Shown one piece after another: positions 1 to 64,000 of a stretch of 64,000 nucleotides of DNA. Source of the DNA: an uncultured Methanospirillum sp. (GTDB lineage Archaea; Halobacteriota; Methanomicrobia; Methanomicrobiales; Methanospirillaceae); assembly GCF_963668475.1 (NCBI RefSeq), contig NZ_OY764544.1, forward strand, positions 744,001 to 808,000. Reading direction: 5' to 3'. Both the position numbers and the translations under genes were made by a program. The notes below the pieces were generated by a model. It did not search any database, had not been told where the DNA came from, and saw only the letters and a program-made list of their open reading frames with translations. The first letter of the stretch is position 1; the number at the start of each line of letters is the position of its first letter.

Positions 1-152
1 CCGGATGCAGTATAGAGGATGACCCGCTCGGTCTCCTCCAGTATGGCCTGATCACCAACAGCCGGAGAGATCAGCCAGCAGATGAGTATTGATATTATCA
101 GAACGATACCGCTTGCGCTATATCGCCTGTAGTATGTTTCATAAGACCCCAC
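1..152 (-). CDS. N-terminus of a secreted or membrane-anchored protein (partial)
   Basis: The minus strand is open from a GTG at 152 to the window edge. It reads about 50 residues: a short basic start (YYRRYS), a hydrophobic stretch of about 18 residues (GIVLIISILICWLISPAV), then an acidic segment (GDQAILEETERV). This looks like a signal peptide or membrane anchor. No ATG or clear Shine-Dalgarno site precedes the GTG, and the rest of the protein lies outside the window, so no function can be given. It lies upstream of, and on the same strand as, nothing else visible here; the protease that follows is read from the same strand further right. Confidence 0.45.
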   Translation of the reverse strand, partial: MGSYETYYRRYSASGIVLIISILICWLISPAVGDQAILEETERVILYTAS

Positions 153-219
153 TATGAACTACCCAGGTACTCTGATCTCGGCATGGAGACAGATAAGTTC
201 TCCCGTTCAGACCCGGGCA

Positions 220-2991
220 TCAGGGAATGATAATACCAGGACTGTTCATATAAATCCAGAAACCTTCTGTGGGATAGAGAAGCCGGGCATCTGAATAGGC
301 ACCAGTTCCGCCGTTTACAATCACCTGGCGGAACTGCTGTTCCCTTGAATCATAAACCAGAACATATGACCAGGATGATCCAAGAGGAGCGAGAAGATCT
401 GATGCCGTGAGGGTGCTTCTTCCCGGGATACCCAGCGGGTTCCATCCTACAGAAAGGTGACGTGCAGTCATGTTTCTACGGTCATCATCATAGGTAAGGG
501 AGATGTCAGTCCTGTTCGCCGCATGAACCCAGATCACGTCCATCTGGTGAAGGAGATCTCCGGTCCCCACCGGATCCCAGTGCCGGGTATCAGGGGAGTA
601 CCGCCAGATGGTATGGCTTGTCGTATTCACACTCGAAAAAATAATCCCGGTATTGTTCCCTTCTTTGAGTGGAAAGGGGATTGAGATCATGTTCCACCCC
701 GCGTACAACGCAAGAGTTTCAGGCTGCTCCATCTCTCTCGGCTTTGACAGGCGGGAGTCATTTACAATAGGGCAGGGGTCTGAAGACCGGTTTACTGTCT
801 GCCCGGCAGGAATAAGGAGGCGGGCATCAGGCACTCCAAACCCGGTGTCCGGGTGCCACCCTGTGGCAGAAGACGGAGTGGCATTAAGGAGTCTGCGTTT
901 CACCTCATCTGCCTTCAGTTCAGTATTTGCCTCCCAGAGCAGGGCACTCATGCCTGCAATATGAGGGGCAGAAGCACTTGTCCCGGAGAATGATCCGAGA
1001 ATTCCCTTTCCCGTGCTCACAAGGATGTTATCAGGCGCAGAGAGTTCAGGCTTCTGTCTGAGTTCAGGTGCAGGGTACTTTATCGTGATCGGACCACGAG
1101 AGGAGTACGGTTCAACTGCAGTTTTATTCAGATCGGGAATCACTGCTCCCACCGATATCGCTTCAGGAACAGCCTGCTGACCGAACATCGAGTCTTCAGG
1201 GACGCAGGGATCCATCAAGACCTGGCTTCCCCCAAGAGGCAGAACATACAGTTCGATCGTCCGGTTCTCTCCTCCTGCCTGGACAACCCTGACATAGAAG
1301 TCTTTTGAGAAGTCGTTCTCGTTTACAAACCGGCAATACTCCATCGGGTCATCATCCCCATCCTGAATCTTTACACTTCTCCCAATCTCCCTCATCTCAT
1401 CGTTGTAGAGGAAGAGATCGTAATTATTTGATGATTCAGAGAACCGGTCATCCCACTGAAGAATTACATGGCCTGCCGAATGTGGTGGAGCAGTAAACTT
1501 CAGATCCTTCGAGCCGTTTGCACCATTGAAATCATGCCAGAGATATCCCTGGTTCATGTATCCGCTGAATGGTGCCTGGTAGTGCTCCCGGGCAAAGTTA
1601 CCGGCAGACGTGATATACAATATGTCATACGAGAGAATCCGGTCTCTGATATTACGGGCGATGTACCCGTCTTCAAAGAACGGCTCAACATAGGTGATGT
1701 CATCGCAGATGATCCTGCACCCGTCACTGATCAGACGATCCATGGCCTGCACAAACTCGATCTGACTTGAACCACGATCAGAGAAGTAGAGTTCTGCATC
1801 AGGGGCGATATCATGCACAACCTGGAGCATCGCACTCCCCTCGTCACCCCCAATCTTGTTACTGAGTACATGTATGTTTGAGGGCAGCTCTCCGGCGGCA
1901 ACCACTGCATCAAGACTGGTTACGCCATCTGAAATGATACCAACCTTCACTCCCTTACCTGAAAGATTCGTTGTGTTCCTAATTTCACAGGTATGAAGAA
2001 TGTCATCCCCTTCGGTGGTGACATATGACGTAAAGGCAGGGAGTTGTGACATGATGGAGAGGACTGCAGGTTCTCGTGCAAGCCGTGAGAGATTCTGGAT
2101 ACTCAGCCAGCCTGAAACCCTGCCATACCGGCTGTCGGTCCCTGCATTGCTGAAGAAGGACTGGATTGGTTCAACAGATGATCCTAAACTCAAACTGGTT
2201 GTGACCATCACCTCGCTCTGATTCCCTTTTGAACCCCTGAGTTCTCCGGTTGCCCGCATCAGGTCTGCCGCATTGCCCGACGACTGACCGGGAGAGAGAT
2301 AGTGATCATCGAGGAGTTGAACCAGATCGGTTGAGAGTTTTCCTTTCCATGCGGTCTCTGATGCAAACGTTCTCATGCCGATACCTGTAGGGTCTGCCGG
2401 ATCCGACGTCTCCGCTGATAGTACTGAAGAATTCTCGGGCGTCTGGTTCAGATGGTTATCAGCACCAGATGTACGTGACAGTTTCGTTGGTAGTATCATT
2501 CCTGAACTGACAGGCGAAAGGACGGTATGTATTTCCCTGACTTCAGGGAGGGACGAGAGATTGGAGATCCGATCGGTTCGTACCCATCCGGTCATCAGGC
2601 CGAAACCGGGATCTGCTCTCGACTCATTCAGGTACCGGGTGACGTTGATGAGAGAACTGTCCTGAACCAGAGTGAGGGTAACATGAACTTCTGATCGGTT
2701 CTGTGAATCAAACCTGATCTGGCCAAGGAGTTCCATCTCCCGGGTCAGGGCTGCAGTGGTACTGCTTGAGGGAGAGGCAGATGGATCGACCAACTGGAGT
2801 AGATCACTCGATAGTTTATCTCTCCAGGAGTGAGTGGCAGGCAGAGCAGATGCATGAGAACTATCTGAAAAGAAGTCTGCAGATCCTCCAGCGGTATAAT
2901 TATCGTCAGCAAAAACCTGAACCGGAAAAAGGGATACCAGAAGTACGAGAGAGAAGATCAGCAGAGATCCACAAGTATGAGATTGCATCAT
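220..2991 (-). CDS. secreted subtilisin-like serine protease (S8 family) with C-terminal surface domain
   Basis: Extracellular protease of about 923 residues. The chosen ATG at 2991 follows a GGTGGGG site and begins a clear signal peptide (MMQSHTCGSLLIFSLVLLVS, cleaved near VFA-DD). A TTG 72 bases upstream would add 24 residues with no such signal. The first half holds two related repeats of about 150 residues that probably form a prodomain. The protease domain shows the Asp motif GVKVGIISDG, the oxyanion motif ITSAGNFA and the Ser motif GTSASAPHIAG. The expected HGTH motif reads DEGSAMLQVVHDIAP, so the usual His position is Glu. The C-terminal 180 residues contain repeated GWN motifs (AGWNMISIP, VGWNPLGIP) seen in archaeal surface proteins. 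It is divergent from the AIR-synthase-like gene, with a promoter presumably in 2992-3100. The exact substrate is unknown. Confidence 0.85.
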   Translation of the reverse strand: MMQSHTCGSLLIFSLVLLVSLFPVQVFADDNYTAGGSADFFSDSSHASALPATHSWRDKLSSDLLQLVDPSASPSSSTTAALTREMELLGQIRFDSQNRSEVHVTLTLVQDSSLINVTRYLNESRADPGFGLMTGWVRTDRISNLSSLPEVREIHTVLSPVSSGMILPTKLSRTSGADNHLNQTPENSSVLSAETSDPADPTGIGMRTFASETAWKGKLSTDLVQLLDDHYLSPGQSSGNAADLMRATGELRGSKGNQSEVMVTTSLSLGSSVEPIQSFFSNAGTDSRYGRVSGWLSIQNLSRLAREPAVLSIMSQLPAFTSYVTTEGDDILHTCEIRNTTNLSGKGVKVGIISDGVTSLDAVVAAGELPSNIHVLSNKIGGDEGSAMLQVVHDIAPDAELYFSDRGSSQIEFVQAMDRLISDGCRIICDDITYVEPFFEDGYIARNIRDRILSYDILYITSAGNFAREHYQAPFSGYMNQGYLWHDFNGANGSKDLKFTAPPHSAGHVILQWDDRFSESSNNYDLFLYNDEMREIGRSVKIQDGDDDPMEYCRFVNENDFSKDFYVRVVQAGGENRTIELYVLPLGGSQVLMDPCVPEDSMFGQQAVPEAISVGAVIPDLNKTAVEPYSSRGPITIKYPAPELRQKPELSAPDNILVSTGKGILGSFSGTSASAPHIAGMSALLWEANTELKADEVKRRLLNATPSSATGWHPDTGFGVPDARLLIPAGQTVNRSSDPCPIVNDSRLSKPREMEQPETLALYAGWNMISIPFPLKEGNNTGIIFSSVNTTSHTIWRYSPDTRHWDPVGTGDLLHQMDVIWVHAANRTDISLTYDDDRRNMTARHLSVGWNPLGIPGRSTLTASDLLAPLGSSWSYVLVYDSREQQFRQVIVNGGTGAYSDARLLYPTEGFWIYMNSPGIIIP

Positions 2992-3100
2992 CTGTTCGGC
3001 CCCACCAGGAGACAGGTTCTGCAAAGAACCTGTACTATAAAGATAGTCAGGAAAGGATATCAAGAAGACTTATTTATCAGCAGTGTGCGAATCTGGATGC

Positions 3101-4429
3101 ATGGATGTTGAAGGCTATGTCCGGCGAAATATGAAATCCGGCCGGGCAGAGGCTGAAATAATCAGGGATCTCTCATCACGAATCCGTGAGATCAAATCTG
3201 TATCCCAGGAATATGCAGAGCAGTTTGCGCATGCTGTCATCACCGAAGTAAAGAATACCAGCGGTCTTACCAGTGACCTTCTCAGCTGCACTGAAGCAGG
3301 TGTGGCGATGGGAGAATTCGGTGTAGGTTCACGAGGGACCGGAGATTTTTATGCACACCGCAAGATCGCTGAGATCATCGGAAAGACCGGGGCAAATGTC
3401 GGAGTCGATGAGATGGATGATGCCGGCGTTGTCGAGGCAGGTGGGAGATATATCATCAGCACCGTGGACGGGATGCACTCACGTCTCAGTGATTTCCCGT
3501 TCCTTGCCGGATTTCATGTGACCAGGGCAACACTTCGCGACTGTTATGTGATGGGTGCAAAGCCGGTGATGCTTTTTTCAGACATCCATGTCGCTGACGA
3601 CGGTGATGTCTCAAAGATATTTGACTACACTGCCGGAATCACAACCGTTGGAGAGGTGATGCAGGTCCCGCTTGTGTCAGGATCTACCCTGCGGATAGGC
3701 GGTGATATGGTCATCGGAGAACGTCTCACCGGTTGTGTCGGATGTGTCGGGGTTGCTGATCATATCACCGCCCGCAGGGAGGCAAGACCTGGAGACATCC
3801 TGTTGATGACTGAAGGGGCAGGAGGAGGAACCATCGCAACCACCGCCCTGTATTACGGATTTCCTGACATCGTGGACAGGACCATCAACCTCCAGTTCCT
3901 CAAAGGTGCCGATTCCCTGCTGAAAAGCGATGTGCTTCATCAGATTCACGCGATGACCGATGTGACCAACGGGGGACTCAGAGGAGATATCTTCGAGATG
4001 GCAGAGACAGCAGGATGTCGGTTCATCGTCGAGGAAGAACAGGTCCTGGGACTGGTTGATCCGGTTGTCAGAACGATGCTCGAAGAACTGGAGATCGATC
4101 CCCTTGGTGTATCGCTCGACGCAATGCTGGTGGTCGCTCCTGAAGAGACTATTCGCGAGGTTAAGGGTGTATTAGAGGAGGCAGGTGTCAGAACTGCAGA
4201 GATCGGTCGGGTTGAGAAGGGTAATGCAGAACCAGTTCTTATCAGAGATGGTAAGGAGACAGAGTTCAGACCACGGTTCAGAGAGGCAGCATACACTCCC
4301 CTTAAAAAACTGGTAGACAAGGAGAGCCGTGACTTTGAAGAGATGTGTGCAGGAGTTGACCGGGCAGCTACAGCAGCAATGTCAAAGAAGAACCGGATGA
4401 TCGAAAGGATCGGAAGACTCCACAAATAA
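3101..4429 (+). CDS. AIR synthase-related protein (PurM/SelD/HypE superfamily)
   Basis: A 442-residue ATP-binding protein of the PurM fold. The N-terminal 90 residues are a helical extension. The A-domain glycine motif and the MGAKPVMLFSDIHVADDGD segment follow. The C-terminal domain carries DVTNGGLRGDIFEMAE, the usual AIRS_C signature. This subgroup with a long N-terminal extension is common in methanogens and its substrate is not known to me; it is not a standard PurM, SelD or ThiL. The ATG at 3101 (MDVEGYVRRN) was preferred over a GTG at 3083, because the sequence from MDVEGY onward resembles family N-termini. No strong Shine-Dalgarno site is visible. The gene converges on the TPR gene to the right with 20 bases between stops. 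Confidence 0.75.
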   Translation: MDVEGYVRRNMKSGRAEAEIIRDLSSRIREIKSVSQEYAEQFAHAVITEVKNTSGLTSDLLSCTEAGVAMGEFGVGSRGTGDFYAHRKIAEIIGKTGANVGVDEMDDAGVVEAGGRYIISTVDGMHSRLSDFPFLAGFHVTRATLRDCYVMGAKPVMLFSDIHVADDGDVSKIFDYTAGITTVGEVMQVPLVSGSTLRIGGDMVIGERLTGCVGCVGVADHITARREARPGDILLMTEGAGGGTIATTALYYGFPDIVDRTINLQFLKGADSLLKSDVLHQIHAMTDVTNGGLRGDIFEMAETAGCRFIVEEEQVLGLVDPVVRTMLEELEIDPLGVSLDAMLVVAPEETIREVKGVLEEAGVRTAEIGRVEKGNAEPVLIRDGKETEFRPRFREAAYTPLKKLVDKESRDFEEMCAGVDRAATAAMSKKNRMIERIGRLHK

Positions 4430-4449
4430 ACGAAACAACTTGTCCGGAA

Positions 4450-6012
4450 TTAGTCATGAACAAGTCTGCTCTTGATCTTTCCGGTTACACTTGGATCAAG
4501 ACGCCGTGCCTTACTCATGGTCTGGAATGCCTCTTGTTTCATCCCTAACTCATCCATCACATGGGCTTTCCAGACAAGGGCTTTTACAAAGTCCGGCTTG
4601 ATCGCCAGTGCCTGGTCAAAACTTGTGAGTGCCTCCCTGAGCCTTACAAGGACCGTATAGATCTGCCCGAGATGATACCAGGCATCTGCACTGTCAGCAT
4701 GAACTGAAATCGCCTGCTGAAACGATCGTATTGCTTCAGAGTTCTGGTGCAGTGATTTCAGAGCTCTCCCCCGGTTCAGGATGGCTCGGTATTCATGTGG
4801 ATTGCGGGAGATTACCCGATCATAACACTGGACAGCCTCTTCCAACTTACCTACCCGGTGGAGTAGCACGCCCTTGTTATACCATGCCCTCAGGTCGTCA
4901 GGGTTCTCTTCGGTTACATGTGAATAAAACTGGAGCAGATCCCCGTACCGTTTCAGTTTTCGCAGAGCCTGAACACGGTATGAGGTGACCTGTTCATCAT
5001 GGGGGTTCAGGAGCAGGGATCGATCAAACCGTTTCAAGGCATCCTGATATTTATCGAGTCCCATATAGGCAAGACCCATCAGGGTCCAACCGGTACTCTG
5101 CAGTGGCTCAGATGTTGTCATCTCGTGTGCAGAATAGAGACCCTCCTCATACAGGCCCTGTTTGATATATCCCATGCTTCGCACATAGAGAGCGATGTGA
5201 TTATGAGGAGAGAGCGATAAAAGCCGTCTTGCAGATGTGACTGCCTCTGAGTACCGGCCTTCACTAAGGAGGGCACGGGACTTCATCTCCCATGCAGGAA
5301 CATGATGTTCATGTTGCTCCAGAAGTTGATCCAGCAGTGATATGGCATCAGGATACCTCTGTGTCCTGATCCTGCAGTATGCCATGAGGAGCAGGGCACG
5401 GACATTTCGCGGATTATCAGTGACAAGGATCTCGAGATCATCAAATGCATCATTGTACTGCTGCAGGTACACCTTGCAAAGACCGGAGAGAAACCTTGAG
5501 CGGGCATGTGCAGGATTCTTCTGAAGTACTTCAGAAAGCTGTATGAGGGAGTCTGCATAGTTCCCAGTCCGGTACCTAAGGTATGCCAGATAGTAATGTG
5601 CTGTGTTGCTGGTTTTTTCGTAGGTTGCTGCACGCTGGAGGCTGCGATCTGATTCATCCCCCTGGTTCAGATACAACTCAACAATTCCTTTGTATAACCA
5701 GGCTGTGCCATCATCAGCATTCAGGTTGAGACTCATCGTGATGAATGGCGATGCCTTATCCCACTCATGCTCAAGGATGAGTTGTCTCGCAGTTGTAAGA
5801 TAGGGATTTACATCGGGTACCGGCTTTGCTTCGCCTTCAGAAGGTTCAAGAAAGCCGGCAAGCTCCTCAGGTATTGTACTGGAGATAAAGCGGGTGTCAG
5901 TCTCTTCAAGTTCACCGGGTATCTCATGATCAACTGATATTGGTTCAAACAGACGCCGCTCTTCTTCTTTTACTACCTCTATCGGTTCATCCTGAGGAGG
6001 AAGCACACCCAT
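4450..6012 (-). CDS. tetratricopeptide repeat protein
   Basis: A 520-residue protein made almost entirely of TPR units from about residue 85 to the end (for example AWYNKGVLLHRVGKLEEAVQ, AWYHLGQIYTVLVRLREALT, ARSRFLSGLCKVYLQQYND). The first 80 residues are acidic and Pro/Glu-rich, without a signal peptide. It is likely a cytoplasmic scaffold for protein contacts; partners cannot be named. The ATG at 6012 (MGVLPPQDE) is chosen over a TTG at 6042, because an archaeal TATA-like AATAATTATT at 6041-6050 lies about 33 bases upstream of the ATG. That fits a very short leader and would place the TTG inside the promoter. Confidence 0.8.
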   Translation of the reverse strand: MGVLPPQDEPIEVVKEEERRLFEPISVDHEIPGELEETDTRFISSTIPEELAGFLEPSEGEAKPVPDVNPYLTTARQLILEHEWDKASPFITMSLNLNADDGTAWLYKGIVELYLNQGDESDRSLQRAATYEKTSNTAHYYLAYLRYRTGNYADSLIQLSEVLQKNPAHARSRFLSGLCKVYLQQYNDAFDDLEILVTDNPRNVRALLLMAYCRIRTQRYPDAISLLDQLLEQHEHHVPAWEMKSRALLSEGRYSEAVTSARRLLSLSPHNHIALYVRSMGYIKQGLYEEGLYSAHEMTTSEPLQSTGWTLMGLAYMGLDKYQDALKRFDRSLLLNPHDEQVTSYRVQALRKLKRYGDLLQFYSHVTEENPDDLRAWYNKGVLLHRVGKLEEAVQCYDRVISRNPHEYRAILNRGRALKSLHQNSEAIRSFQQAISVHADSADAWYHLGQIYTVLVRLREALTSFDQALAIKPDFVKALVWKAHVMDELGMKQEAFQTMSKARRLDPSVTGKIKSRLVHD

Positions 6013-6151
6013 ATACTGGTATCTAACGACTTCAGGAGACAATAATTATTCGATTGAAAAGGATGCCATAAGCGATCAGGAGGAAAAACAATGACGGAGC
6101 AGTCCCTGGCGGCTATAACCTTTATGCAGTTATCATGCTGATACCTCTTCC

Positions 6152-7645
6152 ATGGCAGATCCACTTCTGATAGCAAAGGGAGGGACTGATGTCACAATCC
6201 TCCCTGAGATGATCAACCGGCACGGTCTGATAGCAGGGGCAACCGGTACAGGCAAGACCGTGACCCTCCGTGTGATCGTTGAGAGTCTCAGCAGGATCGG
6301 TGTGCCGGTCTTTCTTGCCGATATTAAGGGAGACCTGTCCGGCATCGCAATGGAGGGAGGGGGAAATCCAAAGATCGATGAACGGATCAAAAAACTTGGT
6401 CTCACCGGCTTTTCATATGCAGGATACCCGGTGATTTTCAGGGACCTGTTCGGCGAGAACGGTCATCCGGTCAGAACCACCATTTCAGAACTGGGCCCGC
6501 TCCTGCTCGGCCGCATCCTGGATCTGAATGAGACCCAGGCCGGTGTTCTCTCTATCATCTTCCGGGTTGCTGATGACAACGGGCTCCTCCTTCTTGATCT
6601 CAAGGATCTCAGGGCAATGGTAACATATGTATCAGACCATGCTGTGGAGATCAAGGGAACATACGGCAATGTCAGTACCAGTTCGACCGGGGCTATTCAG
6701 CGTGCTCTTCTTGCACTTGAGGATCAGGGTGCAGACCGGTTCTTTGGCGAGCCGGCACTTGAGATTGATGATCTGATCAGAACTGCGGATGGGAAAGGGG
6801 TGATCAATCTCTTTGCTGCGGAAAAACTGATGCAGTCCCCGAAACTGTACTCTACATTTTTACTCTGGCTTCTCTCTGAACTCTATGAGCAGCTGCATGA
6901 GGCAGGTGATCTTGAAAAACCGAAGTTTGTCTTCTTCTTTGACGAGGCACATCTGCTCTTCAAGGATGCACCAAAAGCCCTCGAAGAGAAGATCGTCCAG
7001 ATTGTCAGACTCATCAGATCCAAAGGGGTCGGGATCTATTTCATCACCCAGAGTCCGTCAGATATCCCTGAAGATGTGCTCGGACAACTAGGAAACAAGG
7101 TCCAGCATGCACTCAGGGCAACAACCCCGAATGAAGAGAAGGCAGTCAGAACAGCTGCCAGGTCGTTCAGGCAGAACCCGGCATTTGAGACAGAGAAAGC
7201 GATATCAGAGCTGGGAATAGGGGAGGCACTTGTATCCATCCTCGATAAACAGGGCTCACCAACGCCTGTAGAACGGGCTTTCATTGTACCTCCGACAAGC
7301 CGTTTATCACCTCTTTCACCTGAAGAGAGGAAGAAGATCATGGCTGCTTCTCCAGATGCCGGGAAGTACGATACTCCGGTTGACCGGGAATCTGCGTATG
7401 AAAAACTGGCTGCACGAACAGAGGCTGTACGCGAGGAGCCGGCTATGACACAGCGCAAGAACTCTTCAGAAAAATTCCAGAAAGAACCTGTACGAAAAAC
7501 AACACCACGAAGCAGGAAAGAAGATCAGCCTGCTGAAATCGTAGGGGACATCGCTGTTTCTGTTGCAAGGAGCATAGGTACCCAAGTGGGCAGGGAACTT
7601 GTCAGGGGGCTTCTCGGATCACTTGGCGGGACAAAAAGAAGATGA
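6152..7645 (+). CDS. HerA-like ATPase, DUF853 family
   Basis: A 497-residue P-loop ATPase of the HerA/FtsK clan. Walker A is GATGTGKT at residues 29-36. Walker B is FVFFFDEAHLLF, followed by the sensor segment GIYFITQSPSDIPEDVLGQLG and a VQHALRA motif typical of the DUF853 group. The last 90 residues are charged, then end in a glycine-rich tail (GRELVRGLLGSLGG). Members are soluble NTPases whose physiological role is uncertain; DNA or RNA translocation is an inference from HerA. The gene is divergent from the TPR gene and no partner such as NurA is adjacent. Confidence 0.82.
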   Translation: MADPLLIAKGGTDVTILPEMINRHGLIAGATGTGKTVTLRVIVESLSRIGVPVFLADIKGDLSGIAMEGGGNPKIDERIKKLGLTGFSYAGYPVIFRDLFGENGHPVRTTISELGPLLLGRILDLNETQAGVLSIIFRVADDNGLLLLDLKDLRAMVTYVSDHAVEIKGTYGNVSTSSTGAIQRALLALEDQGADRFFGEPALEIDDLIRTADGKGVINLFAAEKLMQSPKLYSTFLLWLLSELYEQLHEAGDLEKPKFVFFFDEAHLLFKDAPKALEEKIVQIVRLIRSKGVGIYFITQSPSDIPEDVLGQLGNKVQHALRATTPNEEKAVRTAARSFRQNPAFETEKAISELGIGEALVSILDKQGSPTPVERAFIVPPTSRLSPLSPEERKKIMAASPDAGKYDTPVDRESAYEKLAARTEAVREEPAMTQRKNSSEKFQKEPVRKTTPRSRKEDQPAEIVGDIAVSVARSIGTQVGRELVRGLLGSLGGTKRR

Positions 7646-7969
7646 GAGGATGGGGCATGGAGTCCTGACTTGTAGTCATAGCTCTTCTGGAAGATCTTTA
7701 TTTTTCGGACTATGTATGAGGTATCAATCCAGGTATTCTCAACCGCTGTCTTGTTACGGTTCTCCCGGGAACTATCACGTGCTTCCATGATACTGCCATG
7801 TATCGAGGTCCTGACAACCTCTTATTCATAGCCATCGTAAAATTCCCATCATGAAAAGAACAAGAATTTACCTAATCTCTCGTCAGAACCACGACCCTGG
7901 GATCAGATCTGACATAAGACACAACGGTTATCTGCGATAATTGGTGAGTTTATGCAGAGAGGTGTACAG
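7646..7969. other. intergenic region without a recognised gene
   Basis: About 320 bases between the HerA-like ATPase and the small secreted protein. A T-rich stretch at about 7696-7704 could terminate the upstream transcript. No RNA gene or convincing ORF is visible. Confidence 0.4.
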
Positions 7970-8788
7970 ATGCAGAAGATCCTGTTTCAAATTATCATTT
8001 TCACGCTCCTTCTTGTAGTACCGGTTTCAGCAGGGACACTGGTCTCGCTTACCGGTTCCTTCTCCGAAGCATGGAATAACGGAAATATTCCATCCCCTGC
8101 TCCGGGAGTCATGGTCATTCCTGGCGGGCCGGGAATCCTTACCATTACAACAATTCAGGAACCGTTTTATAAAGCAGGGCTGGAAGACGGGCCGTCACAG
8201 GTACGATACCAGAACTCACAGACTCCCGGACTGGGTCCTGACATCGGTATGTACCTTGGTGATACTTTTTACCAGAAAGGTGCTGATATCGGTTCGGTCA
8301 AACGCGTATCCGAGGAAATCCCGCTCAACAGGGTCACCCGCTACTTCACCTGCCTGGATGGCGGAAAAAGTGTGAGTGTCCAGGTACTTCCGGCAATAGA
8401 GGCAAACACAAACCATCAGCTGGCTAATAAAGTCAGTTACTCTGCTGCATGGGAACCGCTACAAGATGGCCGGGCAACCGAACCCGGTTGTGACATATCT
8501 GGCGCATGGAAGACAAACAAGGGGAATGTCACCCTGGCAGAGACAGGGTATTCTCTTCGTGATGTCAGCATAGATGGATCTTATACCGGAAAACAGAAGG
8601 GATCATTCCAGGGAATTATGTCCGGACCAATCCTCACCGGAACCTGGTCTGAACCTGAAACAACAGGACGATCAAATTCAGGCAGGTTCACATTCTTCTT
8701 CAGAAATGACTGTTGTGCATTCACCGGAACCTGGGGAACTGGAGAGAGTGATACCAACGGTGGTGAGTGGTCAGGAGTGAGATACTGA
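7970..8788 (+). CDS. secreted protein of unknown function
   Basis: A 272-residue exported protein. The ATG at 7970 follows GAGAGGTG with five bases spacing and gives a clean signal peptide (MQKILFQIIIFTLLLVVPVS, then AG). An ATG at 7952 with GGTGAG just before it is a possible alternative. The mature protein has two parts: a region of about 150 residues with no recognised family, and a C-terminal region of about 95 residues beginning CDISGAWKTNKGNVTLAE. The latter has repeated GTW-type motifs (LTGTWSEPE, FTGTWGTGES) and resembles small beta-barrel stress or surface domains. Cys residues CDIS and DCCAFTG suggest disulfides outside the cell. Confidence 0.65.
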   Translation: MQKILFQIIIFTLLLVVPVSAGTLVSLTGSFSEAWNNGNIPSPAPGVMVIPGGPGILTITTIQEPFYKAGLEDGPSQVRYQNSQTPGLGPDIGMYLGDTFYQKGADIGSVKRVSEEIPLNRVTRYFTCLDGGKSVSVQVLPAIEANTNHQLANKVSYSAAWEPLQDGRATEPGCDISGAWKTNKGNVTLAETGYSLRDVSIDGSYTGKQKGSFQGIMSGPILTGTWSEPETTGRSNSGRFTFFFRNDCCAFTGTWGTGESDTNGGEWSGVRY

Positions 8789-8856
8789 TTTTGTGTTTGA
8801 AACTCTGACACAGAAGAAATAGATTCAACCCATGACTTTTTTTCCAGAAAAAGGAG

Positions 8857-10182
8857 TTATGAGATTACTCCACCTTTGTACGCAGAAGAAAGGGCTTTCC
8901 TGACCTGGACTGACGGACCGTTATCAGGTTTAATATCGAGGGTAAAGGTGTCTCCTGCACGTGGGCGTGAGTCTTCAGGAATACTCAACGTGATCAGTTG
9001 CTGTTCACCAGGGTTGATCGTTCCTGATGCAGGCAGAACCTTGGTGAGCTTTACCGGTGTTCCATCATTAACAGAGAACATGTAGGTGATCCGGTTCATG
9101 TCCTGGGGTGATCCGGTAGCCTGTTCACGAAGAGTAAGCGAGAACTCCTGGAGTTCTCCTGAGTAAAACCCGTTTATTGATCCTTCAACAGCAAGATTGG
9201 AGGTAGCCTCACCAGACTGAGAGGCGACGGCCGAAGAAGATCCTGAATATCCGGGTGAAGGATTTGCAATAATCCCGCCACGGTAATTATCTGGAAGAGA
9301 TGTTGTATAGGTTGCAGGCTGCCCTGTGGGTGGCCGGATCTCAAGGGTGAACTTCTCCCCACCACGCGGCTGCTGTTCGGCTGGAATCTGCAACGTGACC
9401 TCCTGTTCATCCCCTGGCTTGATGGTACCTGATGCCGGGTTTGCCGGAAGTACAGTCACCGGATCCATGGTACCGGCTGCCCAGAGATAACTGACACGTG
9501 GCAGGTACTGGGGCTGACTGCCATCAGTCAGAACAATCGTGAAGGTCAGTTCTGAAAGCCCTTTGGTATATTTTCCATTCAGATCACCGCTGATAACAAG
9601 GGTTGGCTGAAGACCACCGGCCAAATTGGAAGGATCAGGTTCATTCCCTGACACAGTCTCATTTGAGATACCGGCCTGTGTTTCATTTTCTGATGGAACT
9701 GATGTCTCATCAGGAACAACTGTGGGAACCGGGGTGATCGGATGGGAAGGGGATGGGCTGTGACTGCCGAAGAACGAGGGGATGATGAGCAGATAGACCG
9801 CAAGAGTTGCCACAAAGATGAGTACAACAGCCGGGATGAGGAACTTCTGATATGGGATCGTAAGGGCGCTCAGCCCTTCTGGCTGGTGATCCATCTTTCG
9901 GTCCTCTTCAGGCGGACTAATCTTTTTGAATGCTTTTGTAACGATCTGATCGCGGTTCTGTTCGTATGAGAGATTACCGGGATCATATTTGAGGGCATTC
10001 TCATAGCAGGTAAGGGCCTCTTCCAACTGGCCAAGCTTTGAATACGTAACACCCAGAGCATTCCATGCCTTGTGATTCTGTTCGTTTGTTGCAACAGCTT
10101 TCTGCAGTATCTCTATGGCTTCCTGATATCGCCCATCACGAAAGGCTTTCATCCCTTCATGAAATGAATCATCTAATCCCAT
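8857..10182 (-). CDS. TPR membrane protein with two extracytoplasmic beta repeats
   Basis: About 441 residues in three parts. Residues 1-85 hold two to three TPRs (AWNALGVTYSKLGQLEEALT). A single membrane helix follows (IPAVVLIFVATLAVYLLIIP), then a Ser/Thr/Pro linker. The rest is two tandem domains of about 110 residues sharing SGTI-PGEQ, a PR-G-FTL-I-P segment and YRGGII/YKGGVIS ends. The FTLEIRPPTG motif closely resembles the C-terminal beta region of archaellins. The protein may place archaellin-like domains outside the cell and TPRs inside; this is inference. The ATG at 10182 follows CAGGATGGGATA; another ATG at 10212 lies 30 bases upstream. Confidence 0.7.
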   Translation of the reverse strand: MGLDDSFHEGMKAFRDGRYQEAIEILQKAVATNEQNHKAWNALGVTYSKLGQLEEALTCYENALKYDPGNLSYEQNRDQIVTKAFKKISPPEEDRKMDHQPEGLSALTIPYQKFLIPAVVLIFVATLAVYLLIIPSFFGSHSPSPSHPITPVPTVVPDETSVPSENETQAGISNETVSGNEPDPSNLAGGLQPTLVISGDLNGKYTKGLSELTFTIVLTDGSQPQYLPRVSYLWAAGTMDPVTVLPANPASGTIKPGDEQEVTLQIPAEQQPRGGEKFTLEIRPPTGQPATYTTSLPDNYRGGIIANPSPGYSGSSSAVASQSGEATSNLAVEGSINGFYSGELQEFSLTLREQATGSPQDMNRITYMFSVNDGTPVKLTKVLPASGTINPGEQQLITLSIPEDSRPRAGDTFTLDIKPDNGPSVQVRKALSSAYKGGVIS

Positions 10183-10507
10183 TATCCCATCCTGAAACGG
10201 AGTGATGTACATATTATCCGGAGATGGTTATTAGGTTCCTGTTCATGCATGACTAGCCAGACAAACAGGATTATCCCATCAATACCCAGTGAGTTCAGGC
10301 CATCCGGATAAAACGCAGAATCGAATAAAAACACCAGATTCAGGCGATTTAAAATGGCTCAAAAAGTATAATCGTGCCATGCGGCTCATAGTAGGCAGAT
10401 GATTTCGGAGAGCCATACCACTATCCCCGGAAAAAAATCGGGTAATACACCAAAACTATCAGATAACTTCAGAATTTTTCCTGCCCAGACTGTAAGGAGG
10501 GAGATTA
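10183..10507. other. intergenic region upstream of uvrA
   Basis: About 325 bases between divergent genes. It ends with a strong Shine-Dalgarno sequence GGAGGG at 10496-10501. AT-rich stretches near 10355-10375 (AAAAAGTATAATC) may hold the uvrA promoter. No gene is seen. Confidence 0.4.
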
Positions 10508-13423
10508 ATTCATCCATCTGATGGCGGAGTTGTTCAAAAAAACACTCCGGGACAAACAGGCGGACGACTTCTGATAAAAGGAGCACGAGAGCATAATCTT
10601 AAAAATATTACCATTGCGATTCCGCGTGATGAACTGGTTGTCATCACAGGTCTCTCTGGATCAGGAAAATCCACCCTCGCCTTTGATACGATCTATGCTG
10701 AAGGTCAGCGCAGATATGTAGAATCTCTCTCATCGTATGCAAGGCAGTTCCTCGGGCTGATGAACAAGCCTGATGTGGACAGTATCGAAGGGCTTTCACC
10801 TGCTATCTCAATCGAGCAGAAATCTACCAGCAAAAACCCACGCTCAACCGTTGGTACAGTCACCGAGATTTACGATTACCTTCGTCTGCTTTACGCCCGT
10901 ATTGGTATTGCCTACTGCCCAGAACATAACCTCCCCATCATCGCCCAGTCACCGGAGAAGATCGCTGAGAAGATAGAAGAGGAACTCTCCGGGATGATCA
11001 CCATCCTTGCCCCGTTAGTCAGGAAGAAGAAGGGAACCTACCAGCAACTCTTCAAAGATCTCAACAAAGAGGGATTTGCCAGGGTCAGGGTCAACGGTGA
11101 GATCTACCGGACCGAGGACGAGATCGTCCTTGAACGGTACAAGATGCACACCATCGATCTCGTTGTTGACCGGATGGACCTTTCAGACCACTCACGCATT
11201 GTCGAGGCTGTGGAGCAGGCGACCGCGAGGTCAGACGGTCTCGTGATCGCGTTCGGAGAAGACGGAGTAGATCACCTCTACTCGGCAAAGATGGCATGTC
11301 CGGTCTGTGGCTTGACCTTTGAGGAACTTCAGCCACGAATGTTCTCGTTCAACAGCCCCTTCGGTGCCTGCCCAGAATGCAAAGGGCTCGGGATCAGGAT
11401 GGACTTCGACTCAGGTCTTATTATTCCTGACAAAGAAAAGTCCATCGCAGACGGGGCCATCGCCACGTACCGGAATTTTCTCGACGGGTACCGTTCACAG
11501 CTTGTCGGAGCAGTGGCCGAGCACTTTGGGTTTACTATTCACACACCGATCAAAGATCTGACACCGAAACAGTATGAAGTTCTGATGTTCGGCTCACCCG
11601 AACAGATCAACTTCCACATGAGTTACAAGCAGGGGCAGGGAACCTGGTCACACAAAGGAACATGGGAAGGACTGCTCCCTCAGGCAGAACGGCTCTACCA
11701 GCAGACCGAATCTGAGTACCGCAAACGTGAACTCGAAAAGTTCATGCGGATCAGTGAGTGTCCGGTATGTCACGGGAAACGGCTGAAGGAGACGGTGCTT
11801 GCCGTCAGGATTGCCGGACACTCGATCGTGGATGTGACCGATCTCTCGATTACGTCATGCATCAGGTTCTTTGAAACGATCCAACTGACCGACAAGGAAC
11901 GCGAGATCGCACAGCAGGTGCTCAAAGAGATCCAGTCACGTCTTCTCTTTCTGCAGCGTGTCGGGCTCGGTTACCTCACACTCTCAAGGACTGCAGGAAG
12001 CCTTTCGGGAGGAGAGGCACAGCGGATCAGGCTCGCAACACAGATCGGTGCAAATCTCATGGGTGTGCTCTATGTGCTTGATGAGCCGTCAATCGGGTTG
12101 CACCAACGTGATAACAACCGGCTGATCGAGACACTCCGCCAGCTCCGTGACCTCGGCAACACGCTCATCGTGGTTGAGCATGACGAGGACACGATCAGGG
12201 CGGCAGACTGGGTGATAGACATGGGGCCCGGCGCAGGTACCCATGGCGGGGCAGTTGTTGCAGAGGGTACACCTGATGAGATAGAGAAGCATCCCGAATC
12301 ACTGACCGGGGCTTACCTGTCAGGACGGATGATGATAGAGGTTCCGCAGAACCGCAGAACCAGCAAGAGATTTATCACCATAACCGGATGTCGGGCAAAC
12401 AATCTGAAAGGAGTATCTGCCAGAATTCCGATGGGCACCCTTACTCTCGTGACCGGAGTTTCAGGATCTGGAAAATCTACCCTCATCTATGATACGCTAT
12501 ATCCTGCCCTTCAGAAGGCGGTATACAACTCACGGGTCGATGTCGGGGCTCACGATGAACTCATCTTTGACGAAGAGGTCGACAAGGTGATCGTCATCGA
12601 TCAGTCACCTATCGGCAGAACTCCGAGGTCTAATCCTGCAACATACACCAAGGTCTTTGATGAGATCAGAACCCTGTATGCAGAGACCAAAGAGGCAAAA
12701 GTCAGAGGATATAAATCAGGGCGTTTCTCGTTCAATGTCAAAGGGGGACGTTGCGAGGCATGTCAGGGCGACGGGCTGATCAAGATCGAGATGAACTTTC
12801 TGCCTGATGTATACATCGAGTGTGAGGAATGCAAGGGTACCAGGTACAACAGGGAGACTCTCGAGGTTAAATACAAGGGAAAATCCATCGCTGATGCCCT
12901 CGCCATGAGTGTCGAAGAGGCGATGGAGATCTTTGGGAACATCCCGAAGATCAGGAACAAACTCCAGACTCTGCTCGATGTCGGTCTCGGATACATCAAA
13001 CTCGGCCAGAGTGCGACAACCCTGTCCGGTGGTGAAGCACAGCGGATCAAACTAACCCGTGAACTCTCAAAGCGGGCCACCGGTAAAACCGTGTACCTGC
13101 TTGATGAACCGACGACCGGGCTTCATTTCCATGATGTACGAAAACTGATTACCGTTCTTGACGGACTTGTTGAAAAAGGAAACACGGTCCTCGTCATCGA
13201 GCACAATCTGGATGTTATCAAATCGGCAGACTACATCATTGATCTCGGTCCTGAAGGAGGAGATGCCGGAGGCGAGATCATCGCAACCGGCACACCTGAA
13301 GAGATAGCCCAGGCTACAAAGAGCCATACAGGAATGTTTCTCAAAAAACTCCTGCCCACCCAGGAGACAACATCAAAACCAAAACCAGTGAAAAAGCGAA
13401 CCCAGACAAAAAAGAACAAATAA
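10508..13423 (+). CDS. uvrA: excinuclease ABC subunit A (UvrA)
   Basis: Damage-recognition ATPase of nucleotide excision repair, a dimer that loads UvrB. The frame reads [10 protein letters not shown], the first Walker [10 protein letters not shown], the zinc motif CPVC with CPEC, the ABC signature [12 protein letters not shown], a second Walker [10 protein letters not shown], a second zinc site [16 protein letters not shown], and a second signature [12 protein letters not shown]. About 971 residues matches the family (about 940). The start is a problem: the open frame runs back to a stop at 10493 and contains no ATG, GTG or TTG before codon 85 (10760). GGAGGG at 10496-10501 is ideally placed for an ATT at 10508, which I use. 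The alternative is an ATG at 10521 in another frame joined through the A7 run at about 10536-10542. The gene leads uvrC and uvrB. Confidence 0.9.
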
Positions 13424-13486
13424 CACAACACTCTTTTTCATCTGGATCAGGAAACATACGACGAGAATACCTGCAGCAGATAAACC

Positions 13487-15043
13487 ATGATCGATCTCAA
13501 AATCCTTCCCCATGATCCGGGTTGCTACCTCTTCAAGGATGTAGAAGGGACGATCATCTACATCGGCAAAGCAAAAAACCTGAAAAAACGTGTATCGAGT
13601 TACTTTCAGAAGACCGATCACGGAGCCAAGACCAACCGGATGGTCAGTGAGGCTGTAGATCTTGATTTCATCATAACTGCTTCAGAGGTAGAAGCACTCA
13701 TCCTTGAAAATACGCTGATCAAGCGTCATCAGCCAAAGTTCAACATAGATCTCAAGGATGCCAAAAGTTACGCATTCATCAGGATCAGCGATGATCCCTT
13801 TCCCAGAATAGGCATAGCCAGGTACAGGGGAGGAAAAAAGGGTGGATCTCTGTATGGTCCGTTCGTCTCTGCTGCTGAACGTGACCAGGTCCTCGCATTC
13901 ATCAAACAGACATTTCACCTGAGAACATGCAGAAAGATGACAAAACGGGCATGCCTTCGCTCACATCTCGAAACCTGCTCTGCCCCATGTCAGGGGAAAG
14001 TATCAGAGTCCGAGTATCAGTACCAGGTAAAGAGTGCTGATCTCCTACTGAAAGGAAAGAACCAGGATCTCATCGCCAGTCTCAAAGAGGAGATGGCAGG
14101 GCATGCAGAGCGGGAGGAGTACGAACAGGCACTTGCAATCAGGGATCAGATCGCTGCCATCGAACGCCTTTCTGAGCGGCAGTATGTTCAGCGGCAGAAG
14201 CAGGCAAATGAACACATCATCAACTACCAGATCGTATCAGGGACAGTATACCTGATCCTCTTCACTATCGAAAGGGGGACCCTCACCAGCAAGGAAGAGT
14301 TTGTCTTTCCAGAGACTGAGGAGTTTCTTGAGGAATTTATCATCCAGTATTATGCAAATGTGCGGCCACCGAACGAACTGATCCTGCCAGTGATCCCTGA
14401 TGCTGCAATCGAAGAGTATCTATCAAACATCAGAGAGACCAAAGTGACCCTTACAGTTCCTATACAAGGGGCAAAAAAACACCTTCTGGATCTTGTGATG
14501 AAGAACATTGAAGCCTCCTTCTTTGCCGGAAAGATGAGAGTTATCGAACTTGGAGAAGCCCTGAACCTGGCAGGTCCTCCTGAAGTAATCGAGTGCTTTG
14601 ATATCTCCCACCTTTCAGGTACAGGCACCGTTGGATCCATGGTGAGTTTCAGGGATGGAAGACCTGACAAAAAGAACTACCGGAGGTTCAGGATCAAGAC
14701 TGTGGAGGGGATCGATGACTTCTCCTCGATAGCCGAGGTTGTGAAACGCAGGTATAGCAGGCTGAAAAAAGAGGGACTGCCACTTCCGGATCTTATCATC
14801 ATCGACGGTGGCCAGGGGCAACTCCATGCCGCAGAGGCAGAACTTGAAACTCTTCATCTTTCCATACCGCTCATCTCCATCGCCAAGAGAGAAGAGGAGA
14901 TCTATACCACCAAACGAGCCCTACCGATTCCTCTTTCAAAGAAGAGCCCTGCATCCCTTCTTGTCCAGGAGATCAGGGATGAGGCACACAGGTTTGCGAT
15001 CACGTACCAGCGTCAGATCAGACGGAAGAAGGCACTATCATGA
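13487..15043 (+). CDS. uvrC: excinuclease ABC subunit C (UvrC)
   Basis: Nuclease subunit that makes both incisions in the UvrB-DNA complex. The GIY-YIG domain is at the N-terminus ([20 protein letters not shown]). The Cys cluster is at about residues 145-170 ([20 protein letters not shown]), and a UVR motif at about 195-230 contacts UvrB. The RNase H-like nuclease domain shows [18 protein letters not shown] and [12 protein letters not shown]. At 518 residues it stops shortly after this domain and lacks the C-terminal helix-hairpin-helix pair of typical 600-residue UvrC. Its stop overlaps the uvrB start (ATGA), so the two are translationally coupled. Confidence 0.93.
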
Positions 15044-16968
15044 CAGACTTTCAGATCGTATCAGAGTACCAGCCACGGGGGTCACAACCTGAAGCAATCC
15101 GGGAACTGGTGGAAGGATACAACAAGGGATTCCCGGCACAGACCCTTCTCGGCGTGACCGGATCAGGGAAGACCTTCACGATGGCAAACGTGATCGCTGA
15201 ACTGAACATGCCAACGCTGGTGCTGGCCCACAACAAAACGCTCGCAGCCCAGCTCTACCATGAGTTCAGGGAGTTCTTTCCGCATAACCGGGTCGAGTAC
15301 TTTGTCTCGTACTACGATTACTATCAGCCTGAATCCTACATCGCAAAGAAGGACCAGTACATCGAGAAGGACGCACAGATAAACCCGAAGATAGAGATGA
15401 TGCGGCTCTCGGCTACCGCATCACTGCTCGGTAGAAATGATGTTATTGTCGTCTCTTCAGTCTCATGCATCTATGGTCTCGGTCGTCCAGACACCTACAA
15501 GAGCATGGGATTTGATCTCGGAGTGGGTCAGAAGATCGAACGCAAGGATATCATCTCGCGGCTCGTCGACAATCTCTACGAACGAAATGATATCGAACTG
15601 ATACCAGGCAGGTTCAGAGTAAAAGGGGAGACCATCGATCTTGTCCCGAGTTATTATAACAATATCATCAGGATCGAACTCTTCGGCGATGAGGTAGATC
15701 GGATCACCGAGATCAACCGGACAACCGGAGACCCGGTTGAGAAACTCAGGCATATCTACGTGTACCCGGCAAGGCACTACATCATTCCAGAAGAACAGAA
15801 AGAGGCAGCGATCCAGTCTATCGAGGTCGAACTCCAGGAACGGCTGCCTCATCTCGGGATGCTTGAGGCCCACCGGCTTGAGCAGAGGACAAAGTATGAC
15901 CTCGAGATGATCAGGGAGACCGGCTCATGCAAAGGGATCGAGAACTACTCACGCCACTTTGACGGCAGGAGTGTCGGAGAAAAACCATACTGTCTGCTCG
16001 ATTACTTCCCGAAAGATTTTCTCTTCTTCATCGATGAGAGTCACCAGACAGTCCCCCAGGTCAGGGCGATGTTCAACGGTGACCGATCGCGTAAGATCCC
16101 ACTTGTGGATTACGGGTTCAGGCTGCCGTCTGCATTTGATAACCGCCCACTCAGGTTTCATGAGTTTGAGCGGTACCTGAAGCACGTGATATTTGTCTCT
16201 GCTACCCCGGCAGAGTACGAAAAAGAACTCTCACAACAGGTTGTCGAGCAGATCATCAGACCTACCGGCCTTATCGATCCGGTGGTTGAAGTCAGGCCGA
16301 TCAAAGGGCAGATGGAGGACGTCAGATCAGAGATCCAGAAGACGTTTGAAAAGGGAGACCGGGTCCTCCTTACCACGTTAACCAAACGGCTTGCTGAAGA
16401 ACTCACCGAGTACCTTGAAGCACGGGGCGTGAAGACACGGTACCTTCACTCAGACATTGACACCCTTGAACGGACCGAGATCATCAGAGAACTCAGACTA
16501 GGAATCTTTGACGTACTTGTCGGGATCAACCTTCTCCGTGAGGGTCTTGATATCCCGGAGGTCGGATTCATCGGTATCCTCGATGCTGACAAGGAAGGAT
16601 TCCTTCGTGATGCCAGGAGTCTGATCCAGATCATCGGGCGTGCAGCCCGCAACGCAGAGGCACATGTTGTACTGTATGCAGACACCATCACCGGCTCAAT
16701 GCAGACTGCCATGGATGAGACAGAGAGAAGACGCAGTCTGCAGATGGGATACAACAAGGAACACAACATAACACCCCAGACTATCAAAAAACCGGTGAGG
16801 GAGCAGGAGATCGAACTTCCGGCTGGAAAGCCGGTACAAAAGTCATCAATTCCGGCGATGATCATAGACCTGGAGGCACAGATGAAGACAGCAGCCCAAC
16901 TCCTCAATTTTGAGGAGGCCATCATGCTCAGGGACAAGATCGGAGCACTGAAGAAAGAACTGGAATAA
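15040..16968 (+). CDS. uvrB: excinuclease ABC subunit B (UvrB)
   Basis: DNA-dependent ATPase that verifies damage and binds UvrC. Walker A is GVTGSGKT at residues 38-45. The beta-hairpin is [15 protein letters not shown], the DEAD-type motif FIDESHQT, helicase motif [14 protein letters not shown] with QIIGRAARN, and a C-terminal UVR domain with the [11 protein letters not shown] motif. The length of 642 residues is close to the norm. It overlaps uvrC by four bases. Bacterial-type UvrABC occurs in mesophilic methanogens and is usually explained by transfer from bacteria. Confidence 0.95.
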
Positions 16969-16999
16969 TTAGATCATAAGACGCGATCAGAACATCTGA

Positions 17000-17026
17000 C
17001 CACTTTTTTTAAAAAAACAAAAAAAG
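17000..17026. terminator. bidirectional T/A-tract terminator
   Basis: T7 followed at once by A7, C and A7 between the convergent uvrB and PKD genes. Oligo-T on each strand fits archaeal termination, which depends on T-tracts rather than on hairpins. Confidence 0.55.
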
Positions 17027-17027
17027 G

Positions 17028-20000
17028 TTAGAGAACGGAGATGTATCCGTCCTTTACCCTCTCTGAAGTTCCTTCATCGCTGAAGACCTTCAGAGTTACC
17101 GTGTAGTTGCCAGGTGTAGAGTATACGTGCAGCGGATTCTGATCGTATGACGCTGTGCTGTCACCGAAGTTCCAGAACCACTCAGTCGGGAAGCCCTGTG
17201 ATTTGTCCTCGAACTGGACACTGAACGGTGACTTACCAGAGAGTGGGTGTGCCATGAAGTCAGCAACCGGCTGCTGCATGACGGTGATCGTCTCATATGC
17301 ATAGTCCTTTGCAGTGAACGGTTTGTCAACCTGGTGAGTTACCTGGTAGACACCCGGTCCAGTGTAGGTATGCGTGATGTTCTTTGAGAGTGAACCGGCA
17401 CTGCTGTCACCAAAGACCCAGCCCCATGAGACATCCTCTGTGTTCAGTGAACAGTCAGTGAACTCGACGGTCAATCCCGGAGGCACAGTTCCTCCCTGTG
17501 GTTTTGCCATCATGCATGCAATCGGGTCGGTGGTCACCGTGATGTAGTCCTTCTTCTCAACTGTAACACCAGTCGGTGCTGCCGCATTGAATGCCGTGAG
17601 TTTGACGGTGTAGTTACCGGTCTTGGCATAGAGGTGAACCGGCTCGCGTACATTGGTCACTTCACCATCACCAAAGTCCCAGAGCCAGTCAGTCGGGTTG
17701 TTTATGGTGAGATCCTTGAATGTGACCGGGTACTTTGGTGGAACTCTGACACGATCTGCCTCAAAGTCAGGCACTGGAGGGAGCACGAAGACCGGCTCGA
17801 TGGTGTGATCTGAGCTGATGTTCAGGAAGGTGTATGGATTGATCGGGCCTACAGAGGTGTTGTCCACGATCAGATCGTAGAGTGCATTCCCTGTGTCAGG
17901 AGTCATGGTGAAGATCTGGCTTGACCCGCAGTTTACCTGGACGATTCCATTTGTTCCTGCCGGTGAGATGTTACCACCATTGGACTGGTTGACCAGGATG
18001 TTGTATGTCTTGATCTGGAATACTGCCTGGATTGTGTGATCAGCATTCACATTCGGGAATGTGTACACATAGGGACTGACCTGCGGACCGCTGCTTACTC
18101 CATCAACGATAACATCGCCGATGGTGTAGCATGGGTCTGCTGCGATGGTGAAACTGATAGAGTCACCAATGGTTACATTCTGTGGAGTTGATGGTGAGAT
18201 GGTTCCACCAGTTCCTGCTGATGGTGTTATAGTGTAGGCATACTTGCTGAAACTTGTGTTAATCGAGTGATTTTTTGTCACATTCGGGAAGCAATACGTC
18301 ATCGGACTGGTATTGTTACCCTGACTAACGCCATCAACCTCCACATTGGAGATGAAGTAGTTACTGAATGCGGTGATGTTAAAGCACTGGGTGTTCCCGA
18401 AGGTAACATTAACCGTGCCATTGGGCTCGATTTGACCGCCCTGACCAGCAACCGCCGTGATGGTCAGGACGTCAGGCTGAAAATGTGCAATAATCTCGTG
18501 GTTCTCGGTAACATTGACGGTATATGAGTTGATCGGGCCCTTGGAAACTCCGTTGTCAGTGATATCTGCAAGCTGGTATCCAGAGAAGGCTGTCGAGTTG
18601 AAGGTCATTATCTGCCCATACGTTGCTGTCGAGTCACCGGCTGGAACGATCATCCCGGCATTTGCAGGGATGGCAGAGGATGTTACATTGAACCACTGCT
18701 TCTCAAAGACTGCATGCCAGGTGAGGTTGGTGTGAAGGTTGCAGATCTGGAAGTTGGTCTTGAAGCCTTCGGACTCCATGTATGAATCACCTGATTCAAA
18801 CTCGGGTCTGAGGTACGAGAGGTAGTATCCAGGATCAGGAACACCGGTGGTGTTCTTCGTGCATCCGTCATAATCCACCTGATAGGGATCAGATGGGTCA
18901 ATCTTTCCTCCTGCTGAATAATTTGCAAAGACAGTGACTTTGGTCGGTCGGAAGGTGCAGTACAACGTATGGTTGTATGTCATCTTCGAACCCTGAATCA
19001 CATAGGACGGTGCATATGGAACCGGCTCACCATCCAGATACAACTGCTTGACCTGGTAGTCTGTATCAGGTGAGAAGTTATAGGCTGCACTGTCATCACC
19101 GTAGTCATAGAAGGTTATTCCTGCGTTGTTGACTGAACCGCCTTTTCCGGCAGTTGCATTAACAGCTACCTGCTTCTTGAGGGAATTCAGATAGAGCGTT
19201 GCATTGCCAAGTGTCTTCTCATGTGGATATGTGACGTTTTCGAGATTATAGGTGATATTGAATACAGGTTTTCCTTCGCTCGTCCGGTCCACTGTCAGGT
19301 TGTGTGCAAGATATGCCGGATGTTCTCCGCTCAGGGTGAACTCCTTTGTCTCTCCTGCAATAACCGGGATAAGACCTGATGGCTGGATCGATGAGTGATC
19401 ATCTGATGCTGCCTGTATGAAGTATGTGGCACGATCAAGGCTGATGATCTGTCCCCATTTTGATGGACGACCAACAAACAGGCTCGTGTCAACCGTGACA
19501 GTCTTTGGCAGGTTTAAAGGCATCCGGTCAAAGGTCACATTGACGATCTTCTGGGAAGGCAGACTGATCCAGCACGGAGTCCTGTTCTCCTGCACTTCTT
19601 CATCATAGGTGACACTGGCTCCCTTGGGGATACCCAGTTCAGGATGATCATCATCATCGACACTGGTCTCGAAGTAGACCTGAACATAGTTGGTGAATGG
19701 TGTCAGCTCTACCTCAACCGTGCTCGGGACACTGGCAGTCACGTTGAAGAATTTGTAGCCCCAGTGGTAGCGATCCTTGAAGAAGACTGTGAAGTATTCT
19801 CCGGAGTAGAGTTGCTGTGTTGTCGTCGTGTTGCCAATAATTCCTGCTGTGTACTTCAGGTACTCAGGAGTAACATCCTCGGTTGAGACCACACCCTGAA
19901 CTTTTGCTGCAACGTCTTCGTGGGTGCCATTGAAGTTACTCAGAGCAGCATCCATCTTTGATACAAGTGCACTCTGCTGATCAGCATTCATCCTGCTGAT

Positions 20001-20636
20001 CTGATAGATAAAGACATCAGCATTTGTCGGTTCACTCTTGAAGGTCACCGGTGCAGTCTCCGGGATCGGATCGAGATTAATCCGAAGTTCAGTCACGTTA
20101 CCCGCAGTTACCTCAGTGGTCCCGTTCTTTGGATAATATCCGGACCGGGTGATGTTATAGATATAGGTCCCAGGAGGCAGTGACTCCACTGACGCAGGAG
20201 TCTTACTGTAGATCAGACTGGTGACATTTGGAATCTCACGATGAAGGGTCAGATCCGAATCAGACGGGTTGGTATCAAGATGGATTGCACCATAGACCGG
20301 GTTATTCGGGGTAAGTGTCACCGTGCTGAAGTTAAGGTACGTTCCCGGGGTGACAGTGAATGACTCATTCCACCACGTGATAAATCCGTACTTCTTCAGA
20401 AATAGCCGGTATGTTCCGGGATTCACAAAGAACTCCCGTGGAGTGAGACCCTCCGTATCCGATACAGTCAGATTGTCAGGCGATACCGACACATTGGTGA
20501 GGTAGATCTCTGCTCCCTCTGGAACAGAGTTGACAAAGACTACCCCTTTCTGTTGTGGCTCCGCCATACTTCCGGATATCAGGAATGCCAGTATAAGCAG
20601 TCCTGCGATGACCGGATATGCAGTTTTGTATGCCAT
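17028..20636 (-). CDS. giant secreted surface protein with PEGA, InlB-type and PKD repeats
   Basis: About 1,202 residues. The ATG at 20636 follows AGGGGAAGTG and opens a signal peptide (AYPVIAGLLILAFLISGSMA). Two PEGA-like domains come first (VVFVNSVPEGAEIYLTN and a second near residue 110). A region without repeats follows, then at least four repeats of about 75 residues from about 590 to 960 with the pattern TITPSAGTGGTISPS and a closing NVNADHTIQAVF, resembling divergent InlB B-repeats. Three PKD domains close the protein (WLWDFGDGEV, WGWVFGDSSA, WFWNFGDSTA). It ends after the third PKD with no sorting signal or C-terminal helix. It is likely a cell-surface or sheath-associated adhesion protein. 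Confidence 0.8.
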   Translation of the reverse strand: MAYKTAYPVIAGLLILAFLISGSMAEPQQKGVVFVNSVPEGAEIYLTNVSVSPDNLTVSDTEGLTPREFFVNPGTYRLFLKKYGFITWWNESFTVTPGTYLNFSTVTLTPNNPVYGAIHLDTNPSDSDLTLHREIPNVTSLIYSKTPASVESLPPGTYIYNITRSGYYPKNGTTEVTAGNVTELRINLDPIPETAPVTFKSEPTNADVFIYQISRMNADQQSALVSKMDAALSNFNGTHEDVAAKVQGVVSTEDVTPEYLKYTAGIIGNTTTTQQLYSGEYFTVFFKDRYHWGYKFFNVTASVPSTVEVELTPFTNYVQVYFETSVDDDDHPELGIPKGASVTYDEEVQENRTPCWISLPSQKIVNVTFDRMPLNLPKTVTVDTSLFVGRPSKWGQIISLDRATYFIQAASDDHSSIQPSGLIPVIAGETKEFTLSGEHPAYLAHNLTVDRTSEGKPVFNITYNLENVTYPHEKTLGNATLYLNSLKKQVAVNATAGKGGSVNNAGITFYDYGDDSAAYNFSPDTDYQVKQLYLDGEPVPYAPSYVIQGSKMTYNHTLYCTFRPTKVTVFANYSAGGKIDPSDPYQVDYDGCTKNTTGVPDPGYYLSYLRPEFESGDSYMESEGFKTNFQICNLHTNLTWHAVFEKQWFNVTSSAIPANAGMIVPAGDSTATYGQIMTFNSTAFSGYQLADITDNGVSKGPINSYTVNVTENHEIIAHFQPDVLTITAVAGQGGQIEPNGTVNVTFGNTQCFNITAFSNYFISNVEVDGVSQGNNTSPMTYCFPNVTKNHSINTSFSKYAYTITPSAGTGGTISPSTPQNVTIGDSISFTIAADPCYTIGDVIVDGVSSGPQVSPYVYTFPNVNADHTIQAVFQIKTYNILVNQSNGGNISPAGTNGIVQVNCGSSQIFTMTPDTGNALYDLIVDNTSVGPINPYTFLNISSDHTIEPVFVLPPVPDFEADRVRVPPKYPVTFKDLTINNPTDWLWDFGDGEVTNVREPVHLYAKTGNYTVKLTAFNAAAPTGVTVEKKDYITVTTDPIACMMAKPQGGTVPPGLTVEFTDCSLNTEDVSWGWVFGDSSAGSLSKNITHTYTGPGVYQVTHQVDKPFTAKDYAYETITVMQQPVADFMAHPLSGKSPFSVQFEDKSQGFPTEWFWNFGDSTASYDQNPLHVYSTPGNYTVTLKVFSDEGTSERVKDGYISVL

Positions 20637-20918
20637 TACTTCACACTTCCCCTGTAAATCATTCATGAATGAAGGAAATCCCCGTGACGCATACCATTAT
20701 AGGATGCAACTCGCAAGAGGAGTTAATCAGGGTTATATTTCTCATCACATATATAGGTATTGAAATATGCCAAAAAATAAAGGGATTCAAGATATCAAAG
20801 GAGTATGAGTATCCGTCTGCAAAACAGACACTCAAATAAGGCTAGTAAAAAAAATAAGAAAAATGGTGCTTCAAATTGAAAAATATTAATGGATATTCAG
20901 ATATTGATCTCTCTGATA

Positions 20919-23900
20919 TCACACCACAACCACATAAGCAACACGAGCCTTCTCATTTACTCCCATATCGTTCTTCACCGAGAGAATGACAGTGTACTCA
21001 CCTGGATTTACGTAGGTATGTGACGGTGCAACCGGAGTTGTATTGAACGAGTTGGAACGGTCACCAAAGTCCCAGTACCACTCAGTCACATTTGACTGGT
21101 TCGGAGTGTAGTCCTCGAACTGGACGGTAAACGGATGAGTACCGCTGTATCGCTTCCCTGCAGCCCCGAAGTTCACATCTTTTGGTTTTGATTTGTTCTC
21201 AATCTGAAGTGTCTTTACTGCTGATCCTGACTGTCCATCCCAGTTCGTGCCAGTCATATTCACCGTATATGATCCTGTTGAAGTATATGTGTGAGTGATT
21301 GACGATGAATCGGTAGTCGTTGAGTTACCGTCACCAAAGTTCCAGATCCAGTGAATGGGCTGACCTTTTGATGTGTCAATGAAGGTGATAGGCTGATTAA
21401 TTACTCCCCATTCCCCGGATGGATCAGTCACAAAGTCAGCATACACCGGACCCTTAATACGGACTGTATTTGATGCAGTTCCATTCCCATACGGGTTGGT
21501 AACAGTCAGGTTTACCACATATGTCCCGGCATTCTGGTAATAATTTACCACAGGTGTACCAGTTGAGGTATTTCCATCTCCAAACTGCCAGTACCAGCCA
21601 TTGATCGATTCTCCTTTTGATGTATCAACAAACGTCACTCTCTCAAACCGGTTGGCAATCTCAGGAGTAACGGTGAAACTTGCTTCAGGGGCCTTCTGGA
21701 CACTAACGTTGATCCTGGCCCGCGAGACATTCCAGGCACCATAGTACGGGTTGCTCACATTCAGGGTGACATTGTGCCAGCCTTCGGAAGTGAACTGATG
21801 GTACGGGCTCTTGTTTGTGTCATTGGGCAGAGAATCATCAAAATTCCAGTCCCAGTTGGTGATATCAGACTGTGGAGCGGAGAGGTCACTGAACTTGACA
21901 ACCATCGATGCATTGACCGGTACTACAGATGTGCCGTTCGGCGTAAAGTTTGCAAACACCGGGCTGCCGACCTCAATGGTTTTGTTTGCGACCCGGGTCA
22001 TTCCACTGGAAGTGTTGGTGACAGTCAGAGAAACATTGTAGTTGCCTTTCTGGCTGAAGGTGTGTATCTCTGACGCTCCGGAACCAGTAGTCTGATCACC
22101 GAAGTTCCAGACACGGGTGCTCACAGAGGATTGCGGAGTAGAGATATCAGTGAAGTTTACCGCAAATGGATAATAGCCCCGGGTCTGGTTTGCAGTGAAA
22201 TTTGCCTGGAGACAGTCGCTTACAGTCACCCAGAATGTTCTGACATCCCAGGCATTTTGAAGATTTCCTGCAGTCAGTTCAACCTTATAAGTTCCTGCTG
22301 TTGGGTACTCAAATACCGGTGTCCGGTTATCTGGAATCGTACTAACCAAGTTCTGGTTTATGTCATAGAACTTCCACAACCAGGTATCTGGCGTATCTGT
22401 GGAATTATCGGTGAAATGAACGGTTAACGGGAAGGTACCACATTTAGGCGAATACGTAATGTTTGCATATAGATTCTCATAAACGGTTACCTGTTTTATA
22501 GTCTTGTTTCCTTTAGTTGAATCTCCACAAAGCGGATTATAGACAGTAAGGCTTATGTTATACGTTCCATTCCGGGAGAAACTGTATGTATCATTCTTAT
22601 TAAATGAGTACTTGTTAGGTTCAAATTCCCACACATATCTGGAATTTGCATCAGTACCTGATGAGGTATCATTGAACCAGAATTGTGCATTTGATCCACG
22701 ATCAATTGTCTGACTCCAGGGATTTGCCGTAAAGTTTGCATATAGGCCCTGGATATTCACCCATTGACTTGACTGATTTGAGATCCCAAAGGTAGTATTG
22801 ATTCCAAGCGACGTGACGTTGTATAATCCCGGACGATAATATGTATGATTCGTCCAGTTAATTGAGAGGTTTACGTCACTTCTTCCATCACCATAATCCC
22901 AGGTCAGGAGATCACGGATACTTCCAGAAGAATTATCTCTGAATGTGACATTAACCGGGAATGATGCACAGGGGTACTGAACTGACGAGAAATTCGAGGT
23001 GATATTATCATAGACCATTAAGGTATGATTAGTCAGATTCCACCCGTACATTGTACTTGTTTTTAATGTCACATTGTAGATTCCAGGATGTTCAAAGATG
23101 TGGGTGAAGTTTTCTGAAGTATTCAGAGCACTACCATCAGAGAGATTCCACTCAGGATACATTGTGACAGAGGGACTAAACGTTCTTGACAAGTAATTCA
23201 AGTCTGCTTTTACCGGAGCAGGACCCTTTGCAATAAGATTGCCGGTATAATTATCAGTTATATTGAAACTTGATACCGGCGGTGGATACATCGTAAGGGT
23301 GTAGGTAGTATAGTTATCAGAAAAGAGCGTCCGATCTGTTGAGTTGATAGCTGTGGCATTTATGTCATAATCAACTGTCGAATATGGAGATGTATATGGG
23401 AATGTATGATTAAAAGCATTTGGATAATCGCTCTGTGCAAGTGAAGTTCCATCACCAAAATTCCAGTTGATAGTATTGGGTATAGAACTATTTGATGAGA
23501 TATTAAATTTTAACCGACCCTGATAATTATAGGTTGGAAAAGTCTGATTAATTGAACCATTAATCGGAAGTTTTGCAGTTATTGCAGGTGAATAAAAGTT
23601 CCGGATACAGGAACTTGGTCCCAGAGTTCCATTCCAGGCAATAACCTGTAATGAATAATGACCTGGCTGCGAAAAAGTGTATGTAGTAAAATTATCAGTT
23701 ACATTCAGATGAGTCTGCCCAGTACTAACACCATCCTTCAATAATGTCCAGGAGAAATTATCAGCACTGTTCACATTATACCCATTGTCATATACTGAAT
23801 ATCCGGCTGTAATCGGAGTTGCATTAGGAAAACTAAATGTAAAATTATCAGAAGCAAAACTAATGTTTACACAATCAACTGCTGATTCGATATGAACACC

Positions 23901-23990
23901 ATCATCGGCAACGACCAGACCGGTCATTGTTACAGTAATTGCAAAAACAAATAAACCAAGTCCTAATCCTCGTAGATTAATCCTTCCCAT
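20919..23990 (-). CDS. giant secreted PKD-repeat protein
   Basis: About 1,023 residues. The ATG at 23990 follows GTGGGGAGT and starts a signal peptide (LGLGLFVFAITVTMTGLVVA). Nearly the whole mature protein is a chain of about eleven PKD-like beta-sandwich domains, recognised by W-WNFGDG cores (TINWNFGDGT, LLTWDYGDGR, RVWNFGDQTT, GWYWQFGDGN, HWIWNFGDGN, EWYWDFGDRS) and closing Y-V-LTV strands. It is rich in Asn-X-Ser/Thr sites, so glycosylation is plausible. It lies upstream of and parallel to the other PKD protein with about 280 bases between, suggesting related surface roles but separate promoters. Confidence 0.82.
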   Translation of the reverse strand: MGRINLRGLGLGLFVFAITVTMTGLVVADDGVHIESAVDCVNISFASDNFTFSFPNATPITAGYSVYDNGYNVNSADNFSWTLLKDGVSTGQTHLNVTDNFTTYTFSQPGHYSLQVIAWNGTLGPSSCIRNFYSPAITAKLPINGSINQTFPTYNYQGRLKFNISSNSSIPNTINWNFGDGTSLAQSDYPNAFNHTFPYTSPYSTVDYDINATAINSTDRTLFSDNYTTYTLTMYPPPVSSFNITDNYTGNLIAKGPAPVKADLNYLSRTFSPSVTMYPEWNLSDGSALNTSENFTHIFEHPGIYNVTLKTSTMYGWNLTNHTLMVYDNITSNFSSVQYPCASFPVNVTFRDNSSGSIRDLLTWDYGDGRSDVNLSINWTNHTYYRPGLYNVTSLGINTTFGISNQSSQWVNIQGLYANFTANPWSQTIDRGSNAQFWFNDTSSGTDANSRYVWEFEPNKYSFNKNDTYSFSRNGTYNISLTVYNPLCGDSTKGNKTIKQVTVYENLYANITYSPKCGTFPLTVHFTDNSTDTPDTWLWKFYDINQNLVSTIPDNRTPVFEYPTAGTYKVELTAGNLQNAWDVRTFWVTVSDCLQANFTANQTRGYYPFAVNFTDISTPQSSVSTRVWNFGDQTTGSGASEIHTFSQKGNYNVSLTVTNTSSGMTRVANKTIEVGSPVFANFTPNGTSVVPVNASMVVKFSDLSAPQSDITNWDWNFDDSLPNDTNKSPYHQFTSEGWHNVTLNVSNPYYGAWNVSRARINVSVQKAPEASFTVTPEIANRFERVTFVDTSKGESINGWYWQFGDGNTSTGTPVVNYYQNAGTYVVNLTVTNPYGNGTASNTVRIKGPVYADFVTDPSGEWGVINQPITFIDTSKGQPIHWIWNFGDGNSTTTDSSSITHTYTSTGSYTVNMTGTNWDGQSGSAVKTLQIENKSKPKDVNFGAAGKRYSGTHPFTVQFEDYTPNQSNVTEWYWDFGDRSNSFNTTPVAPSHTYVNPGEYTVILSVKNDMGVNEKARVAYVVVV

Positions 23991-24271
23991 TTTTACTCCC
24001 CACATCTGTTCAACCCTGATTGTACCAAGTTTTCTCTCCACTATCCCACACCTGACACTTCAGGACAGAGGTTTCCTACAGGTACAATCAGAACGCGATA
24101 TATAGAAGATCATATTCTTCACATAATATAAATATTATTATATCTTTATCACCCGCCGGATTTACAGAAAACGACATGAGGAGAACATCGGCTCCAGGCT
24201 AGTGAAACGCAGATCATTTTCATGCAATAAGGATCAGAGAACCTATCACCACCAAGGGTTAACCAGTATAT

Positions 24272-24745
24272 ATGGCAGAACCTACCAGGGTCCAGTTTTC
24301 AACAAACAAGGGCGATATCCTGATAGAACTTTTTGAAAACCGCCCTATAACAACGGGCAATTTTGTAAAACTGGTCTCAGAAGGATTCTATGATGGAATC
24401 ATCTTCCACCGGGTCATCGACAAGTTCATGGTCCAGGGAGGATGTCCGAAGGGAACCGGAACCGGCGGCCCGGGATACACGATACGCGATGAGTTCACTG
24501 CAGACAACCGGAATGACAGGGGAACGATCTCCATGGCAAATGCAGGACCAAACACCGGAGGAAGTCAGTTCTTCATCAATCTGGTGAACAACAACTATCT
24601 TGACAAGAATCATCCGGTATTCGGTAAAGTTGTCAGCGGGATGGACATAGTCGATGCAATCTCCAAAGTCAAGACAGACAGAAACGACCGGCCAAAGGAA
24701 GACATCGTCATCCAGAAGGCAACGGTAGTCTCGAAAAAAGAGTAA
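24272..24745 (+). CDS. cyclophilin-type peptidyl-prolyl cis-trans isomerase
   Basis: A 157-residue single-domain cyclophilin with no signal peptide, so a cytoplasmic prolyl isomerase. Active-site residues are visible: FHRVI with the catalytic Arg, the FMVQGG motif, and the GSQFFINL segment; the usual W is replaced in [15 protein letters not shown]. It converges on the FKBP isomerase gene, so two unrelated prolyl isomerases sit side by side. Confidence 0.93.
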
Positions 24746-24765
24746 TATCGTATCAGGAAAAAGGA

Positions 24766-25458
24766 TTATTCCTTCTTCTCTTCAGTCTTCTTTTCAGGTT
24801 TCGGATACTTCTCGATGTACTGAATCTCTTCTACACCGCTTACCAGATCAAAGACAGAGACGGTGATATAGGGCTTGCTGCTAACAAAGCGCCTGCTGTA
24901 TGAGTAAACACCGGCAGGAAGATCAATCTTTGCAACACCATTCTCAAGAGTGACACTGGTGTCAAGCCCTGAGAAGATACTGATCAAACCCTTGATCTGC
25001 TCGGCCGGATCCTCAACAAATCCTTCGATCTTGAATGAATAACTCAGGGTCTGACCGGCGAGCGGATGATTAAAATCAACCAGCACACGGTTTCCGATCA
25101 TCTTGACAACAGTCCCTTCACCAGTGTTCGGGATATTGACCCGCATGCCGACAGCAGGCTTCTCCTTGAAGACCTTCTTCTCGTACGAGCGCATCAGTTC
25201 CTGCTCCCGCTCCCCGAAAGCCTTCTCCGGTGGGATCTCAATGGTGCCTTCATCCCCTGGCTCCTTCCCTATGACAGCCTCATCAAGACCGAGAAGGATC
25301 TGCTGTTTGCCTGTGCATACGATCACCGGCTCGTACTTCTTGTTCTCATCAAAGGTGCCGGATTCACGTGCTTCTGCCTCGCTGGTTGTATCAAAGACCA
25401 TCCCGAAACTGCGTCCGGTATAGCTGATTTTTATAAAGTCTCCTTCTTTGACAGGCAT
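24766..25458 (-). CDS. FKBP-type peptidyl-prolyl cis-trans isomerase, SlyD-like
   Basis: A 230-residue cytoplasmic isomerase and chaperone. The ATG at 25458 (MPVKEGDFIKISYTGR) follows AAGGAACC and starts exactly at the FKBP domain; longer frames upstream add an unrelated hydrophobic tail. FKBP strands surround an inserted chaperone flap, with the returning NHPLAGQTLSYSFKI motif typical of archaeal long FKBPs. A further C-terminal domain of about 80 residues ends in a charged tail. It is divergent from the CYTH gene, which begins 49 bases away. Confidence 0.9.
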   Translation of the reverse strand: MPVKEGDFIKISYTGRSFGMVFDTTSEAEARESGTFDENKKYEPVIVCTGKQQILLGLDEAVIGKEPGDEGTIEIPPEKAFGEREQELMRSYEKKVFKEKPAVGMRVNIPNTGEGTVVKMIGNRVLVDFNHPLAGQTLSYSFKIEGFVEDPAEQIKGLISIFSGLDTSVTLENGVAKIDLPAGVYSYSRRFVSSKPYITVSVFDLVSGVEEIQYIEKYPKPEKKTEEKKE

Positions 25459-25507
25459 TCTTGGTTCCTTTATTAAATGGGGAGCCATATAGATAAAAGG
25501 TAGGATA

Positions 25508-26035
25508 ATGCTGGAGATCGAGATTAAGGTCCGGGTTCCGGACATCAAAGCGGTCAGAGAAAAGGTAATCGCGTCCGGTGGAGTCCTCACCGAGACTCTT
25601 ACCGAACATGACTCATACTATAATGCTCCTCACCGGGACTTCGGTGTGACTGATGAAGCATTGCGCCTCAGGGAGACCGGGGTAAAAACAACAGTCACAT
25701 ACAAAGGACCAAAGGACACGATCCTTGGATCAAAAGTCAGGGAAGAGATAAACCTAGACATCACAGACCCGAAGAGTTTTGATACAATAATCACCCGCCT
25801 CAGTTTCGTGATGGTAGCAGTCGTCCGTAAGCGGCGGGAGTATTACAAGTACCAGGACTTCACCATCTCCCTCGATCAGGTGGAGGGGCTTGGAGATTTT
25901 GTTGAGATAGAACTGATCAGCGACAATAATGCAGAAAAAGCAGCCGCACGCGTCGACGAGACAGCCAGAAAAATGGGAGTGACCGGAGAGAGGATAACCC
26001 TCTCTTATCTAGAACTCCTCCTCTCTACACGTTGA
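25508..26035 (+). CDS. CYTH domain protein (class IV adenylate cyclase / thiamine triphosphatase-like)
   Basis: A 175-residue member of the CYTH fold. The N-terminal EIEIKV supplies the metal- and triphosphate-binding ExExK signature. Further basic and acidic tunnel residues are seen in LRLRE, TYKGPK, KRRE and VEIE. Archaeal members are annotated CyaB, but many are triphosphatases, so the reaction is uncertain. The 3' end overlaps the convergent phosphoesterase by 11 bases. Confidence 0.85.
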   Translation: MLEIEIKVRVPDIKAVREKVIASGGVLTETLTEHDSYYNAPHRDFGVTDEALRLRETGVKTTVTYKGPKDTILGSKVREEINLDITDPKSFDTIITRLSFVMVAVVRKRREYYKYQDFTISLDQVEGLGDFVEIELISDNNAEKAAARVDETARKMGVTGERITLSYLELLLSTR

Positions 26036-26666
26036 GAAGTTTTATCTCGATATCTTTTGCGTCTTCGCCAAAGTGGATCATGGCACAGTTACCCATGGCA
26101 GCCGGGCCAGGGTTTACTGCCTTGATACCATCTGCTTCATAGATGCCCCGCTGCTCATGCACATGGGCACAGCAGATCAGATCAAATTTATCTACATACT
26201 TCTTCACGGTTGCAGACCCGACATGGTTACCCCCGATCTCATCAAGGATGCCCTGTGGTGGTGCATGAGAGATGAGAACATTATGGGTAGCCTTCTCCAT
26301 CTTACTAACTGAATTTTTGAGCAGATCGTCGATCTGCTTGTCAGTCAGCTCAAAAGGAGTCCCAAACGGAGTGGGATTAGAGCCGCCGATACCAACAAGG
26401 GATATCATGCCGAGGTTCATTGTTGAACCATGAAGGTTCACGCTGCTGGAACGCTCAAGGGCATCTAAAACCTCTTTGGGATCGCAGTTCCCCGGGACCG
26501 AGAAACTCGGGACATCGATACGTGAAAAACAGGTATCAACATCTTTAGCAGTTCCCATATTGGTGATATCCCCTGCGATGAATACGACATCAGGAGCGAG
26601 TTCCATGAAGGACTCGATCATCCCGTATTCACCGTGCAGATCTGCAAGCAGGAGCGCTTTCAACAT
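26025..26666 (-). CDS. calcineurin-like metallophosphoesterase
   Basis: A 213-residue two-metal phosphoesterase with the full ligand set: DLHG near residue 9, GDITN near 32, GNCD near 58, SHAPP near 134 and CAHVHE near 166. It resembles small archaeal phosphoesterases of the YfcE/MJ0936 type, which act on phosphodiesters. It has no signal peptide. It is encoded five bases downstream of the MJ_1487-type radical SAM gene on the same strand, so the two may be co-transcribed. Confidence 0.88.
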   Translation of the reverse strand: MLKALLLADLHGEYGMIESFMELAPDVVFIAGDITNMGTAKDVDTCFSRIDVPSFSVPGNCDPKEVLDALERSSSVNLHGSTMNLGMISLVGIGGSNPTPFGTPFELTDKQIDDLLKNSVSKMEKATHNVLISHAPPQGILDEIGGNHVGSATVKKYVDKFDLICCAHVHEQRGIYEADGIKAVNPGPAAMGNCAMIHFGEDAKDIEIKLLNV

Positions 26667-26671
26667 GAGTA

Positions 26672-27790
26672 CTAATATGGAACCCGTCTAAAAAATCTTA
26701 ACTCAGGGTCGTTCCACGAACCGGTAACTTTTCCGGCAAGGGCAAGCGATCCCAGGACCGCCTCTGCTTCAGGAATGACCGAGGTGGACTGTGTTCCTGC
26801 AAGTGGTGTCCCGGGAAGCGGAATAAACCGGTGTGCGTGAACAAACCCTGATTTACACACTTCACGGACAAGTCGGACGGTCTCCTCCTGCTCTTCTTCA
26901 GTCTCATCAGGAAACCCAAGGATAACATCCACCACCGGTACAAGTCCTCCCGCACGTATATGATCGAGTGCAGATAGCGCATCAGCGCAGGAATGACCAC
27001 GATGGAGCCGGGAGAGGACAGCATCGCTCCCTGACTGAACACCGATGTGGAGTTTTCTGTTATCACAGAAGGTCCGAATCAGTTCCACTGACTCCCCGGT
27101 GATCCACTCAGGTCTTATCTCACTGGGAAATGTACCAAAGTAAAGTTCGCGTTCTCCATCTGCCGTAAGGCAGGACATAAGACGTTCTACCTTCTCAAGT
27201 TCTGGATGTCTTCCGTCAGATCCATATGCCAAGGCATTCGGAGTCACCAGTCTGATCTGTTTGAAATGTTTCGCTAGATCCCTGATCGCATCAAGACTCC
27301 GGTGACGCATCCGGTGGCCGAATATACATGGAGTCTGGCAGTATTGGCAGGCATATGGGCATCCCCTGGAGATCTCGATGTACCCTTTGTACTCACTGAA
27401 GCTCGGATATGAATCTGGGATCACCGAGTGATCAACAGGGATGTATCCGTTTCGTGTTGCAACACCCGGTGGCGGAGAGAGATTGTGCTCGATCCGATCC
27501 AGGAGTCTTGGAACGGTAAACTCTCCCTCGCCCACCACGACATAATCAGCAACATCAACCAGATCCTCATAGCAGGCGGTGGCATGGGGTCCGCCGACGA
27601 TCGTTACACACGGAGCGTTCGCAATCTCATCAAGAAAACCAGGAGCCTGGATCGAGTTGAGACTGTAGAGGGTGATGTCTCCCCCTGCTATGGGAGAGGA
27701 GATAAGATGATACCCGTGAATCTCACAGGCAGCATAGAGGGCAGCAAAACTGTTCCGCTGGGAGGTAATCTCCCGCCATCGCAGATCCAT
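26672..27790 (-). CDS. B12-binding radical SAM protein, MJ_1487-like
   Basis: A 372-residue protein. A Rossmann-like cobalamin-binding domain (residues 1-110, with TIVGGPHATACYEDLVD) precedes a radical SAM core with CPYACQYC at about 150. Later motifs are HIGVQSGSDAVL and GFPDETEEE. The order and length match the methanogen family typed by MJ_1487, whose reaction I do not know. Some related proteins methylate unactivated carbons. Upstream is the lipoprotein gene; downstream is the phosphoesterase. Confidence 0.82.
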   Translation of the reverse strand: MDLRWREITSQRNSFAALYAACEIHGYHLISSPIAGGDITLYSLNSIQAPGFLDEIANAPCVTIVGGPHATACYEDLVDVADYVVVGEGEFTVPRLLDRIEHNLSPPPGVATRNGYIPVDHSVIPDSYPSFSEYKGYIEISRGCPYACQYCQTPCIFGHRMRHRSLDAIRDLAKHFKQIRLVTPNALAYGSDGRHPELEKVERLMSCLTADGERELYFGTFPSEIRPEWITGESVELIRTFCDNRKLHIGVQSGSDAVLSRLHRGHSCADALSALDHIRAGGLVPVVDVILGFPDETEEEQEETVRLVREVCKSGFVHAHRFIPLPGTPLAGTQSTSVIPEAEAVLGSLALAGKVTGSWNDPELRFFRRVPY

Positions 27791-27881
27791 GCTTACAATA
27801 TTCTCCTGCCAACCGCATGGGTACCAAAATAATAGGATTGGAGCAGGGAATCACAATAATTTTGTAGCTTCATCAGACCCA

Positions 27882-28325
27882 TCAAAGCCGCTGCCGCATG
27901 CGGAGTGACTTGTCAGCGATCTGGTAGATCTGTCCGTCATAGTACTCGGCATACACCCTCACCTGGTCCTCTCCATCGGTCCCTTTCAGTACAACCTCGC
28001 TCTGTGCCTTTGGAGGGAGCTCAAACCGTTCAACACTTCCATCACCCCGCTGAATCTTGATCCAGGAGCTCCTCACCATCTTCTGACCTTTACCTCCTGA
28101 GAAGAACACCTGAATTGTCTTATCTGCCTGATCCTTCTCGTTGATCTGGGCTGTTACCGCGTTATCTTCCGGAGGGGCCGGGTATGATTCAAGAGCCTGC
28201 TGGGATCCTACAACACCTGAGTCTTTCTGTGCCGGGGAGGCTGGAGCCGTACCGGTCTGATACTGTGCACAGCCGGCGGTAAAAAGGATAAGCACCAGAC
28301 AAAGGAGTGGAATGAGTAATCGCAT
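27882..28325 (-). CDS. small lipoprotein of unknown function
   Basis: A 147-residue exported protein. A typical lipobox closes the signal peptide (LCLVLILFTAGC, lipidation at Cys). A Ser/Pro/Ala-rich linker follows, then one globular domain of about 90 residues with alternating charged strands (IQVFFSGGKGQKMVRSSWIK). It probably faces the outside of the membrane. It is encoded 44 bases downstream of the KaiC-like gene, on the same strand. Confidence 0.7.
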   Translation of the reverse strand: MRLLIPLLCLVLILFTAGCAQYQTGTAPASPAQKDSGVVGSQQALESYPAPPEDNAVTAQINEKDQADKTIQVFFSGGKGQKMVRSSWIKIQRGDGSVERFELPPKAQSEVVLKGTDGEDQVRVYAEYYDGQIYQIADKSLRMRQRL

Positions 28326-28369
28326 ACTGAGTAATAATGATAATCAGGTAATAAATATTCACCAGCAGT

Positions 28370-29068
28370 TCAGAAGACATTCGCCTCGGTATAAACCATC
28401 ACAGACTCTTTAAGAATTTCATATGGCTTAACCTCGCGGGAATGGCCTGACATCCGCATTTTGACAACTTCTATGGCAAGGTGAACATCAGAAACCGAAT
28501 CTCCCCTTGCATACCTGAGGAGAATAACCGTATCACTTAAATATTCGATCAGATTGTATCTGCTTGAAAACTCATTATCCTTGTCTGCCTCACTTGTGAG
28601 AAGAGATGTACAGTTGAGATCGCGAAGACGATCAAGGAAACGCATCATCTCCCGCCTTCTGGTAGCGTCATTGTCAAACAAGTCTTCAAACAGGGATACC
28701 GGATCAATGGTCACCCGGTGTGCCTCTTTGCGTCTGATCAGTTCAGGAAGTTCATTTTTTACACTGTTAATTGCGAGATTGAAGTCTGATGGGTCAAGAT
28801 TTACAATAGTGAGCGATTTTCCCAGGTATGGAGAGATATCCCACCCTTTATCCCTCATATAATACTCAATTCTGCTCGTTCGTTCTTCAAGAGTGATATG
28901 GATAACATTCTCACCATTGAGAAGACCGGCCCAAAGGAAGTAGAGTGCAAAGTTTGTTTTGCCGCACCCATATTGGCCTATTACCGAGGCTACCGTCCCA
29001 GGAATGAGCCCTCCGGACAGCATCTCATCCAGACCTTTGATGCCGAAGGTAATCCGATCTGCTCTCAT
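28370..29068 (-). CDS. KaiC-like RecA-family ATPase
   Basis: A 232-residue single KaiC/RecA domain. It opens with FGIKGLDEMLSGG, has Walker A GQYGCGKT at residues 31-38, the catalytic Glu segment THITLEER, and Walker B near HRVTIDPVSLF. It resembles archaeal FlaH-type and other KaiC-domain regulators. Its ATG overlaps the stop of the preceding KaiC-like gene by four bases. Since both are divergent from a pilus-type secretion ATPase, a regulatory or assembly role with that machine is inferred. Confidence 0.8.
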   Translation of the reverse strand: MRADRITFGIKGLDEMLSGGLIPGTVASVIGQYGCGKTNFALYFLWAGLLNGENVIHITLEERTSRIEYYMRDKGWDISPYLGKSLTIVNLDPSDFNLAINSVKNELPELIRRKEAHRVTIDPVSLFEDLFDNDATRRREMMRFLDRLRDLNCTSLLTSEADKDNEFSSRYNLIEYLSDTVILLRYARGDSVSDVHLAIEVVKMRMSGHSREVKPYEILKESVMVYTEANVF

Positions 29069-29898
29069 ATAATCACCCTGATATTACTGACCTCAAATCC
29101 GCGTCCAGCGGTAATCCGTACAGCAAACTTGACCATCTCACGATCTTCAAGATGGATCATCACGCCACGGAATTTTTCAAAATAGAGAACACGCTGACGC
29201 TTTGCCGTTGATGACTCTTCCCATCTGAAGTGAATGACTGCATCAACAGCATCGGCAACCTCTGTCTCCTGCCACTGATTCAGGATGCCTTTTGTCAGGA
29301 TGAGATAAAAAGTAGTGTTCCATTTTTTGGCAACCCGCTGAAGTCCGCGAAGAAATGCTGTGAGATCAGGCCATGTCCCGGCTGCGATGTGCTGGGTAGC
29401 AAGTTCAGTAAGAGAGTCGATAGTGACCATGCTCTCCTTCGGAATATCAGAGAGCATATCTGAAAGTGTGGATAGAACACTGTCGTGGATCTTCCGCCTT
29501 TTTTCCATTCTTTCAATGATATCTTCATAATCTGAGTACCACCCAATCGGTACAAGACTTGAATCAAAGTAGATATCAGAGAGATCATCAAACTGGACTT
29601 TGTCGATATTTGTGAGCAGATCAGGGGAGAATGACTGCTCAATCTCCTTGAGAATATCCTCACGCATTTTAGTGACAGTAATATACCTGATATCAGCAGG
29701 AATGAGCACCTTTTTGTCAGAAGAACCCCGCGCCATAATCAGGGAGAGATAAATGAGAGAGGTATATGCAAACTCGATCTTCCCGGACCCAATTTCACCC
29801 TTTAACAGGATAACAGAGCCAGGAGGAACACCACCTCCAAAAACCGGATCGAGCGTGGAAAGACCAGTGGGCATATAGCGATTTATTTCAGTATACAT
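29065..29898 (-). CDS. KaiC-like ATPase with altered Walker A
   Basis: A 277-residue KaiC-superfamily protein. It starts MPTGLSTLDPVFGGGVPPGS, then a P-loop reading GEIGSGKI at 34-41, where the usual Thr or Ser after Lys is Ile. Walker B is MVTIDSLTEL. The loss of the Mg-ligand hydroxyl suggests weak or no ATP hydrolysis. The start has a good TGGAGAG site and a GTATAAG TATA-like element at about 29940-29955. It is translated with the following KaiC-like gene, so the pair may form a mixed active and inactive complex. Confidence 0.75.
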   Translation of the reverse strand: MYTEINRYMPTGLSTLDPVFGGGVPPGSVILLKGEIGSGKIEFAYTSLIYLSLIMARGSSDKKVLIPADIRYITVTKMREDILKEIEQSFSPDLLTNIDKVQFDDLSDIYFDSSLVPIGWYSDYEDIIERMEKRRKIHDSVLSTLSDMLSDIPKESMVTIDSLTELATQHIAAGTWPDLTAFLRGLQRVAKKWNTTFYLILTKGILNQWQETEVADAVDAVIHFRWEESSTAKRQRVLYFEKFRGVMIHLEDREMVKFAVRITAGRGFEVSNIRVII

Positions 29899-30010
29899 CT
29901 GCTCTCCAGAAAAATCCCGTTTATGAGTAGTCTTTCATGATTATACTTATACTCTTTCTTCCTTGTTTACACAGGTAATCCCTCAGCGTTTTTATCTGAT
30001 GATGACATAT

Positions 30011-30038
30011 CATTCACTCAATATATATGATGTGAATG
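30011..30038. promoter_or_regulatory. palindrome flanking the TATA box of the pilus ATPase gene
   Basis: CATTCAC (30011-30017) and its exact complement GTGAATG (30032-30038) flank the AATATATATG TATA element at 30020-30029, 35-44 bases before the ATG at 30064. An inverted repeat that brackets the TATA box is a likely repressor site in archaea. Confidence 0.5.
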
Positions 30039-30063
30039 GGGAGTCACATCAGAAGGCAATATC

Positions 30064-31992
30064 ATGGTGGGGGCTGGAAAAGAGCAGGATAACGACGGGG
30101 TAAGCAAAAACCCGGGCGGGCAGAAGAAGAGAAAGACCATCACCATTAAGGTCCCCCATATCTCACTTGGAAGAAAACCTGCCGAAAAACCCACAGAACC
30201 AAAACAAAAGAAGGGGGAGGGAATTGCAAAGGTTGCATCCATCCCACTGAAGTTAAAACCATCAAAGAGCCCTGTTACAGAAAGCCCGCAGTCAGGAAAG
30301 GTTACCCGTATCAAGATCGGGCCACTTCTTCAGAAGCCGGAAGAGCCGGTTGTAGTAACTCAGAAAGAACTGAAAAAATCCCTGGGTACTGATAAAGAGA
30401 GCCGGGATCTCAACTACTCCAATAAACTCCTGAGAAAATTTTCATTAGCCAGAAAATCAGGCATCGAGGAGTATAATTTTGAAAAACACGGATCACTTGT
30501 CGACGCTGACGTTCCTGTGGGATATGACCTGATCAGGGAGTATTGGGCAGATCCGGGACGGGCCCTTGTGTATATTGCCCTCAACACAAAGTCACGGATG
30601 AAGGAGTATCTGCTTTACGAACCTGCCCTATCTCCGTTCGAGTACGAACTGCTTGAACGGCTTCATGAAGATCTCCGTGATGTCCTGATCCTCACCGATG
30701 AAGAGATCGGAATGGACAGGAGATTTCTCCTTCTCACAAAGGTGATGGAACTCCTGAACTATTACGGAGTCTCCATCGATCAGAAGTCATTATTCAAGAT
30801 AGAGTATTTCCTGGTCAGGAACTATATCGGCTGGGGCCGCATCAACGCCCTGATGATGGATCCATGGATCGAAGATATCTCCTGCGACGGGGATAACATC
30901 CCGATCTTTCTGTTCCACCGCAAAGAACAGAACATCAAGACAAATATCCAGTTTGAGACTGAGGCACTGGTATCTCTCGCAATCACGCTTGCACAGAGGT
31001 CAGGAAAACATATCTCATCAGCATCCCCGCTCATCGATGCAACCCTCCCTGAGGGATCGCGTCTGCAGCTCACCTTCGGGACGGAAGTCACATCCCGAGG
31101 GACATCGTTCACAATCAGGAAGTTCCGTGAACAGCCGTTCACTCCCATCGACCTGATGGAACTCAAGACGTTCAATACCGATATGCTCGCCTACTTCTGG
31201 ATGGCTATCGAGAACAACATGAGTCTTGTCTTCATCGGCGGGACGGCTTCAGGAAAGACGACATCACTCAACGCGGTTTCGCTATTCATTCCACCTCTTG
31301 CAAAGGTTATCTCGATAGAGGATACCCGGGAACTGACACTCTTCCATGAGAACTGGATTGCAAGTATCACCCGTGACTCTGTTGCCGAGGGAGGGACATC
31401 TGTTGACATGTTCATGCTGCTCAAGGCAGCAATGCGCCAGCGGCCTGAGTACATTCTTGTCGGAGAGGTCCGTGGGCATGAAGCACAGACCCTCTTCCAG
31501 GCGATGAATACGGGGCATACCACGTTCTCCACAATGCATGCGGGAAGTGTGGATGCGGCAATTCACCGGCTGGAGAATGAACCACTGAATGTGCCACGGA
31601 ACATGCTTCAGGCATTAAATATCCTGAGCATCCAGAAACAGATACAGATCGGACCCGATCGTGTCAGAAGAAGTGAGGAGATCGTCGAGATTGCTGGAAT
31701 TGATCCAGCGACAGGTAACATCATGGTTAACACCGTGTTTGAGTACGATCCATTGACTGACACTTTCCGATATACCGGCAGATCCCAGGTTCTGGGAGAC
31801 ATCTCAACACTTCATGGGTGGAGCAAAGAAGCCCTTCTTGAAGAGATGGAGCGTCGCAAGATAGTCCTGAATGCAATAAAGGATCAGGATCTTCGTGACT
31901 ATATCAGGTTCACCAAGATTATCCAGGCTTATTACATCGATTCACAGCGGGTTCTGGATAACATCAAAGATCTGGACAGGATCGCCTCATGA
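30064..31992 (+). CDS. type IV pilus / type II secretion ATPase (GspE/TadA family)
   Basis: A 642-residue hexameric motor ATPase. About 120 N-terminal residues are Lys/Pro-rich and disordered, longer than in archaellum FlaI. A winged N-terminal domain is followed by the RecA core with Walker A GGTASGKTTS at about 388-397, Asp-box SIEDTREL, Walker B YILVGEVRGHEAQ, and His box STMHAGS. It powers assembly of type IV pilin filaments together with the membrane protein encoded next (ATGA overlap). No flaB, flaG or flaF genes lie nearby, so a non-archaellum pilus is more likely. Confidence 0.88.
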   Translation: MVGAGKEQDNDGVSKNPGGQKKRKTITIKVPHISLGRKPAEKPTEPKQKKGEGIAKVASIPLKLKPSKSPVTESPQSGKVTRIKIGPLLQKPEEPVVVTQKELKKSLGTDKESRDLNYSNKLLRKFSLARKSGIEEYNFEKHGSLVDADVPVGYDLIREYWADPGRALVYIALNTKSRMKEYLLYEPALSPFEYELLERLHEDLRDVLILTDEEIGMDRRFLLLTKVMELLNYYGVSIDQKSLFKIEYFLVRNYIGWGRINALMMDPWIEDISCDGDNIPIFLFHRKEQNIKTNIQFETEALVSLAITLAQRSGKHISSASPLIDATLPEGSRLQLTFGTEVTSRGTSFTIRKFREQPFTPIDLMELKTFNTDMLAYFWMAIENNMSLVFIGGTASGKTTSLNAVSLFIPPLAKVISIEDTRELTLFHENWIASITRDSVAEGGTSVDMFMLLKAAMRQRPEYILVGEVRGHEAQTLFQAMNTGHTTFSTMHAGSVDAAIHRLENEPLNVPRNMLQALNILSIQKQIQIGPDRVRRSEEIVEIAGIDPATGNIMVNTVFEYDPLTDTFRYTGRSQVLGDISTLHGWSKEALLEEMERRKIVLNAIKDQDLRDYIRFTKIIQAYYIDSQRVLDNIKDLDRIAS

Positions 31993-33914
31993 GAACTGAT
32001 CTTATCGTAAGACGATGGATCGCACGAAACCCCGATAGTTTCATCCCGGTCAGAAAAGATCTCAACTCGATAAGGGCTGGAGTAACAGTTGAACAGTATG
32101 TACGTCAGGCCCTGTTTATCGGCCTGATGACCGGGCTTGTCGCAGGCCTCATAGGTTTTTTTCTTGCATCCCTTCTTTTTATTTCAAATTTTGGACTTAA
32201 GCCTGAGTTATACAATGTTTTAAATCTGGACCTTAACGCGAGCAACCCGAATCTTCCGATTATGCTGGCTGTCCAACTCATCATTGCGTTTGCAGTCTTT
32301 TTTGTCGGTGGAATTATCGGGTACAAGGCTGTCCTTGCCTATCCTTCTCTTGAGAAGATGACGAGGACGACCAAGATCAATGTCGGCCTGCATAATGCGG
32401 TTGCATATATGTATGCAATGCGCAGGGGAGGGGCCGAACTGCTCGAGATCCTCAAGTCTCTTTCAGAGATGGCTGCCATATACGGTGAGGTTTCATACGA
32501 GTTCAGGCAGGTTGTCCGTGATGCAGAGTTCTTTGGCTATGACGTCGTGAGTGCTGTCAGGCACCTGAGTGAGACCACCCCCTCGCAGAAGATGCGTGAT
32601 TTTCTGCAGGATATGCTCTCAACAGTGGAGAGCGGTGGTGATCTTTCGCAGTTTCTGCAGGACCGGGTGCATATACTTCAGGAAGAGGCCAAGTTCGAAC
32701 AGAAGGAGTTTCTTCAGTTCCTCGGCCTTGTCGGCGAGATTTATGTAACGGTATTCATCGCAGGGCCGCTCTTTCTGATCACCATCATGGTTGTAATGGG
32801 CATGATGGGCTCTTCATCGGTCTTTGAACTCTCGCTGATCGGGTACATTGTGCTTCCGATAGGATCGCTGATCTTCATCCTTATGATTGACACCATCTCG
32901 ATCAAGGATGAGAACGCGGTAAGATATGTCAAAGCCAAATGGCTGAACCAGTACACAGATGTGCGGGTCCGGGAGATGACCGGCGAAGAGAGACTCTTTG
33001 CAGCAATTGCCAGGTTTGACCAGTTCAGGTACGTTAAAAAATGGCTCGCCCATCCCATGAAGGGATTTATTGAGAAACCTGAGTACTCATTTGTCTTTTC
33101 AGTCCCGATTGCAGTGATCTTCCTGGTTTGGGTATTCCTGCATGTCCCGCCAGGGACATTCGATGACACGATCATGGCAGTGGACGACATGTGCATGGTT
33201 GCCCTGCTCATCATCATGATACCGTATGCTGTCTTCTTTACAATATGGAGCAACCGGATCAGGGGGATGGAGGCACTTATCCCTGACTTTCTTGACCGGA
33301 TGGCAGGCATCAACGAGGTCGGGCTTACCCTGACCCAGTCGATCACCATCATGGCCAGGGCAAACCTCGGGCTCCTTGCATACGAGATCCAGCACATTCA
33401 GCGTGATATTCTCTGGGGAGCAAACTTCAGTGATGCCCTGATCAGGTTTGAGCTCAGAGTAAGAACAGCTCTGATTGCCAGGACAGTCACCCTCATCACC
33501 AAGGCATCAACGATGAGCAGCTCTATCGCAGATCTGCTCAGGATTGCTGCTTCAGATGCACGGATGAGCGAGATCCTGAAACGTGACCGGCTTTCTGAGA
33601 TGTTCATCTATACCGCAATCGTATACCTCTCCTTTTTTGTCTTCATCTTCGTAATAGGAGTCATTACCACCCAGTTCCTGACTGTGCTGGCAAACCAGAG
33701 CAAAGAAGGACTCTCAATGGCAGGGCCACTCGCCAACGTGGGAACTCTCTCAATGGTTACTATAGATCGACTTCTGTATCACACCTGTCTGGTGCAGGGT
33801 TTTTTTTCAGGTCTTATCGCAGGCATGATGGGAGAGTCATCGATAAAAGCAGGTGTCAAGCATAGTTGCATCCTGATCATCGCTGCACTTCTTGCATTCA
33901 ACTTCGCGTTTTAA
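31989..33914 (+). CDS. type IV pilus / type II secretion membrane platform protein (GspF/TadC family)
   Basis: A 641-residue polytopic membrane protein, the platform subunit that pairs with the ATPase. Two GspF domains are visible, each a cytoplasmic helical bundle (FLQDMLSTVESGGDLSQFLQ; LDRMAGINEVGLTLTQSI) followed by membrane helices. In all about nine hydrophobic segments occur, including the last at the C-terminus. It overlaps the ATPase gene by four bases, so 1:1 co-translation is likely. Confidence 0.87.
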   Translation: MRTDLIVRRWIARNPDSFIPVRKDLNSIRAGVTVEQYVRQALFIGLMTGLVAGLIGFFLASLLFISNFGLKPELYNVLNLDLNASNPNLPIMLAVQLIIAFAVFFVGGIIGYKAVLAYPSLEKMTRTTKINVGLHNAVAYMYAMRRGGAELLEILKSLSEMAAIYGEVSYEFRQVVRDAEFFGYDVVSAVRHLSETTPSQKMRDFLQDMLSTVESGGDLSQFLQDRVHILQEEAKFEQKEFLQFLGLVGEIYVTVFIAGPLFLITIMVVMGMMGSSSVFELSLIGYIVLPIGSLIFILMIDTISIKDENAVRYVKAKWLNQYTDVRVREMTGEERLFAAIARFDQFRYVKKWLAHPMKGFIEKPEYSFVFSVPIAVIFLVWVFLHVPPGTFDDTIMAVDDMCMVALLIIMIPYAVFFTIWSNRIRGMEALIPDFLDRMAGINEVGLTLTQSITIMARANLGLLAYEIQHIQRDILWGANFSDALIRFELRVRTALIARTVTLITKASTMSSSIADLLRIAASDARMSEILKRDRLSEMFIYTAIVYLSFFVFIFVIGVITTQFLTVLANQSKEGLSMAGPLANVGTLSMVTIDRLLYHTCLVQGFFSGLIAGMMGESSIKAGVKHSCILIIAALLAFNFAF

Positions 33915-33973
33915 ACAGGATAAGAAGGTTCATACGAGAACGCGAGAGAAAAGGAAAAATACAGAGAGAAGAA

Positions 33974-36187
33974 TCAGAACCCGGGTCCCATAAGACCCTG
34001 ACGCACGACTGGTTCTCCAGGTGCCGCCCCGGAACGTATTCTGGTGCGGTACTGGTTCTTCGCTTCCCAGATGAGTTCCCTGAAATGCACTTTTGGTGTT
34101 TCAAGGAGTCTCATCAGGGGCAGGGTTGCCCGGTTATCATTGATCTCGTAGAGAACCACCGCTATCCAGACCCGCCGCTGGATCGAGCCGGTGTGAAGCA
34201 GCGGGATCAGGTGATCAACAATGCCGTGCCCCATTGCAGCAAGTTTGGCTGCCGCATCTGGTGCCATGGCAGGATCCTCCAGTTCAGTGGCAAGAGTAAG
34301 AACCTCCTTTCTTCTTGGATCACCGGGATCAGGAGCAGTTTCAGTAACCTGGGGGGATACAGGTTCTGATGCAACAACTGGAGAAGGTAAAGCAGCAACA
34401 GGTGGTTCAGGTGAGACCTGCTGAATCAACCTTGTATTCTCCGCATCGAGGCGGAGATTATTCTCAGACAGGGTGGCAATTTCACGATCGCGGCCTGCCA
34501 GCTTTCCTTCGAGTGTTGTGATCTCACGGTAGAGAGCGTGAACAGACTCATCCTTCTCGGCCCTGATCGTCTCCTGTAGCTTGATGTACTGATGTCTCAC
34601 CCGGTCGATCTCGGCACGTAATGCCTCATTATTGGTGAATAGATCCAGAATCTGACGTTCACGAAGTGTAATATCATTTCGGAGAGCCTCTTCCTGTGCT
34701 CTGGAGGTTGCCTGGAGATCTGCAAGTTCCTGATGAAGTCCGCTGATCTCATCGCGGAAATAATCTTCCCGGACCCGGCTCTCAGATAACAGATGATCCC
34801 GCTCAACGCCAAGCTCTTCCAGCTCATTCCTGGCACAGGCGATCTCATTCAGATATGTCAGTTCAGTCTCTGCAGATCTCTTCTTCTCATTTGCTATCTC
34901 CCTGACAAGGTGTTCATTCTCCTGTCTGAGGGATCTCTCCAGATCACCAATGCGGCTCTGGAGGTGTGCCACTTCTGACTCGGCAGAACTTACTGCCTGC
35001 TCAAGCCGGGCCTTTACGTCCCCATGCTGCAGGATTGTTTTCGCAAGTTCATCCTGCACCTGTTGGTTCTCTTCTGCAGTAGTCCGGAGTGAATCCTGCA
35101 GTTCGTTCCTTACCTTGATGAGAGAAGAGATCTCTTCGTCCCTGGCTCTGATACCCAGGGCATGAGAATCAGCTGCTGACTGTAGTTCTTCGTGCAGCCT
35201 GTTGACCTGATCAAGGAGACTCTCCTTCTCTAGTAAAAACTCGGATCTAAACCCGGCCAGCTTCTCATCATACTCCTTCTCCAAAGCAGTGAGACGATCA
35301 GAAAGAATCAGGTTCTCTTGTTCAAACCGCCGCCGTGCCACGCTCTCATCTGAAAAAATGTTCTGAAGTCGTTCGATCTCCTGGGCAGCACTGCCGGTAT
35401 CCTCTTTGTACCGGTTTTCAAGATCGGTCAGAGCCTGCCGACTCGATCTCAACTGCTCTTCAAGACCTTTCTCAAGGAGATCCCGCTCCTTGAGCTCACG
35501 GGTCCTGATCTGACGCTCGGTGTTGATCAGACGGTGCAGATGCTCAACAGTCTCACGTGACTGCTCTTCAAGAGCCTTCTCCCGGTCTGCATACTCGTGG
35601 AGACGCTGATCCATTGCCCTGAGGGCTTCTCCGGCGGTATGAAGATCTTCTTCCTTCTGTTTTAACAGAGAGGTGAACCTGTCGCGATCCTGTTTCAGGG
35701 TCTCTGCAAGTGCCCGTGACTGGGATGAGAGAAGATCCTGCTCATGCCGGGTAGCTGCAGCCTGATCTGCCAGGCTGATCTGCAGGGAGGTGATCTTCTC
35801 ATCATATACCGCTGCCAGATTGTCTTTCTCTTCGAGAAGAGCGGCAGATTCCTTCTCTTTTTCATCGAGGTCGATGACCTGTAACTGGATCTTCTCCTCA
35901 AGACCATGCACTCTGGTCTGGAAGGTATTCCTGACTTCGCTGATCTCATTGATCAGCGCGTCTCGCGCCTCCTCCAGCGTATGAATTTCTGCGTCATATC
36001 TCCTGGCAGCTCGTGATTTATCATCCTGCTCGTGTTTGAGACTCTTCTGCAGTTCCTCTATCTTTGTCTCAAACTGCCTGATGATAATATCAGATTCATG
36101 CTCGAGTTTGGTGATTATTCTGGCGAGTTCTTCGTTTTTACTCTGAAGCGTGATCAGTTCTTTCAGTATTGACTGCGCGAGATCCAT
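33974..36187 (-). CDS. long coiled-coil protein with C-terminal HEAT-like domain
   Basis: About 737 residues. From residue 5 to about 600 it is one long Glu/Lys/Gln/Leu heptad coiled coil, as in SMC-like or filament proteins, but without ATPase ends. A Pro/Val-rich linker follows, then a last segment of about 90 residues (ATELEDPAMAPDAAAKLAAM, HLIPLLHTGS) that looks like HEAT repeats. The ATG at 36187 follows GGGGGTGGGG. It is probably a cytoplasmic structural or scaffold protein. Coiled-coil composition makes any homology hard to judge. Confidence 0.75.
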   Translation of the reverse strand: MDLAQSILKELITLQSKNEELARIITKLEHESDIIIRQFETKIEELQKSLKHEQDDKSRAARRYDAEIHTLEEARDALINEISEVRNTFQTRVHGLEEKIQLQVIDLDEKEKESAALLEEKDNLAAVYDEKITSLQISLADQAAATRHEQDLLSSQSRALAETLKQDRDRFTSLLKQKEEDLHTAGEALRAMDQRLHEYADREKALEEQSRETVEHLHRLINTERQIRTRELKERDLLEKGLEEQLRSSRQALTDLENRYKEDTGSAAQEIERLQNIFSDESVARRRFEQENLILSDRLTALEKEYDEKLAGFRSEFLLEKESLLDQVNRLHEELQSAADSHALGIRARDEEISSLIKVRNELQDSLRTTAEENQQVQDELAKTILQHGDVKARLEQAVSSAESEVAHLQSRIGDLERSLRQENEHLVREIANEKKRSAETELTYLNEIACARNELEELGVERDHLLSESRVREDYFRDEISGLHQELADLQATSRAQEEALRNDITLRERQILDLFTNNEALRAEIDRVRHQYIKLQETIRAEKDESVHALYREITTLEGKLAGRDREIATLSENNLRLDAENTRLIQQVSPEPPVAALPSPVVASEPVSPQVTETAPDPGDPRRKEVLTLATELEDPAMAPDAAAKLAAMGHGIVDHLIPLLHTGSIQRRVWIAVVLYEINDNRATLPLMRLLETPKVHFRELIWEAKNQYRTRIRSGAAPGEPVVRQGLMGPGF

Positions 36188-36267
36188 CCCCACCCCCAGC
36201 AAAGACGTGTACCGTACTAACAGAATCGTGTATCAGCATTTATAGCCTGTGATCACACACAGGCATG

Positions 36268-36292
36268 CTCCGAAAAAGAAGAAAAAAAAGAG
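36268..36292 (-). terminator. oligo-T stretch after the chemoreceptor
   Basis: On the minus strand the sequence just after the stop is T-rich (plus strand GAAAAAGAAGAAAAAAAAG), as expected for an archaeal terminator. Confidence 0.35.
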
Positions 36293-36293
36293 A

Positions 36294-37865
36294 TTACAGC
36301 CTGAATCGTGCCATCGAGACCGAAACCTGTTCAGCAATGCCTGCTACCTGGTCGACGATAACCCTGAGTTGGTTTGCTGAAGCAGACGTCTCTCCGGTTG
36401 CATGTGCAGACTCCACCGCCTCTCTGGCAGTATCCTTGAGCATGGCAGAGACCTCGTGCATGCTGCTCGTGATCTCCTGGACAGCAGCGGCCTGCTCCTC
36501 GTTCATACTGGCAACCTGCTCGATGTTAGATGAGATATCCTCAACCGAAGTGACGAGGCGTCCGAAGATACGCAGGGTATCTGAGAGCATCACATTCCCA
36601 TCTTTCACTGCGGTCGAAGTTGCAGATACTGCATCGGTTGCGATCTGTGACTTCTTCTGAAGGTTACCGATCATGTCGGTGATCTTCTCAGCAGACTGTC
36701 GTGACTCAAGAGCAAGGGCTTTCACCTCTGACGCAACCACAGCAAATCCACGCCCCATCTCACCGGCCCGGGCTGCCTCGATGGCTGCATTGAGGGCAAG
36801 CAGGTTGGTCTGGTTCGCGATATCGGTGATCAGCCTGACGATCTCATTGATCTTCTTCATCTCCTGCTGGATCTCGCTGATGACCCTGTCAACCTCTTCT
36901 GCATTCCGGGTAATAACTCCCATCCCCTCATCGGCCTTTCGTGCAAACTCTGATCCTTCCCTTGAGAGAACAGTCGATTCCTGGGCGATCCGTGAGACAG
37001 ACTCTGCCTTTTGTGAGACCTCACCAACGGTGACAGAGAGATCCTCCATCGCTCTGAGTACCTGCCTGACCCCTGCGTCACTCTGCTCTGTATTCTGAGA
37101 TACTGCATCAGAGTTTTTGGCAACCTGCTCAGAGTTGTTCGCTACCTCCTGGACACTGGCATTAGCCTGCTCCGCATTTGCAGAGAGCTCCATGACCTGA
37201 CGGTTGATCATGCTGAAGGCGTTACCTATCTGTTCACCTATAGTATCAAACGCAGTCTTTACTTCAAGCCAGTCACCGGCAACATGAAGAGAGGGATCAA
37301 TCCGGGCTGAAAAATCGTAGGCTGAATACTGCCTGGCAACCCGGAGTGCTTCGCGGAACGGTGTATCAACAGAGGTCAGAGTCGTATTTATATGAGTGGC
37401 GATCTGCTGATAACAGCCCGAATATTTTCTGATATCTATTGTATTCTTCAGGTCTCCATTCGCAACCTGGCGAGAGATAGCAGAAGAGTCATGTTCAAGC
37501 GATACGAGTGACTCTCTGATCTTCCCGAGGGATCTGCTTACTGTAACACACTGATCATGCGCATCCCTGATTCTGGGATCCGGTGAGGGTTCATGAATGG
37601 CAGTCTCGATCTCACCCTCTGCAAGCCTTGAGACCTCATTAATAATAGTGCGAATCTCCCGGTCATAGTATGCAGCCAGATACCGGCTCTCATCCGCCTC
37701 CCTCATCTTTCCGTCGCACTGTTGTTCAACGGAGTCAAGCAGACGGTTTACCAGGTCAGCAACCCGTATCAGATCAGGATCCTGATCATCAGCATGAACT
37801 CTCGATGAATATACCCCGGATGAAAAATCCCTGATCGCTGAGTCAAGTGAAGATATAAGGTTCAA
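36294..37865 (-). CDS. methyl-accepting chemotaxis protein without membrane helices
   Basis: A 523-residue chemoreceptor. The TTG at 37865 (read MNLISSLD) is preferred over one 90 bases upstream because GGAGGG precedes it by about seven bases. Residues 20-230 hold tandem HAMP-like helical segments. The signalling tip reads [20 protein letters not shown] followed by [14 protein letters not shown], with heptads on both sides. There is no transmembrane helix or periplasmic sensor, so it is a cytoplasmic receptor. No che genes are in the window. Confidence 0.85.
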
Positions 37866-38079
37866 CCCGATCCCTCCGCAGGAGCATGAGATTACATTGT
37901 GCAGGGTTTGGTTTAATGATGTCCGTTCGGGGCCGGGAAAGAAGAAGGGACACAAGCAGATAAAAGTCAGGATGGGCAGAAGGTTGGATCTGCGAACAAT
38001 AGCGGCTTTGAAACCGGATTGTGATAACAGGTTTATAACAGTATATTACTGACAACAGCCTCTGAAATCCACAAATAAA

Positions 38080-38138
38080 AACACATATACTGATCTCTGT
38101 CCACTTTATAGTTGTACCATCAATGAGAGGAGGGTTGG
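38080..38138 (+). promoter_or_regulatory. promoter and ribosome-binding site of the ATP synthase operon
   Basis: AAATAAAAACACATATAC (about 38073-38090) provides BRE and TATA-like bases. GAGAGGAGGG at about 38124-38133 is a strong Shine-Dalgarno site before the ATG at 38139. A second AT-rich CTTTATAG lies at 38104-38111. Confidence 0.45.
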
Positions 38139-38468
38139 ATGAAAATTGAGGTCCTGAAGGATATCAAGAACGCAGAAGAAGACTACAAAAAGATGATTTT
38201 GCAGGCACAGGAGAGGCGCAAGTCTCTGATCACCAGTGCCGAGCTGGAAGCTGACAACCTGATCCAGAAGGCTCAGGAAGATGCAGAAGAGTTTAAGAAA
38301 CAGCAGATTGCTGATGCCCGGAAAGAAGCTGAAATGCGGCATGCCAGAATTGTCAGCGACGGAAAGGCAGAAGCAGTAGCTCTCGAAAGCAGGGGACGGC
38401 AGAACCTCGCGAAGGCCGTGGATCTGCTAGTTACACGCTTCAAGGAGCAACTTAATGTTTCAGCCTAA
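38139..38468 (+). CDS. ahaH: A-type ATP synthase subunit H
   Basis: A 109-residue helical coiled-coil subunit that, with subunit E, forms the peripheral stalk of the A1AO ATP synthase. It is almost entirely charged heptads (NAEEDYKKMILQAQERRKSL). It is the first gene of the nine-gene operon and its 3' end overlaps the ahaI start by 14 bases. Confidence 0.85.
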   Translation: MKIEVLKDIKNAEEDYKKMILQAQERRKSLITSAELEADNLIQKAQEDAEEFKKQQIADARKEAEMRHARIVSDGKAEAVALESRGRQNLAKAVDLLVTRFKEQLNVSA

Positions 38469-40437
38469 ACCGATGAGCAAGTTGCTCATCGTCGCATCTA
38501 AACAGCAACTAGAGCCGGTCATAACCGAACTGTACCGCATGAACATCTTCCACATCGATGACTTTGTCGAGAAAGGGGATGAGCAGTGGGAAGGGTTCAA
38601 GATCGGTATGCCATTGAAAGGAGCCGACACAACCTCATCGAGTCTTGTCAAGATCAGATCGATTGCCAGTGCATTCGGAATCGGATCAGACCAGCTTGAT
38701 GATGTGGCAAAGGCCAAGGTTCAGGCACTCAAGCAGAGCATTGAGAAGGATCTTCCAGTAATTGCAGAAGAAGTCGAACAGCATCTCTCCCAGCGATCAA
38801 AGCTCGAGACATCCATCAAGGAGTTCGAGCAGAAGATCGAGGCACTCAGGCCATTTACTGATGCACCATTTCCGATGGAGCTTCTGACCGGTTACGACTC
38901 GATCAGTTGCATCGCCGGAACGGTAAAGAGTAAACCAGCGATCAATGTTTCACACGAGATCTGGGAGAAGTCGCAGAAAAGCGGGCTGTTCATCACTGTT
39001 GCCGTGAGGAATGAAGACCTCGCCGCAGTGGAGAGAAGTCTTCTTGATCTGCAACTGCAGAAAGTCACGATTCCTGCTGAAACCGGATCTGCATCTGCCC
39101 TGATCGCTGATTATGAGCAGAAGATTGCCGGCGTTCACAAGGAGATCGAACAGATTTCTGCAAAGATGGCAGAGATCAGGGAGAAGCATCATTACTTCCT
39201 GATGTCATCTGAAGAACTCCTCACTGCTGATGTCGAGCAGGCAGAGGCACCACTCAGGTTTGCAACCACTGACCTCGCATTTGCGGTGGTCGGCTGGGTC
39301 CCGACCGAACAGGTGACCAAAGTCTACGAGACCCTGGACCGTGTCTGTTCCGGAAAGGTTTACACTACTGAGCTTGAGATCGAGGACTATAACGAAGGTC
39401 CGCCGGTCGAGTATAACAATCCGGACTTTTCACACCCGACAGAACTCTTCATGGATATCTATTCACGTCCGAAGTATACCGAGGTAGATCCGACATTATT
39501 AATGTCAATAGTCTACCCGATCATGTTCGGACTGATCCTCGGAGATGTCGGGTATGGTCTTATCCTGCTCGCGATGAGCTTCGGACTTCGATCAATGGTG
39601 AAAGGCAGTGAAGCAGGCAATCAGCTCATGAATGTTCTGCGTAACTGCAGTATCAGCAGCATCATCTTTGGTGTAATTTTCTCTGAGTTCTTCGGGTTTT
39701 CCCTACCCTGGGGACCGTTATGGTTCTCACGCCATATCCCGATCGGGGCAACGGCCGAAGGGGCACACCATGCATCTGCCATTCCGCAGCTGCTTGTGGT
39801 CTCGATCTGGATCGGTATCCTGCATATTACCCTGGGCAGGATCTGGGGAGCCCTGAACGCTTCAAGGATGGAGCACGGACACCACAAATCCCTGAAGATG
39901 TTTGCAAACATCGGATGGATCCTGGTCATGTGGGGTATTATCGTTTTGATCTGGTCCAAATTCCCAATTCTCCTGATGCCTGACCTTACCAAAATGCCTG
40001 AACTTGCAGGCGGCCTGAACGTGGCCACCATTGCAGGGGCAGTTATGCTGGTTGTCGGTCTTGCATGCATCGCCCGGGAAAATGCACTGGATCTGATGGA
40101 AGTCCCGACGATCATCAGTCATGTGCTCTCATATACACGTCTTATCGCGGTCGGTCTCTCCTCGGTTGCTATCGCACTGGTCACAAATTTCATTGCGATC
40201 GGTCTGATCATCAACCCACAGCTGGCGAACCTGACCCCGGTAGGTGTCGTTCTTATCCTCGTAGGGGTTGTTGTCTTCCTCTTCGGTCATGCACTCAATA
40301 CCGCACTTGGTATTCTGGGTGGCGGACTGCATCCCCTTCGTCTTCACTACGTGGAGTTCTTTACCAAGTTCTACCGTGGTGGAGGAAAGAAATACAATCC
40401 ATTTGGAATGATTAGAAAACTAACTGAACAGAACTAG
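38455..40437 (+). CDS. ahaI: A-type ATP synthase subunit I (a-type membrane subunit)
   Basis: A 660-residue subunit that carries the ion half-channels against the c-ring. The N-terminal half is soluble and coiled-coil. Membrane helices begin near residue 340 (MSIVYPIMFGLILGDVGYGL). The essential Arg helix is HVLSYTRLIAVGLSSVAIAL. The protein ends in LHPLRLHYVEFFTKFY, the usual terminal motif. The overlap with ahaH couples their translation. An ATG 18 bases further in (MSKLLIVAS) is an alternative start. Confidence 0.93.
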   Translation: MFQPKPMSKLLIVASKQQLEPVITELYRMNIFHIDDFVEKGDEQWEGFKIGMPLKGADTTSSSLVKIRSIASAFGIGSDQLDDVAKAKVQALKQSIEKDLPVIAEEVEQHLSQRSKLETSIKEFEQKIEALRPFTDAPFPMELLTGYDSISCIAGTVKSKPAINVSHEIWEKSQKSGLFITVAVRNEDLAAVERSLLDLQLQKVTIPAETGSASALIADYEQKIAGVHKEIEQISAKMAEIREKHHYFLMSSEELLTADVEQAEAPLRFATTDLAFAVVGWVPTEQVTKVYETLDRVCSGKVYTTELEIEDYNEGPPVEYNNPDFSHPTELFMDIYSRPKYTEVDPTLLMSIVYPIMFGLILGDVGYGLILLAMSFGLRSMVKGSEAGNQLMNVLRNCSISSIIFGVIFSEFFGFSLPWGPLWFSRHIPIGATAEGAHHASAIPQLLVVSIWIGILHITLGRIWGALNASRMEHGHHKSLKMFANIGWILVMWGIIVLIWSKFPILLMPDLTKMPELAGGLNVATIAGAVMLVVGLACIARENALDLMEVPTIISHVLSYTRLIAVGLSSVAIALVTNFIAIGLIINPQLANLTPVGVVLILVGVVVFLFGHALNTALGILGGGLHPLRLHYVEFFTKFYRGGGKKYNPFGMIRKLTEQN

Positions 40438-40455
40438 ATTATTGGAGATTAAAAT

Positions 40456-40713
40456 ATGGCAGCAGAAGCAATAGCAGTAGAAGTTGCAGCAGCAACAGCA
40501 TCGGCAGCAGGACTCAAGGCAGTAGGTGCAGGTCTCGCAGTAGGCCTTGCAGGTGTCGGTTCAGGCCTTGGTGAGATGGGTATCGGAGCAGCAGCAATGG
40601 GAGCAGTCGCAGAGAACAAGGATATGTTCGGTCTGGCCCTCCTGTTTACCGTGCTTCCTGAAACCATCGTCATCTTTGGTCTTGTCGTGGCACTCCTGCT
40701 CATGTTCCAGTGA
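40456..40713 (+). CDS. ahaK: A-type ATP synthase subunit K (c-ring)
   Basis: An 85-residue proteolipid with one hairpin of two membrane helices. Helix one is Gly/Ala-rich (VGLAGVGSGLGEMGIGAAAM). Helix two is FGLALLFTVLPETIVIFGLV, with the ion-binding Glu at residue 69. The ordinary one-hairpin size, unlike the fused c subunits of some methanogens, implies one ion per monomer. The SD-containing gap to ahaE is short. Confidence 0.92.
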   Translation: MAAEAIAVEVAAATASAAGLKAVGAGLAVGLAGVGSGLGEMGIGAAAMGAVAENKDMFGLALLFTVLPETIVIFGLVVALLLMFQ

Positions 40714-40726
40714 GTGAGGAGTGATC

Positions 40727-41302
40727 ATGGGACTGGATGCAGTCATTGCAGAAATAAAAGAGAAAGGACGGGTAGAGTCTGAGGCAATCAACAGAGAAGC
40801 CGATGGTAAGAAGGTCGATCTTCTGAACGTTGCCCAGCAGAAAGCAGAGACGGTCAAAGCTGCAGCACGGGATGAGGCGGGTAAAACCACCATTCATATC
40901 ATCTCGCAGGAAGAGGCTGCAGGACACCTTGTCGTAAAGCGCCAGATCCTCAATGCTCAGAAGGAGCTGATGGACGAGGTGTACAGACAGGCACTTGACA
41001 AGATCGAAGCCATGCCTGATTCTTTCCACAAAGGTGCCATCTCATCACTGCTCCGCAAGGCAAAGACAGAGATTCCGAAAGGAACTGTCAGCTGCTGCGG
41101 CCGGGATGAGAAAGCCCTGAAAGATGTTCTGAGCGAGTCAGAATTCAGTGTTTTCACCTTTGGAAAAGTGGTAGGTATCGATGGTGGTGTCATCGTCGAG
41201 AGTACCGACGGTCAATTTCAGGTAGACTTCAGTTACCATACCTTCATGAGCCAGGTATGGGAGTCAGGACTTAAAGACGCGTCAGACATTCTCTTCGCAT
41301 AA
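40727..41302 (+). CDS. ahaE: A-type ATP synthase subunit E
   Basis: A 191-residue peripheral-stalk subunit: an N-terminal coiled coil (residues 1-100) and a globular C-terminal head. The ATG at 40727 (MGLDAVIAEI) follows GAGGAGTG with four bases spacing and is preferred over an in-frame ATG six bases upstream. Confidence 0.9.
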   Translation: MGLDAVIAEIKEKGRVESEAINREADGKKVDLLNVAQQKAETVKAAARDEAGKTTIHIISQEEAAGHLVVKRQILNAQKELMDEVYRQALDKIEAMPDSFHKGAISSLLRKAKTEIPKGTVSCCGRDEKALKDVLSESEFSVFTFGKVVGIDGGVIVESTDGQFQVDFSYHTFMSQVWESGLKDASDILFA

Positions 41303-41319
41303 ACTCAGGGGGATAAAAA

Positions 41320-42375
41320 ATGGTTCAGAACACGGGCGGTCCGGCACCATACATCTACGTCAGCACCAGGCTGCGTGTACGGAAAGCCAAACTGCTCGCC
41401 CCTGAGGAATACCAGCGTATGCTCAACATGAGCCTTCCTGAGATCATCCGCCTGATCGGGGAGACCGAGTACCAGAAAGAAGTGGACGAACTGGGAACTT
41501 CCTTTGAAGGGATCGATCTCATTGAGGTCGCTCTCTCATGGAACCTGGCCAAGGAGTACCAGCGGGTCATCGACCTTGCTCCCGGTGCTCTCAAGGAGTT
41601 CACGATGGCATACCTCCGTCGCTGGGACATCTACAATGTCCTGACCATCCTCCGCGGTAAGATGCAGGGGATGAAGGAAGGTAAGATCAAAGAGGTGCTC
41701 ATCCCTGCCGGCAGTCTTGACAAGGTTGTTCTCGATCGTGTTCTTGGCGAAGAGTCATGTGAGCGGGTCGCTGACGCCCTGAAAGGGTGGAAGATGTACC
41801 CGACCGTTGCTGCAGGAATCCAGGAAGGATGTTCAGCAGGATCCTTTGCCAAACTTGAGAATGATCTCTACAAGCAGTTATATGCTGATCTTCTCACCAT
41901 CGCACGTCGCGGAGTGAAAGGAGGAAGCCAGTTCCTCAAGTTTGTCCAGCTGGAGATTGATATCAAGAATATCAAGACGCTCTTCAGGATGCGGGGGGAC
42001 GGGTACGAAGAGGATGCACGTGAGTTCTTCATCCCCGGATCGACCTTCACACCTGAGGAACTTCAGCAGATGAACCAGATGGGGAGCAGAAACGAGGTCA
42101 TCGATGCCATTGTCGGCAGGATAAAATCGATCGCACTGCTCAATGCCCTTGAAGAGCTGAGAACAGAAAAGTCCGAGCAGGAGGTCGATGCAGAACTGAC
42201 CAAGACCCAGCTCGACCACATGGAGCAGCTCTCCAAGATCAACCCGTTCTCCATTCACCCGATTCTGGTGTACCTCGAGAAGAAGAAGTATGAAGTCTTC
42301 AATCTGCGGGCAATAGCCCGTGGCAAGGAGTCCAAACTTGCGGGCGATACGATCGCGAAGTACCTGGTGATCTGA
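41320..42375 (+). CDS. ahaC: A-type ATP synthase subunit C (central stalk, V-ATPase d-like)
   Basis: A 351-residue helical subunit that joins the central stalk to the c-ring. Typical features are [13 protein letters not shown] near the start, the middle [15 protein letters not shown] motif, and the end [22 protein letters not shown]-rich site precedes the ATG. ahaF starts one base after the stop. Confidence 0.92.
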
Positions 42376-42376
42376 T

Positions 42377-42679
42377 ATGGAGATCGCGGTAATCGGGAAT
42401 AGTGAGTTCATCCTCGGATTCAGACTTGCTGGGATCACAAAGACCTATGCTGCTGAGTCTGAAGAGAAGGTTGTTGAGCAGGTTAACCGGGTGTTAGACG
42501 ATAGCAACGTGGGAATCCTGGTTCTCAACAGCGGCGACATGGCAAAGATACCACCAAGACTCCGGACAACTCTGGAAAATTCTGTTCATCCAACGGTCAT
42601 CACCCTTGGCGAACAGGAAGGAGGGTTGTCAATGCGGGAGAGAATTAAACGATCAGTGGGTGTAGATCTGTGGAAGTAA
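42377..42679 (+). CDS. ahaF: A-type ATP synthase subunit F
   Basis: A 100-residue Rossmann-like stalk subunit ([20 protein letters not shown]; a C-terminal helix follows). It has regulatory and coupling roles in A1AO enzymes. It overlaps ahaA by ten bases. Confidence 0.9.
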
Positions 42680-44418
42680 AACGCAACAAGGGTGTTTTAA
42701 AGAGGATTGCAGGACCTGTGGTCACTGCAATCAATCTCGACGCCCACATGTATGATGTGGTAAAGGTCGGGAACGAGCAGCTGATGGGGGAGGTCATCAA
42801 GATCAAGGGTGATAACGTTATCATCCAGGTCTACGAGGATACTTCAGGCATCAGACCCGGAGAGCCGGTTGAGAATACAAACCTTCCACTCTCCGTTGAA
42901 CTCGGACCCGGTCTTCTAACCAGTATTTACGATGGTATCCAGCGTCCTCTCGAATTCCTCTTCGAGAAGATGGGCAGTTTCATCGAGCGTGGTGTGAATG
43001 CACCAGGACTTTCCCATGACAAGAAGTGGGAGTTCAAGCCAACTGTAAAAGCTGGCGACGCTGTGAAAGCCGGAACCATCATCGGAACCGTGCAGGAGAC
43101 CAACATCGTTCACAAGATCATGGTTCCCCCACGCTCCGAGGGTGGAAAGATCAAGGAGATCAAGAGCGGCTCGTTCACTATCGACGAAGTCGTCTGTGTC
43201 CTTGAGAACGGTGAAGAGATCACGATGCTCCAGAAGTGGCCGGTTCGTGTTCCACGTCCGGTTACTGAGAAACTGAATCCAGACATTCCGCTGATCACCG
43301 GTCTGCGTATTCTCGATGGTCTCTTCCCGGTTGCAAAGGGAGGAACTGCAGCAATTCCAGGTCCGTTCGGATCGGGAAAGACCGTTACCCAGCAGTCACT
43401 TGCCAAGTGGTCCGACGCTGAGATCGTGGTTTATATCGGTTGCGGAGAGCGTGGTAACGAGATGACTGAGGTTCTTACCGAGTTCCCGGAGCTCGAAGAC
43501 CCGAAGACCGGCAGACCACTCATGGAGAGGACTGTCCTTATCGCAAACACCTCAAACATGCCAGTGGCTGCCCGTGAAGCATCTGTGTACACCGGTATTA
43601 CCATCGCGGAATACTTCCGTGACATGGGATACGACGTCTCCCTGATGGCAGACTCAACCTCACGGTGGGCAGAAGCAATGCGTGAAATTTCTTCGCGTCT
43701 TGAAGAGATGCCTGGTGAGGAAGGATATCCTGCATACCTTGCAGCACGTCTTTCAGAGTTCTACGAGCGTGCAGGCCGTGTCAACACCCTGAACAAGGAT
43801 ATGGGATCTATCACCGTTATCGGTGCTGTATCCCCGCCTGGTGGAGACTTTTCAGAGCCGGTTACCCAGAACACCCTGCGTATCGTCAAGTGTTTCTGGG
43901 CACTGGATGCCAAGCTCTCCCAGCGTCGTCACTTCCCTGCCATCAACTGGCTGCAGTCATACTCCCTCTACCTTGACACCCTCGGCCCGTACTACGACGA
44001 GAAGGTCTCACCAGAGTGGAACCCGCTCCGTACCTGGGCAATGGAAGTTCTCCAGAAGGAAGCAGAACTGCAGGAGATTGTGCAGCTCGTCGGTTCAGAT
44101 GCACTGCCTGATGAGCAGCAGGTCACCATCGAAGTTGCACGTATGCTTCGTGAGATCTTCCTCCAGCAGAATGCGTACGACCCGGTGGATACCTACTGTG
44201 ACATGACCAAGCAGTTCGATATGCTCAAGGCAATCCGCTTCTACTCAGACCAGGCAAACACTGCTCTGAAGGCAGGCGTTGTGATCACCCAGATCACCGG
44301 ACTGAAGTCAAAGTCAGATCTTCCACAGATCAAGTACATCAAGGAATACAAACCTGAGATTGAGAAGATCCTCAAGGGTATGGAAACTGAATTTACCAAA
44401 CTCAGGGAGGCAGCCTGA
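42670..44418 (+). CDS. ahaA: A-type ATP synthase catalytic subunit A
   Basis: A 582-residue catalytic subunit. The P-loop is GPFGSGKTV at about residue 235, the Glu-containing segment is [14 protein letters not shown], and the large A-specific insert between beta-barrel and nucleotide domain is present. The GTG start at 42670 overlaps ahaF by ten bases. The stop overlaps the ahaB start by one base (TGATG). Confidence 0.96.
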
Positions 44419-45800
44419 TGAAGGAATACCGAACGATCTCCCAGATTGCCGGTCCACTGGTCTTTGTCGAGAAGACAGAGCCTATCGGATACCAGGAACT
44501 GGTCAATATCGTTCTCTCTGATGGAACCGAGAAGCGTGGTCAGGTTCTTGATACCTCTGACGATATCGTCGTTGTGCAGGTCTTCGAGTCCACGACCGGT
44601 ATCGGAAAGGACAGTGGTGTCAGGTTCACCGGCGAGACTATCAAGATGCCGGTGGGCAAGGATATGCTCGGCCGTATCCTCTCCGGTGCAGGTAAACCAA
44701 AGGACGGCGGTCCTGAGATTGTCCCTGAGAAGCGGCTTGAGATCACTGGTGCTGCAATCAACCCATGGGCACGTGCATCACCACGTCAGTTCATCCAGAC
44801 CGGAATTTCAACCATCGATCTGACAAACACCCTTGTCCGTGGTCAGAAACTTCCGATCTTCTCGGGAGCAGGTCTGCCACACAACGAGATTGCACTGCAG
44901 ATTGCACGTCAGGCAAAGGTTCCGGGATCTGATGAGGAGTTCGCAGTCGTGTTCGCTGCAATGGGTATCACCAAGGAAGAAGAGAACCAGTTCATGGCTG
45001 AGTTCGAGCGGACCGGTGCTCTTGAGCACGCCGTAGTTTTCCTGAACCTTGCAGATGATCCTGCTGTCGAGCGTATCATCACACCACGTCTCGCACTGAC
45101 CACCGCAGAGTATCTGGCATTCGAGCTCGGATACCATGTGCTGGTTATCCTGACCGATATGACCAACTACTGTGAAGCACTGCGTCAGATCGGTGCAGCA
45201 CGTGAAGAGGTTCCAGGTCGTCGTGGATATCCGGGATACATGTACACCGATCTTGCATCTCTGTACGAGCGTGCCGGTATCATCAAGGGCAAGAAGGGTT
45301 CAGTGACCCAGCTCTCGATCCTGACGATGCCTGGTGACGATATCACCCACCCGATCCCTGATCTCTCCGGGTACATTACCGAAGGGCAGATCGTGGTCAA
45401 CCGTGATCTCCACCGCAAGGGTATCTACCCACCGATCAACGTGCTTCCGTCCCTTTCCCGTCTGATGAACCTCGGTATCGGAAAAGGATTCACCCGTGAA
45501 GACCACAAGAAGGTTTCAGACCAGCTGTATGCAGGATATGCAGAAGGTATGGATCTTCGTGGCCTTGTGGCAATCGTCGGAAAGGACGCACTCTCTGAGA
45601 GAGACCGTGGATTCCTTGACTTCGCAGACGACTTCGAGAAGCGGTTCGTCAGACAGGGCAAGGATGAAGACCGGACGATCGAGGATTCACTCGACCTTGG
45701 CTGGGATCTCCTCAAGGATATGGCAGAAGAACAGCTCGGCCGTATCGACCGTGAGACGATCCAGAAGTATCACCCGAAGTACCGCAAAAAGGCGGAGTGA
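44418..45800 (+). CDS. ahaB: A-type ATP synthase regulatory subunit B
   Basis: A 460-residue non-catalytic subunit. It has the ATPase fold but the P-loop is replaced by [14 protein letters not shown], as in all B subunits. Other motifs are [17 protein letters not shown] and SLSRLMN. It pairs with A in the A3B3 head. Confidence 0.96.
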
Positions 45801-45806
45801 GCCTCC

Positions 45807-46430
45807 ATGGCAGACATCAAGCCGACCAGATCTGAGTTCATTGACACCAAACGGAAGATCAAACTCTCCCAGAATGGGTACAAGATCCTCAAGATGAAGC
45901 GTGATGGGCTGATCATGGAGTTCTTCAAGATTCTGGAACAGGCACGGGATACCCGTGGTGCATTGATGATCAACTATCAGCGTGCCCAGCAGATGATGGC
46001 TGTCGCAAACACGATTGAGGGTTCAATCGGTGTGAAGGCAGCTGCATTCTCTGTCAGGGAAACCCCTGACATCACGCTGAAGAGCAAGAACATCATGGGT
46101 GTTGTGGTTCCTGAGATCGAGTCCAGCAAGGTCCGCAAGGGCATTGCAGAGCGTGGATATGGTGTAATCGGAACCACCCCGGTCATCGATGATACCGCAA
46201 AAGCCTTTGAGGAACTCGTTGAGGCGATCATCAAGAGCGCTGAGGTCGAGACGACGATGAAGAGGCTCCTTGATGAGATTGAGAGTACCAAACGCAGGGT
46301 TAATGCTCTGGAGTTTAAGGTTATTCCTCAACTCATCTCTACAAGGGATTTCATCAAGATGCGTCTTGACGAGATGGAGAGGGAAGAACTCTTCAGGCTC
46401 AAAAAGATCAAAGCCAGAACCCAGGCTTAA
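45807..46430 (+). CDS. ahaD: A-type ATP synthase subunit D
   Basis: A 207-residue central rotor shaft: two long antiparallel helices with RSEFIDTKRKIKLSQNGY at the start and RVNALEFKVIPQL in the second helix. The ATG follows ahaB by six bases. It is the last gene; no ahaG or other synthase gene follows. Confidence 0.93.
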   Translation: MADIKPTRSEFIDTKRKIKLSQNGYKILKMKRDGLIMEFFKILEQARDTRGALMINYQRAQQMMAVANTIEGSIGVKAAAFSVRETPDITLKSKNIMGVVVPEIESSKVRKGIAERGYGVIGTTPVIDDTAKAFEELVEAIIKSAEVETTMKRLLDEIESTKRRVNALEFKVIPQLISTRDFIKMRLDEMEREELFRLKKIKARTQA

Positions 46431-46446
46431 GTAAGCATTGATAATA

Positions 46447-46500
46447 CCCATTTTTTTATGGGCAAGGTATGATGGTAAGTTCTATTATACCGTTTTTTTT
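46447..46500 (+). terminator. ATP synthase operon terminator
   Basis: A CCCAT-T7-ATGGG inverted repeat at 46448-46463 and a T8 tract at about 46491-46498 lie 20-70 bases after the ahaD stop. Both fit a strong stop for the operon. Confidence 0.55.
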
Positions 46501-46704
46501 AGGAACGTGAAAGTTTCCATATAGATTTCATGATTAGTGTCAGAGTATCCTGATTTTGGACAGTGATACTGAACCATCGCACTCTGAATTGAATAAAGAT
46601 CATTATTCATCAAATAAAAGAATCACTCATCAATTGGAGAGATTATTCTCAGATATCCTAGATGAGTATCTATAACTCCCAAATATCTCTCACAAAAGAT
46701 GAAT

Positions 46705-47451
46705 TCAATTTTCCTGGGTCACACCGAGTTTTCGGTCATCTGGCGTATTTCTATTTGAGGCCACGCTCTCTTCAAGTGCCTCCCTGATTACCTCTCCATA
46801 CGCAGGCAGTTTATTAGGATCAATAAACATCCGAAATGGAGCCCTGATACTCCACGGTTGCTCAGCTCCTTTCCGCATCCCCACATAATGATTATTCAAA
46901 AATAACCTGATCTCCGTCTTCCCATCTTTAATCAGGACAACCTGCCTGATATCCAGAAATGGAGCAAACAGTCTTCCGAGGATAGCTCCCCGGACAAGAA
47001 GTTCATACAGAGGCTTTCCAACTTTAATTGATTCCCGAATTCTTCGGTGGATAGATACCAGGTATCTGAAGTAAACTCTCCCCCGGATTCCTCCTCTGAC
47101 TGATGACGTTACATCAAACCTCCGCTTCCTGATAACCTTTCCGATAATTGATTGACGAGCAATCGAATACGAATCAGGACTTCGGTTATTATCACCAGCA
47201 GTCTGAACCTGGTCTCTCTGGATTGCAATCACCCGATGGATAATATACCTATGTCCCCCAGGTTCAGGATAGACGATCACATCCCCACGCTGTATATGAG
47301 TAAAACGGTCAAATATTACCCAATCACCATCGATGAAGGTTGGGTACATACTCATCCCCAGATATACGATCTCATCTCCGTTGATCTCTGGCAGACCATT
47401 CTGATAATATCCGACATTGAACTGGGTGATTTGGGGTGGATTGTATTTCAT
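46705..47451 (-). CDS. soluble signal peptidase-like protein (S24/S26 superfamily)
   Basis: A 248-residue protein with the S26 catalytic core but no membrane helix. The nucleophile Ser is in YLGMSMYPTFIDGD. The archaeal/eukaryotic-type His is in YIIHRVIAIQRD, followed by GDNN, as in SEC11-type enzymes. A C-terminal half of about 130 residues, basic and without a recognised family, replaces the usual anchor. It lies at the border of the peptide island and is read toward the ATP synthase. By position and lack of an export anchor it could be the protease that trims leader peptides; this is inference. A GTGAG site precedes the ATG. Confidence 0.72.
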   Translation of the reverse strand: MKYNPPQITQFNVGYYQNGLPEINGDEIVYLGMSMYPTFIDGDWVIFDRFTHIQRGDVIVYPEPGGHRYIIHRVIAIQRDQVQTAGDNNRSPDSYSIARQSIIGKVIRKRRFDVTSSVRGGIRGRVYFRYLVSIHRRIRESIKVGKPLYELLVRGAILGRLFAPFLDIRQVVLIKDGKTEIRLFLNNHYVGMRKGAEQPWSIRAPFRMFIDPNKLPAYGEVIREALEESVASNRNTPDDRKLGVTQEN

Positions 47452-47624
47452 CGTTTCTCACTTTATGCATGAAGACCGGATGAGGAGGGGATGAGAATTT
47501 CCCAGATGGAATCCGGCAGAATAATGGAAGCAGAAATCAGTACACTACGCTCTCTTCCCGATTTTAATGTGTTTTGATTACTAATAAATTAATTATTATT
47601 GGTCTCGGTAATGGGTTACTGTTG

Positions 47625-48285
47625 TTATAAGAAGATCTCCTGCTCAATCACATCCCAGAATCTGCCGATCAGCGTAGCACTGAGGAGATAGACGGGATCT
47701 CCCTGACCAGAGAACATGCATTCCCAAAACTGATGGTTCTCATCTCGTCTGATGTTCCTTATCCATGAAGCAAAACTGGTTCCAGGTCGCCTGACTGAAC
47801 AAATTGGTCATACAGATTGCTGCCTGCGATTGAGGAAATGATTCTATGGTATCCTCATCAGCCTGTTTGAGAATGCAGATCGTTTTCAGTGGATACGCGA
47901 GGGGCGGATTCCAAAAAAGTCCTTCTGCTCCGACTGCGATTTTACTTGCGGTTGGCAGCACCGATACAAGATATCCTCCGGAGCCATCAGGAATGGCAAG
48001 CCAATTCTCATCACCGAGAGCTGACCAGGGTGGAGGAACCCGCCTGACTGATGTTTATTTTCCTCTTCCGCTTGAAGCAACTAACAGAACTGCCTACCCA
48101 TCGCGGACCAGGGTTGCAGCATGAAGAAGAAGGCAAATCTCACAAAGAAGAATGATATTACTAAAAGCATCAGCAATTTTACCCCAAATGAGAGGTGTGT
48201 AGTATTATCTATAGGTATATCAGGAATTCCGATCTCAATCACTTTTATTACTGATTAAAAGCTGTTTTCCCGGACACACTGGCCG
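47625..48285 (-). pseudogene. degenerate copy of scmC
   Basis: Clear nucleotide similarity to the intact scmC at 50778-51434. The longest open piece (47740-47961) reads LPTASKIAVGAEGLFWN and ESFPQSQAAICMTN, nearly as in the intact protein. Single-base losses near 47692 (GACGGGATCTCC against GACCGGGATCTCC) and near 47738 break the frame. The P-loop region is also damaged. About the first 75 residues are missing because the copy is joined to an scmF fragment at a shared ACACACTG. Confidence 0.85.
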
Positions 48286-48386
48286 ATACAGACATTATTC
48301 CCAAGGCACCGGAAAAAGATCTATTTCAGATCCTCGGACAGATACTATCAGATCTGTTTTTATTGCATCGGCCTTTTCTCAGATAA
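48280..48386 (-). pseudogene. fragment of scmF fused to the scmC remnant
   Basis: About 105 bases match the 3' part of scmF (51777-51885), covering the last SPASM cysteines (VCIGQC region). The join to the scmC remnant is at ACACACTG, a sequence present in both intact genes, so a deletion between short direct repeats removed about 340 bases. Confidence 0.8.
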
Positions 48387-48471
48387 ATTCGGTGGTGTCG
48401 TAAAGGCTGGAGATCCGGGAGTGTGAGATTTGGAGAGTAACCGGTTATGTCACTGTTCACAGTAGAAGAGT

Positions 48472-48864
48472 CTACGAGAAACTCCCCACGTCGTTATTAC
48501 CGTTTACACAATAATTCGGAGTTGGACCATCGGTGCAATCAAAAGATAGGGTACCAGTTACTCCATTGCCACACATCGCATTTTGTCCAGACACAGTATC
48601 CCCAACAAAACATGTTCTTCCAGTTGCATTCGAGCCAGGCCAACACATACTGCCTCTATCATTTGGGAGTTGTCCAACATTACATGCGGTTGATGCTGAT
48701 TCGCCCCCTATGCATGAAGAATTTACCCCGTTTCCGCCATCGCATGCAGAAAATGAAAATTCAAGGCCACTGGTACAATCTTTAGATAATGCTTCGTCAC
48801 CAAATCCGGACATTCCTTGAATTGACAGATCAACAATCGCTGGTTTGATATATTTTTTTTTCAC
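48472..48864 (-). CDS. candidate precursor peptide P1 (Cys/Gly-rich)
   Basis: A 130-residue protein. The leader reads MKKKYIKPAIVDLSIQGMSG, the shared K-Y-KP-DLSI pattern, ending FGDEAL rather than TGIGA. The core has nine Cys spaced about 8-14 residues apart, mostly followed by Gly within three residues, and is rich in Ser, Asn and Thr. It ends VGSFS. There is no hydrophobic signal sequence. It is the most divergent member and sits alone next to the scmC/scmF remnants. It is probably a substrate of the radical SAM operon 2 kb to the right; this is inference. Confidence 0.75.
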   Translation of the reverse strand: MKKKYIKPAIVDLSIQGMSGFGDEALSKDCTSGLEFSFSACDGGNGVNSSCIGGESASTACNVGQLPNDRGSMCWPGSNATGRTCFVGDTVSGQNAMCGNGVTGTLSFDCTDGPTPNYCVNGNNDVGSFS

Positions 48865-49130
48865 AACAATAATCTCCCACGAAAGATTGCTCTGAAATGG
48901 TACAGAGAACCATTCGCAGATTGTGTCTTCATATATTTCTTCTTCTCGGGTTAAAATTTAGGGGATTCTGCGTGTTGCAATATTATTTCCTTGCTTATGT
49001 ATCTATCGGACTACCAGAGCAATCTCATTATGGAGATATAATGCCGAAAATTGATCCTCTGTGTGACAGGAATGTATGCCTGAATAAAGTGATATATGTG
49101 TCCTTTTCTTCCAGATGGTAACGAATGAGG
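48865..49130. other. intergenic region between precursors P1 and P2
   Basis: AT-rich sequence upstream of P1 with no recognised gene; presumably holds the P1 promoter. The remaining bases up to 49674 are described separately (palindrome and repeat unit). Confidence 0.3.
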
Positions 49131-49162
49131 TTGCCCAGTGAGATTCTTCTCACTGGACAACA
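49131..49162. repeat. near-perfect palindrome, likely remnant of an element end
   Basis: GTTGCCCAGTGAGA and TCTCACTGGACAAC form a 14-base inverted repeat with one mismatch and a 4-base loop. The sequence matches the ends of the MITE-like element at 58909-59009, so it may be an internally deleted relative. Confidence 0.5.
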
Positions 49163-49164
49163 TC

Positions 49165-50215
49165 AACACCAATCTCTGTATCAATTCGGCAATTATAAAA
49201 TCCATCTCTCCAGATAGTATGAAAGAATTCGAACATGACTGCTGATACCATCAAGCGGTGAACACAAATTGACTCAGTACACATCACAGTTATGTTTCTT
49301 CTGGTCGTTGCATTCCTGCATAGTACCCACACCAGATTATTACCTCAGTACCCGGTATCACACCGTGATCCGTAAGAGAGTCGTTTCTCAACTCTCAAAA
49401 CCTGAATAGGAAAGATTCTCATTTGAGATGGGAAATCAGTACCCGGGGGCTGTCCGCCCTCTCGATTATCCTTCTCGCTTGGGGCCTTTTTCTATCGAAA
49501 CGGGTCTGGAATGAAACCTTCCCAAAAAAGGAATTTTAATCATTATGAGCGGCACCGTCTCTGTCCTGGTCGGATTATCCTTCCGGGAAAACGAGCGGGG
49601 AAGACATTGGTACAGGCATGAAGACGGGAGAGATGACCCCTTACCTAATGAACAATAATTGAGATGAGTTACAGATGGGAAAGAAACAGTACATTGCACC
49701 AAAAATTATCGATCTCTCGATTGAGAGAATAACCGGGGTCGGGGCAGGAAATTGCCTTACAGGGGGACAATTTACTACCTCTTATTGTCATCATGGTCAT
49801 GGTACAACCGGCAAATGTGAGTATGGAAATGGTGCTTCAGCAGGCTGTACCTCTGGAGACCTCCCCTATCAGTCGGGAGTATTATGTAAGGTTGGGGGAG
49901 GAGCGGGAACAATCTGTGATGATGGGGGATCTGCCAGTGGGGCATTTGGAAAGTGTTCCAATGGAAGTTCTGCGACTGGGTACTGTCTCTGGACCGGGTC
50001 TGCTGCTCTTTCACCAAGCGTCCTTTGCACTTCTGGAGACAGTCAACTTTCCCTGGATAGTTCATAATCTCTCATGGGTCACCCCCCCATTTTTGACTGC
50101 AGCATACCGACCGTCTTTTTTTCTGAACAATCCTGCATCGATTCAACATTTGTTTAGGACCCCCCTTTTTGTGACATTCATTGACAAGCCGAGAAAGTAA
50201 TCCAGTTCACCGATT
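49165..50215 (+). repeat. precursor repeat unit, plus-strand type, copy 1
   Basis: About 1.05 kb containing P2 plus about 500 bases of upstream and 150 bases of downstream sequence, shared with units at 59025-60090 and 61255-62305. The upstream part carries no intact gene; a short hydrophobic frame beginning MFLLVVAFLH is present in all three but has no common end. Confidence 0.65.
49675..50067 (+). CDS. candidate precursor peptide P2 (Cys/Gly-rich)
   Basis: A 130-residue protein. The leader is MGKKQYIAPKIIDLSIERIT followed by GVGAGN. The core has nine Cys with GNGASAGC and GGSASGAFGKC style repeats and ends SLDSS. It lies in a plus-strand repeat unit and shares leader and flanks with P8 and P9. 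GAGATGAG lies before the start codon at 49675. No scmD copy accompanies it, so it would need carriers supplied in trans. Confidence 0.78.
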   Translation: MGKKQYIAPKIIDLSIERITGVGAGNCLTGGQFTTSYCHHGHGTTGKCEYGNGASAGCTSGDLPYQSGVLCKVGGGAGTICDDGGSASGAFGKCSNGSSATGYCLWTGSAALSPSVLCTSGDSQLSLDSS

Positions 50216-50267
50216 TTTCTTTTTTTCATGCATCAATTAACATTACGCGGTTCTTTAAGAAAAATAA

Positions 50268-50470
50268 GTAGGCATTCAGTGAAGTGAAGGAACACGTTAC
50301 TGGTGATTGTATGTTAAATCGTCCATTTCTTCTGTTCCTGCCCCCCGAGGTGTATGTGCGTCCGGAAACATAACAGAGAAGGATCCTGATGAGTCAGTTC
50401 CCAAAGGTTATGGAGGTCACAGGTTTTCCTCCTCTCCCGATTCCTCCGATACCTTTTTTACTTGATGCGG
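50268..50470 (+). repeat. degenerate downstream repeat, copy 1
   Basis: About 190 bases, starting ATTCAGTGAAGTGAAG, resemble 63403-63590 after P10. A 66-residue frame at 50389-50589 begins here but is not conserved in the second copy, so it is not called as a gene. The remaining bases 50471-50777 show nothing recognisable. Confidence 0.5.
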
Positions 50471-50777
50471 GAACTCTCTCCTACCGGATGACACAGGACC
50501 AGAGTATGACGGATATTGTCCCTGAATTACGGAGAGAGGGTACACTACTACCGACCCATTTTTATTACTTTTTTGTCAATGACACATGAGTAATCGCTTT
50601 TATCAAACATTTTCATTTTACAATATGCACAGGCATATTCATCAACTCATTCTGAATCGTTTCCAAAGATTTTAGCGAAAAATATGTGCAAAATTGATGC
50701 AGACTCAAAGCGAGAAAACCAGTCTGGAGACCATCATTTCAGAGATTCGTATTACAATTAAGATACAGGTATCCCTT

Positions 50778-51650
50778 TTATCTGAATAACTTCTGTTCAA
50801 TCACTTCCCAGAACCTGCCTGTCAGCGTAGCACTGAGGAGATAGACCGGGATCTCCTTGACCAGAGAGCATGCATTCCCAAAACTGAGGGTTCTCATCTC
50901 GTTCTGAAGTTCCTTATCCATGAGGCAGAACTGATTCCAGGTCGCCTGACTGAACGAATTGGTCATACAGACTGCTGCCTGCGATTGAGGAAATGATTCT
51001 ATGGTATCCTCATCAGCCTGTTTGAGAATGCAGATCGCTTTCAGTGGATATGCGAGGGTCGGATTCCAAAAAAGTCCCTCTTCTCCGGCTGCGATTTTAC
51101 TTGCGGTTGGCAGCACCGATACAAGATATCCTCCGGAGCTATCAGGAATGACAAGACAATTCTCATCGCCGGGGGCGGACCAGGGTGGAGGAACCCGCCG
51201 GGCTGAAGTGGATTTTCCTCCTCCGCTGGATGCGGCCAACAGAACCGCCTGCCCATCGTGGACAAGGGTTGCAGCATGAAGAAGAAGGCAATGCTCAGAA
51301 AGAAGAATGGCACTAATACCAACCATCAGTAATTTTATCCCAGATGAAAGATGTTCGGGGTAATCTGCGGCAGAATTCGGGATTCCAATCTCAATCAGTT
51401 TTTGTTTCTGATTGAGAGCGATCTTCCCATACACACTGCCAAATACCTGCCAGTCTTCAGAACGGATGGGATCTTCAGGTAAGAGCGGAGCAACCGATAT
51501 CAGTCCGGAGTTGAGAATCTCTCCCGAGGAGAGGGTGAGGAGAGGAGCAATGGCTTCCAGCCACCAGAACCGGTCAGGATCAGCAGTGATCGTCCAGTGA
51601 TGTTCCCGTGGCAATGAAAGGGTATACATGAAAGATGGTCTTTTTTCCAA
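50778..51650 (-). CDS. scmC: HprK-like P-loop protein, SynChlorMet cassette ScmC-like
   Basis: A 290-residue protein. A Walker A motif AASSGGGKST lies at about 139-148 and follows LLLHAATLV, the usual HPr kinase/phosphorylase-like layout in peptide modification loci. A likely C-terminal domain includes ESFPQSQAAVCMTNSF. No catalytic role is established; HprK-like proteins in RiPP clusters may phosphorylate or bind precursors. It starts with a TTG five bases after the scmF stop; an ATG 21 bases further in is possible. It is the last gene of the operon scmD-scmE-scmF-scmC. A decayed second copy lies at 47625-48285. Confidence 0.75.
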   Translation of the reverse strand: MEKRPSFMYTLSLPREHHWTITADPDRFWWLEAIAPLLTLSSGEILNSGLISVAPLLPEDPIRSEDWQVFGSVYGKIALNQKQKLIEIGIPNSAADYPEHLSSGIKLLMVGISAILLSEHCLLLHAATLVHDGQAVLLAASSGGGKSTSARRVPPPWSAPGDENCLVIPDSSGGYLVSVLPTASKIAAGEEGLFWNPTLAYPLKAICILKQADEDTIESFPQSQAAVCMTNSFSQATWNQFCLMDKELQNEMRTLSFGNACSLVKEIPVYLLSATLTGRFWEVIEQKLFR

Positions 51651-51654
51651 ACGA

Positions 51655-52758
51655 TCAGTGTACTTGTCCTTCAGCCAGCCTGGTCATCGGGAATACTCCG
51701 GCTTTCAGTGCATCTTCACAGAATTTATGGCCGGCCAGAAGATCCTTCTCTACATAGTAATTATTAGCAACACACTGGCCGATACAGACATTCTTCACCA
51801 GGCACCGGGAACAGATCCCTTTCAGATCCTTTGGAAGATGCTCACGGATCTCGTTTAATGCGTCTGCTTTCTCCCAGATATCTTTGATCTGATCCCTGGA
51901 TGCATGACCGAAACAGAGTTCAGGCACACTGGTTCCGATACCACAGAGGGCATAGGTTCCGTCTGAGAGAACTCCGAGTATGGAGAAGATACCGCATCTT
52001 CCACAGTTCCCCTGTGGACCATAGAGCGATGAGAGCGATCTGAATGCGAATGGCAGATTCGTCATCAACTGAATCTTCAGTTCCTTTTGGAGCTCGTTCT
52101 GCACCCACCGGGAGAGTTCAATCTGTTCCTGCACCGTGACCGTCGCTCCTTCAGCTTCCATCGCTTCGCCTCGTGCAGTCGGGGTGACAAAATTGTATTT
52201 AACAGAGCCGGCTCCCATCTCCTGTGCATATTTTGCCAAATCTGCCATTTCACCTTTGTTTCTGCCGGCAACAGCCATGATCACCTGAGGATGGATTCCG
52301 GTCTCTACGAGGGTTTTCACTCCCTGGCTTACCCGATCAAAGGATCCCTTCACTCCCCGCATCCATTCATGAGATTCACGGTTCCCGTCGATACTAATGG
52401 AAATAAACGAACCAGGACAGGATTTTATCAGGTCTGCGATATGTGGAGTAACTGCTACTCCGTTTGACTCGATGGTCAGATGGAGATGCTGATCCCTGAT
52501 GAACCGGAGCATCGGGATGATGTCAGGGTGAATGAGGGGTTCTCCTCCGGTGAGTTTCACTCCCGAGAGGCCGATTTCTTTTGCTTCAGTTACGATCTTT
52601 TTGAAGAGATCGAACGGGAGAGCTTTCTGAGACCGGTCAGAGTGTTCAAAGGTCGGTGCGATCCAGCAGTGACGGCAGGCCATGTTGCAGTCACCGGTGA
52701 GATAAAAGTACAACATCCCAAGAGGAGGGACGGTTTTTGTTATTGTCTCTTCAGTCAT
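51655..52758 (-). CDS. scmF: radical SAM/SPASM peptide maturase, ScmF-like
   Basis: A 367-residue iron-sulfur enzyme. The SAM-binding cluster motif CNMACRHC is at residues 24-31, following PPLGMLYFYLTGD. LTGGEPLIHPDI is the GGE motif. The C-terminal SPASM region has about eight Cys (GNCGRCGIF, YALCG, LCFG, ICSRCLVKNVC, GQC, FC) for two auxiliary clusters. Members of this class form thioether, C-C or other links on ribosomal peptides. With scmE it makes a two-enzyme maturase. The SynChlorMet name is recalled from the N-terminal motif and gene order, not searched. There are 114 bases between the scmE stop and its ATG. Confidence 0.85.
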   Translation of the reverse strand: MTEETITKTVPPLGMLYFYLTGDCNMACRHCWIAPTFEHSDRSQKALPFDLFKKIVTEAKEIGLSGVKLTGGEPLIHPDIIPMLRFIRDQHLHLTIESNGVAVTPHIADLIKSCPGSFISISIDGNRESHEWMRGVKGSFDRVSQGVKTLVETGIHPQVIMAVAGRNKGEMADLAKYAQEMGAGSVKYNFVTPTARGEAMEAEGATVTVQEQIELSRWVQNELQKELKIQLMTNLPFAFRSLSSLYGPQGNCGRCGIFSILGVLSDGTYALCGIGTSVPELCFGHASRDQIKDIWEKADALNEIREHLPKDLKGICSRCLVKNVCIGQCVANNYYVEKDLLAGHKFCEDALKAGVFPMTRLAEGQVH

Positions 52759-52872
52759 AGGAATCGGGTATCATCGGCATTCAAAGGTCGAAATAACTCA
52801 TAACGATGAAAATTATTATTTTATGTAATAATTTTGCAATTTTTTATATGATGGGGGGATTTTGAAGAGAGA

Positions 52873-53982
52873 TCACGGAATACTGACGATTCGTCCTCCC
52901 TCTGCAAGGAACTTCTTTAGACATCCGCCCGGACTGGGGACATAGACATCACCGGTTCGTGAATACCCGTCTGCAGGACAGTTTCCGGTGCAGGCCATCT
53001 GGTACCCGCAATCTGCACAATCCGGAAATGTCGAAAGAGGGATGGTATACCGTTGCCGGAGCCGGTTGAATTCTGGATGGTTCTGCCAGACATCGAGGAG
53101 TTTATGCTGATTGATCTTCCCAAGTTCAATCTGGGAAAGCATCCCGCAGGGAACATAGGTCCCGTCCGGTCTGACTGCCATCTTACTCCACATGCATCCG
53201 CAACCAGTAAGGTACCCCCGGCCAGGGATGGGTCGGTCCTCAATCCGTGCCTGCTCCATCTCCTGGTAGTTTCTTCCTTGTGCAAGTGGTCCGGCAGCTG
53301 CGGTAATCCGGTTGTTGTACCGTTTCGCAAGCTGGAGGATCTTCTCCATTGCAATACAGGTCTCTGCCGGAGTAAGGCTCACTTCTTCCTCGTTTTCCCG
53401 GGCAAGTCCCTGATAACTGGCACTATTGGTTGAAATGGATCCCATTCCGATCTCATCCAGGAGCAGATGAGCAATGTTTTCGAGATCATCCAGGTTGTAC
53501 CGGTGAATAGTAACCCGTGAGGTTACCTGCACTCCGGCATCCTGCAGGGTTTTAATTCCCCGGATTGCCCCATCAAATGCCCCGGTACCCCGAAGACGAT
53601 CATGCACGGCTGCACAGGATCCATCAACCGATACCTGGACATAGTTACATCGTCCGGTCGATGCGATGAACGTTGCAATATCAGGGGTGATCAGACCACC
53701 ATTGGAGAGGACAGCAAACCGCATCTTGTTTGCAACAATCCCCTCAATCATCTCCCTCAGATCTTCCTTGATAAACGGTTCTCCTCCGCCGATGGTGATC
53801 TCCATGATCCCCACATTCCCGCATTCTTCAAAGAAAGTTCTCCACCCGGATGCAGGGATTTCTCCCCCGGTATCTGCCGGACTGGTCCGGTGAAAGCAGT
53901 ACTTGCATTTCAGGTTACACCGGGAGGTGATATCGATATCAATGGACTTCGGAGTTTTCATGACCCTGCGGTTTTCGGTCAT
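52873..53982 (-). CDS. scmE: radical SAM/SPASM peptide maturase, ScmE-like
   Basis: A 369-residue iron-sulfur enzyme. CNLKCKYC lies at residues 22-29 after KSIDIDITSR; the GGGEP motif is ITIGGGEPFI. SPASM Cys residues occur in GCGCMWS, PCGM, FPDCADCGYQMACTGNCP and GGCLKKF. GGAGGATT precedes the ATG at 53982 and the scmD stop is nine bases upstream. Truncated copies of its first 30 codons follow each of three other scmD genes. Its substrate is most likely the Cys-rich family encoded beside it; the type of link is not predictable. Confidence 0.87.
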   Translation of the reverse strand: MTENRRVMKTPKSIDIDITSRCNLKCKYCFHRTSPADTGGEIPASGWRTFFEECGNVGIMEITIGGGEPFIKEDLREMIEGIVANKMRFAVLSNGGLITPDIATFIASTGRCNYVQVSVDGSCAAVHDRLRGTGAFDGAIRGIKTLQDAGVQVTSRVTIHRYNLDDLENIAHLLLDEIGMGSISTNSASYQGLARENEEEVSLTPAETCIAMEKILQLAKRYNNRITAAAGPLAQGRNYQEMEQARIEDRPIPGRGYLTGCGCMWSKMAVRPDGTYVPCGMLSQIELGKINQHKLLDVWQNHPEFNRLRQRYTIPLSTFPDCADCGYQMACTGNCPADGYSRTGDVYVPSPGGCLKKFLAEGGRIVSIP

Positions 53983-53991
53983 AATCCTCCA

Positions 53992-54270
53992 TCATCCGAC
54001 CTGGGCGTATCCAAGCCGTACAATCTGATCACAGAAATTTTTGATATCTTCAGTCAGATCGTCAGGGATATTCTCGTATTCATCCTGAATCGCTGCAATG
54101 ATTCCATTCAGATCTTTGCCTTCGCTCAGGGATTTCCAAATGGTAACCCCGGTAGGTGTCAGGCCGACGGCCTTTCCGGTATCAGGGTTGAACAGGAGTG
54201 CCCAGTCATCAAACTCTTCGCGGAGTGAGATCTGAGATCCTGGTGTTGGGATTGAAATCTGGTTAGTCAT
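53992..54270 (-). CDS. scmD: PqqD-like peptide carrier, ScmD-like, copy 1
   Basis: A 92-residue PqqD-fold protein (winged-helix RRE) that delivers precursor leaders to radical SAM enzymes. Typical residues are seen: ISLREEFDDWALLFNPDTGK, VGLTPTGVTIWKSL, and a terminal FCDQIVRLGYAQVG. The ATG at 54270 overlaps the end of the frameshifted precursor P3. This copy feeds directly into intact scmE, so it is the one in the complete operon. Three almost identical copies lie upstream. Confidence 0.88.
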   Translation of the reverse strand: MTNQISIPTPGSQISLREEFDDWALLFNPDTGKAVGLTPTGVTIWKSLSEGKDLNGIIAAIQDEYENIPDDLTEDIKNFCDQIVRLGYAQVG

Positions 54271-54650
54271 GATAAAAAAGTCCGGGTTGTCCATTGCCAG
54301 AACTGCATACATTAGAATTTTCATTACCATTACGACAATAACTGGTGGTTCGCCCTCCTCCGGAGTAACATACTGAGGGTGAACCCCCAGTACTGCACAC
54401 ACTCCTCCGGTTCGTAGTTCCCCCACGAGCACACATGGTGGCGGTATGGTTGGGCATATTACCAGCAGGATTGCATGCATCAGTTACAGCACCACCAAAA
54501 CTAGTACAACCGGTATGTACTCCACTTCCGGTACTACACCAGGAACTCCTAAACATGTACTCCATCATTGCATTCTTTCGCCCCGATCCCGGTAACACCT
54601 TCTATACTCAGATCGATTACCAGTGGCTTTTCATATGATTTCTTTACCAT
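54263..54650 (-). pseudogene. candidate precursor peptide P3, frameshifted
   Basis: The leader from the ATG at 54650 is as in P4 (MVKKSYEKPLVIDLSIEG, VTGIGAKEC), but after GVHV a TAG stops it. Removing one T from the TTT at 54551-54553 (minus strand) restores an open frame through the core (CSTGSGVHTGC, GNMPNHTATMC, YSGGGRTTSYC). P5 has TT at this place. It is either a real frameshift or a homopolymer error. The restored product would have about nine to ten Cys and end GLFYHD. Confidence 0.75.
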
Positions 54651-54879
54651 GTTAAACCCTGATTATAAACCTATATTTAGGACCGCTTTCAAAATCAGTC
54701 AGAACTGATATACTCTAAGTAATAATTATCCGAATAAGGAGGAATAATAATATCGATTTGATTTTCGATATAGTCGATATGATAATCGCGTATGATTACT
54801 CATGGGGTTTCTATTTACAGATCTCCCATCTTCGTAAATACATTATGCATTATCTGATTCGACCTCCATGTACCAAAAA
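54651..54879 (-). promoter_or_regulatory. promoter block of P3 and repeated leader region
   Basis: A palindrome ATCAGT-CAGA-ACTGAT at 54694-54709, then TAAATATAGG (about 54670-54680) as TATA about 26 bases before the ATG, suggesting near-leaderless transcription. Farther upstream is a TCGATA-rich AT block at 54762-54800. The whole 230 bases are about 98 percent identical, by eye, to 55686-55913. Confidence 0.6.
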
Positions 54880-54990
54880 TCATGCCCGAATTGTCTGGTG
54901 AAAGCAGTACTTGAATTTCAGGTTGCACCGGGAGGTGATATCGATATCAATGGACTTTGGGGTCTTCATGACCCTGCGGTTCTCGGTCAT
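54880..54990 (-). pseudogene. 5' stub of scmE, copy A
   Basis: A 36-codon fragment after scmD2 matching the first 31 codons of scmE, then stopping in unrelated sequence. Its cluster motif reads CNLKFKYC, so one ligand Cys is lost. It marks the end of a repeat unit. Confidence 0.82.
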
Positions 54991-54999
54991 GATCTTGTA

Positions 55000-55278
55000 T
55001 TATCCGGCCTGGGCGTATCCGAGCCGTACAATCTGATCACAGAAATTTTTGATATCTTCAGTCAGATCATCAGGGAGGTTCTCGTATTCATCCTGAATCG
55101 CTGCAATGATTCCATTCAGATCTTTGCCTTCGCTCAGGGATTTCCAGATGGTAACCCCGGTCGGGGTCAGGCCAACGGCCTTTCCGGTATCAGGGTTAAA
55201 GAGGAGTGCCCAGTCATCAAACTCTTCGCGGAGTGAGATCTGAGATCCTGGTGTTGGGATTGAAATCTGGTTAGTCAT
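55000..55278 (-). CDS. scmD: PqqD-like peptide carrier, ScmD-like, copy 2
   Basis: Ninety-two residues, differing from copy 1 mainly in NLPDD for NIPDD and the end AQAG for AQVG. The ATG at 55278 overlaps the TGA of precursor P4 by four bases, so translation of the two is coupled. The stub of scmE follows in place of a complete enzyme. Confidence 0.87.
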   Translation of the reverse strand: MTNQISIPTPGSQISLREEFDDWALLFNPDTGKAVGLTPTGVTIWKSLSEGKDLNGIIAAIQDEYENLPDDLTEDIKNFCDQIVRLGYAQAG

Positions 55279-55685
55279 GATGAAAAATGTTCGAGTTGTA
55301 CATTGCCAGAATAGCAAAACTGAGATTCTGCAGCACCAGAATGACATATACTGGTGGTTTGCCCTCCTCCGGAGTAACAGATTAAGGGTGAACCCCCAAT
55401 TTCGCAGGCACTCCGGCTCGCAGATCCCCCTTCTACACAACCTCCCTGTAGATTTGAAGGACCATGAGCACATATGGCGGCGGTATGATTGGGAGCATTA
55501 CCAGCAGAGCATGCACCAGTTACAGCACCACCAACATTAGTACAACTGGTTTGTGCTCCACTTCCGGTATTACACGTGGAATCATGAGCATTATATCCAT
55601 CTAGACATTCTTTCGCCCCGATCCCGGTAACGCCTTCTATACTCAGATCGATTACCAGTGGCTTTTCATATGATTTCTTTACCAT
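55275..55685 (-). CDS. candidate precursor peptide P4 (Cys/Gly-rich)
   Basis: A 136-residue protein. The leader (residues 1-27) is MVKKSYEKPLVIDLSIEG then VTGIGAKEC. The core has ten Cys with intervals of about 7-14 residues, for example NTGSGAQTSC, GGAVTGAC, PNHTAAIC, GGSASRSAC, SGGGQTTSIC, and ends HFSS. The only strong match I see is to the other precursors here. Overlap with scmD2 pairs precursor and carrier. It is an intact copy with promoter palindrome at 55728-55743. Confidence 0.85.
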   Translation of the reverse strand: MVKKSYEKPLVIDLSIEGVTGIGAKECLDGYNAHDSTCNTGSGAQTSCTNVGGAVTGACSAGNAPNHTAAICAHGPSNLQGGCVEGGSASRSACEIGGSPLICYSGGGQTTSICHSGAAESQFCYSGNVQLEHFSS

Positions 55686-55727
55686 GTTAACTCTGATTAT
55701 AAACCTATATTTAGGACCGCTTTCAAA

Positions 55728-55743
55728 ATCAGTCAGAACTGAT
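55728..55743. promoter_or_regulatory. palindrome upstream of P4
   Basis: ATCAGT-CAGA-ACTGAT, 43-58 bases before the P4 ATG at 55685, just upstream of the TATA box. Confidence 0.55.
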
Positions 55744-55913
55744 ATACTTTAAGTAATAATTATCCGAATAAGGAGGAATAATAATATCGATTTGATTTTC
55801 GATATAGTAGATATGATAATCGCGTATGATTACTTATGGGGTTTCTATTTACAGATCTCCCATCTTCGTAAATACATTATGCATTATCTGATTCGACCTC
55901 CATGTACCAAAAA

Positions 55914-56024
55914 TCATGCCCGAATTGTCTGGTGAAAGCAGTACTTGAATTTCAGGTTGCACCGGGAGGTGATATCGATATCAATGGACTTTGGGGTCTT
56001 CATGACCCTGCGGTTCTCGGTCAT
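55914..56024 (-). pseudogene. 5' stub of scmE, copy B
   Basis: Same 36-codon stub and same CNLKFKYC change as copy A, after scmD3. Being identical to copy A, it arose by recent duplication of the whole unit. Confidence 0.82.
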
Positions 56025-56033
56025 GATCTTGTA

Positions 56034-56312
56034 TTATCCGGCCTGGGCGTATCCGAGCCGTACAATCTGATCACAGAAATTTTTGATATCTTCAGTCAGA
56101 TCATCAGGGAGGTTCTCGTATTCATCCTGAATCGCTGCAATGATTCCATTCAGATCTTTGCCTTCGCTCAGGGATTTCCAGATGGTAACCCCGGTCGGGG
56201 TCAGGCCAACGGCCTTTCCGGTATCAGGGTTAAAGAGGAGTGCCCAGTCATCAAACTCTTCGCGGAGTGAGATCTGAGATTCTGGTGTTGGGATTGAAAT
56301 CTGGTTAGTCAT
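56034..56312 (-). CDS. scmD: PqqD-like peptide carrier, ScmD-like, copy 3
   Basis: Ninety-two residues, identical to copy 2 except Glu for Gly in IPTPESQ. An adjacent ATG at 56315 is also possible. Its start overlaps the P5 stop. Near identity over about 400 bases with copy 2 contrasts with the divergent precursors P4 and P5. Confidence 0.87.
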   Translation of the reverse strand: MTNQISIPTPESQISLREEFDDWALLFNPDTGKAVGLTPTGVTIWKSLSEGKDLNGIIAAIQDEYENLPDDLTEDIKNFCDQIVRLGYAQAG

Positions 56313-56722
56313 CATGAAAAATGTTGGAGTTGTCCATAGCCACTACGGCATAAAAGAGAATTTGTATTACCATAAGGTTCACACATAGGTTTTTGTTGGT
56401 CAAATCCGGCGTAACATATTGAGGGTGTACCCCCATCACCACAGAAATTCCGGTTCGCAGAGTTCCCAATCATATTACAAACTCCCTGTTTATTTGAAAG
56501 CCCAGGAGTACACATGGTGCCGGTATAGTTGGGCGTCCAACCTTCATCGCATGCACTCGTTACAGTATCACCAATATTACAACTGGTTTGTGCTCCTAAT
56601 CCGGCATTACACCCGGAACTACTAACATGTAATCCATGATTGCATTCTTTCGCCCCGATCCCGGTAGCGCCTTCTATACTCAGATCGATCACAATGGGCT
56701 TTCCATATGATTTTTTTGCCAT
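56312..56722 (-). CDS. candidate precursor peptide P5 (Cys/Gly-rich)
   Basis: A 136-residue protein. The leader is MAKKSYGKPIVIDLSIEGAT then GIGAKEC. The core has ten Cys in the same order but with mostly different residues from P4 (GLGAQTSC, TVTSAC, PNYTGTMC, NKQGVC, GGTPSIC) and ends QHFS. Its upstream palindrome is at 56765-56780. It is coupled to scmD3 by overlapping stop and start. Confidence 0.85.
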   Translation of the reverse strand: MAKKSYGKPIVIDLSIEGATGIGAKECNHGLHVSSSGCNAGLGAQTSCNIGDTVTSACDEGWTPNYTGTMCTPGLSNKQGVCNMIGNSANRNFCGDGGTPSICYAGFDQQKPMCEPYGNTNSLLCRSGYGQLQHFS

Positions 56723-56764
56723 GTTAACCCTGATTATAAACTTATATTAAGGACCTTTTTCAAG

Positions 56765-56780
56765 ATCAGTCAGAACTGAT
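56765..56780. promoter_or_regulatory. palindrome upstream of P5
   Basis: ATCAGT-CAGA-ACTGAT, 43-58 bases before the P5 ATG, the third exact copy. A decayed version (ATCAATCTAAACGGAT) precedes P6 at about 57804-57819. Confidence 0.55.
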
Positions 56781-56948
56781 ATACTCAAGTTATAGTTATT
56801 TAGGCACGTAGGAATAACGATATCGATTTGATTTTCGATACCATAGTTTGATAATCGGGTATGATTACTCATGGGGTTCCGATTTGCAGATCTCCCATCC
56901 TCGGAAATAGATTATGCATTATCTGATTCGACCTCCAGGTTCCAAAAA

Positions 56949-57059
56949 TCATGCCCGATTTGTCAGGTGAAAGCAGTAATTGCATTTCAGGTTGCACCGG
57001 AAGGTGATATCGAAATCAATGGACTTTGGGGGTTTCATGACCCTGCGGTTTTAGGTCAT
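56949..57059 (-). pseudogene. 5' stub of scmE, copy C
   Basis: The most decayed stub: a stop follows two codons after the first ATG and several codons differ, but the ITSRC-type segment is still recognisable. It is therefore the oldest unit of the three. Confidence 0.7.
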
Positions 57060-57068
57060 GATCTTGGA

Positions 57069-57347
57069 TTATCCAGCCTGGGCGTATCCGAGCCGTACAA
57101 TCTGATCACAGAAATTTTTGACATCTTCAGTCAGATCTTCAGGGAGGTTCTCGTATTCATCCTGAATCGTTGCAATGATTCCATTCAGATCTTTGCCTTC
57201 ATTCAGAGATTTCCAAATGGTAACCCCGGTCGGGGTCAGGCCGACGGCCTTTCCGGTATCAGGGTTGAACAGGAGTGCCCAGTCATCAAACTCTTCGCGG
57301 AGTGAGATCTGAGATCCTGGTGTTGGGATTGAAATCTGGTTAGTCAT
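57069..57347 (-). CDS. scmD: PqqD-like peptide carrier, ScmD-like, copy 4
   Basis: Ninety-two residues, with small changes from the others (LNEGKDLNGIIATIQ, NLPEDLTEDVK), in keeping with an older duplication. The ATG at 57347 shares its first base with the P6 stop (TGATG). Confidence 0.86.
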   Translation of the reverse strand: MTNQISIPTPGSQISLREEFDDWALLFNPDTGKAVGLTPTGVTIWKSLNEGKDLNGIIATIQDEYENLPEDLTEDVKNFCDQIVRLGYAQAG

Positions 57348-57760
57348 CAAGAAAAACTTCCGAGTTGTACATTGCCAGAAGTGCAAAAATGAGAATCTGT
57401 ATCACCAGTAGTACACGAACTGGTGGTTCGCCCTACTCCGTTAGTATAACATACTGAGGGTGAACCCCCATTATTATGGCAGATACTATGGATCGCAGAG
57501 CCCCCATCTGTACAAGTTCCCTGTAGATTTGATTCCCCATGCCAACACAAGCCGCTGTTATTGTTGGGAAAATTACCAACAGAACATGCACCTGTTGCAC
57601 CATATCCAGTAGGATTACAACTGGTTTGTGCTCCAATCCCCGCATTACACGCAGAATATTTAACAGTTCCTCCATCATCGCAATTTGTCGCCCCGATCCC
57701 GGTAGCGCCTTCTATACTCAGATCGATCACAAGTGGCTTTCCATACGTTTTCTTTACCAT
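57347..57760 (-). CDS. candidate precursor peptide P6 (Cys/Gly-rich)
   Basis: A 137-residue protein. The ATG at 57760 (MVKKTYGKPLVIDLSIEGAT) is preferred over a frame that starts 16 codons upstream. The core has ten Cys (GIGAQTSC, GATGAC, NNNSGLC, NLQGTC, GGSPSVC, GRTTSSC) and ends GSFS. It is the first gene of the four-unit tandem array. Confidence 0.85.
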   Translation of the reverse strand: MVKKTYGKPLVIDLSIEGATGIGATNCDDGGTVKYSACNAGIGAQTSCNPTGYGATGACSVGNFPNNNSGLCWHGESNLQGTCTDGGSAIHSICHNNGGSPSVCYTNGVGRTTSSCTTGDTDSHFCTSGNVQLGSFS

Positions 57761-58349
57761 AATAAACTCTAAATAAACATATAATGAAGGGACCGGTTTC
57801 AAAATCAATCTAAACGGATTTATTCTAAGTTATAATTATTTAGGCACGTAGAAATAATGATATCTATTTGATTTTCGATATAGTAGTTATGATAATCGGG
57901 TATGATTACGAATGGATTCCGATTGGAAAAGTATCGGATCTAAATTTGTAGTGTTCCCTTCTTACACGAATCGCAAAAGCGGTGAAAATTGCATGTTCCG
58001 TCCCTGGAAGATGGGGAAGGAATAATCTCTCCTTGTTATTTGACGATCTGATGCCAGCGGAACTGTGGGCACGGATATTATTCGTGTTATTACCAGATAT
58101 GGATCTTTTGATTCTGAAAGGTAACTGCAGAACTCATATCTCTATTGCCACCTGAAATAACACATTTAGCTGTATTGACCGCCTGAAGAGGTACAATAAC
58201 AATGTACGTACCAAGGAAAGGAAATGTGACAGAAATCGATTTCATTCTCGCTGGACAGGAAAGGGAGTAATAGAAAAGCGGATAGAAAAAAAGGTACCGC
58301 TTGGACCCTCATTGAATCAATCGTATTAATCTGATTCACAATGCCTTTG
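57761..58349. other. region between P6 and P7 without a clear gene
   Basis: Bases 57761-57930 repeat the AT-rich upstream block of the minus-strand units, more diverged. Bases 57950-58155 contain an open stretch on the plus strand of about 65 codons (LLFDDLMPAELWARILFVLL) without a start or known match; it may be a decayed gene. Nothing else is seen. Confidence 0.35.
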
Positions 58350-58787
58350 TCAGCTTGATGATATGAAGGGCTGCTGAGTGCTACCATTATTGTTACAGAA
58401 CCCGGCACCAGAACCATCAATACATGTGCCATTAGTTTGAGAATATTTTGCAGAGGAACCTGATCCACAGTAGAGGGATGGAGAATTTCCTGAAAAACAT
58501 TCACTAAAAGCCCCAGATGCATTAGCACCATTAACCCAACATGCTCCTGCTGCATCTGATCCAGTAGCATTACACACTACTGCATTGTAATTAGGACTCG
58601 TTCCATCATTACATGATGATGATGCCCATCCTCCGACGTGGCATGTATTCACATACCCACTCCCAGGACCGCAGTCTGAATCGCTAAAACTGGGTCCAGT
58701 ATCGCATAAAGAACCACCAATTCCAGTCACACCCTCTATACTTAAATCGATCACTGTTGGGAGGACATACACCTTTTTTTTAACCAT
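58350..58787 (-). CDS. candidate precursor peptide P7 (Cys/Gly-rich)
   Basis: A 145-residue protein. The ATG at 58787 starts MVKKKVYVLPTVIDLSIEGV, TGIGG. The core has ten Cys with GSGYVNTC, GWASSSC, SPNYNAVVC, AAGAC, SASGAFSEC-like spacing and ends FISSS. It has no scmD partner and lies alone, in reverse to P8. Confidence 0.8.
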   Translation of the reverse strand: MVKKKVYVLPTVIDLSIEGVTGIGGSLCDTGPSFSDSDCGPGSGYVNTCHVGGWASSSCNDGTSPNYNAVVCNATGSDAAGACWVNGANASGAFSECFSGNSPSLYCGSGSSAKYSQTNGTCIDGSGAGFCNNNGSTQQPFISSS

Positions 58788-58908
58788 GATTTTCTTCCAT
58801 TCGCTTGGAAATTGCACCGAACAAACTGCTTTACTTGTGAGAAAATTATTATAGATATACTTTTTTCATAGATGGGTAAATTTCTTTCTTTTTTATCCTG
58901 ATATTTCA

Positions 58909-59009
58909 TAGAGGTTGTCCAGTGTAGAGAATCGAAGGCCGAATCATCTTCCGTTTTGGCTAATTTCAAGAAAGATCTATAAGAGAAATCCTTCATTGGA
59001 CAACCTCTC
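58909..59009. mobile_element. MITE-like element with inverted ends
   Basis: About 100 bases bounded by AGAGGTTGTCCAGTG and CATTGGACAACCTCTCT, an inverted repeat of about 15 bases. A start (MKDFSYRSFLKLAKTEDD) reads inward on the minus strand from one end, like the N-terminus of an IS5-type transposase. It is probably an internally deleted insertion sequence. The remaining bases 58788-58908 hold only the P7 upstream region. Confidence 0.6.
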
Positions 59010-59024
59010 TTCAATCCCCGTATC

Positions 59025-60090
59025 TAACCGGTAATTTTAAAATCCGTTCCACCATATATTTTGAAAGAATCAACATGACTGCTGATAGCATCAAGAGCGT
59101 GAACACAAATTGAATCGGTGCATATCGCAGTTATGTTTCTCCTAGTCGTCGCATTCCTGCATATTAGCGACAGTAGATAACCTCCCCACCGGTACCCGGT
59201 ATCTCACCGTGATCCTTGAGAGAGCAGTTCCGCAACTCTCAAAATCTGTACGGAAAAGAATCTCATTTGAGATGGAAAACCAACACCCGGGGGCTGTTCA
59301 CCCTCTCGATCATCCTTCTCGCTGGGAGCAGCCTTTCTATCGTATCGGATCTAGAATGGAACCCTCCCTGATAAAAGAAATTTTTATCATTATGAACAGA
59401 ACTTTCTCTGTCCTGGTCGGATTTTCCTTCCGGGAAAACGAGTGAGGAAGGTAGTGGTACAGGCACGAAGACAGGAGAGACGACTCCTTAAAGCAATGAT
59501 AAATAATTGAGATGACTGACAGATGGGAAAAAAACAATACATTGCACCAAAAATTATCGATCTCTCTCTAGAGACAATAACTGGGGTCGGGGCGGGAAAT
59601 TGTCTGGATGGGACAGATTTTTATACCTCTTATTGTCATCCTCAAGGGGCTGGTGCATCCAGTGGATGCAATCAAGGGTATGGTGCTTCAGCAAGTTGTG
59701 CAGGTGGAGTGTTACCCCGTCAAACGGGAGTATATTGTAATCAAGGGGGTACAGCGAGACAATGTTGGAATGGGGATTCTGCCAGTCGTGCAGATGGAGA
59801 GTGTAGGAGTGGAAGTACTGCTACTGGGGTGTGTACGAACAATGGAGGTTCCCCGAACCCGTCGAATTTTTGTCTAAGTGGACCAGATCATGCGAATTGC
59901 TACTCAGGAGGCTATCAGGTTCCCCACGGGAGTTCATAATCTCTCATAGTTCCCCCTATTTCCGACTGTAGTATACCACCCTCCTTTTTGCATGAACAAT
60001 CCTGGATCGATTCAACATTTGTTTAGGATCCCCACTTGGGGGCATTCATTGACGAGTAGTAAAAGCATTCCGGTTCACTATTTTTTTACA
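59025..60090 (+). repeat. precursor repeat unit, plus-strand type, copy 2
   Basis: Contains P8 with about 500 bases upstream and 150 downstream that closely match the units at 49165 and 61255. It begins just after the MITE-like element. Confidence 0.65.
59523..59939 (+). CDS. candidate precursor peptide P8 (Cys/Gly-rich)
   Basis: A 138-residue protein. Leader MGKKQYIAPKIIDLSLETIT, GVGAGN. The core has ten Cys (GASSGC, GASASC, RQTGVYC, TARQC, SRADGEC, TATGVC, NPSNFC, HANC) and ends QVPHGSS, the same C-terminus as P9. Start preceded by GAGATGA. No adjacent carrier gene. Confidence 0.8.
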   Translation: MGKKQYIAPKIIDLSLETITGVGAGNCLDGTDFYTSYCHPQGAGASSGCNQGYGASASCAGGVLPRQTGVYCNQGGTARQCWNGDSASRADGECRSGSTATGVCTNNGGSPNPSNFCLSGPDHANCYSGGYQVPHGSS

Positions 60091-60211
60091 TTTTCAAGCA
60101 TCAACCCAGATTCCATGATCCTTTAAGAAAAAATAAATTTTTCATACTCTTGCCGAGGAAATCCAACCATTTTCTGAAACATTTCCTCTAAATTAAAGAA
60201 ATATTATTTAC

Positions 60212-60490
60212 TACTTTTCCTTCAATCCTCAACGACCACTCCCGTACTCTTCGGACAGAAAGAATACCCAATCCATCATCTGTTTTTGAGTCGGTTTACC
60301 GGTCTGACTTGGTACAGTTTCATTAGACTCTTCCAGGTTTTTTCGGAACTTGTACTCGGTCACTGTGTATATATACGGGTAGATAACCATGATCATCGCT
60401 AAGGCCTGGATGCGGGAAAAATTTTTTAAGAAGACTTCAGATACTCGGAATGTTTAATCTTTTAGGAATCTGAATCCTTTTCGACCTGGT
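60212..60490 (-). pseudogene. C-terminal remnant of an IS1634-family transposase
   Basis: Translation of the minus strand, with stops, gives GRKGFRFLKD, AMIMVIYPYIYTVTEYKFRK and NETVPSQTGKPTQK, a pattern typical of the end of IS1634-type transposases. A TAA directly after FLKD breaks it. It is the partner of the N-terminal remnant at 62305-62715, in the same orientation. Confidence 0.7.
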
Positions 60491-61254
60491 ACTGACCCTT
60501 ATCGTATGACAAAGCAGATTCAAGATCCAGATCCATATGTCATCGGTTAAGGAATAATGAAGATTACACCTCATTCGTCTATTAATCTCAAGCAGTTTCA
60601 AAAAATTCCATGTATAAATTCGTCTGGTATAAATACAACCCCCCCAGGTTCAGTCCACCTAATGTGAGTATAGAACATTTTTTGAGTGTTAAATTCGTGT
60701 AACACCGTACCTTAACCGATGGCATATGAATAAGTATCTCGCTATCGCTACAGATAATGGAGTGAAGGGGAGGGACTTTGTGCCCCGACTTTCCTTCTAT
60801 GTAGTTTTTCGGACGAGAATTAGACATAAACAGCGTCTAATGGATCACCAATCGTAATTACTGTAATGGCTCATTTCCAGAGTTAATTTGTCAAAAAATA
60901 AGTGAGGTAAAGGATAGAAGATATTCGAATCGCAAACGAGTGATCAAAGCTTCTCTGTTTAGGATTCGAGTATATACGTGGATGATATCCTATGCCTTAT
61001 GGCTGGTCAGAATTGAAGTAGCAGTCCGGGTCAATTTCGAAGCAGCAAATACAACAGATTCTGGTTACTTGCATGTACCACATTCTCCCATAGGATTCAC
61101 ACTATTCCATTACCAGAATTGCATGCTATAAGAGGAATATTTCGAACGATGAAATCGCGTCAGGCAATCCAAATTACCATTTCTTGGTGCACCAACACTT
61201 TTCTTACACTATCTGCCTGAAAAATCAAAACAACAACAATCCCCTTTCTTAACT
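60491..61254. other. decayed sequence, probably the middle of the IS1634 element
   Basis: No intact gene. A weak minus-strand match near 61138-61215 (QADSVRKVLV then VIWIA) resembles the ADS...WI stretch of IS1634 transposases. The spacing is right for the missing central part. An 79-residue open frame at 60588-60827 has no recognised relation. Confidence 0.35.
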
Positions 61255-62305
61255 TCAACAATCCCCGTATCTAACCGGTAATGTTAAAATCCACCCCTCC
61301 ATATACTTTGAAAGGATTTGAACATGACTGCTGATAGCATCAAGAGCGTGAACTCAAAGTGAATCGGTGCATATCACAGTTATGTTTCTCCTGGTCGTCG
61401 CATTCCTGCATATTACCCACACCAGATAACCACCTCACTGGTACCCGGTATCTCACCATGATCCTTGAGAGAGCAGTTCCGCTACTCTCAAAACCTGAAC
61501 GGAAAAGATTCTCATCGAGATGGAAAACCGACACACGGGGGCTGTTCGCCCTCCCGATCATCCTTCTCGCTGGGAGCAGCCTTTTCTACCTTATCGGGTC
61601 AGGAATGGAACCGTCTCTATCCTGGTCGGATTCTCCTTCGGAAAAACGAGTGGGGAGGTATTGGTACAGTCACGAAGAGAGGAGAGACGACTCCTTAAAG
61701 CAATGAAAAATAATTGAGATGAGTAACAGATGGGAAAGAAACAGTATATTACACCAAAAATTATCGATCTCTCTCTGGAGGCAATTACCGGGGTCGGGGC
61801 GAGAAGTTGTCAGGCTGGGGATAATGTAGGTTACTCTTCTTGTACTGATGGCCTAGGTGCAACCAGCGGATGCACTGATGGGGCTTTTGTTTCAGCAGGC
61901 TGTACAGGGGGAGACATCCCCCATCAATCGGGAGGATATTGTGGTGGTGGGAGTGCAGCTGGAACAATATGTGATCCGCAAGGGGGATCTGCCAGTGGGG
62001 CATATGGAAAGTGTTATTTTGGAAATGCTGCTACTGGGATGTGTTTTTCCCATGGAGCTTCCGGTTCCTATTCCTTTTGTGATACGGGACCAACTGAAGC
62101 GTCTTATTGCTCTAATGGACCCACTCAGGTTCCCCACGGGAGTTCATAATCACTTATGGTTCTCCCTCATTTCCGACTGTAGCAGACCTAACCTCCTTTT
62201 TGCATGAACAATCCTGGATCGATTCAACATGGGTTTAGGTCTTCCCTTTTGGGGGCATTCATTGACGAGTAGTGAAAGCAATCAGGTTCACCGGTTTTTC
62301 AGTAT
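61255..62305 (+). repeat. precursor repeat unit, plus-strand type, copy 3
   Basis: About 1.05 kb with P9, nearly the same flanks as the 59025 unit. It lies between the two IS1634 halves. The right border falls within the transposase frame (SENN then EKPV), where the unit sequence continues. Confidence 0.65.
61730..62149 (+). CDS. candidate precursor peptide P9 (Cys/Gly-rich)
   Basis: A 139-residue protein. Leader MGKKQYITPKIIDLSLEAIT, GVGARS. The core has ten Cys (GLGATSGC, FVSAGC, HQSGGYC, AAGTIC, SGAYGKC, AATGMC, SYSFC, EASYC) and ends QVPHGSS. Flanks match P8 closely while the core differs. Confidence 0.82.
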   Translation: MGKKQYITPKIIDLSLEAITGVGARSCQAGDNVGYSSCTDGLGATSGCTDGAFVSAGCTGGDIPHQSGGYCGGGSAAGTICDPQGGSASGAYGKCYFGNAATGMCFSHGASGSYSFCDTGPTEASYCSNGPTQVPHGSS

Positions 62306-62715
62306 TGTTTTCAGAATCATAATCGCTGTAGACACTGAAATTAGTTGTATCATTATTTACATGATTGATAGCAAATTGATCTCTTTTCATACAGTCGGAT
62401 ACCATATGATTGAACAATTCGGTAGGCTCAAAGACGGCAATAGCATCAAGAGTCCGGCCCAGGACTTCATCATTCAACTGCTCTGATGTGATATCTTAAT
62501 GAAGAGACGTTTGAGTGAAATATCAGCGAAAAATGCAGGAAGAGATCCAGGCGATGTTCAATATAACCAAGCCCGTTGATAGTCATAGCTTTGACAATAT
62601 CACCATGTGGAAGAGTGTATGGACCATTTTAGGGGATCAAGCGATCGATTATGGTACCGATTTGTAACTCATCGTAACTCCCGGCTACTAAACCAAGTTG
62701 CCCATTGTCTTATCG
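62305..62715 (-). pseudogene. N-terminal remnant of an IS1634-family transposase
   Basis: The minus strand gives, with frame breaks, LGLVAGSYDELQIGTIIDRL, KAMTINGLGYIEHRL, LFPAFFADISLKRLF, LNDEVLGRTLDAIAVFEPTE and NDTTNFSVYSDYDSE, the usual opening of IS1634-type transposases. It stops at about codon 135, at the edge of the P9 repeat unit. The region 62716-62913 holds nothing recognised. Confidence 0.75.
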
Positions 62716-62913
62716 GAGTTCTGAATAAAGAGAACATCGAAATCCGGGGACAATAAATAGAGAACAACATTATAAAGTCTATAGTTAAGCTTTTCTTAAT
62801 TTTTTTCTGAACATCTACGGATGATTGGTTTATAATAGATCAGATTATTGTTTCACAGCCCTTAGGTCCTGGTTGCATAATTTTTTCAATAGCAATATTG
62901 AATATAATTAGTA

Positions 62914-63372
62914 ATGTCGATGCAGAAAAAGAAATATCTACAACCAATGATCATAGATTTGAGCATCGAGGCGGTTACTGGAATCGGAGCATCAGAATTT
63001 TATTGTGGTAACGGAGACAGTGCAGCAACAGCCTGTAGTTCTACCGGCAACAGTCCAGGGACCCCTCCTGCTCTCACCTGTTATTCCAATGGAAATGGGG
63101 CAACGGGAACTAATAGTAACTCTTGTCAAAGGGGAGTTGGTGTAAGCGGAGGCTGTTTAGATGGAGGCTTACCTCATACCGTTACTGGTTACTGTAACTA
63201 CGGGGGTTCTGCCACCGGAGCAAACAGTACCTGTGCCGCAGGAAATACTGCTTTGGGGCAATGTCTAACAGGAGACAGTGCATCAGCAAAAGACACTGCA
63301 GCATGCGGGGGAGGAAGCACCCCCTCATACTGTGTGGCTGGGAATAACCAGGCGTTCTCTTGGTCTTCCTGA
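62914..63372 (+). CDS. candidate precursor peptide P10 (Cys/Gly-rich)
   Basis: A 152-residue protein, the longest member. Leader MSMQKKKYLQPMIIDLSIEA, VTGIGAS. An ATG six bases further in is an equal start. The core has ten Cys with CGNGDSAATAC, GNGATGTNSNSC, GGSATGANSTC, GDSASAKDTAAC and ends FSWSS. It has no repeat flanks upstream and no adjacent carrier gene. Confidence 0.8.
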   Translation: MSMQKKKYLQPMIIDLSIEAVTGIGASEFYCGNGDSAATACSSTGNSPGTPPALTCYSNGNGATGTNSNSCQRGVGVSGGCLDGGLPHTVTGYCNYGGSATGANSTCAAGNTALGQCLTGDSASAKDTAACGGGSTPSYCVAGNNQAFSWSS

Positions 63373-63402
63373 TACCCAGGCAGTACAGAAAGAATCTGAG
63401 TT

Positions 63403-63590
63403 GGTATTCAGTGAAGTGAAGAAATACAAAAATGGCGATGTAACCCAAAATCAGCCATTTTTCTGATCCTGCCCCCGGAGGTGAATATGTGTCCGGAGAC
63501 ATAACAGAGAAGGATCTCGATGAGTCTGTAAACGAAGGATGAGGAGGTCATAGGTATTCCCCTGTCTCCCGACTCCTCTCAATACCAATA
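63403..63590 (+). repeat. degenerate downstream repeat, copy 2
   Basis: About 190 bases similar to 50268-50470, starting ATTCAGTGAAGTGAAG just after P10. The bases from 63591 to 63730 are AT-rich with no recognised gene and may include the end of the insertion sequence that follows. Confidence 0.5.
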
Positions 63591-63730
63591 ATTTTTTGTA
63601 ACTATTCAGTCGTTCTCATCGTCCCCAATTTATTCATCATTTTTCCTCATCAAATGTAGCTTATTTAATTGAAAAATCAGAAAACTGCCGAAAGATCTGA
63701 GTATAATGAGATAAAACGTTCTTTTACCGA

Positions 63731-64000
63731 ATGGAAATACCTGAAGCGATTAAATCGAAATTTCCAGAGTGTCCTCCGGAAATCGTAGCGTATATGTACT
63801 ATCTGCATGAAAAATTCGATAAATTAGAAGTTAGGGTAACAGAACTCGAATCTCGACTAAATGTAAACAGCAACAACAGTGGGAAACCGCATTCCTCGGA
63901 TGTTTATACTCGTAAAAACCGTACAACCTCTCTTCGTAAGAAATCTCTAAAGAAACCCGGGGGTCAACCCGGGCACAAAGGAAAAACCCTGTCACAGAGT
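63731..64000 (+). CDS. IS66-family transposase, N-terminal part (runs off the window)
   Basis: An uninterrupted frame of 90 codons from the ATG at 63731 to the edge. It has a coiled coil (LEVRVTELESRLNVNSNNSG), then KPHSSD and KKPGGQPGHKGKT, the hallmark start of IS66-type transposases. The end and terminal repeat are outside the window. It appears intact so far, unlike the IS1634 remnants. Confidence 0.82.
   Translation, partial: MEIPEAIKSKFPECPPEIVAYMYYLHEKFDKLEVRVTELESRLNVNSNNSGKPHSSDVYTRKNRTTSLRKKSLKKPGGQPGHKGKTLSQS

Follow-up and report, generated by a model that had tools for sequence, protein, structure and literature searches.

A predicted multi-product RiPP island with SCM-type enzymes in Methanospirillum

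The linear polyphosphorylated peptides (LPPs) were described in 2026 in Bacillota and were termed restricted to them. According to the part of the paper available to us, LPP genes code for a discrete RRE, an HprK-like kinase, a SipW-like signal peptidase, an NTP transferase and an MsbA-like exporter, the leader YxxPxVLxHQxIxFETxxS precedes variable cores, leader cutting was shown in the pathway, and the core residue targeted by the kinase is Ser3 instead of the last one (PMC13381572). The terms radical SAM, rSAM and SPASM are absent from the same available text. As far as the accessible portions of the respective sources go, the HprK-like kinases of the paeninodin-type lasso peptides act on the C-terminal Ser (PMC9266682), YxxP is the motif that lasso RREs require (PMC6784204), and freyrasin, which carries six thioether bridges, sets a precedent for multiple rings (PMC8326336).

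The SCM cassette is covered by the NCBIfam models TIGR04248-TIGR04252, and our literature searches gave no study of the Scm enzyme cassette. Here we describe such a cassette in a window of 64,000 nt of Methanospirillum sp. DNA (NZ_OY764544.1, positions 744,001 to 808,000); the coordinates below are those of the window. The first-pass annotation had regarded the precursor of the cassette as unknown. This does not hold in general, since TIGR04252 is SCM_precur_ScmA and names a short Methanocella protein; at E<=10, though, this model matched none of the nine intact precursors, nor an eleventh one beyond the window, and for this reason they were not filed as ScmA.

Enzymes of the island

The genes scmD (copy 1, 53992..54270), scmE (52873..53982), scmF (51655..52758) and scmC (50778..51650) follow one another on the minus strand between 50778 and 54270, and the order originally proposed for them agrees with both the gene coordinates and the NCBIfam matches. 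ScmE scored 491.3 bits against TIGR04250 (cut-off 400), ScmF 451.4 bits against TIGR04251 (cut-off 400) and ScmC 149.4 bits against TIGR04249 (cut-off 125). The SCM cassette in the window is real, these three proteins exceeding the curated cut-offs. ScmE and ScmF both match the Pfam Radical_SAM and SPASM families, and the CX3CX2C motif lies at residue 22 of the former and residue 24 of the latter. ScmD is a PqqD-like protein and the predicted leader binder (RRE). Its four copies, all on the minus strand, stay below the TIGR04248 cut-off of 100 bits (copy 1, 79.1; copy 2, 55000..55278, 78.0; copy 3, 56034..56312, 78.2; copy 4, 57069..57347, 79.3), and their alignments to the 84-position model begin at 4 or 5 and end at 82. 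Pfam PqqD was matched by copy 3, the one tested, with an E value of 2.2e-12.

ScmC is a predicted HprK-like kinase. It matches HprK_rel_A with E 6.6e-6, under the cut-off of that model, and its P-loop Lys146 together with His125 and Asp162 is invariant among 10 aligned homologs; the matches to PDB sequences were at chance level only. An scmC pseudogene (47737..48132, minus strand) with a partial TIGR04249 match and three internal stops contains a 300-nt repeat of scmC, 93% identical. A signal-peptidase-like (S24/S26) protease, the likely leader peptidase, is encoded on the minus strand (46705..47451). It scored 70.5 bits against NCBIfam sigpep_I_arch (cut-off 51.85), matched Pfam S26/S24 as well, and its Ser34, His72, Asp87 and Asp93 are invariant in 10 aligned homologs. 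Homologs of the protease occur in other Scm loci, and in two of these (L041 and L104) ScmC-S26 fusion proteins were found.

Beyond the window end the island goes on with the eleventh precursor, with an ABC exporter and with an NTP transferase; a second species has the exporter and the transferase on its island as well. No RNA element was matched by Rfam in 46000-64000. A defence system was considered and rejected, PADLOC giving no match for the four proteins scanned.

Candidate precursor genes and their divergence

Ten genes for leader-plus-core proteins had been proposed around the operon; all ten are present, but nine are intact and one is frameshifted. The intact ones are precursors 1 (48472..48864), 3 (55275..55685), 4 (56312..56722), 5 (57347..57760) and 6 (58350..58787) on the minus strand and precursors 2 (49675..50067), 7 (59523..59939), 8 (61730..62149) and 9 (62914..63372) on the plus strand. 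In the tenth (about 54263..54650, minus strand) the leader frame ends after 33 codons and the core runs on in another frame. The coupling of four precursors to the PqqD-like gene was confirmed, the frameshifted one, which belongs to unit 1, included: there are four tandem precursor-scmD units, spaced by 1008-1035 bp, and where the unit is intact, as three of them are, the end of the precursor gene and the beginning of scmD share 1-4 nt (4 nt between precursor 3 and scmD copy 2, 1 nt each for precursor 4 with copy 3 and precursor 5 with copy 4). The three extra units bear a short 5' piece of scmE, which is open in two of them (54880..54990 and 55914..56024, minus strand, repeat family D1) and degraded in the third.

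The intact precursors are 130-152 aa long, have 9-10 Cys and share a YxxP leader, which by eye carries charged residues and does not look like a plain hydrophobic signal. A G-x-G precedes the first Cys, and the core repeats a CxxGxxA unit of roughly ten residues, with regular Cys spacing (mostly 9-13 residues) and scarce Trp, Tyr and Phe. Ser is the C-terminal residue in 9 of 9 intact precursors and in all 21 protein-search matches, of which three or more come from the window itself. A fixed leader-plus-CxxG pattern gave 9 matches in 46501-64000 and none across 112,597 control bases; cassette sequence shuffled by triplets (1.10 Mb) contained 4 matches, and cassette sequence read in reverse contained 1. 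The clustering of leader-plus-core genes exceeds chance.

The leaders and the enzymes are conserved, and most of the compared cores are diversifying. In two comparisons the core dN/dS was 1.79 (bootstrap 1.17-2.86) and 1.31 (0.90-1.92), or 1.76 and 1.30 on the nine-sequence alignment, and that of the leader 0.32 and 0.13; the bootstrap interval of the tandem leaders is unreliable, since some resamples held no synonymous change, and the point values were kept. The ScmD values were 0.15-0.21. Between the two species dN/dS was 0.08 for ScmE and 0.05 for ScmF, and four of the five compared cores gave 0.83-1.99; some of the cross-species pairs may be paralogs. Precursor 6 is the exception, with a core 96% identical between the species (dN/dS 0.14) and a leader only 79% identical. 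The protease (0.29) and the NTP transferase (0.28) are less conserved than the other island enzymes. These values bear on the idea that the cassette product is a small redox cofactor derived from a peptide, as PqqE/PqqD do for PQQ, and that the precursor copies reflect dosage or decay. The resemblance of ScmE, ScmF and ScmD to PqqE and PqqD speaks for it. However, a cofactor precursor should not diversify, whereas here most comparisons put core dN/dS over 1 and the leaders are conserved, and each precursor has 9-10 regularly spaced Cys and comes with an export gene set, so we regard this explanation as very unlikely.

Recurrence of the candidate precursors beside Scm enzymes

Leader-bearing Cys-rich genes were sought near other Scm cassettes, a check that the first-pass annotation had put forward, in 14 loci retrieved by way of ScmF, ten of them archaeal and the remaining four being L013-L016. 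The Methanocella case was reached as P0185, and Syntrophobacter and Chlorobium genomes lie outside the sample. L017-L019, at 23-31% identity, were excluded as not ScmF and served as controls. On reading, a leader-bearing Cys-repeat ORF was present in 12 of the 14 loci, namely the 10 archaeal ones, L013 and the deltaproteobacterial contig L016, where the precursor sits between scmE and scmF. The calls in L040, the second cassette of our own genome with only D, E and F nearby, and in L042, which has no ScmE, are weak, and both fail the fixed pattern, which detects a precursor in 10 of the 14 loci; one of its 15 matches (L041, 10234-10557) is antisense to ScmF and was excluded from the precursor count. 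Both precursor-free loci are fragmentary contigs, and the genome of one of them, L015, has two precursor genes on other contigs, being thus a second deltaproteobacterial genome with leader-bearing Cys-repeat genes. The protease, the exporter and the NTP transferase were found beside most of the cassettes examined, and the second species carries a syntenic island. In the short precursors of other cassettes a C-terminal Ser is not the rule, and their +3 Gly enrichment is biased, as they were chosen partly by CxxG.

Precursor model A2, built without any L033-L042 sequence, found four genomes among 392 at E<=1e-3. Each of these bears ScmF at 1e-70 and has its matches at the cassette; the best match elsewhere had E 0.059. 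The chance that three of three other genomes fall among the 9 ScmF-bearing ones of 391 is 8.5e-6. At the same threshold A2 misses six of the nine other ScmF-bearing genomes, and the precursor link there therefore rests on the ORFs read beside the cassette. Model A3 matched nine of the 392 genomes, eight of them with ScmF, and the ninth (G274) matched weakly (E 4.5e-4), in the core only and within a frame of low complexity; since A3 includes the loci's own sequences this result is circular, and the argument rests on A2. The negatives among the 392 genomes may include divergent cassettes, since G384 has a divergent ScmE yet scored ScmF-negative. A scan of 377 genomes around that of L016 gave no ScmF at 1e-70, which is no evidence of absence, because the ScmF fragment of L016 itself, cut by the contig end, escaped it. 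Within the genus six genomes, G384 among them, bear ScmE, and A2 matches in only three. Among the divergent genus cassettes, the one in L104 is accompanied by a Cys-bearing YxxP ORF of another kind, leaders with a double Gly were seen in L102, and the 3.4-kb contig of L105 showed no precursor. In one leader of L101 the Tyr of YxxP is replaced by His.

The supposed restriction of the cassette to a few anaerobes fails: ScmF has 2509 protein matches at E<=1e-60, some of which may be other proteins, and among the 120 matches listed some from Desulfomonile, Saganbacteria, Omnitrophica and Victivallales are named ScmF.

Since the same pairing is seen in other archaea and in a deltaproteobacterium, the Cys-repeat peptides are likely substrates of the Scm cassette. 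The recurrence of leader-bearing Cys-repeat ORFs at Scm loci supports the initial proposal of a multi-product RiPP family, and judging from the genes we think it highly probable that the island is a multi-product RiPP pathway with the nine intact Cys-repeat proteins as its precursors, peptide modification being the predicted step. We consider it most improbable that they are unmodified secreted structural or adhesive proteins, of the sheath or envelope for example, merely located near the cassette. Multi-copy, repetitive Gly/Ser/Cys-rich sequences would suit a structural protein, and the Methanospirillum sheath is tough, its dissolving requiring DTT and NaOH, as stated in the available part of PMC6242892. 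However, the leader has a YxxP of the RRE-bound kind, by eye it is charged and no plain hydrophobic signal, and the peptides recur next to Scm enzymes elsewhere. The M. hungatei sheath protein reported in the same part of that source is a different one (377 aa, 40.6 kDa, not in an operon), and a sheath protein was rejected as the main reading because of this. AlphaFold2 gave no fold for precursor 8, the one tried, with 23 sequences (mean pLDDT 35, pTM 0.19), which is weak evidence against a structural protein; because of these values no fold search was made and a folded structural repeat was set aside.

Proposed pathway and comparison with known systems

ScmD would bind the YxxPxI part of the leader and present the precursor, and since the precursor and scmD genes overlap, both would be made together. 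ScmE and ScmF would then act on the 9-10 Cys residues of the core, the most likely modification being thioether rings inside the CxxGxxA units of roughly ten residues. There is an appreciable chance, well short of an even one, that the chemistry of this second step is not thioether formation but carbon-carbon linking, epimerisation or oxidation, the Cys residues binding metal or forming disulfides; it concerns this step only and is compatible with the rest of the pathway. The SPASM enzymes matched by ScmE and ScmF differ in their chemistry (PqqE and the heme-synthesis enzymes AhbD and NirJ are among them), cytosylglucuronate decarboxylase, an enzyme that does not modify peptides, is the closest relative of ScmF with a solved structure, and sequence alone leaves the reaction unfixed. 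On the other hand, cores poor in Trp/Tyr/Phe with Cys mostly 9-13 residues apart suit sulfur chemistry, and SkfB, called a sactisynthase in the title of a paper, is among the solved relatives. After this step ScmC would phosphorylate a core Ser, plausibly the C-terminal one, the S26 protease may cleave near the G-x-G ahead of the first Cys, and the ABC exporter just beyond the window would export the product, with the nearby NTP transferase as a putative further tailoring enzyme.

Taken to its full extent, the pathway could represent a new RiPP class of radical-SAM-laddered peptides, with a thioether ring per CxxGxxA unit (up to about ten), a phosphorylated C-terminal Ser, release by a signal-peptidase relative and export, the Methanospirillum set comprising about ten products with cores driven by selection. 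We advance this only tentatively and hold it to be rather unlikely in this complete form; if it is true, the change in the cores is what one would expect of peptides that act between methanogens and their partners, as weapons or as recognition signals. For the Scm radical SAM enzymes the findings provide a tangible set of likely substrates. They also provide a rule for recognising these, valid in archaea and deltaproteobacteria alike: a YxxPx[ILV] leader, in most cases a GxG, and then repeats of CxxGxxA. The methanogen is a case of many precursors with fast-changing cores served by one slowly changing enzyme set, which is useful for discovering archaeal natural products and for studying peptide roles. 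The findings also bring the SCM cassette, so far uncharacterised, together with the recently demonstrated LPP pathway in a single pathway open to testing.

The island resembles the SCM cassette in its ScmC, ScmE and ScmF, which pass the cut-offs, and in the ScmD-E-F-C order. It differs in its precursors (130-152 aa with 9-10 Cys, the ScmA model having only 49 positions), in their ten copies and the four scmD copies below the ScmD cut-off, and in the protease, exporter and NTP transferase that accompany most cassettes examined here. With the ranthipeptides (SCIFF) and sactipeptides, as described in the accessible portion of PMC8326336, it shares Cys-rich precursors next to SPASM radical SAM enzymes, and such a maturase with a Cys-rich precursor, by which these classes are recognised, is found among the island genes; the separate PqqD-like protein, the two radical SAM enzymes and the HprK and S26 partners set it apart. 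The phosphorylated lasso peptides of the paeninodin type, in the part of PMC9266682 available, have in common with it the HprK-like kinase, a nucleotidyltransferase, the YxxP/WxxP leader and the C-terminal Ser. However, the B2 transglutaminase-like leader peptidase (PF13471) had no match in our genome, the control being matches in 3 of 14 genomes, above the cut-off in one; a lasso-type ring is not expected, and a lasso peptide was rejected.

To judge from the available part of the LPP paper, the island and its flank hold the LPP gene set together (RRE, HprK-like kinase, SpI peptidase, NTP transferase and MsbA-like exporter), the protease shares the Ser/His/Asp residues of the LPP protease, and both systems have a YxxP leader and variable cores. 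The island leader, however, shares only YxxPx[ILV] of the LPP leader motif, the Scm-type loci occur in archaea and deltaproteobacteria whereas LPPs occur in Bacillota, and the island adds two radical SAM/SPASM enzymes and Cys-repeat cores. As far as gene content can tell, the island is thus best read as a new variant of a predicted RiPP kind, in which an LPP-type gene set would be combined with two radical SAM enzymes.

Probable precursor genes and enzymes of the island

The genome is a single contig of 3.93 Mb, of which the window covers bases 744001-808000. A protein encoded by a genome of the same genus (G775) is identical to one named Methanospirillum lacunae (P0008), which points to Methanospirillum as the genus. 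The ten precursor genes proposed in the first-pass annotation could be found around the Scm cassette, but one of them is frameshifted and nine are intact; an eleventh is located in the same genome, 1.5 kb beyond the window end. The intact precursors are 130-152 amino acids long, contain 9 or 10 Cys each and, in all nine cases, terminate in Ser. The leader, i.e. the first approx. 24 residues, is almost invariant (KKxYxxPxIIDLSIExxTGxGA), and the remainder of the protein carries spaced Cys. In 23 cores picked for diversity, Gly was observed at +3 or +4 of 134 of the 137 Cys, a figure which is biased for the short cores as these were picked using CxxG. In the same cores Ala or Pro was enriched at +6 from Cys, and the most frequent Cys-Cys distances were 10 (36 occurrences), 11 (24), 13 (15) and 9 (13).

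The suggested coupling of four precursors to the PqqD-like carrier was confirmed, as four precursor-scmD units follow each other in tandem. Since the scmE start is repeated in the three extra units as well, degraded in one and still open in the other two, the arrangement suggests that precursor, scmD and the scmE start were duplicated together. Three plus-strand precursors lie in dispersed duplicates of about 1 kb (49170-50219, 59012-60033 and 61259-62300). The upstream non-coding part of these duplicates is conserved as well (families D6, D10, D11, D15-D18), thus the three genes likely have a common promoter.

ScmE, ScmF and ScmC all scored over the NCBIfam cut-offs, while the four ScmD copies were recognised under the cut-off; the one copy tested matched Pfam PqqD. 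Both radical SAM proteins, ScmE and ScmF, have a CX3CX2C motif close to the N terminus and a Pfam SPASM domain. One Ser (Ser34), one His (His72) and two Asp of the S26-like protease are kept in all ten aligned homologs, and the P-loop Lys, one His and one Asp are kept in the aligned homologs of ScmC. A decayed second scmC copy with three internal stops is present at 47737-48132. The exporter and the NTP transferase of the island sit just past the window. A/V-type ATP synthase subunit genes, recognised by eye at 42670-46430, directly adjoin the island, and a transposase-like ORF (63731-64000, and 1211-1852 in locus L021), presumably IS66-like, lies between precursor 9 and the remaining island.

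Recurrence of the probable precursors beside Scm enzymes

At 1e-70, ScmF was detected in 10 of the 392 genomes of the phylum and also on four short or partial contigs. The surroundings of every find were fetched, including the second cassette of the same genome, and the genes were marked by BLAST with the window proteins. ScmD and ScmF were present in all ten archaeal loci, ScmE in nine (absent in L042), ScmC and the ABC exporter in nine each (both absent in L040) and the NTP transferase in seven. The S26-like protease has its own gene in six of these loci and forms one protein with the HprK-like ScmC in L041 (11825-13438), as it does in L104, a locus within the genus (5791-7347); the L104 fusion protein matched the HPr kinase domain with an E value of 1.7e-4, under the curated score. 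In L042 a similarly long ScmC (9325-10893) gave no Pfam match at 0.001.

Leader-bearing, Cys-rich genes beside other Scm cassettes were searched for by reading the small ORFs, and a YxxP-leader Cys/Gly peptide was seen in 12 of the 14 loci, that is, in all ten archaeal ones and in the contigs L013 and L016; the calls in L040 and L042 are the weakest, both failing the fixed leader-plus-CxxG pattern. The precursor of L036 is a short one with three repeats (13426-13626). No such peptide was seen among the small ORFs of L014 and L015. Two long precursors are encoded elsewhere in the L015 genome, on further contigs, and their leaders closely resemble those of the window (RVIDLSLEAVTGIGA).

The fixed pattern matched 15 times across the cassette loci (219 kb; one match is antisense to ScmF) and nine times in the window island; control sequence (112.6 kb) gave no match, triplet-shuffled sequence (1.10 Mb) four and reversed sequence one. 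Model A2, a precursor profile built without any sequence from L033-L042, found 4 of the 392 genomes at E<=1e-3, all four with ScmF (chance of this coincidence 8.5e-6), and its best match outside these was no better than 0.059; at the same threshold, six of the nine ScmF genomes apart from that of the window go undetected. Of the 12 genomes of the genus, six have ScmE and three have A2 precursors, the latter always together with ScmE; these numbers are too small for significance alone. The proposal that the peptides are the precursors of the cassette survives in the loci covered, and we strongly infer that they constitute a multi-product RiPP family.

The second cassette of the same genome (L040; G000:C1:1374026-1376307) has only ScmD, ScmE and ScmF nearby. 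A short ORF at 10702-10941 is a weak precursor candidate there, and the missing parts may be supplied by the window island. The order of a precursor-1-like gene and then a scmD copy recurs in a further genome of the genus (L103, 1785-2434), on a different contig from that holding ScmE and ScmF.

Selection on cores and leaders

In the tandem precursors the core dN/dS was 1.79 (bootstrap 1.17-2.86) and that of the leader 0.32; in three plus-strand precursors the values were 1.31 (0.90-1.92) and 0.13, respectively. The ScmD copies gave 0.15-0.21.

In a second species (L101) the island has the identical order: protease, broken scmC (two ORFs, 2463-3041) and a precursor 1 in decay; a pair of plus-strand precursors that match precursors 2 and 7 best; ScmC-F-E-D with tandem units, one broken; and precursor 6, a precursor-8-like gene, exporter and NTP transferase. 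Between the two species ScmE, ScmF, ScmC and the exporter are 91-97% identical with dN/dS of 0.05-0.15, and the protease and the NTP transferase gave 0.29 and 0.28. Four of the five compared precursor cores are 58-72% identical with ratios of 0.83-1.99; the fifth, that of precursor 6, is 96% identical (0.14). For some of the pairs compared, orthology is uncertain.

Comparison with known systems

The precursor had been regarded as not known. A small precursor for the SCM cassette is, however, already a database idea, since the NCBIfam model TIGR04252 (SCM_precur_ScmA) exists and matches a short Methanocella protein (E 6.5e-18). In the window, not one of the nine intact precursors is recognised by this model; among the precursors of eight other cassettes it matches two, weakly (L036, E 0.0053; L039, E 0.025). 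Solved relatives of ScmE and ScmF include PqqE, SkfB, cytosylglucuronate decarboxylase (which ScmF matches best), 5wgg and 5v1q; SkfB is reportedly a sactisynthase, by the title of its paper (PMC6231123), and we take 5wgg to be CteB and 5v1q to be SuiB. Because of these relatives, thioether rings are the favoured, unproven chemistry of ScmE and ScmF. The open-licence literature yielded no paper on the SCM cassette or on a Methanospirillum radical-SAM RiPP; a 2025 survey of archaeal RiPPs mentions ranthipeptide and sactipeptide clusters as classes (PMC12144867).

The nearest worked-out counterpart of the island is the pathway of the linear polyphosphorylated peptides (LPPs). That pathway relies on a discrete RRE for binding of a YxxP leader and on an HprK-like kinase for phosphorylation of Ser3 in the core; a SipW-like signal peptidase, acting through Ser29, His68 and Asp93, requires the RRE for leader cleavage, and the gene set also includes an NTP transferase and an MsbA-like exporter (PMC13381572). 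The two systems have five gene types in common, two of the island's five lying just past the window; the Scm pathway adds ScmE, ScmF and the Cys repeat. For the island, the genes, their recurrence, the Cys repeat and the contrast in selection are observed directly; the predicted steps would be leader binding, formation of putative thioether rings, phosphorylation, cutting and export. In one divergent cassette of the genus (L102, 4261-10630) the leaders of the Cys-repeat peptides close with a double Gly, and a C39 peptidase domain is part of one transporter out of two; since the two are paired there, leader end and protease type seem, in this one case, to change together. Compared with the known systems, the novelty lies in a form of the SCM pathway with long cores and multiple precursors, and with accessory genes in common with the LPPs.
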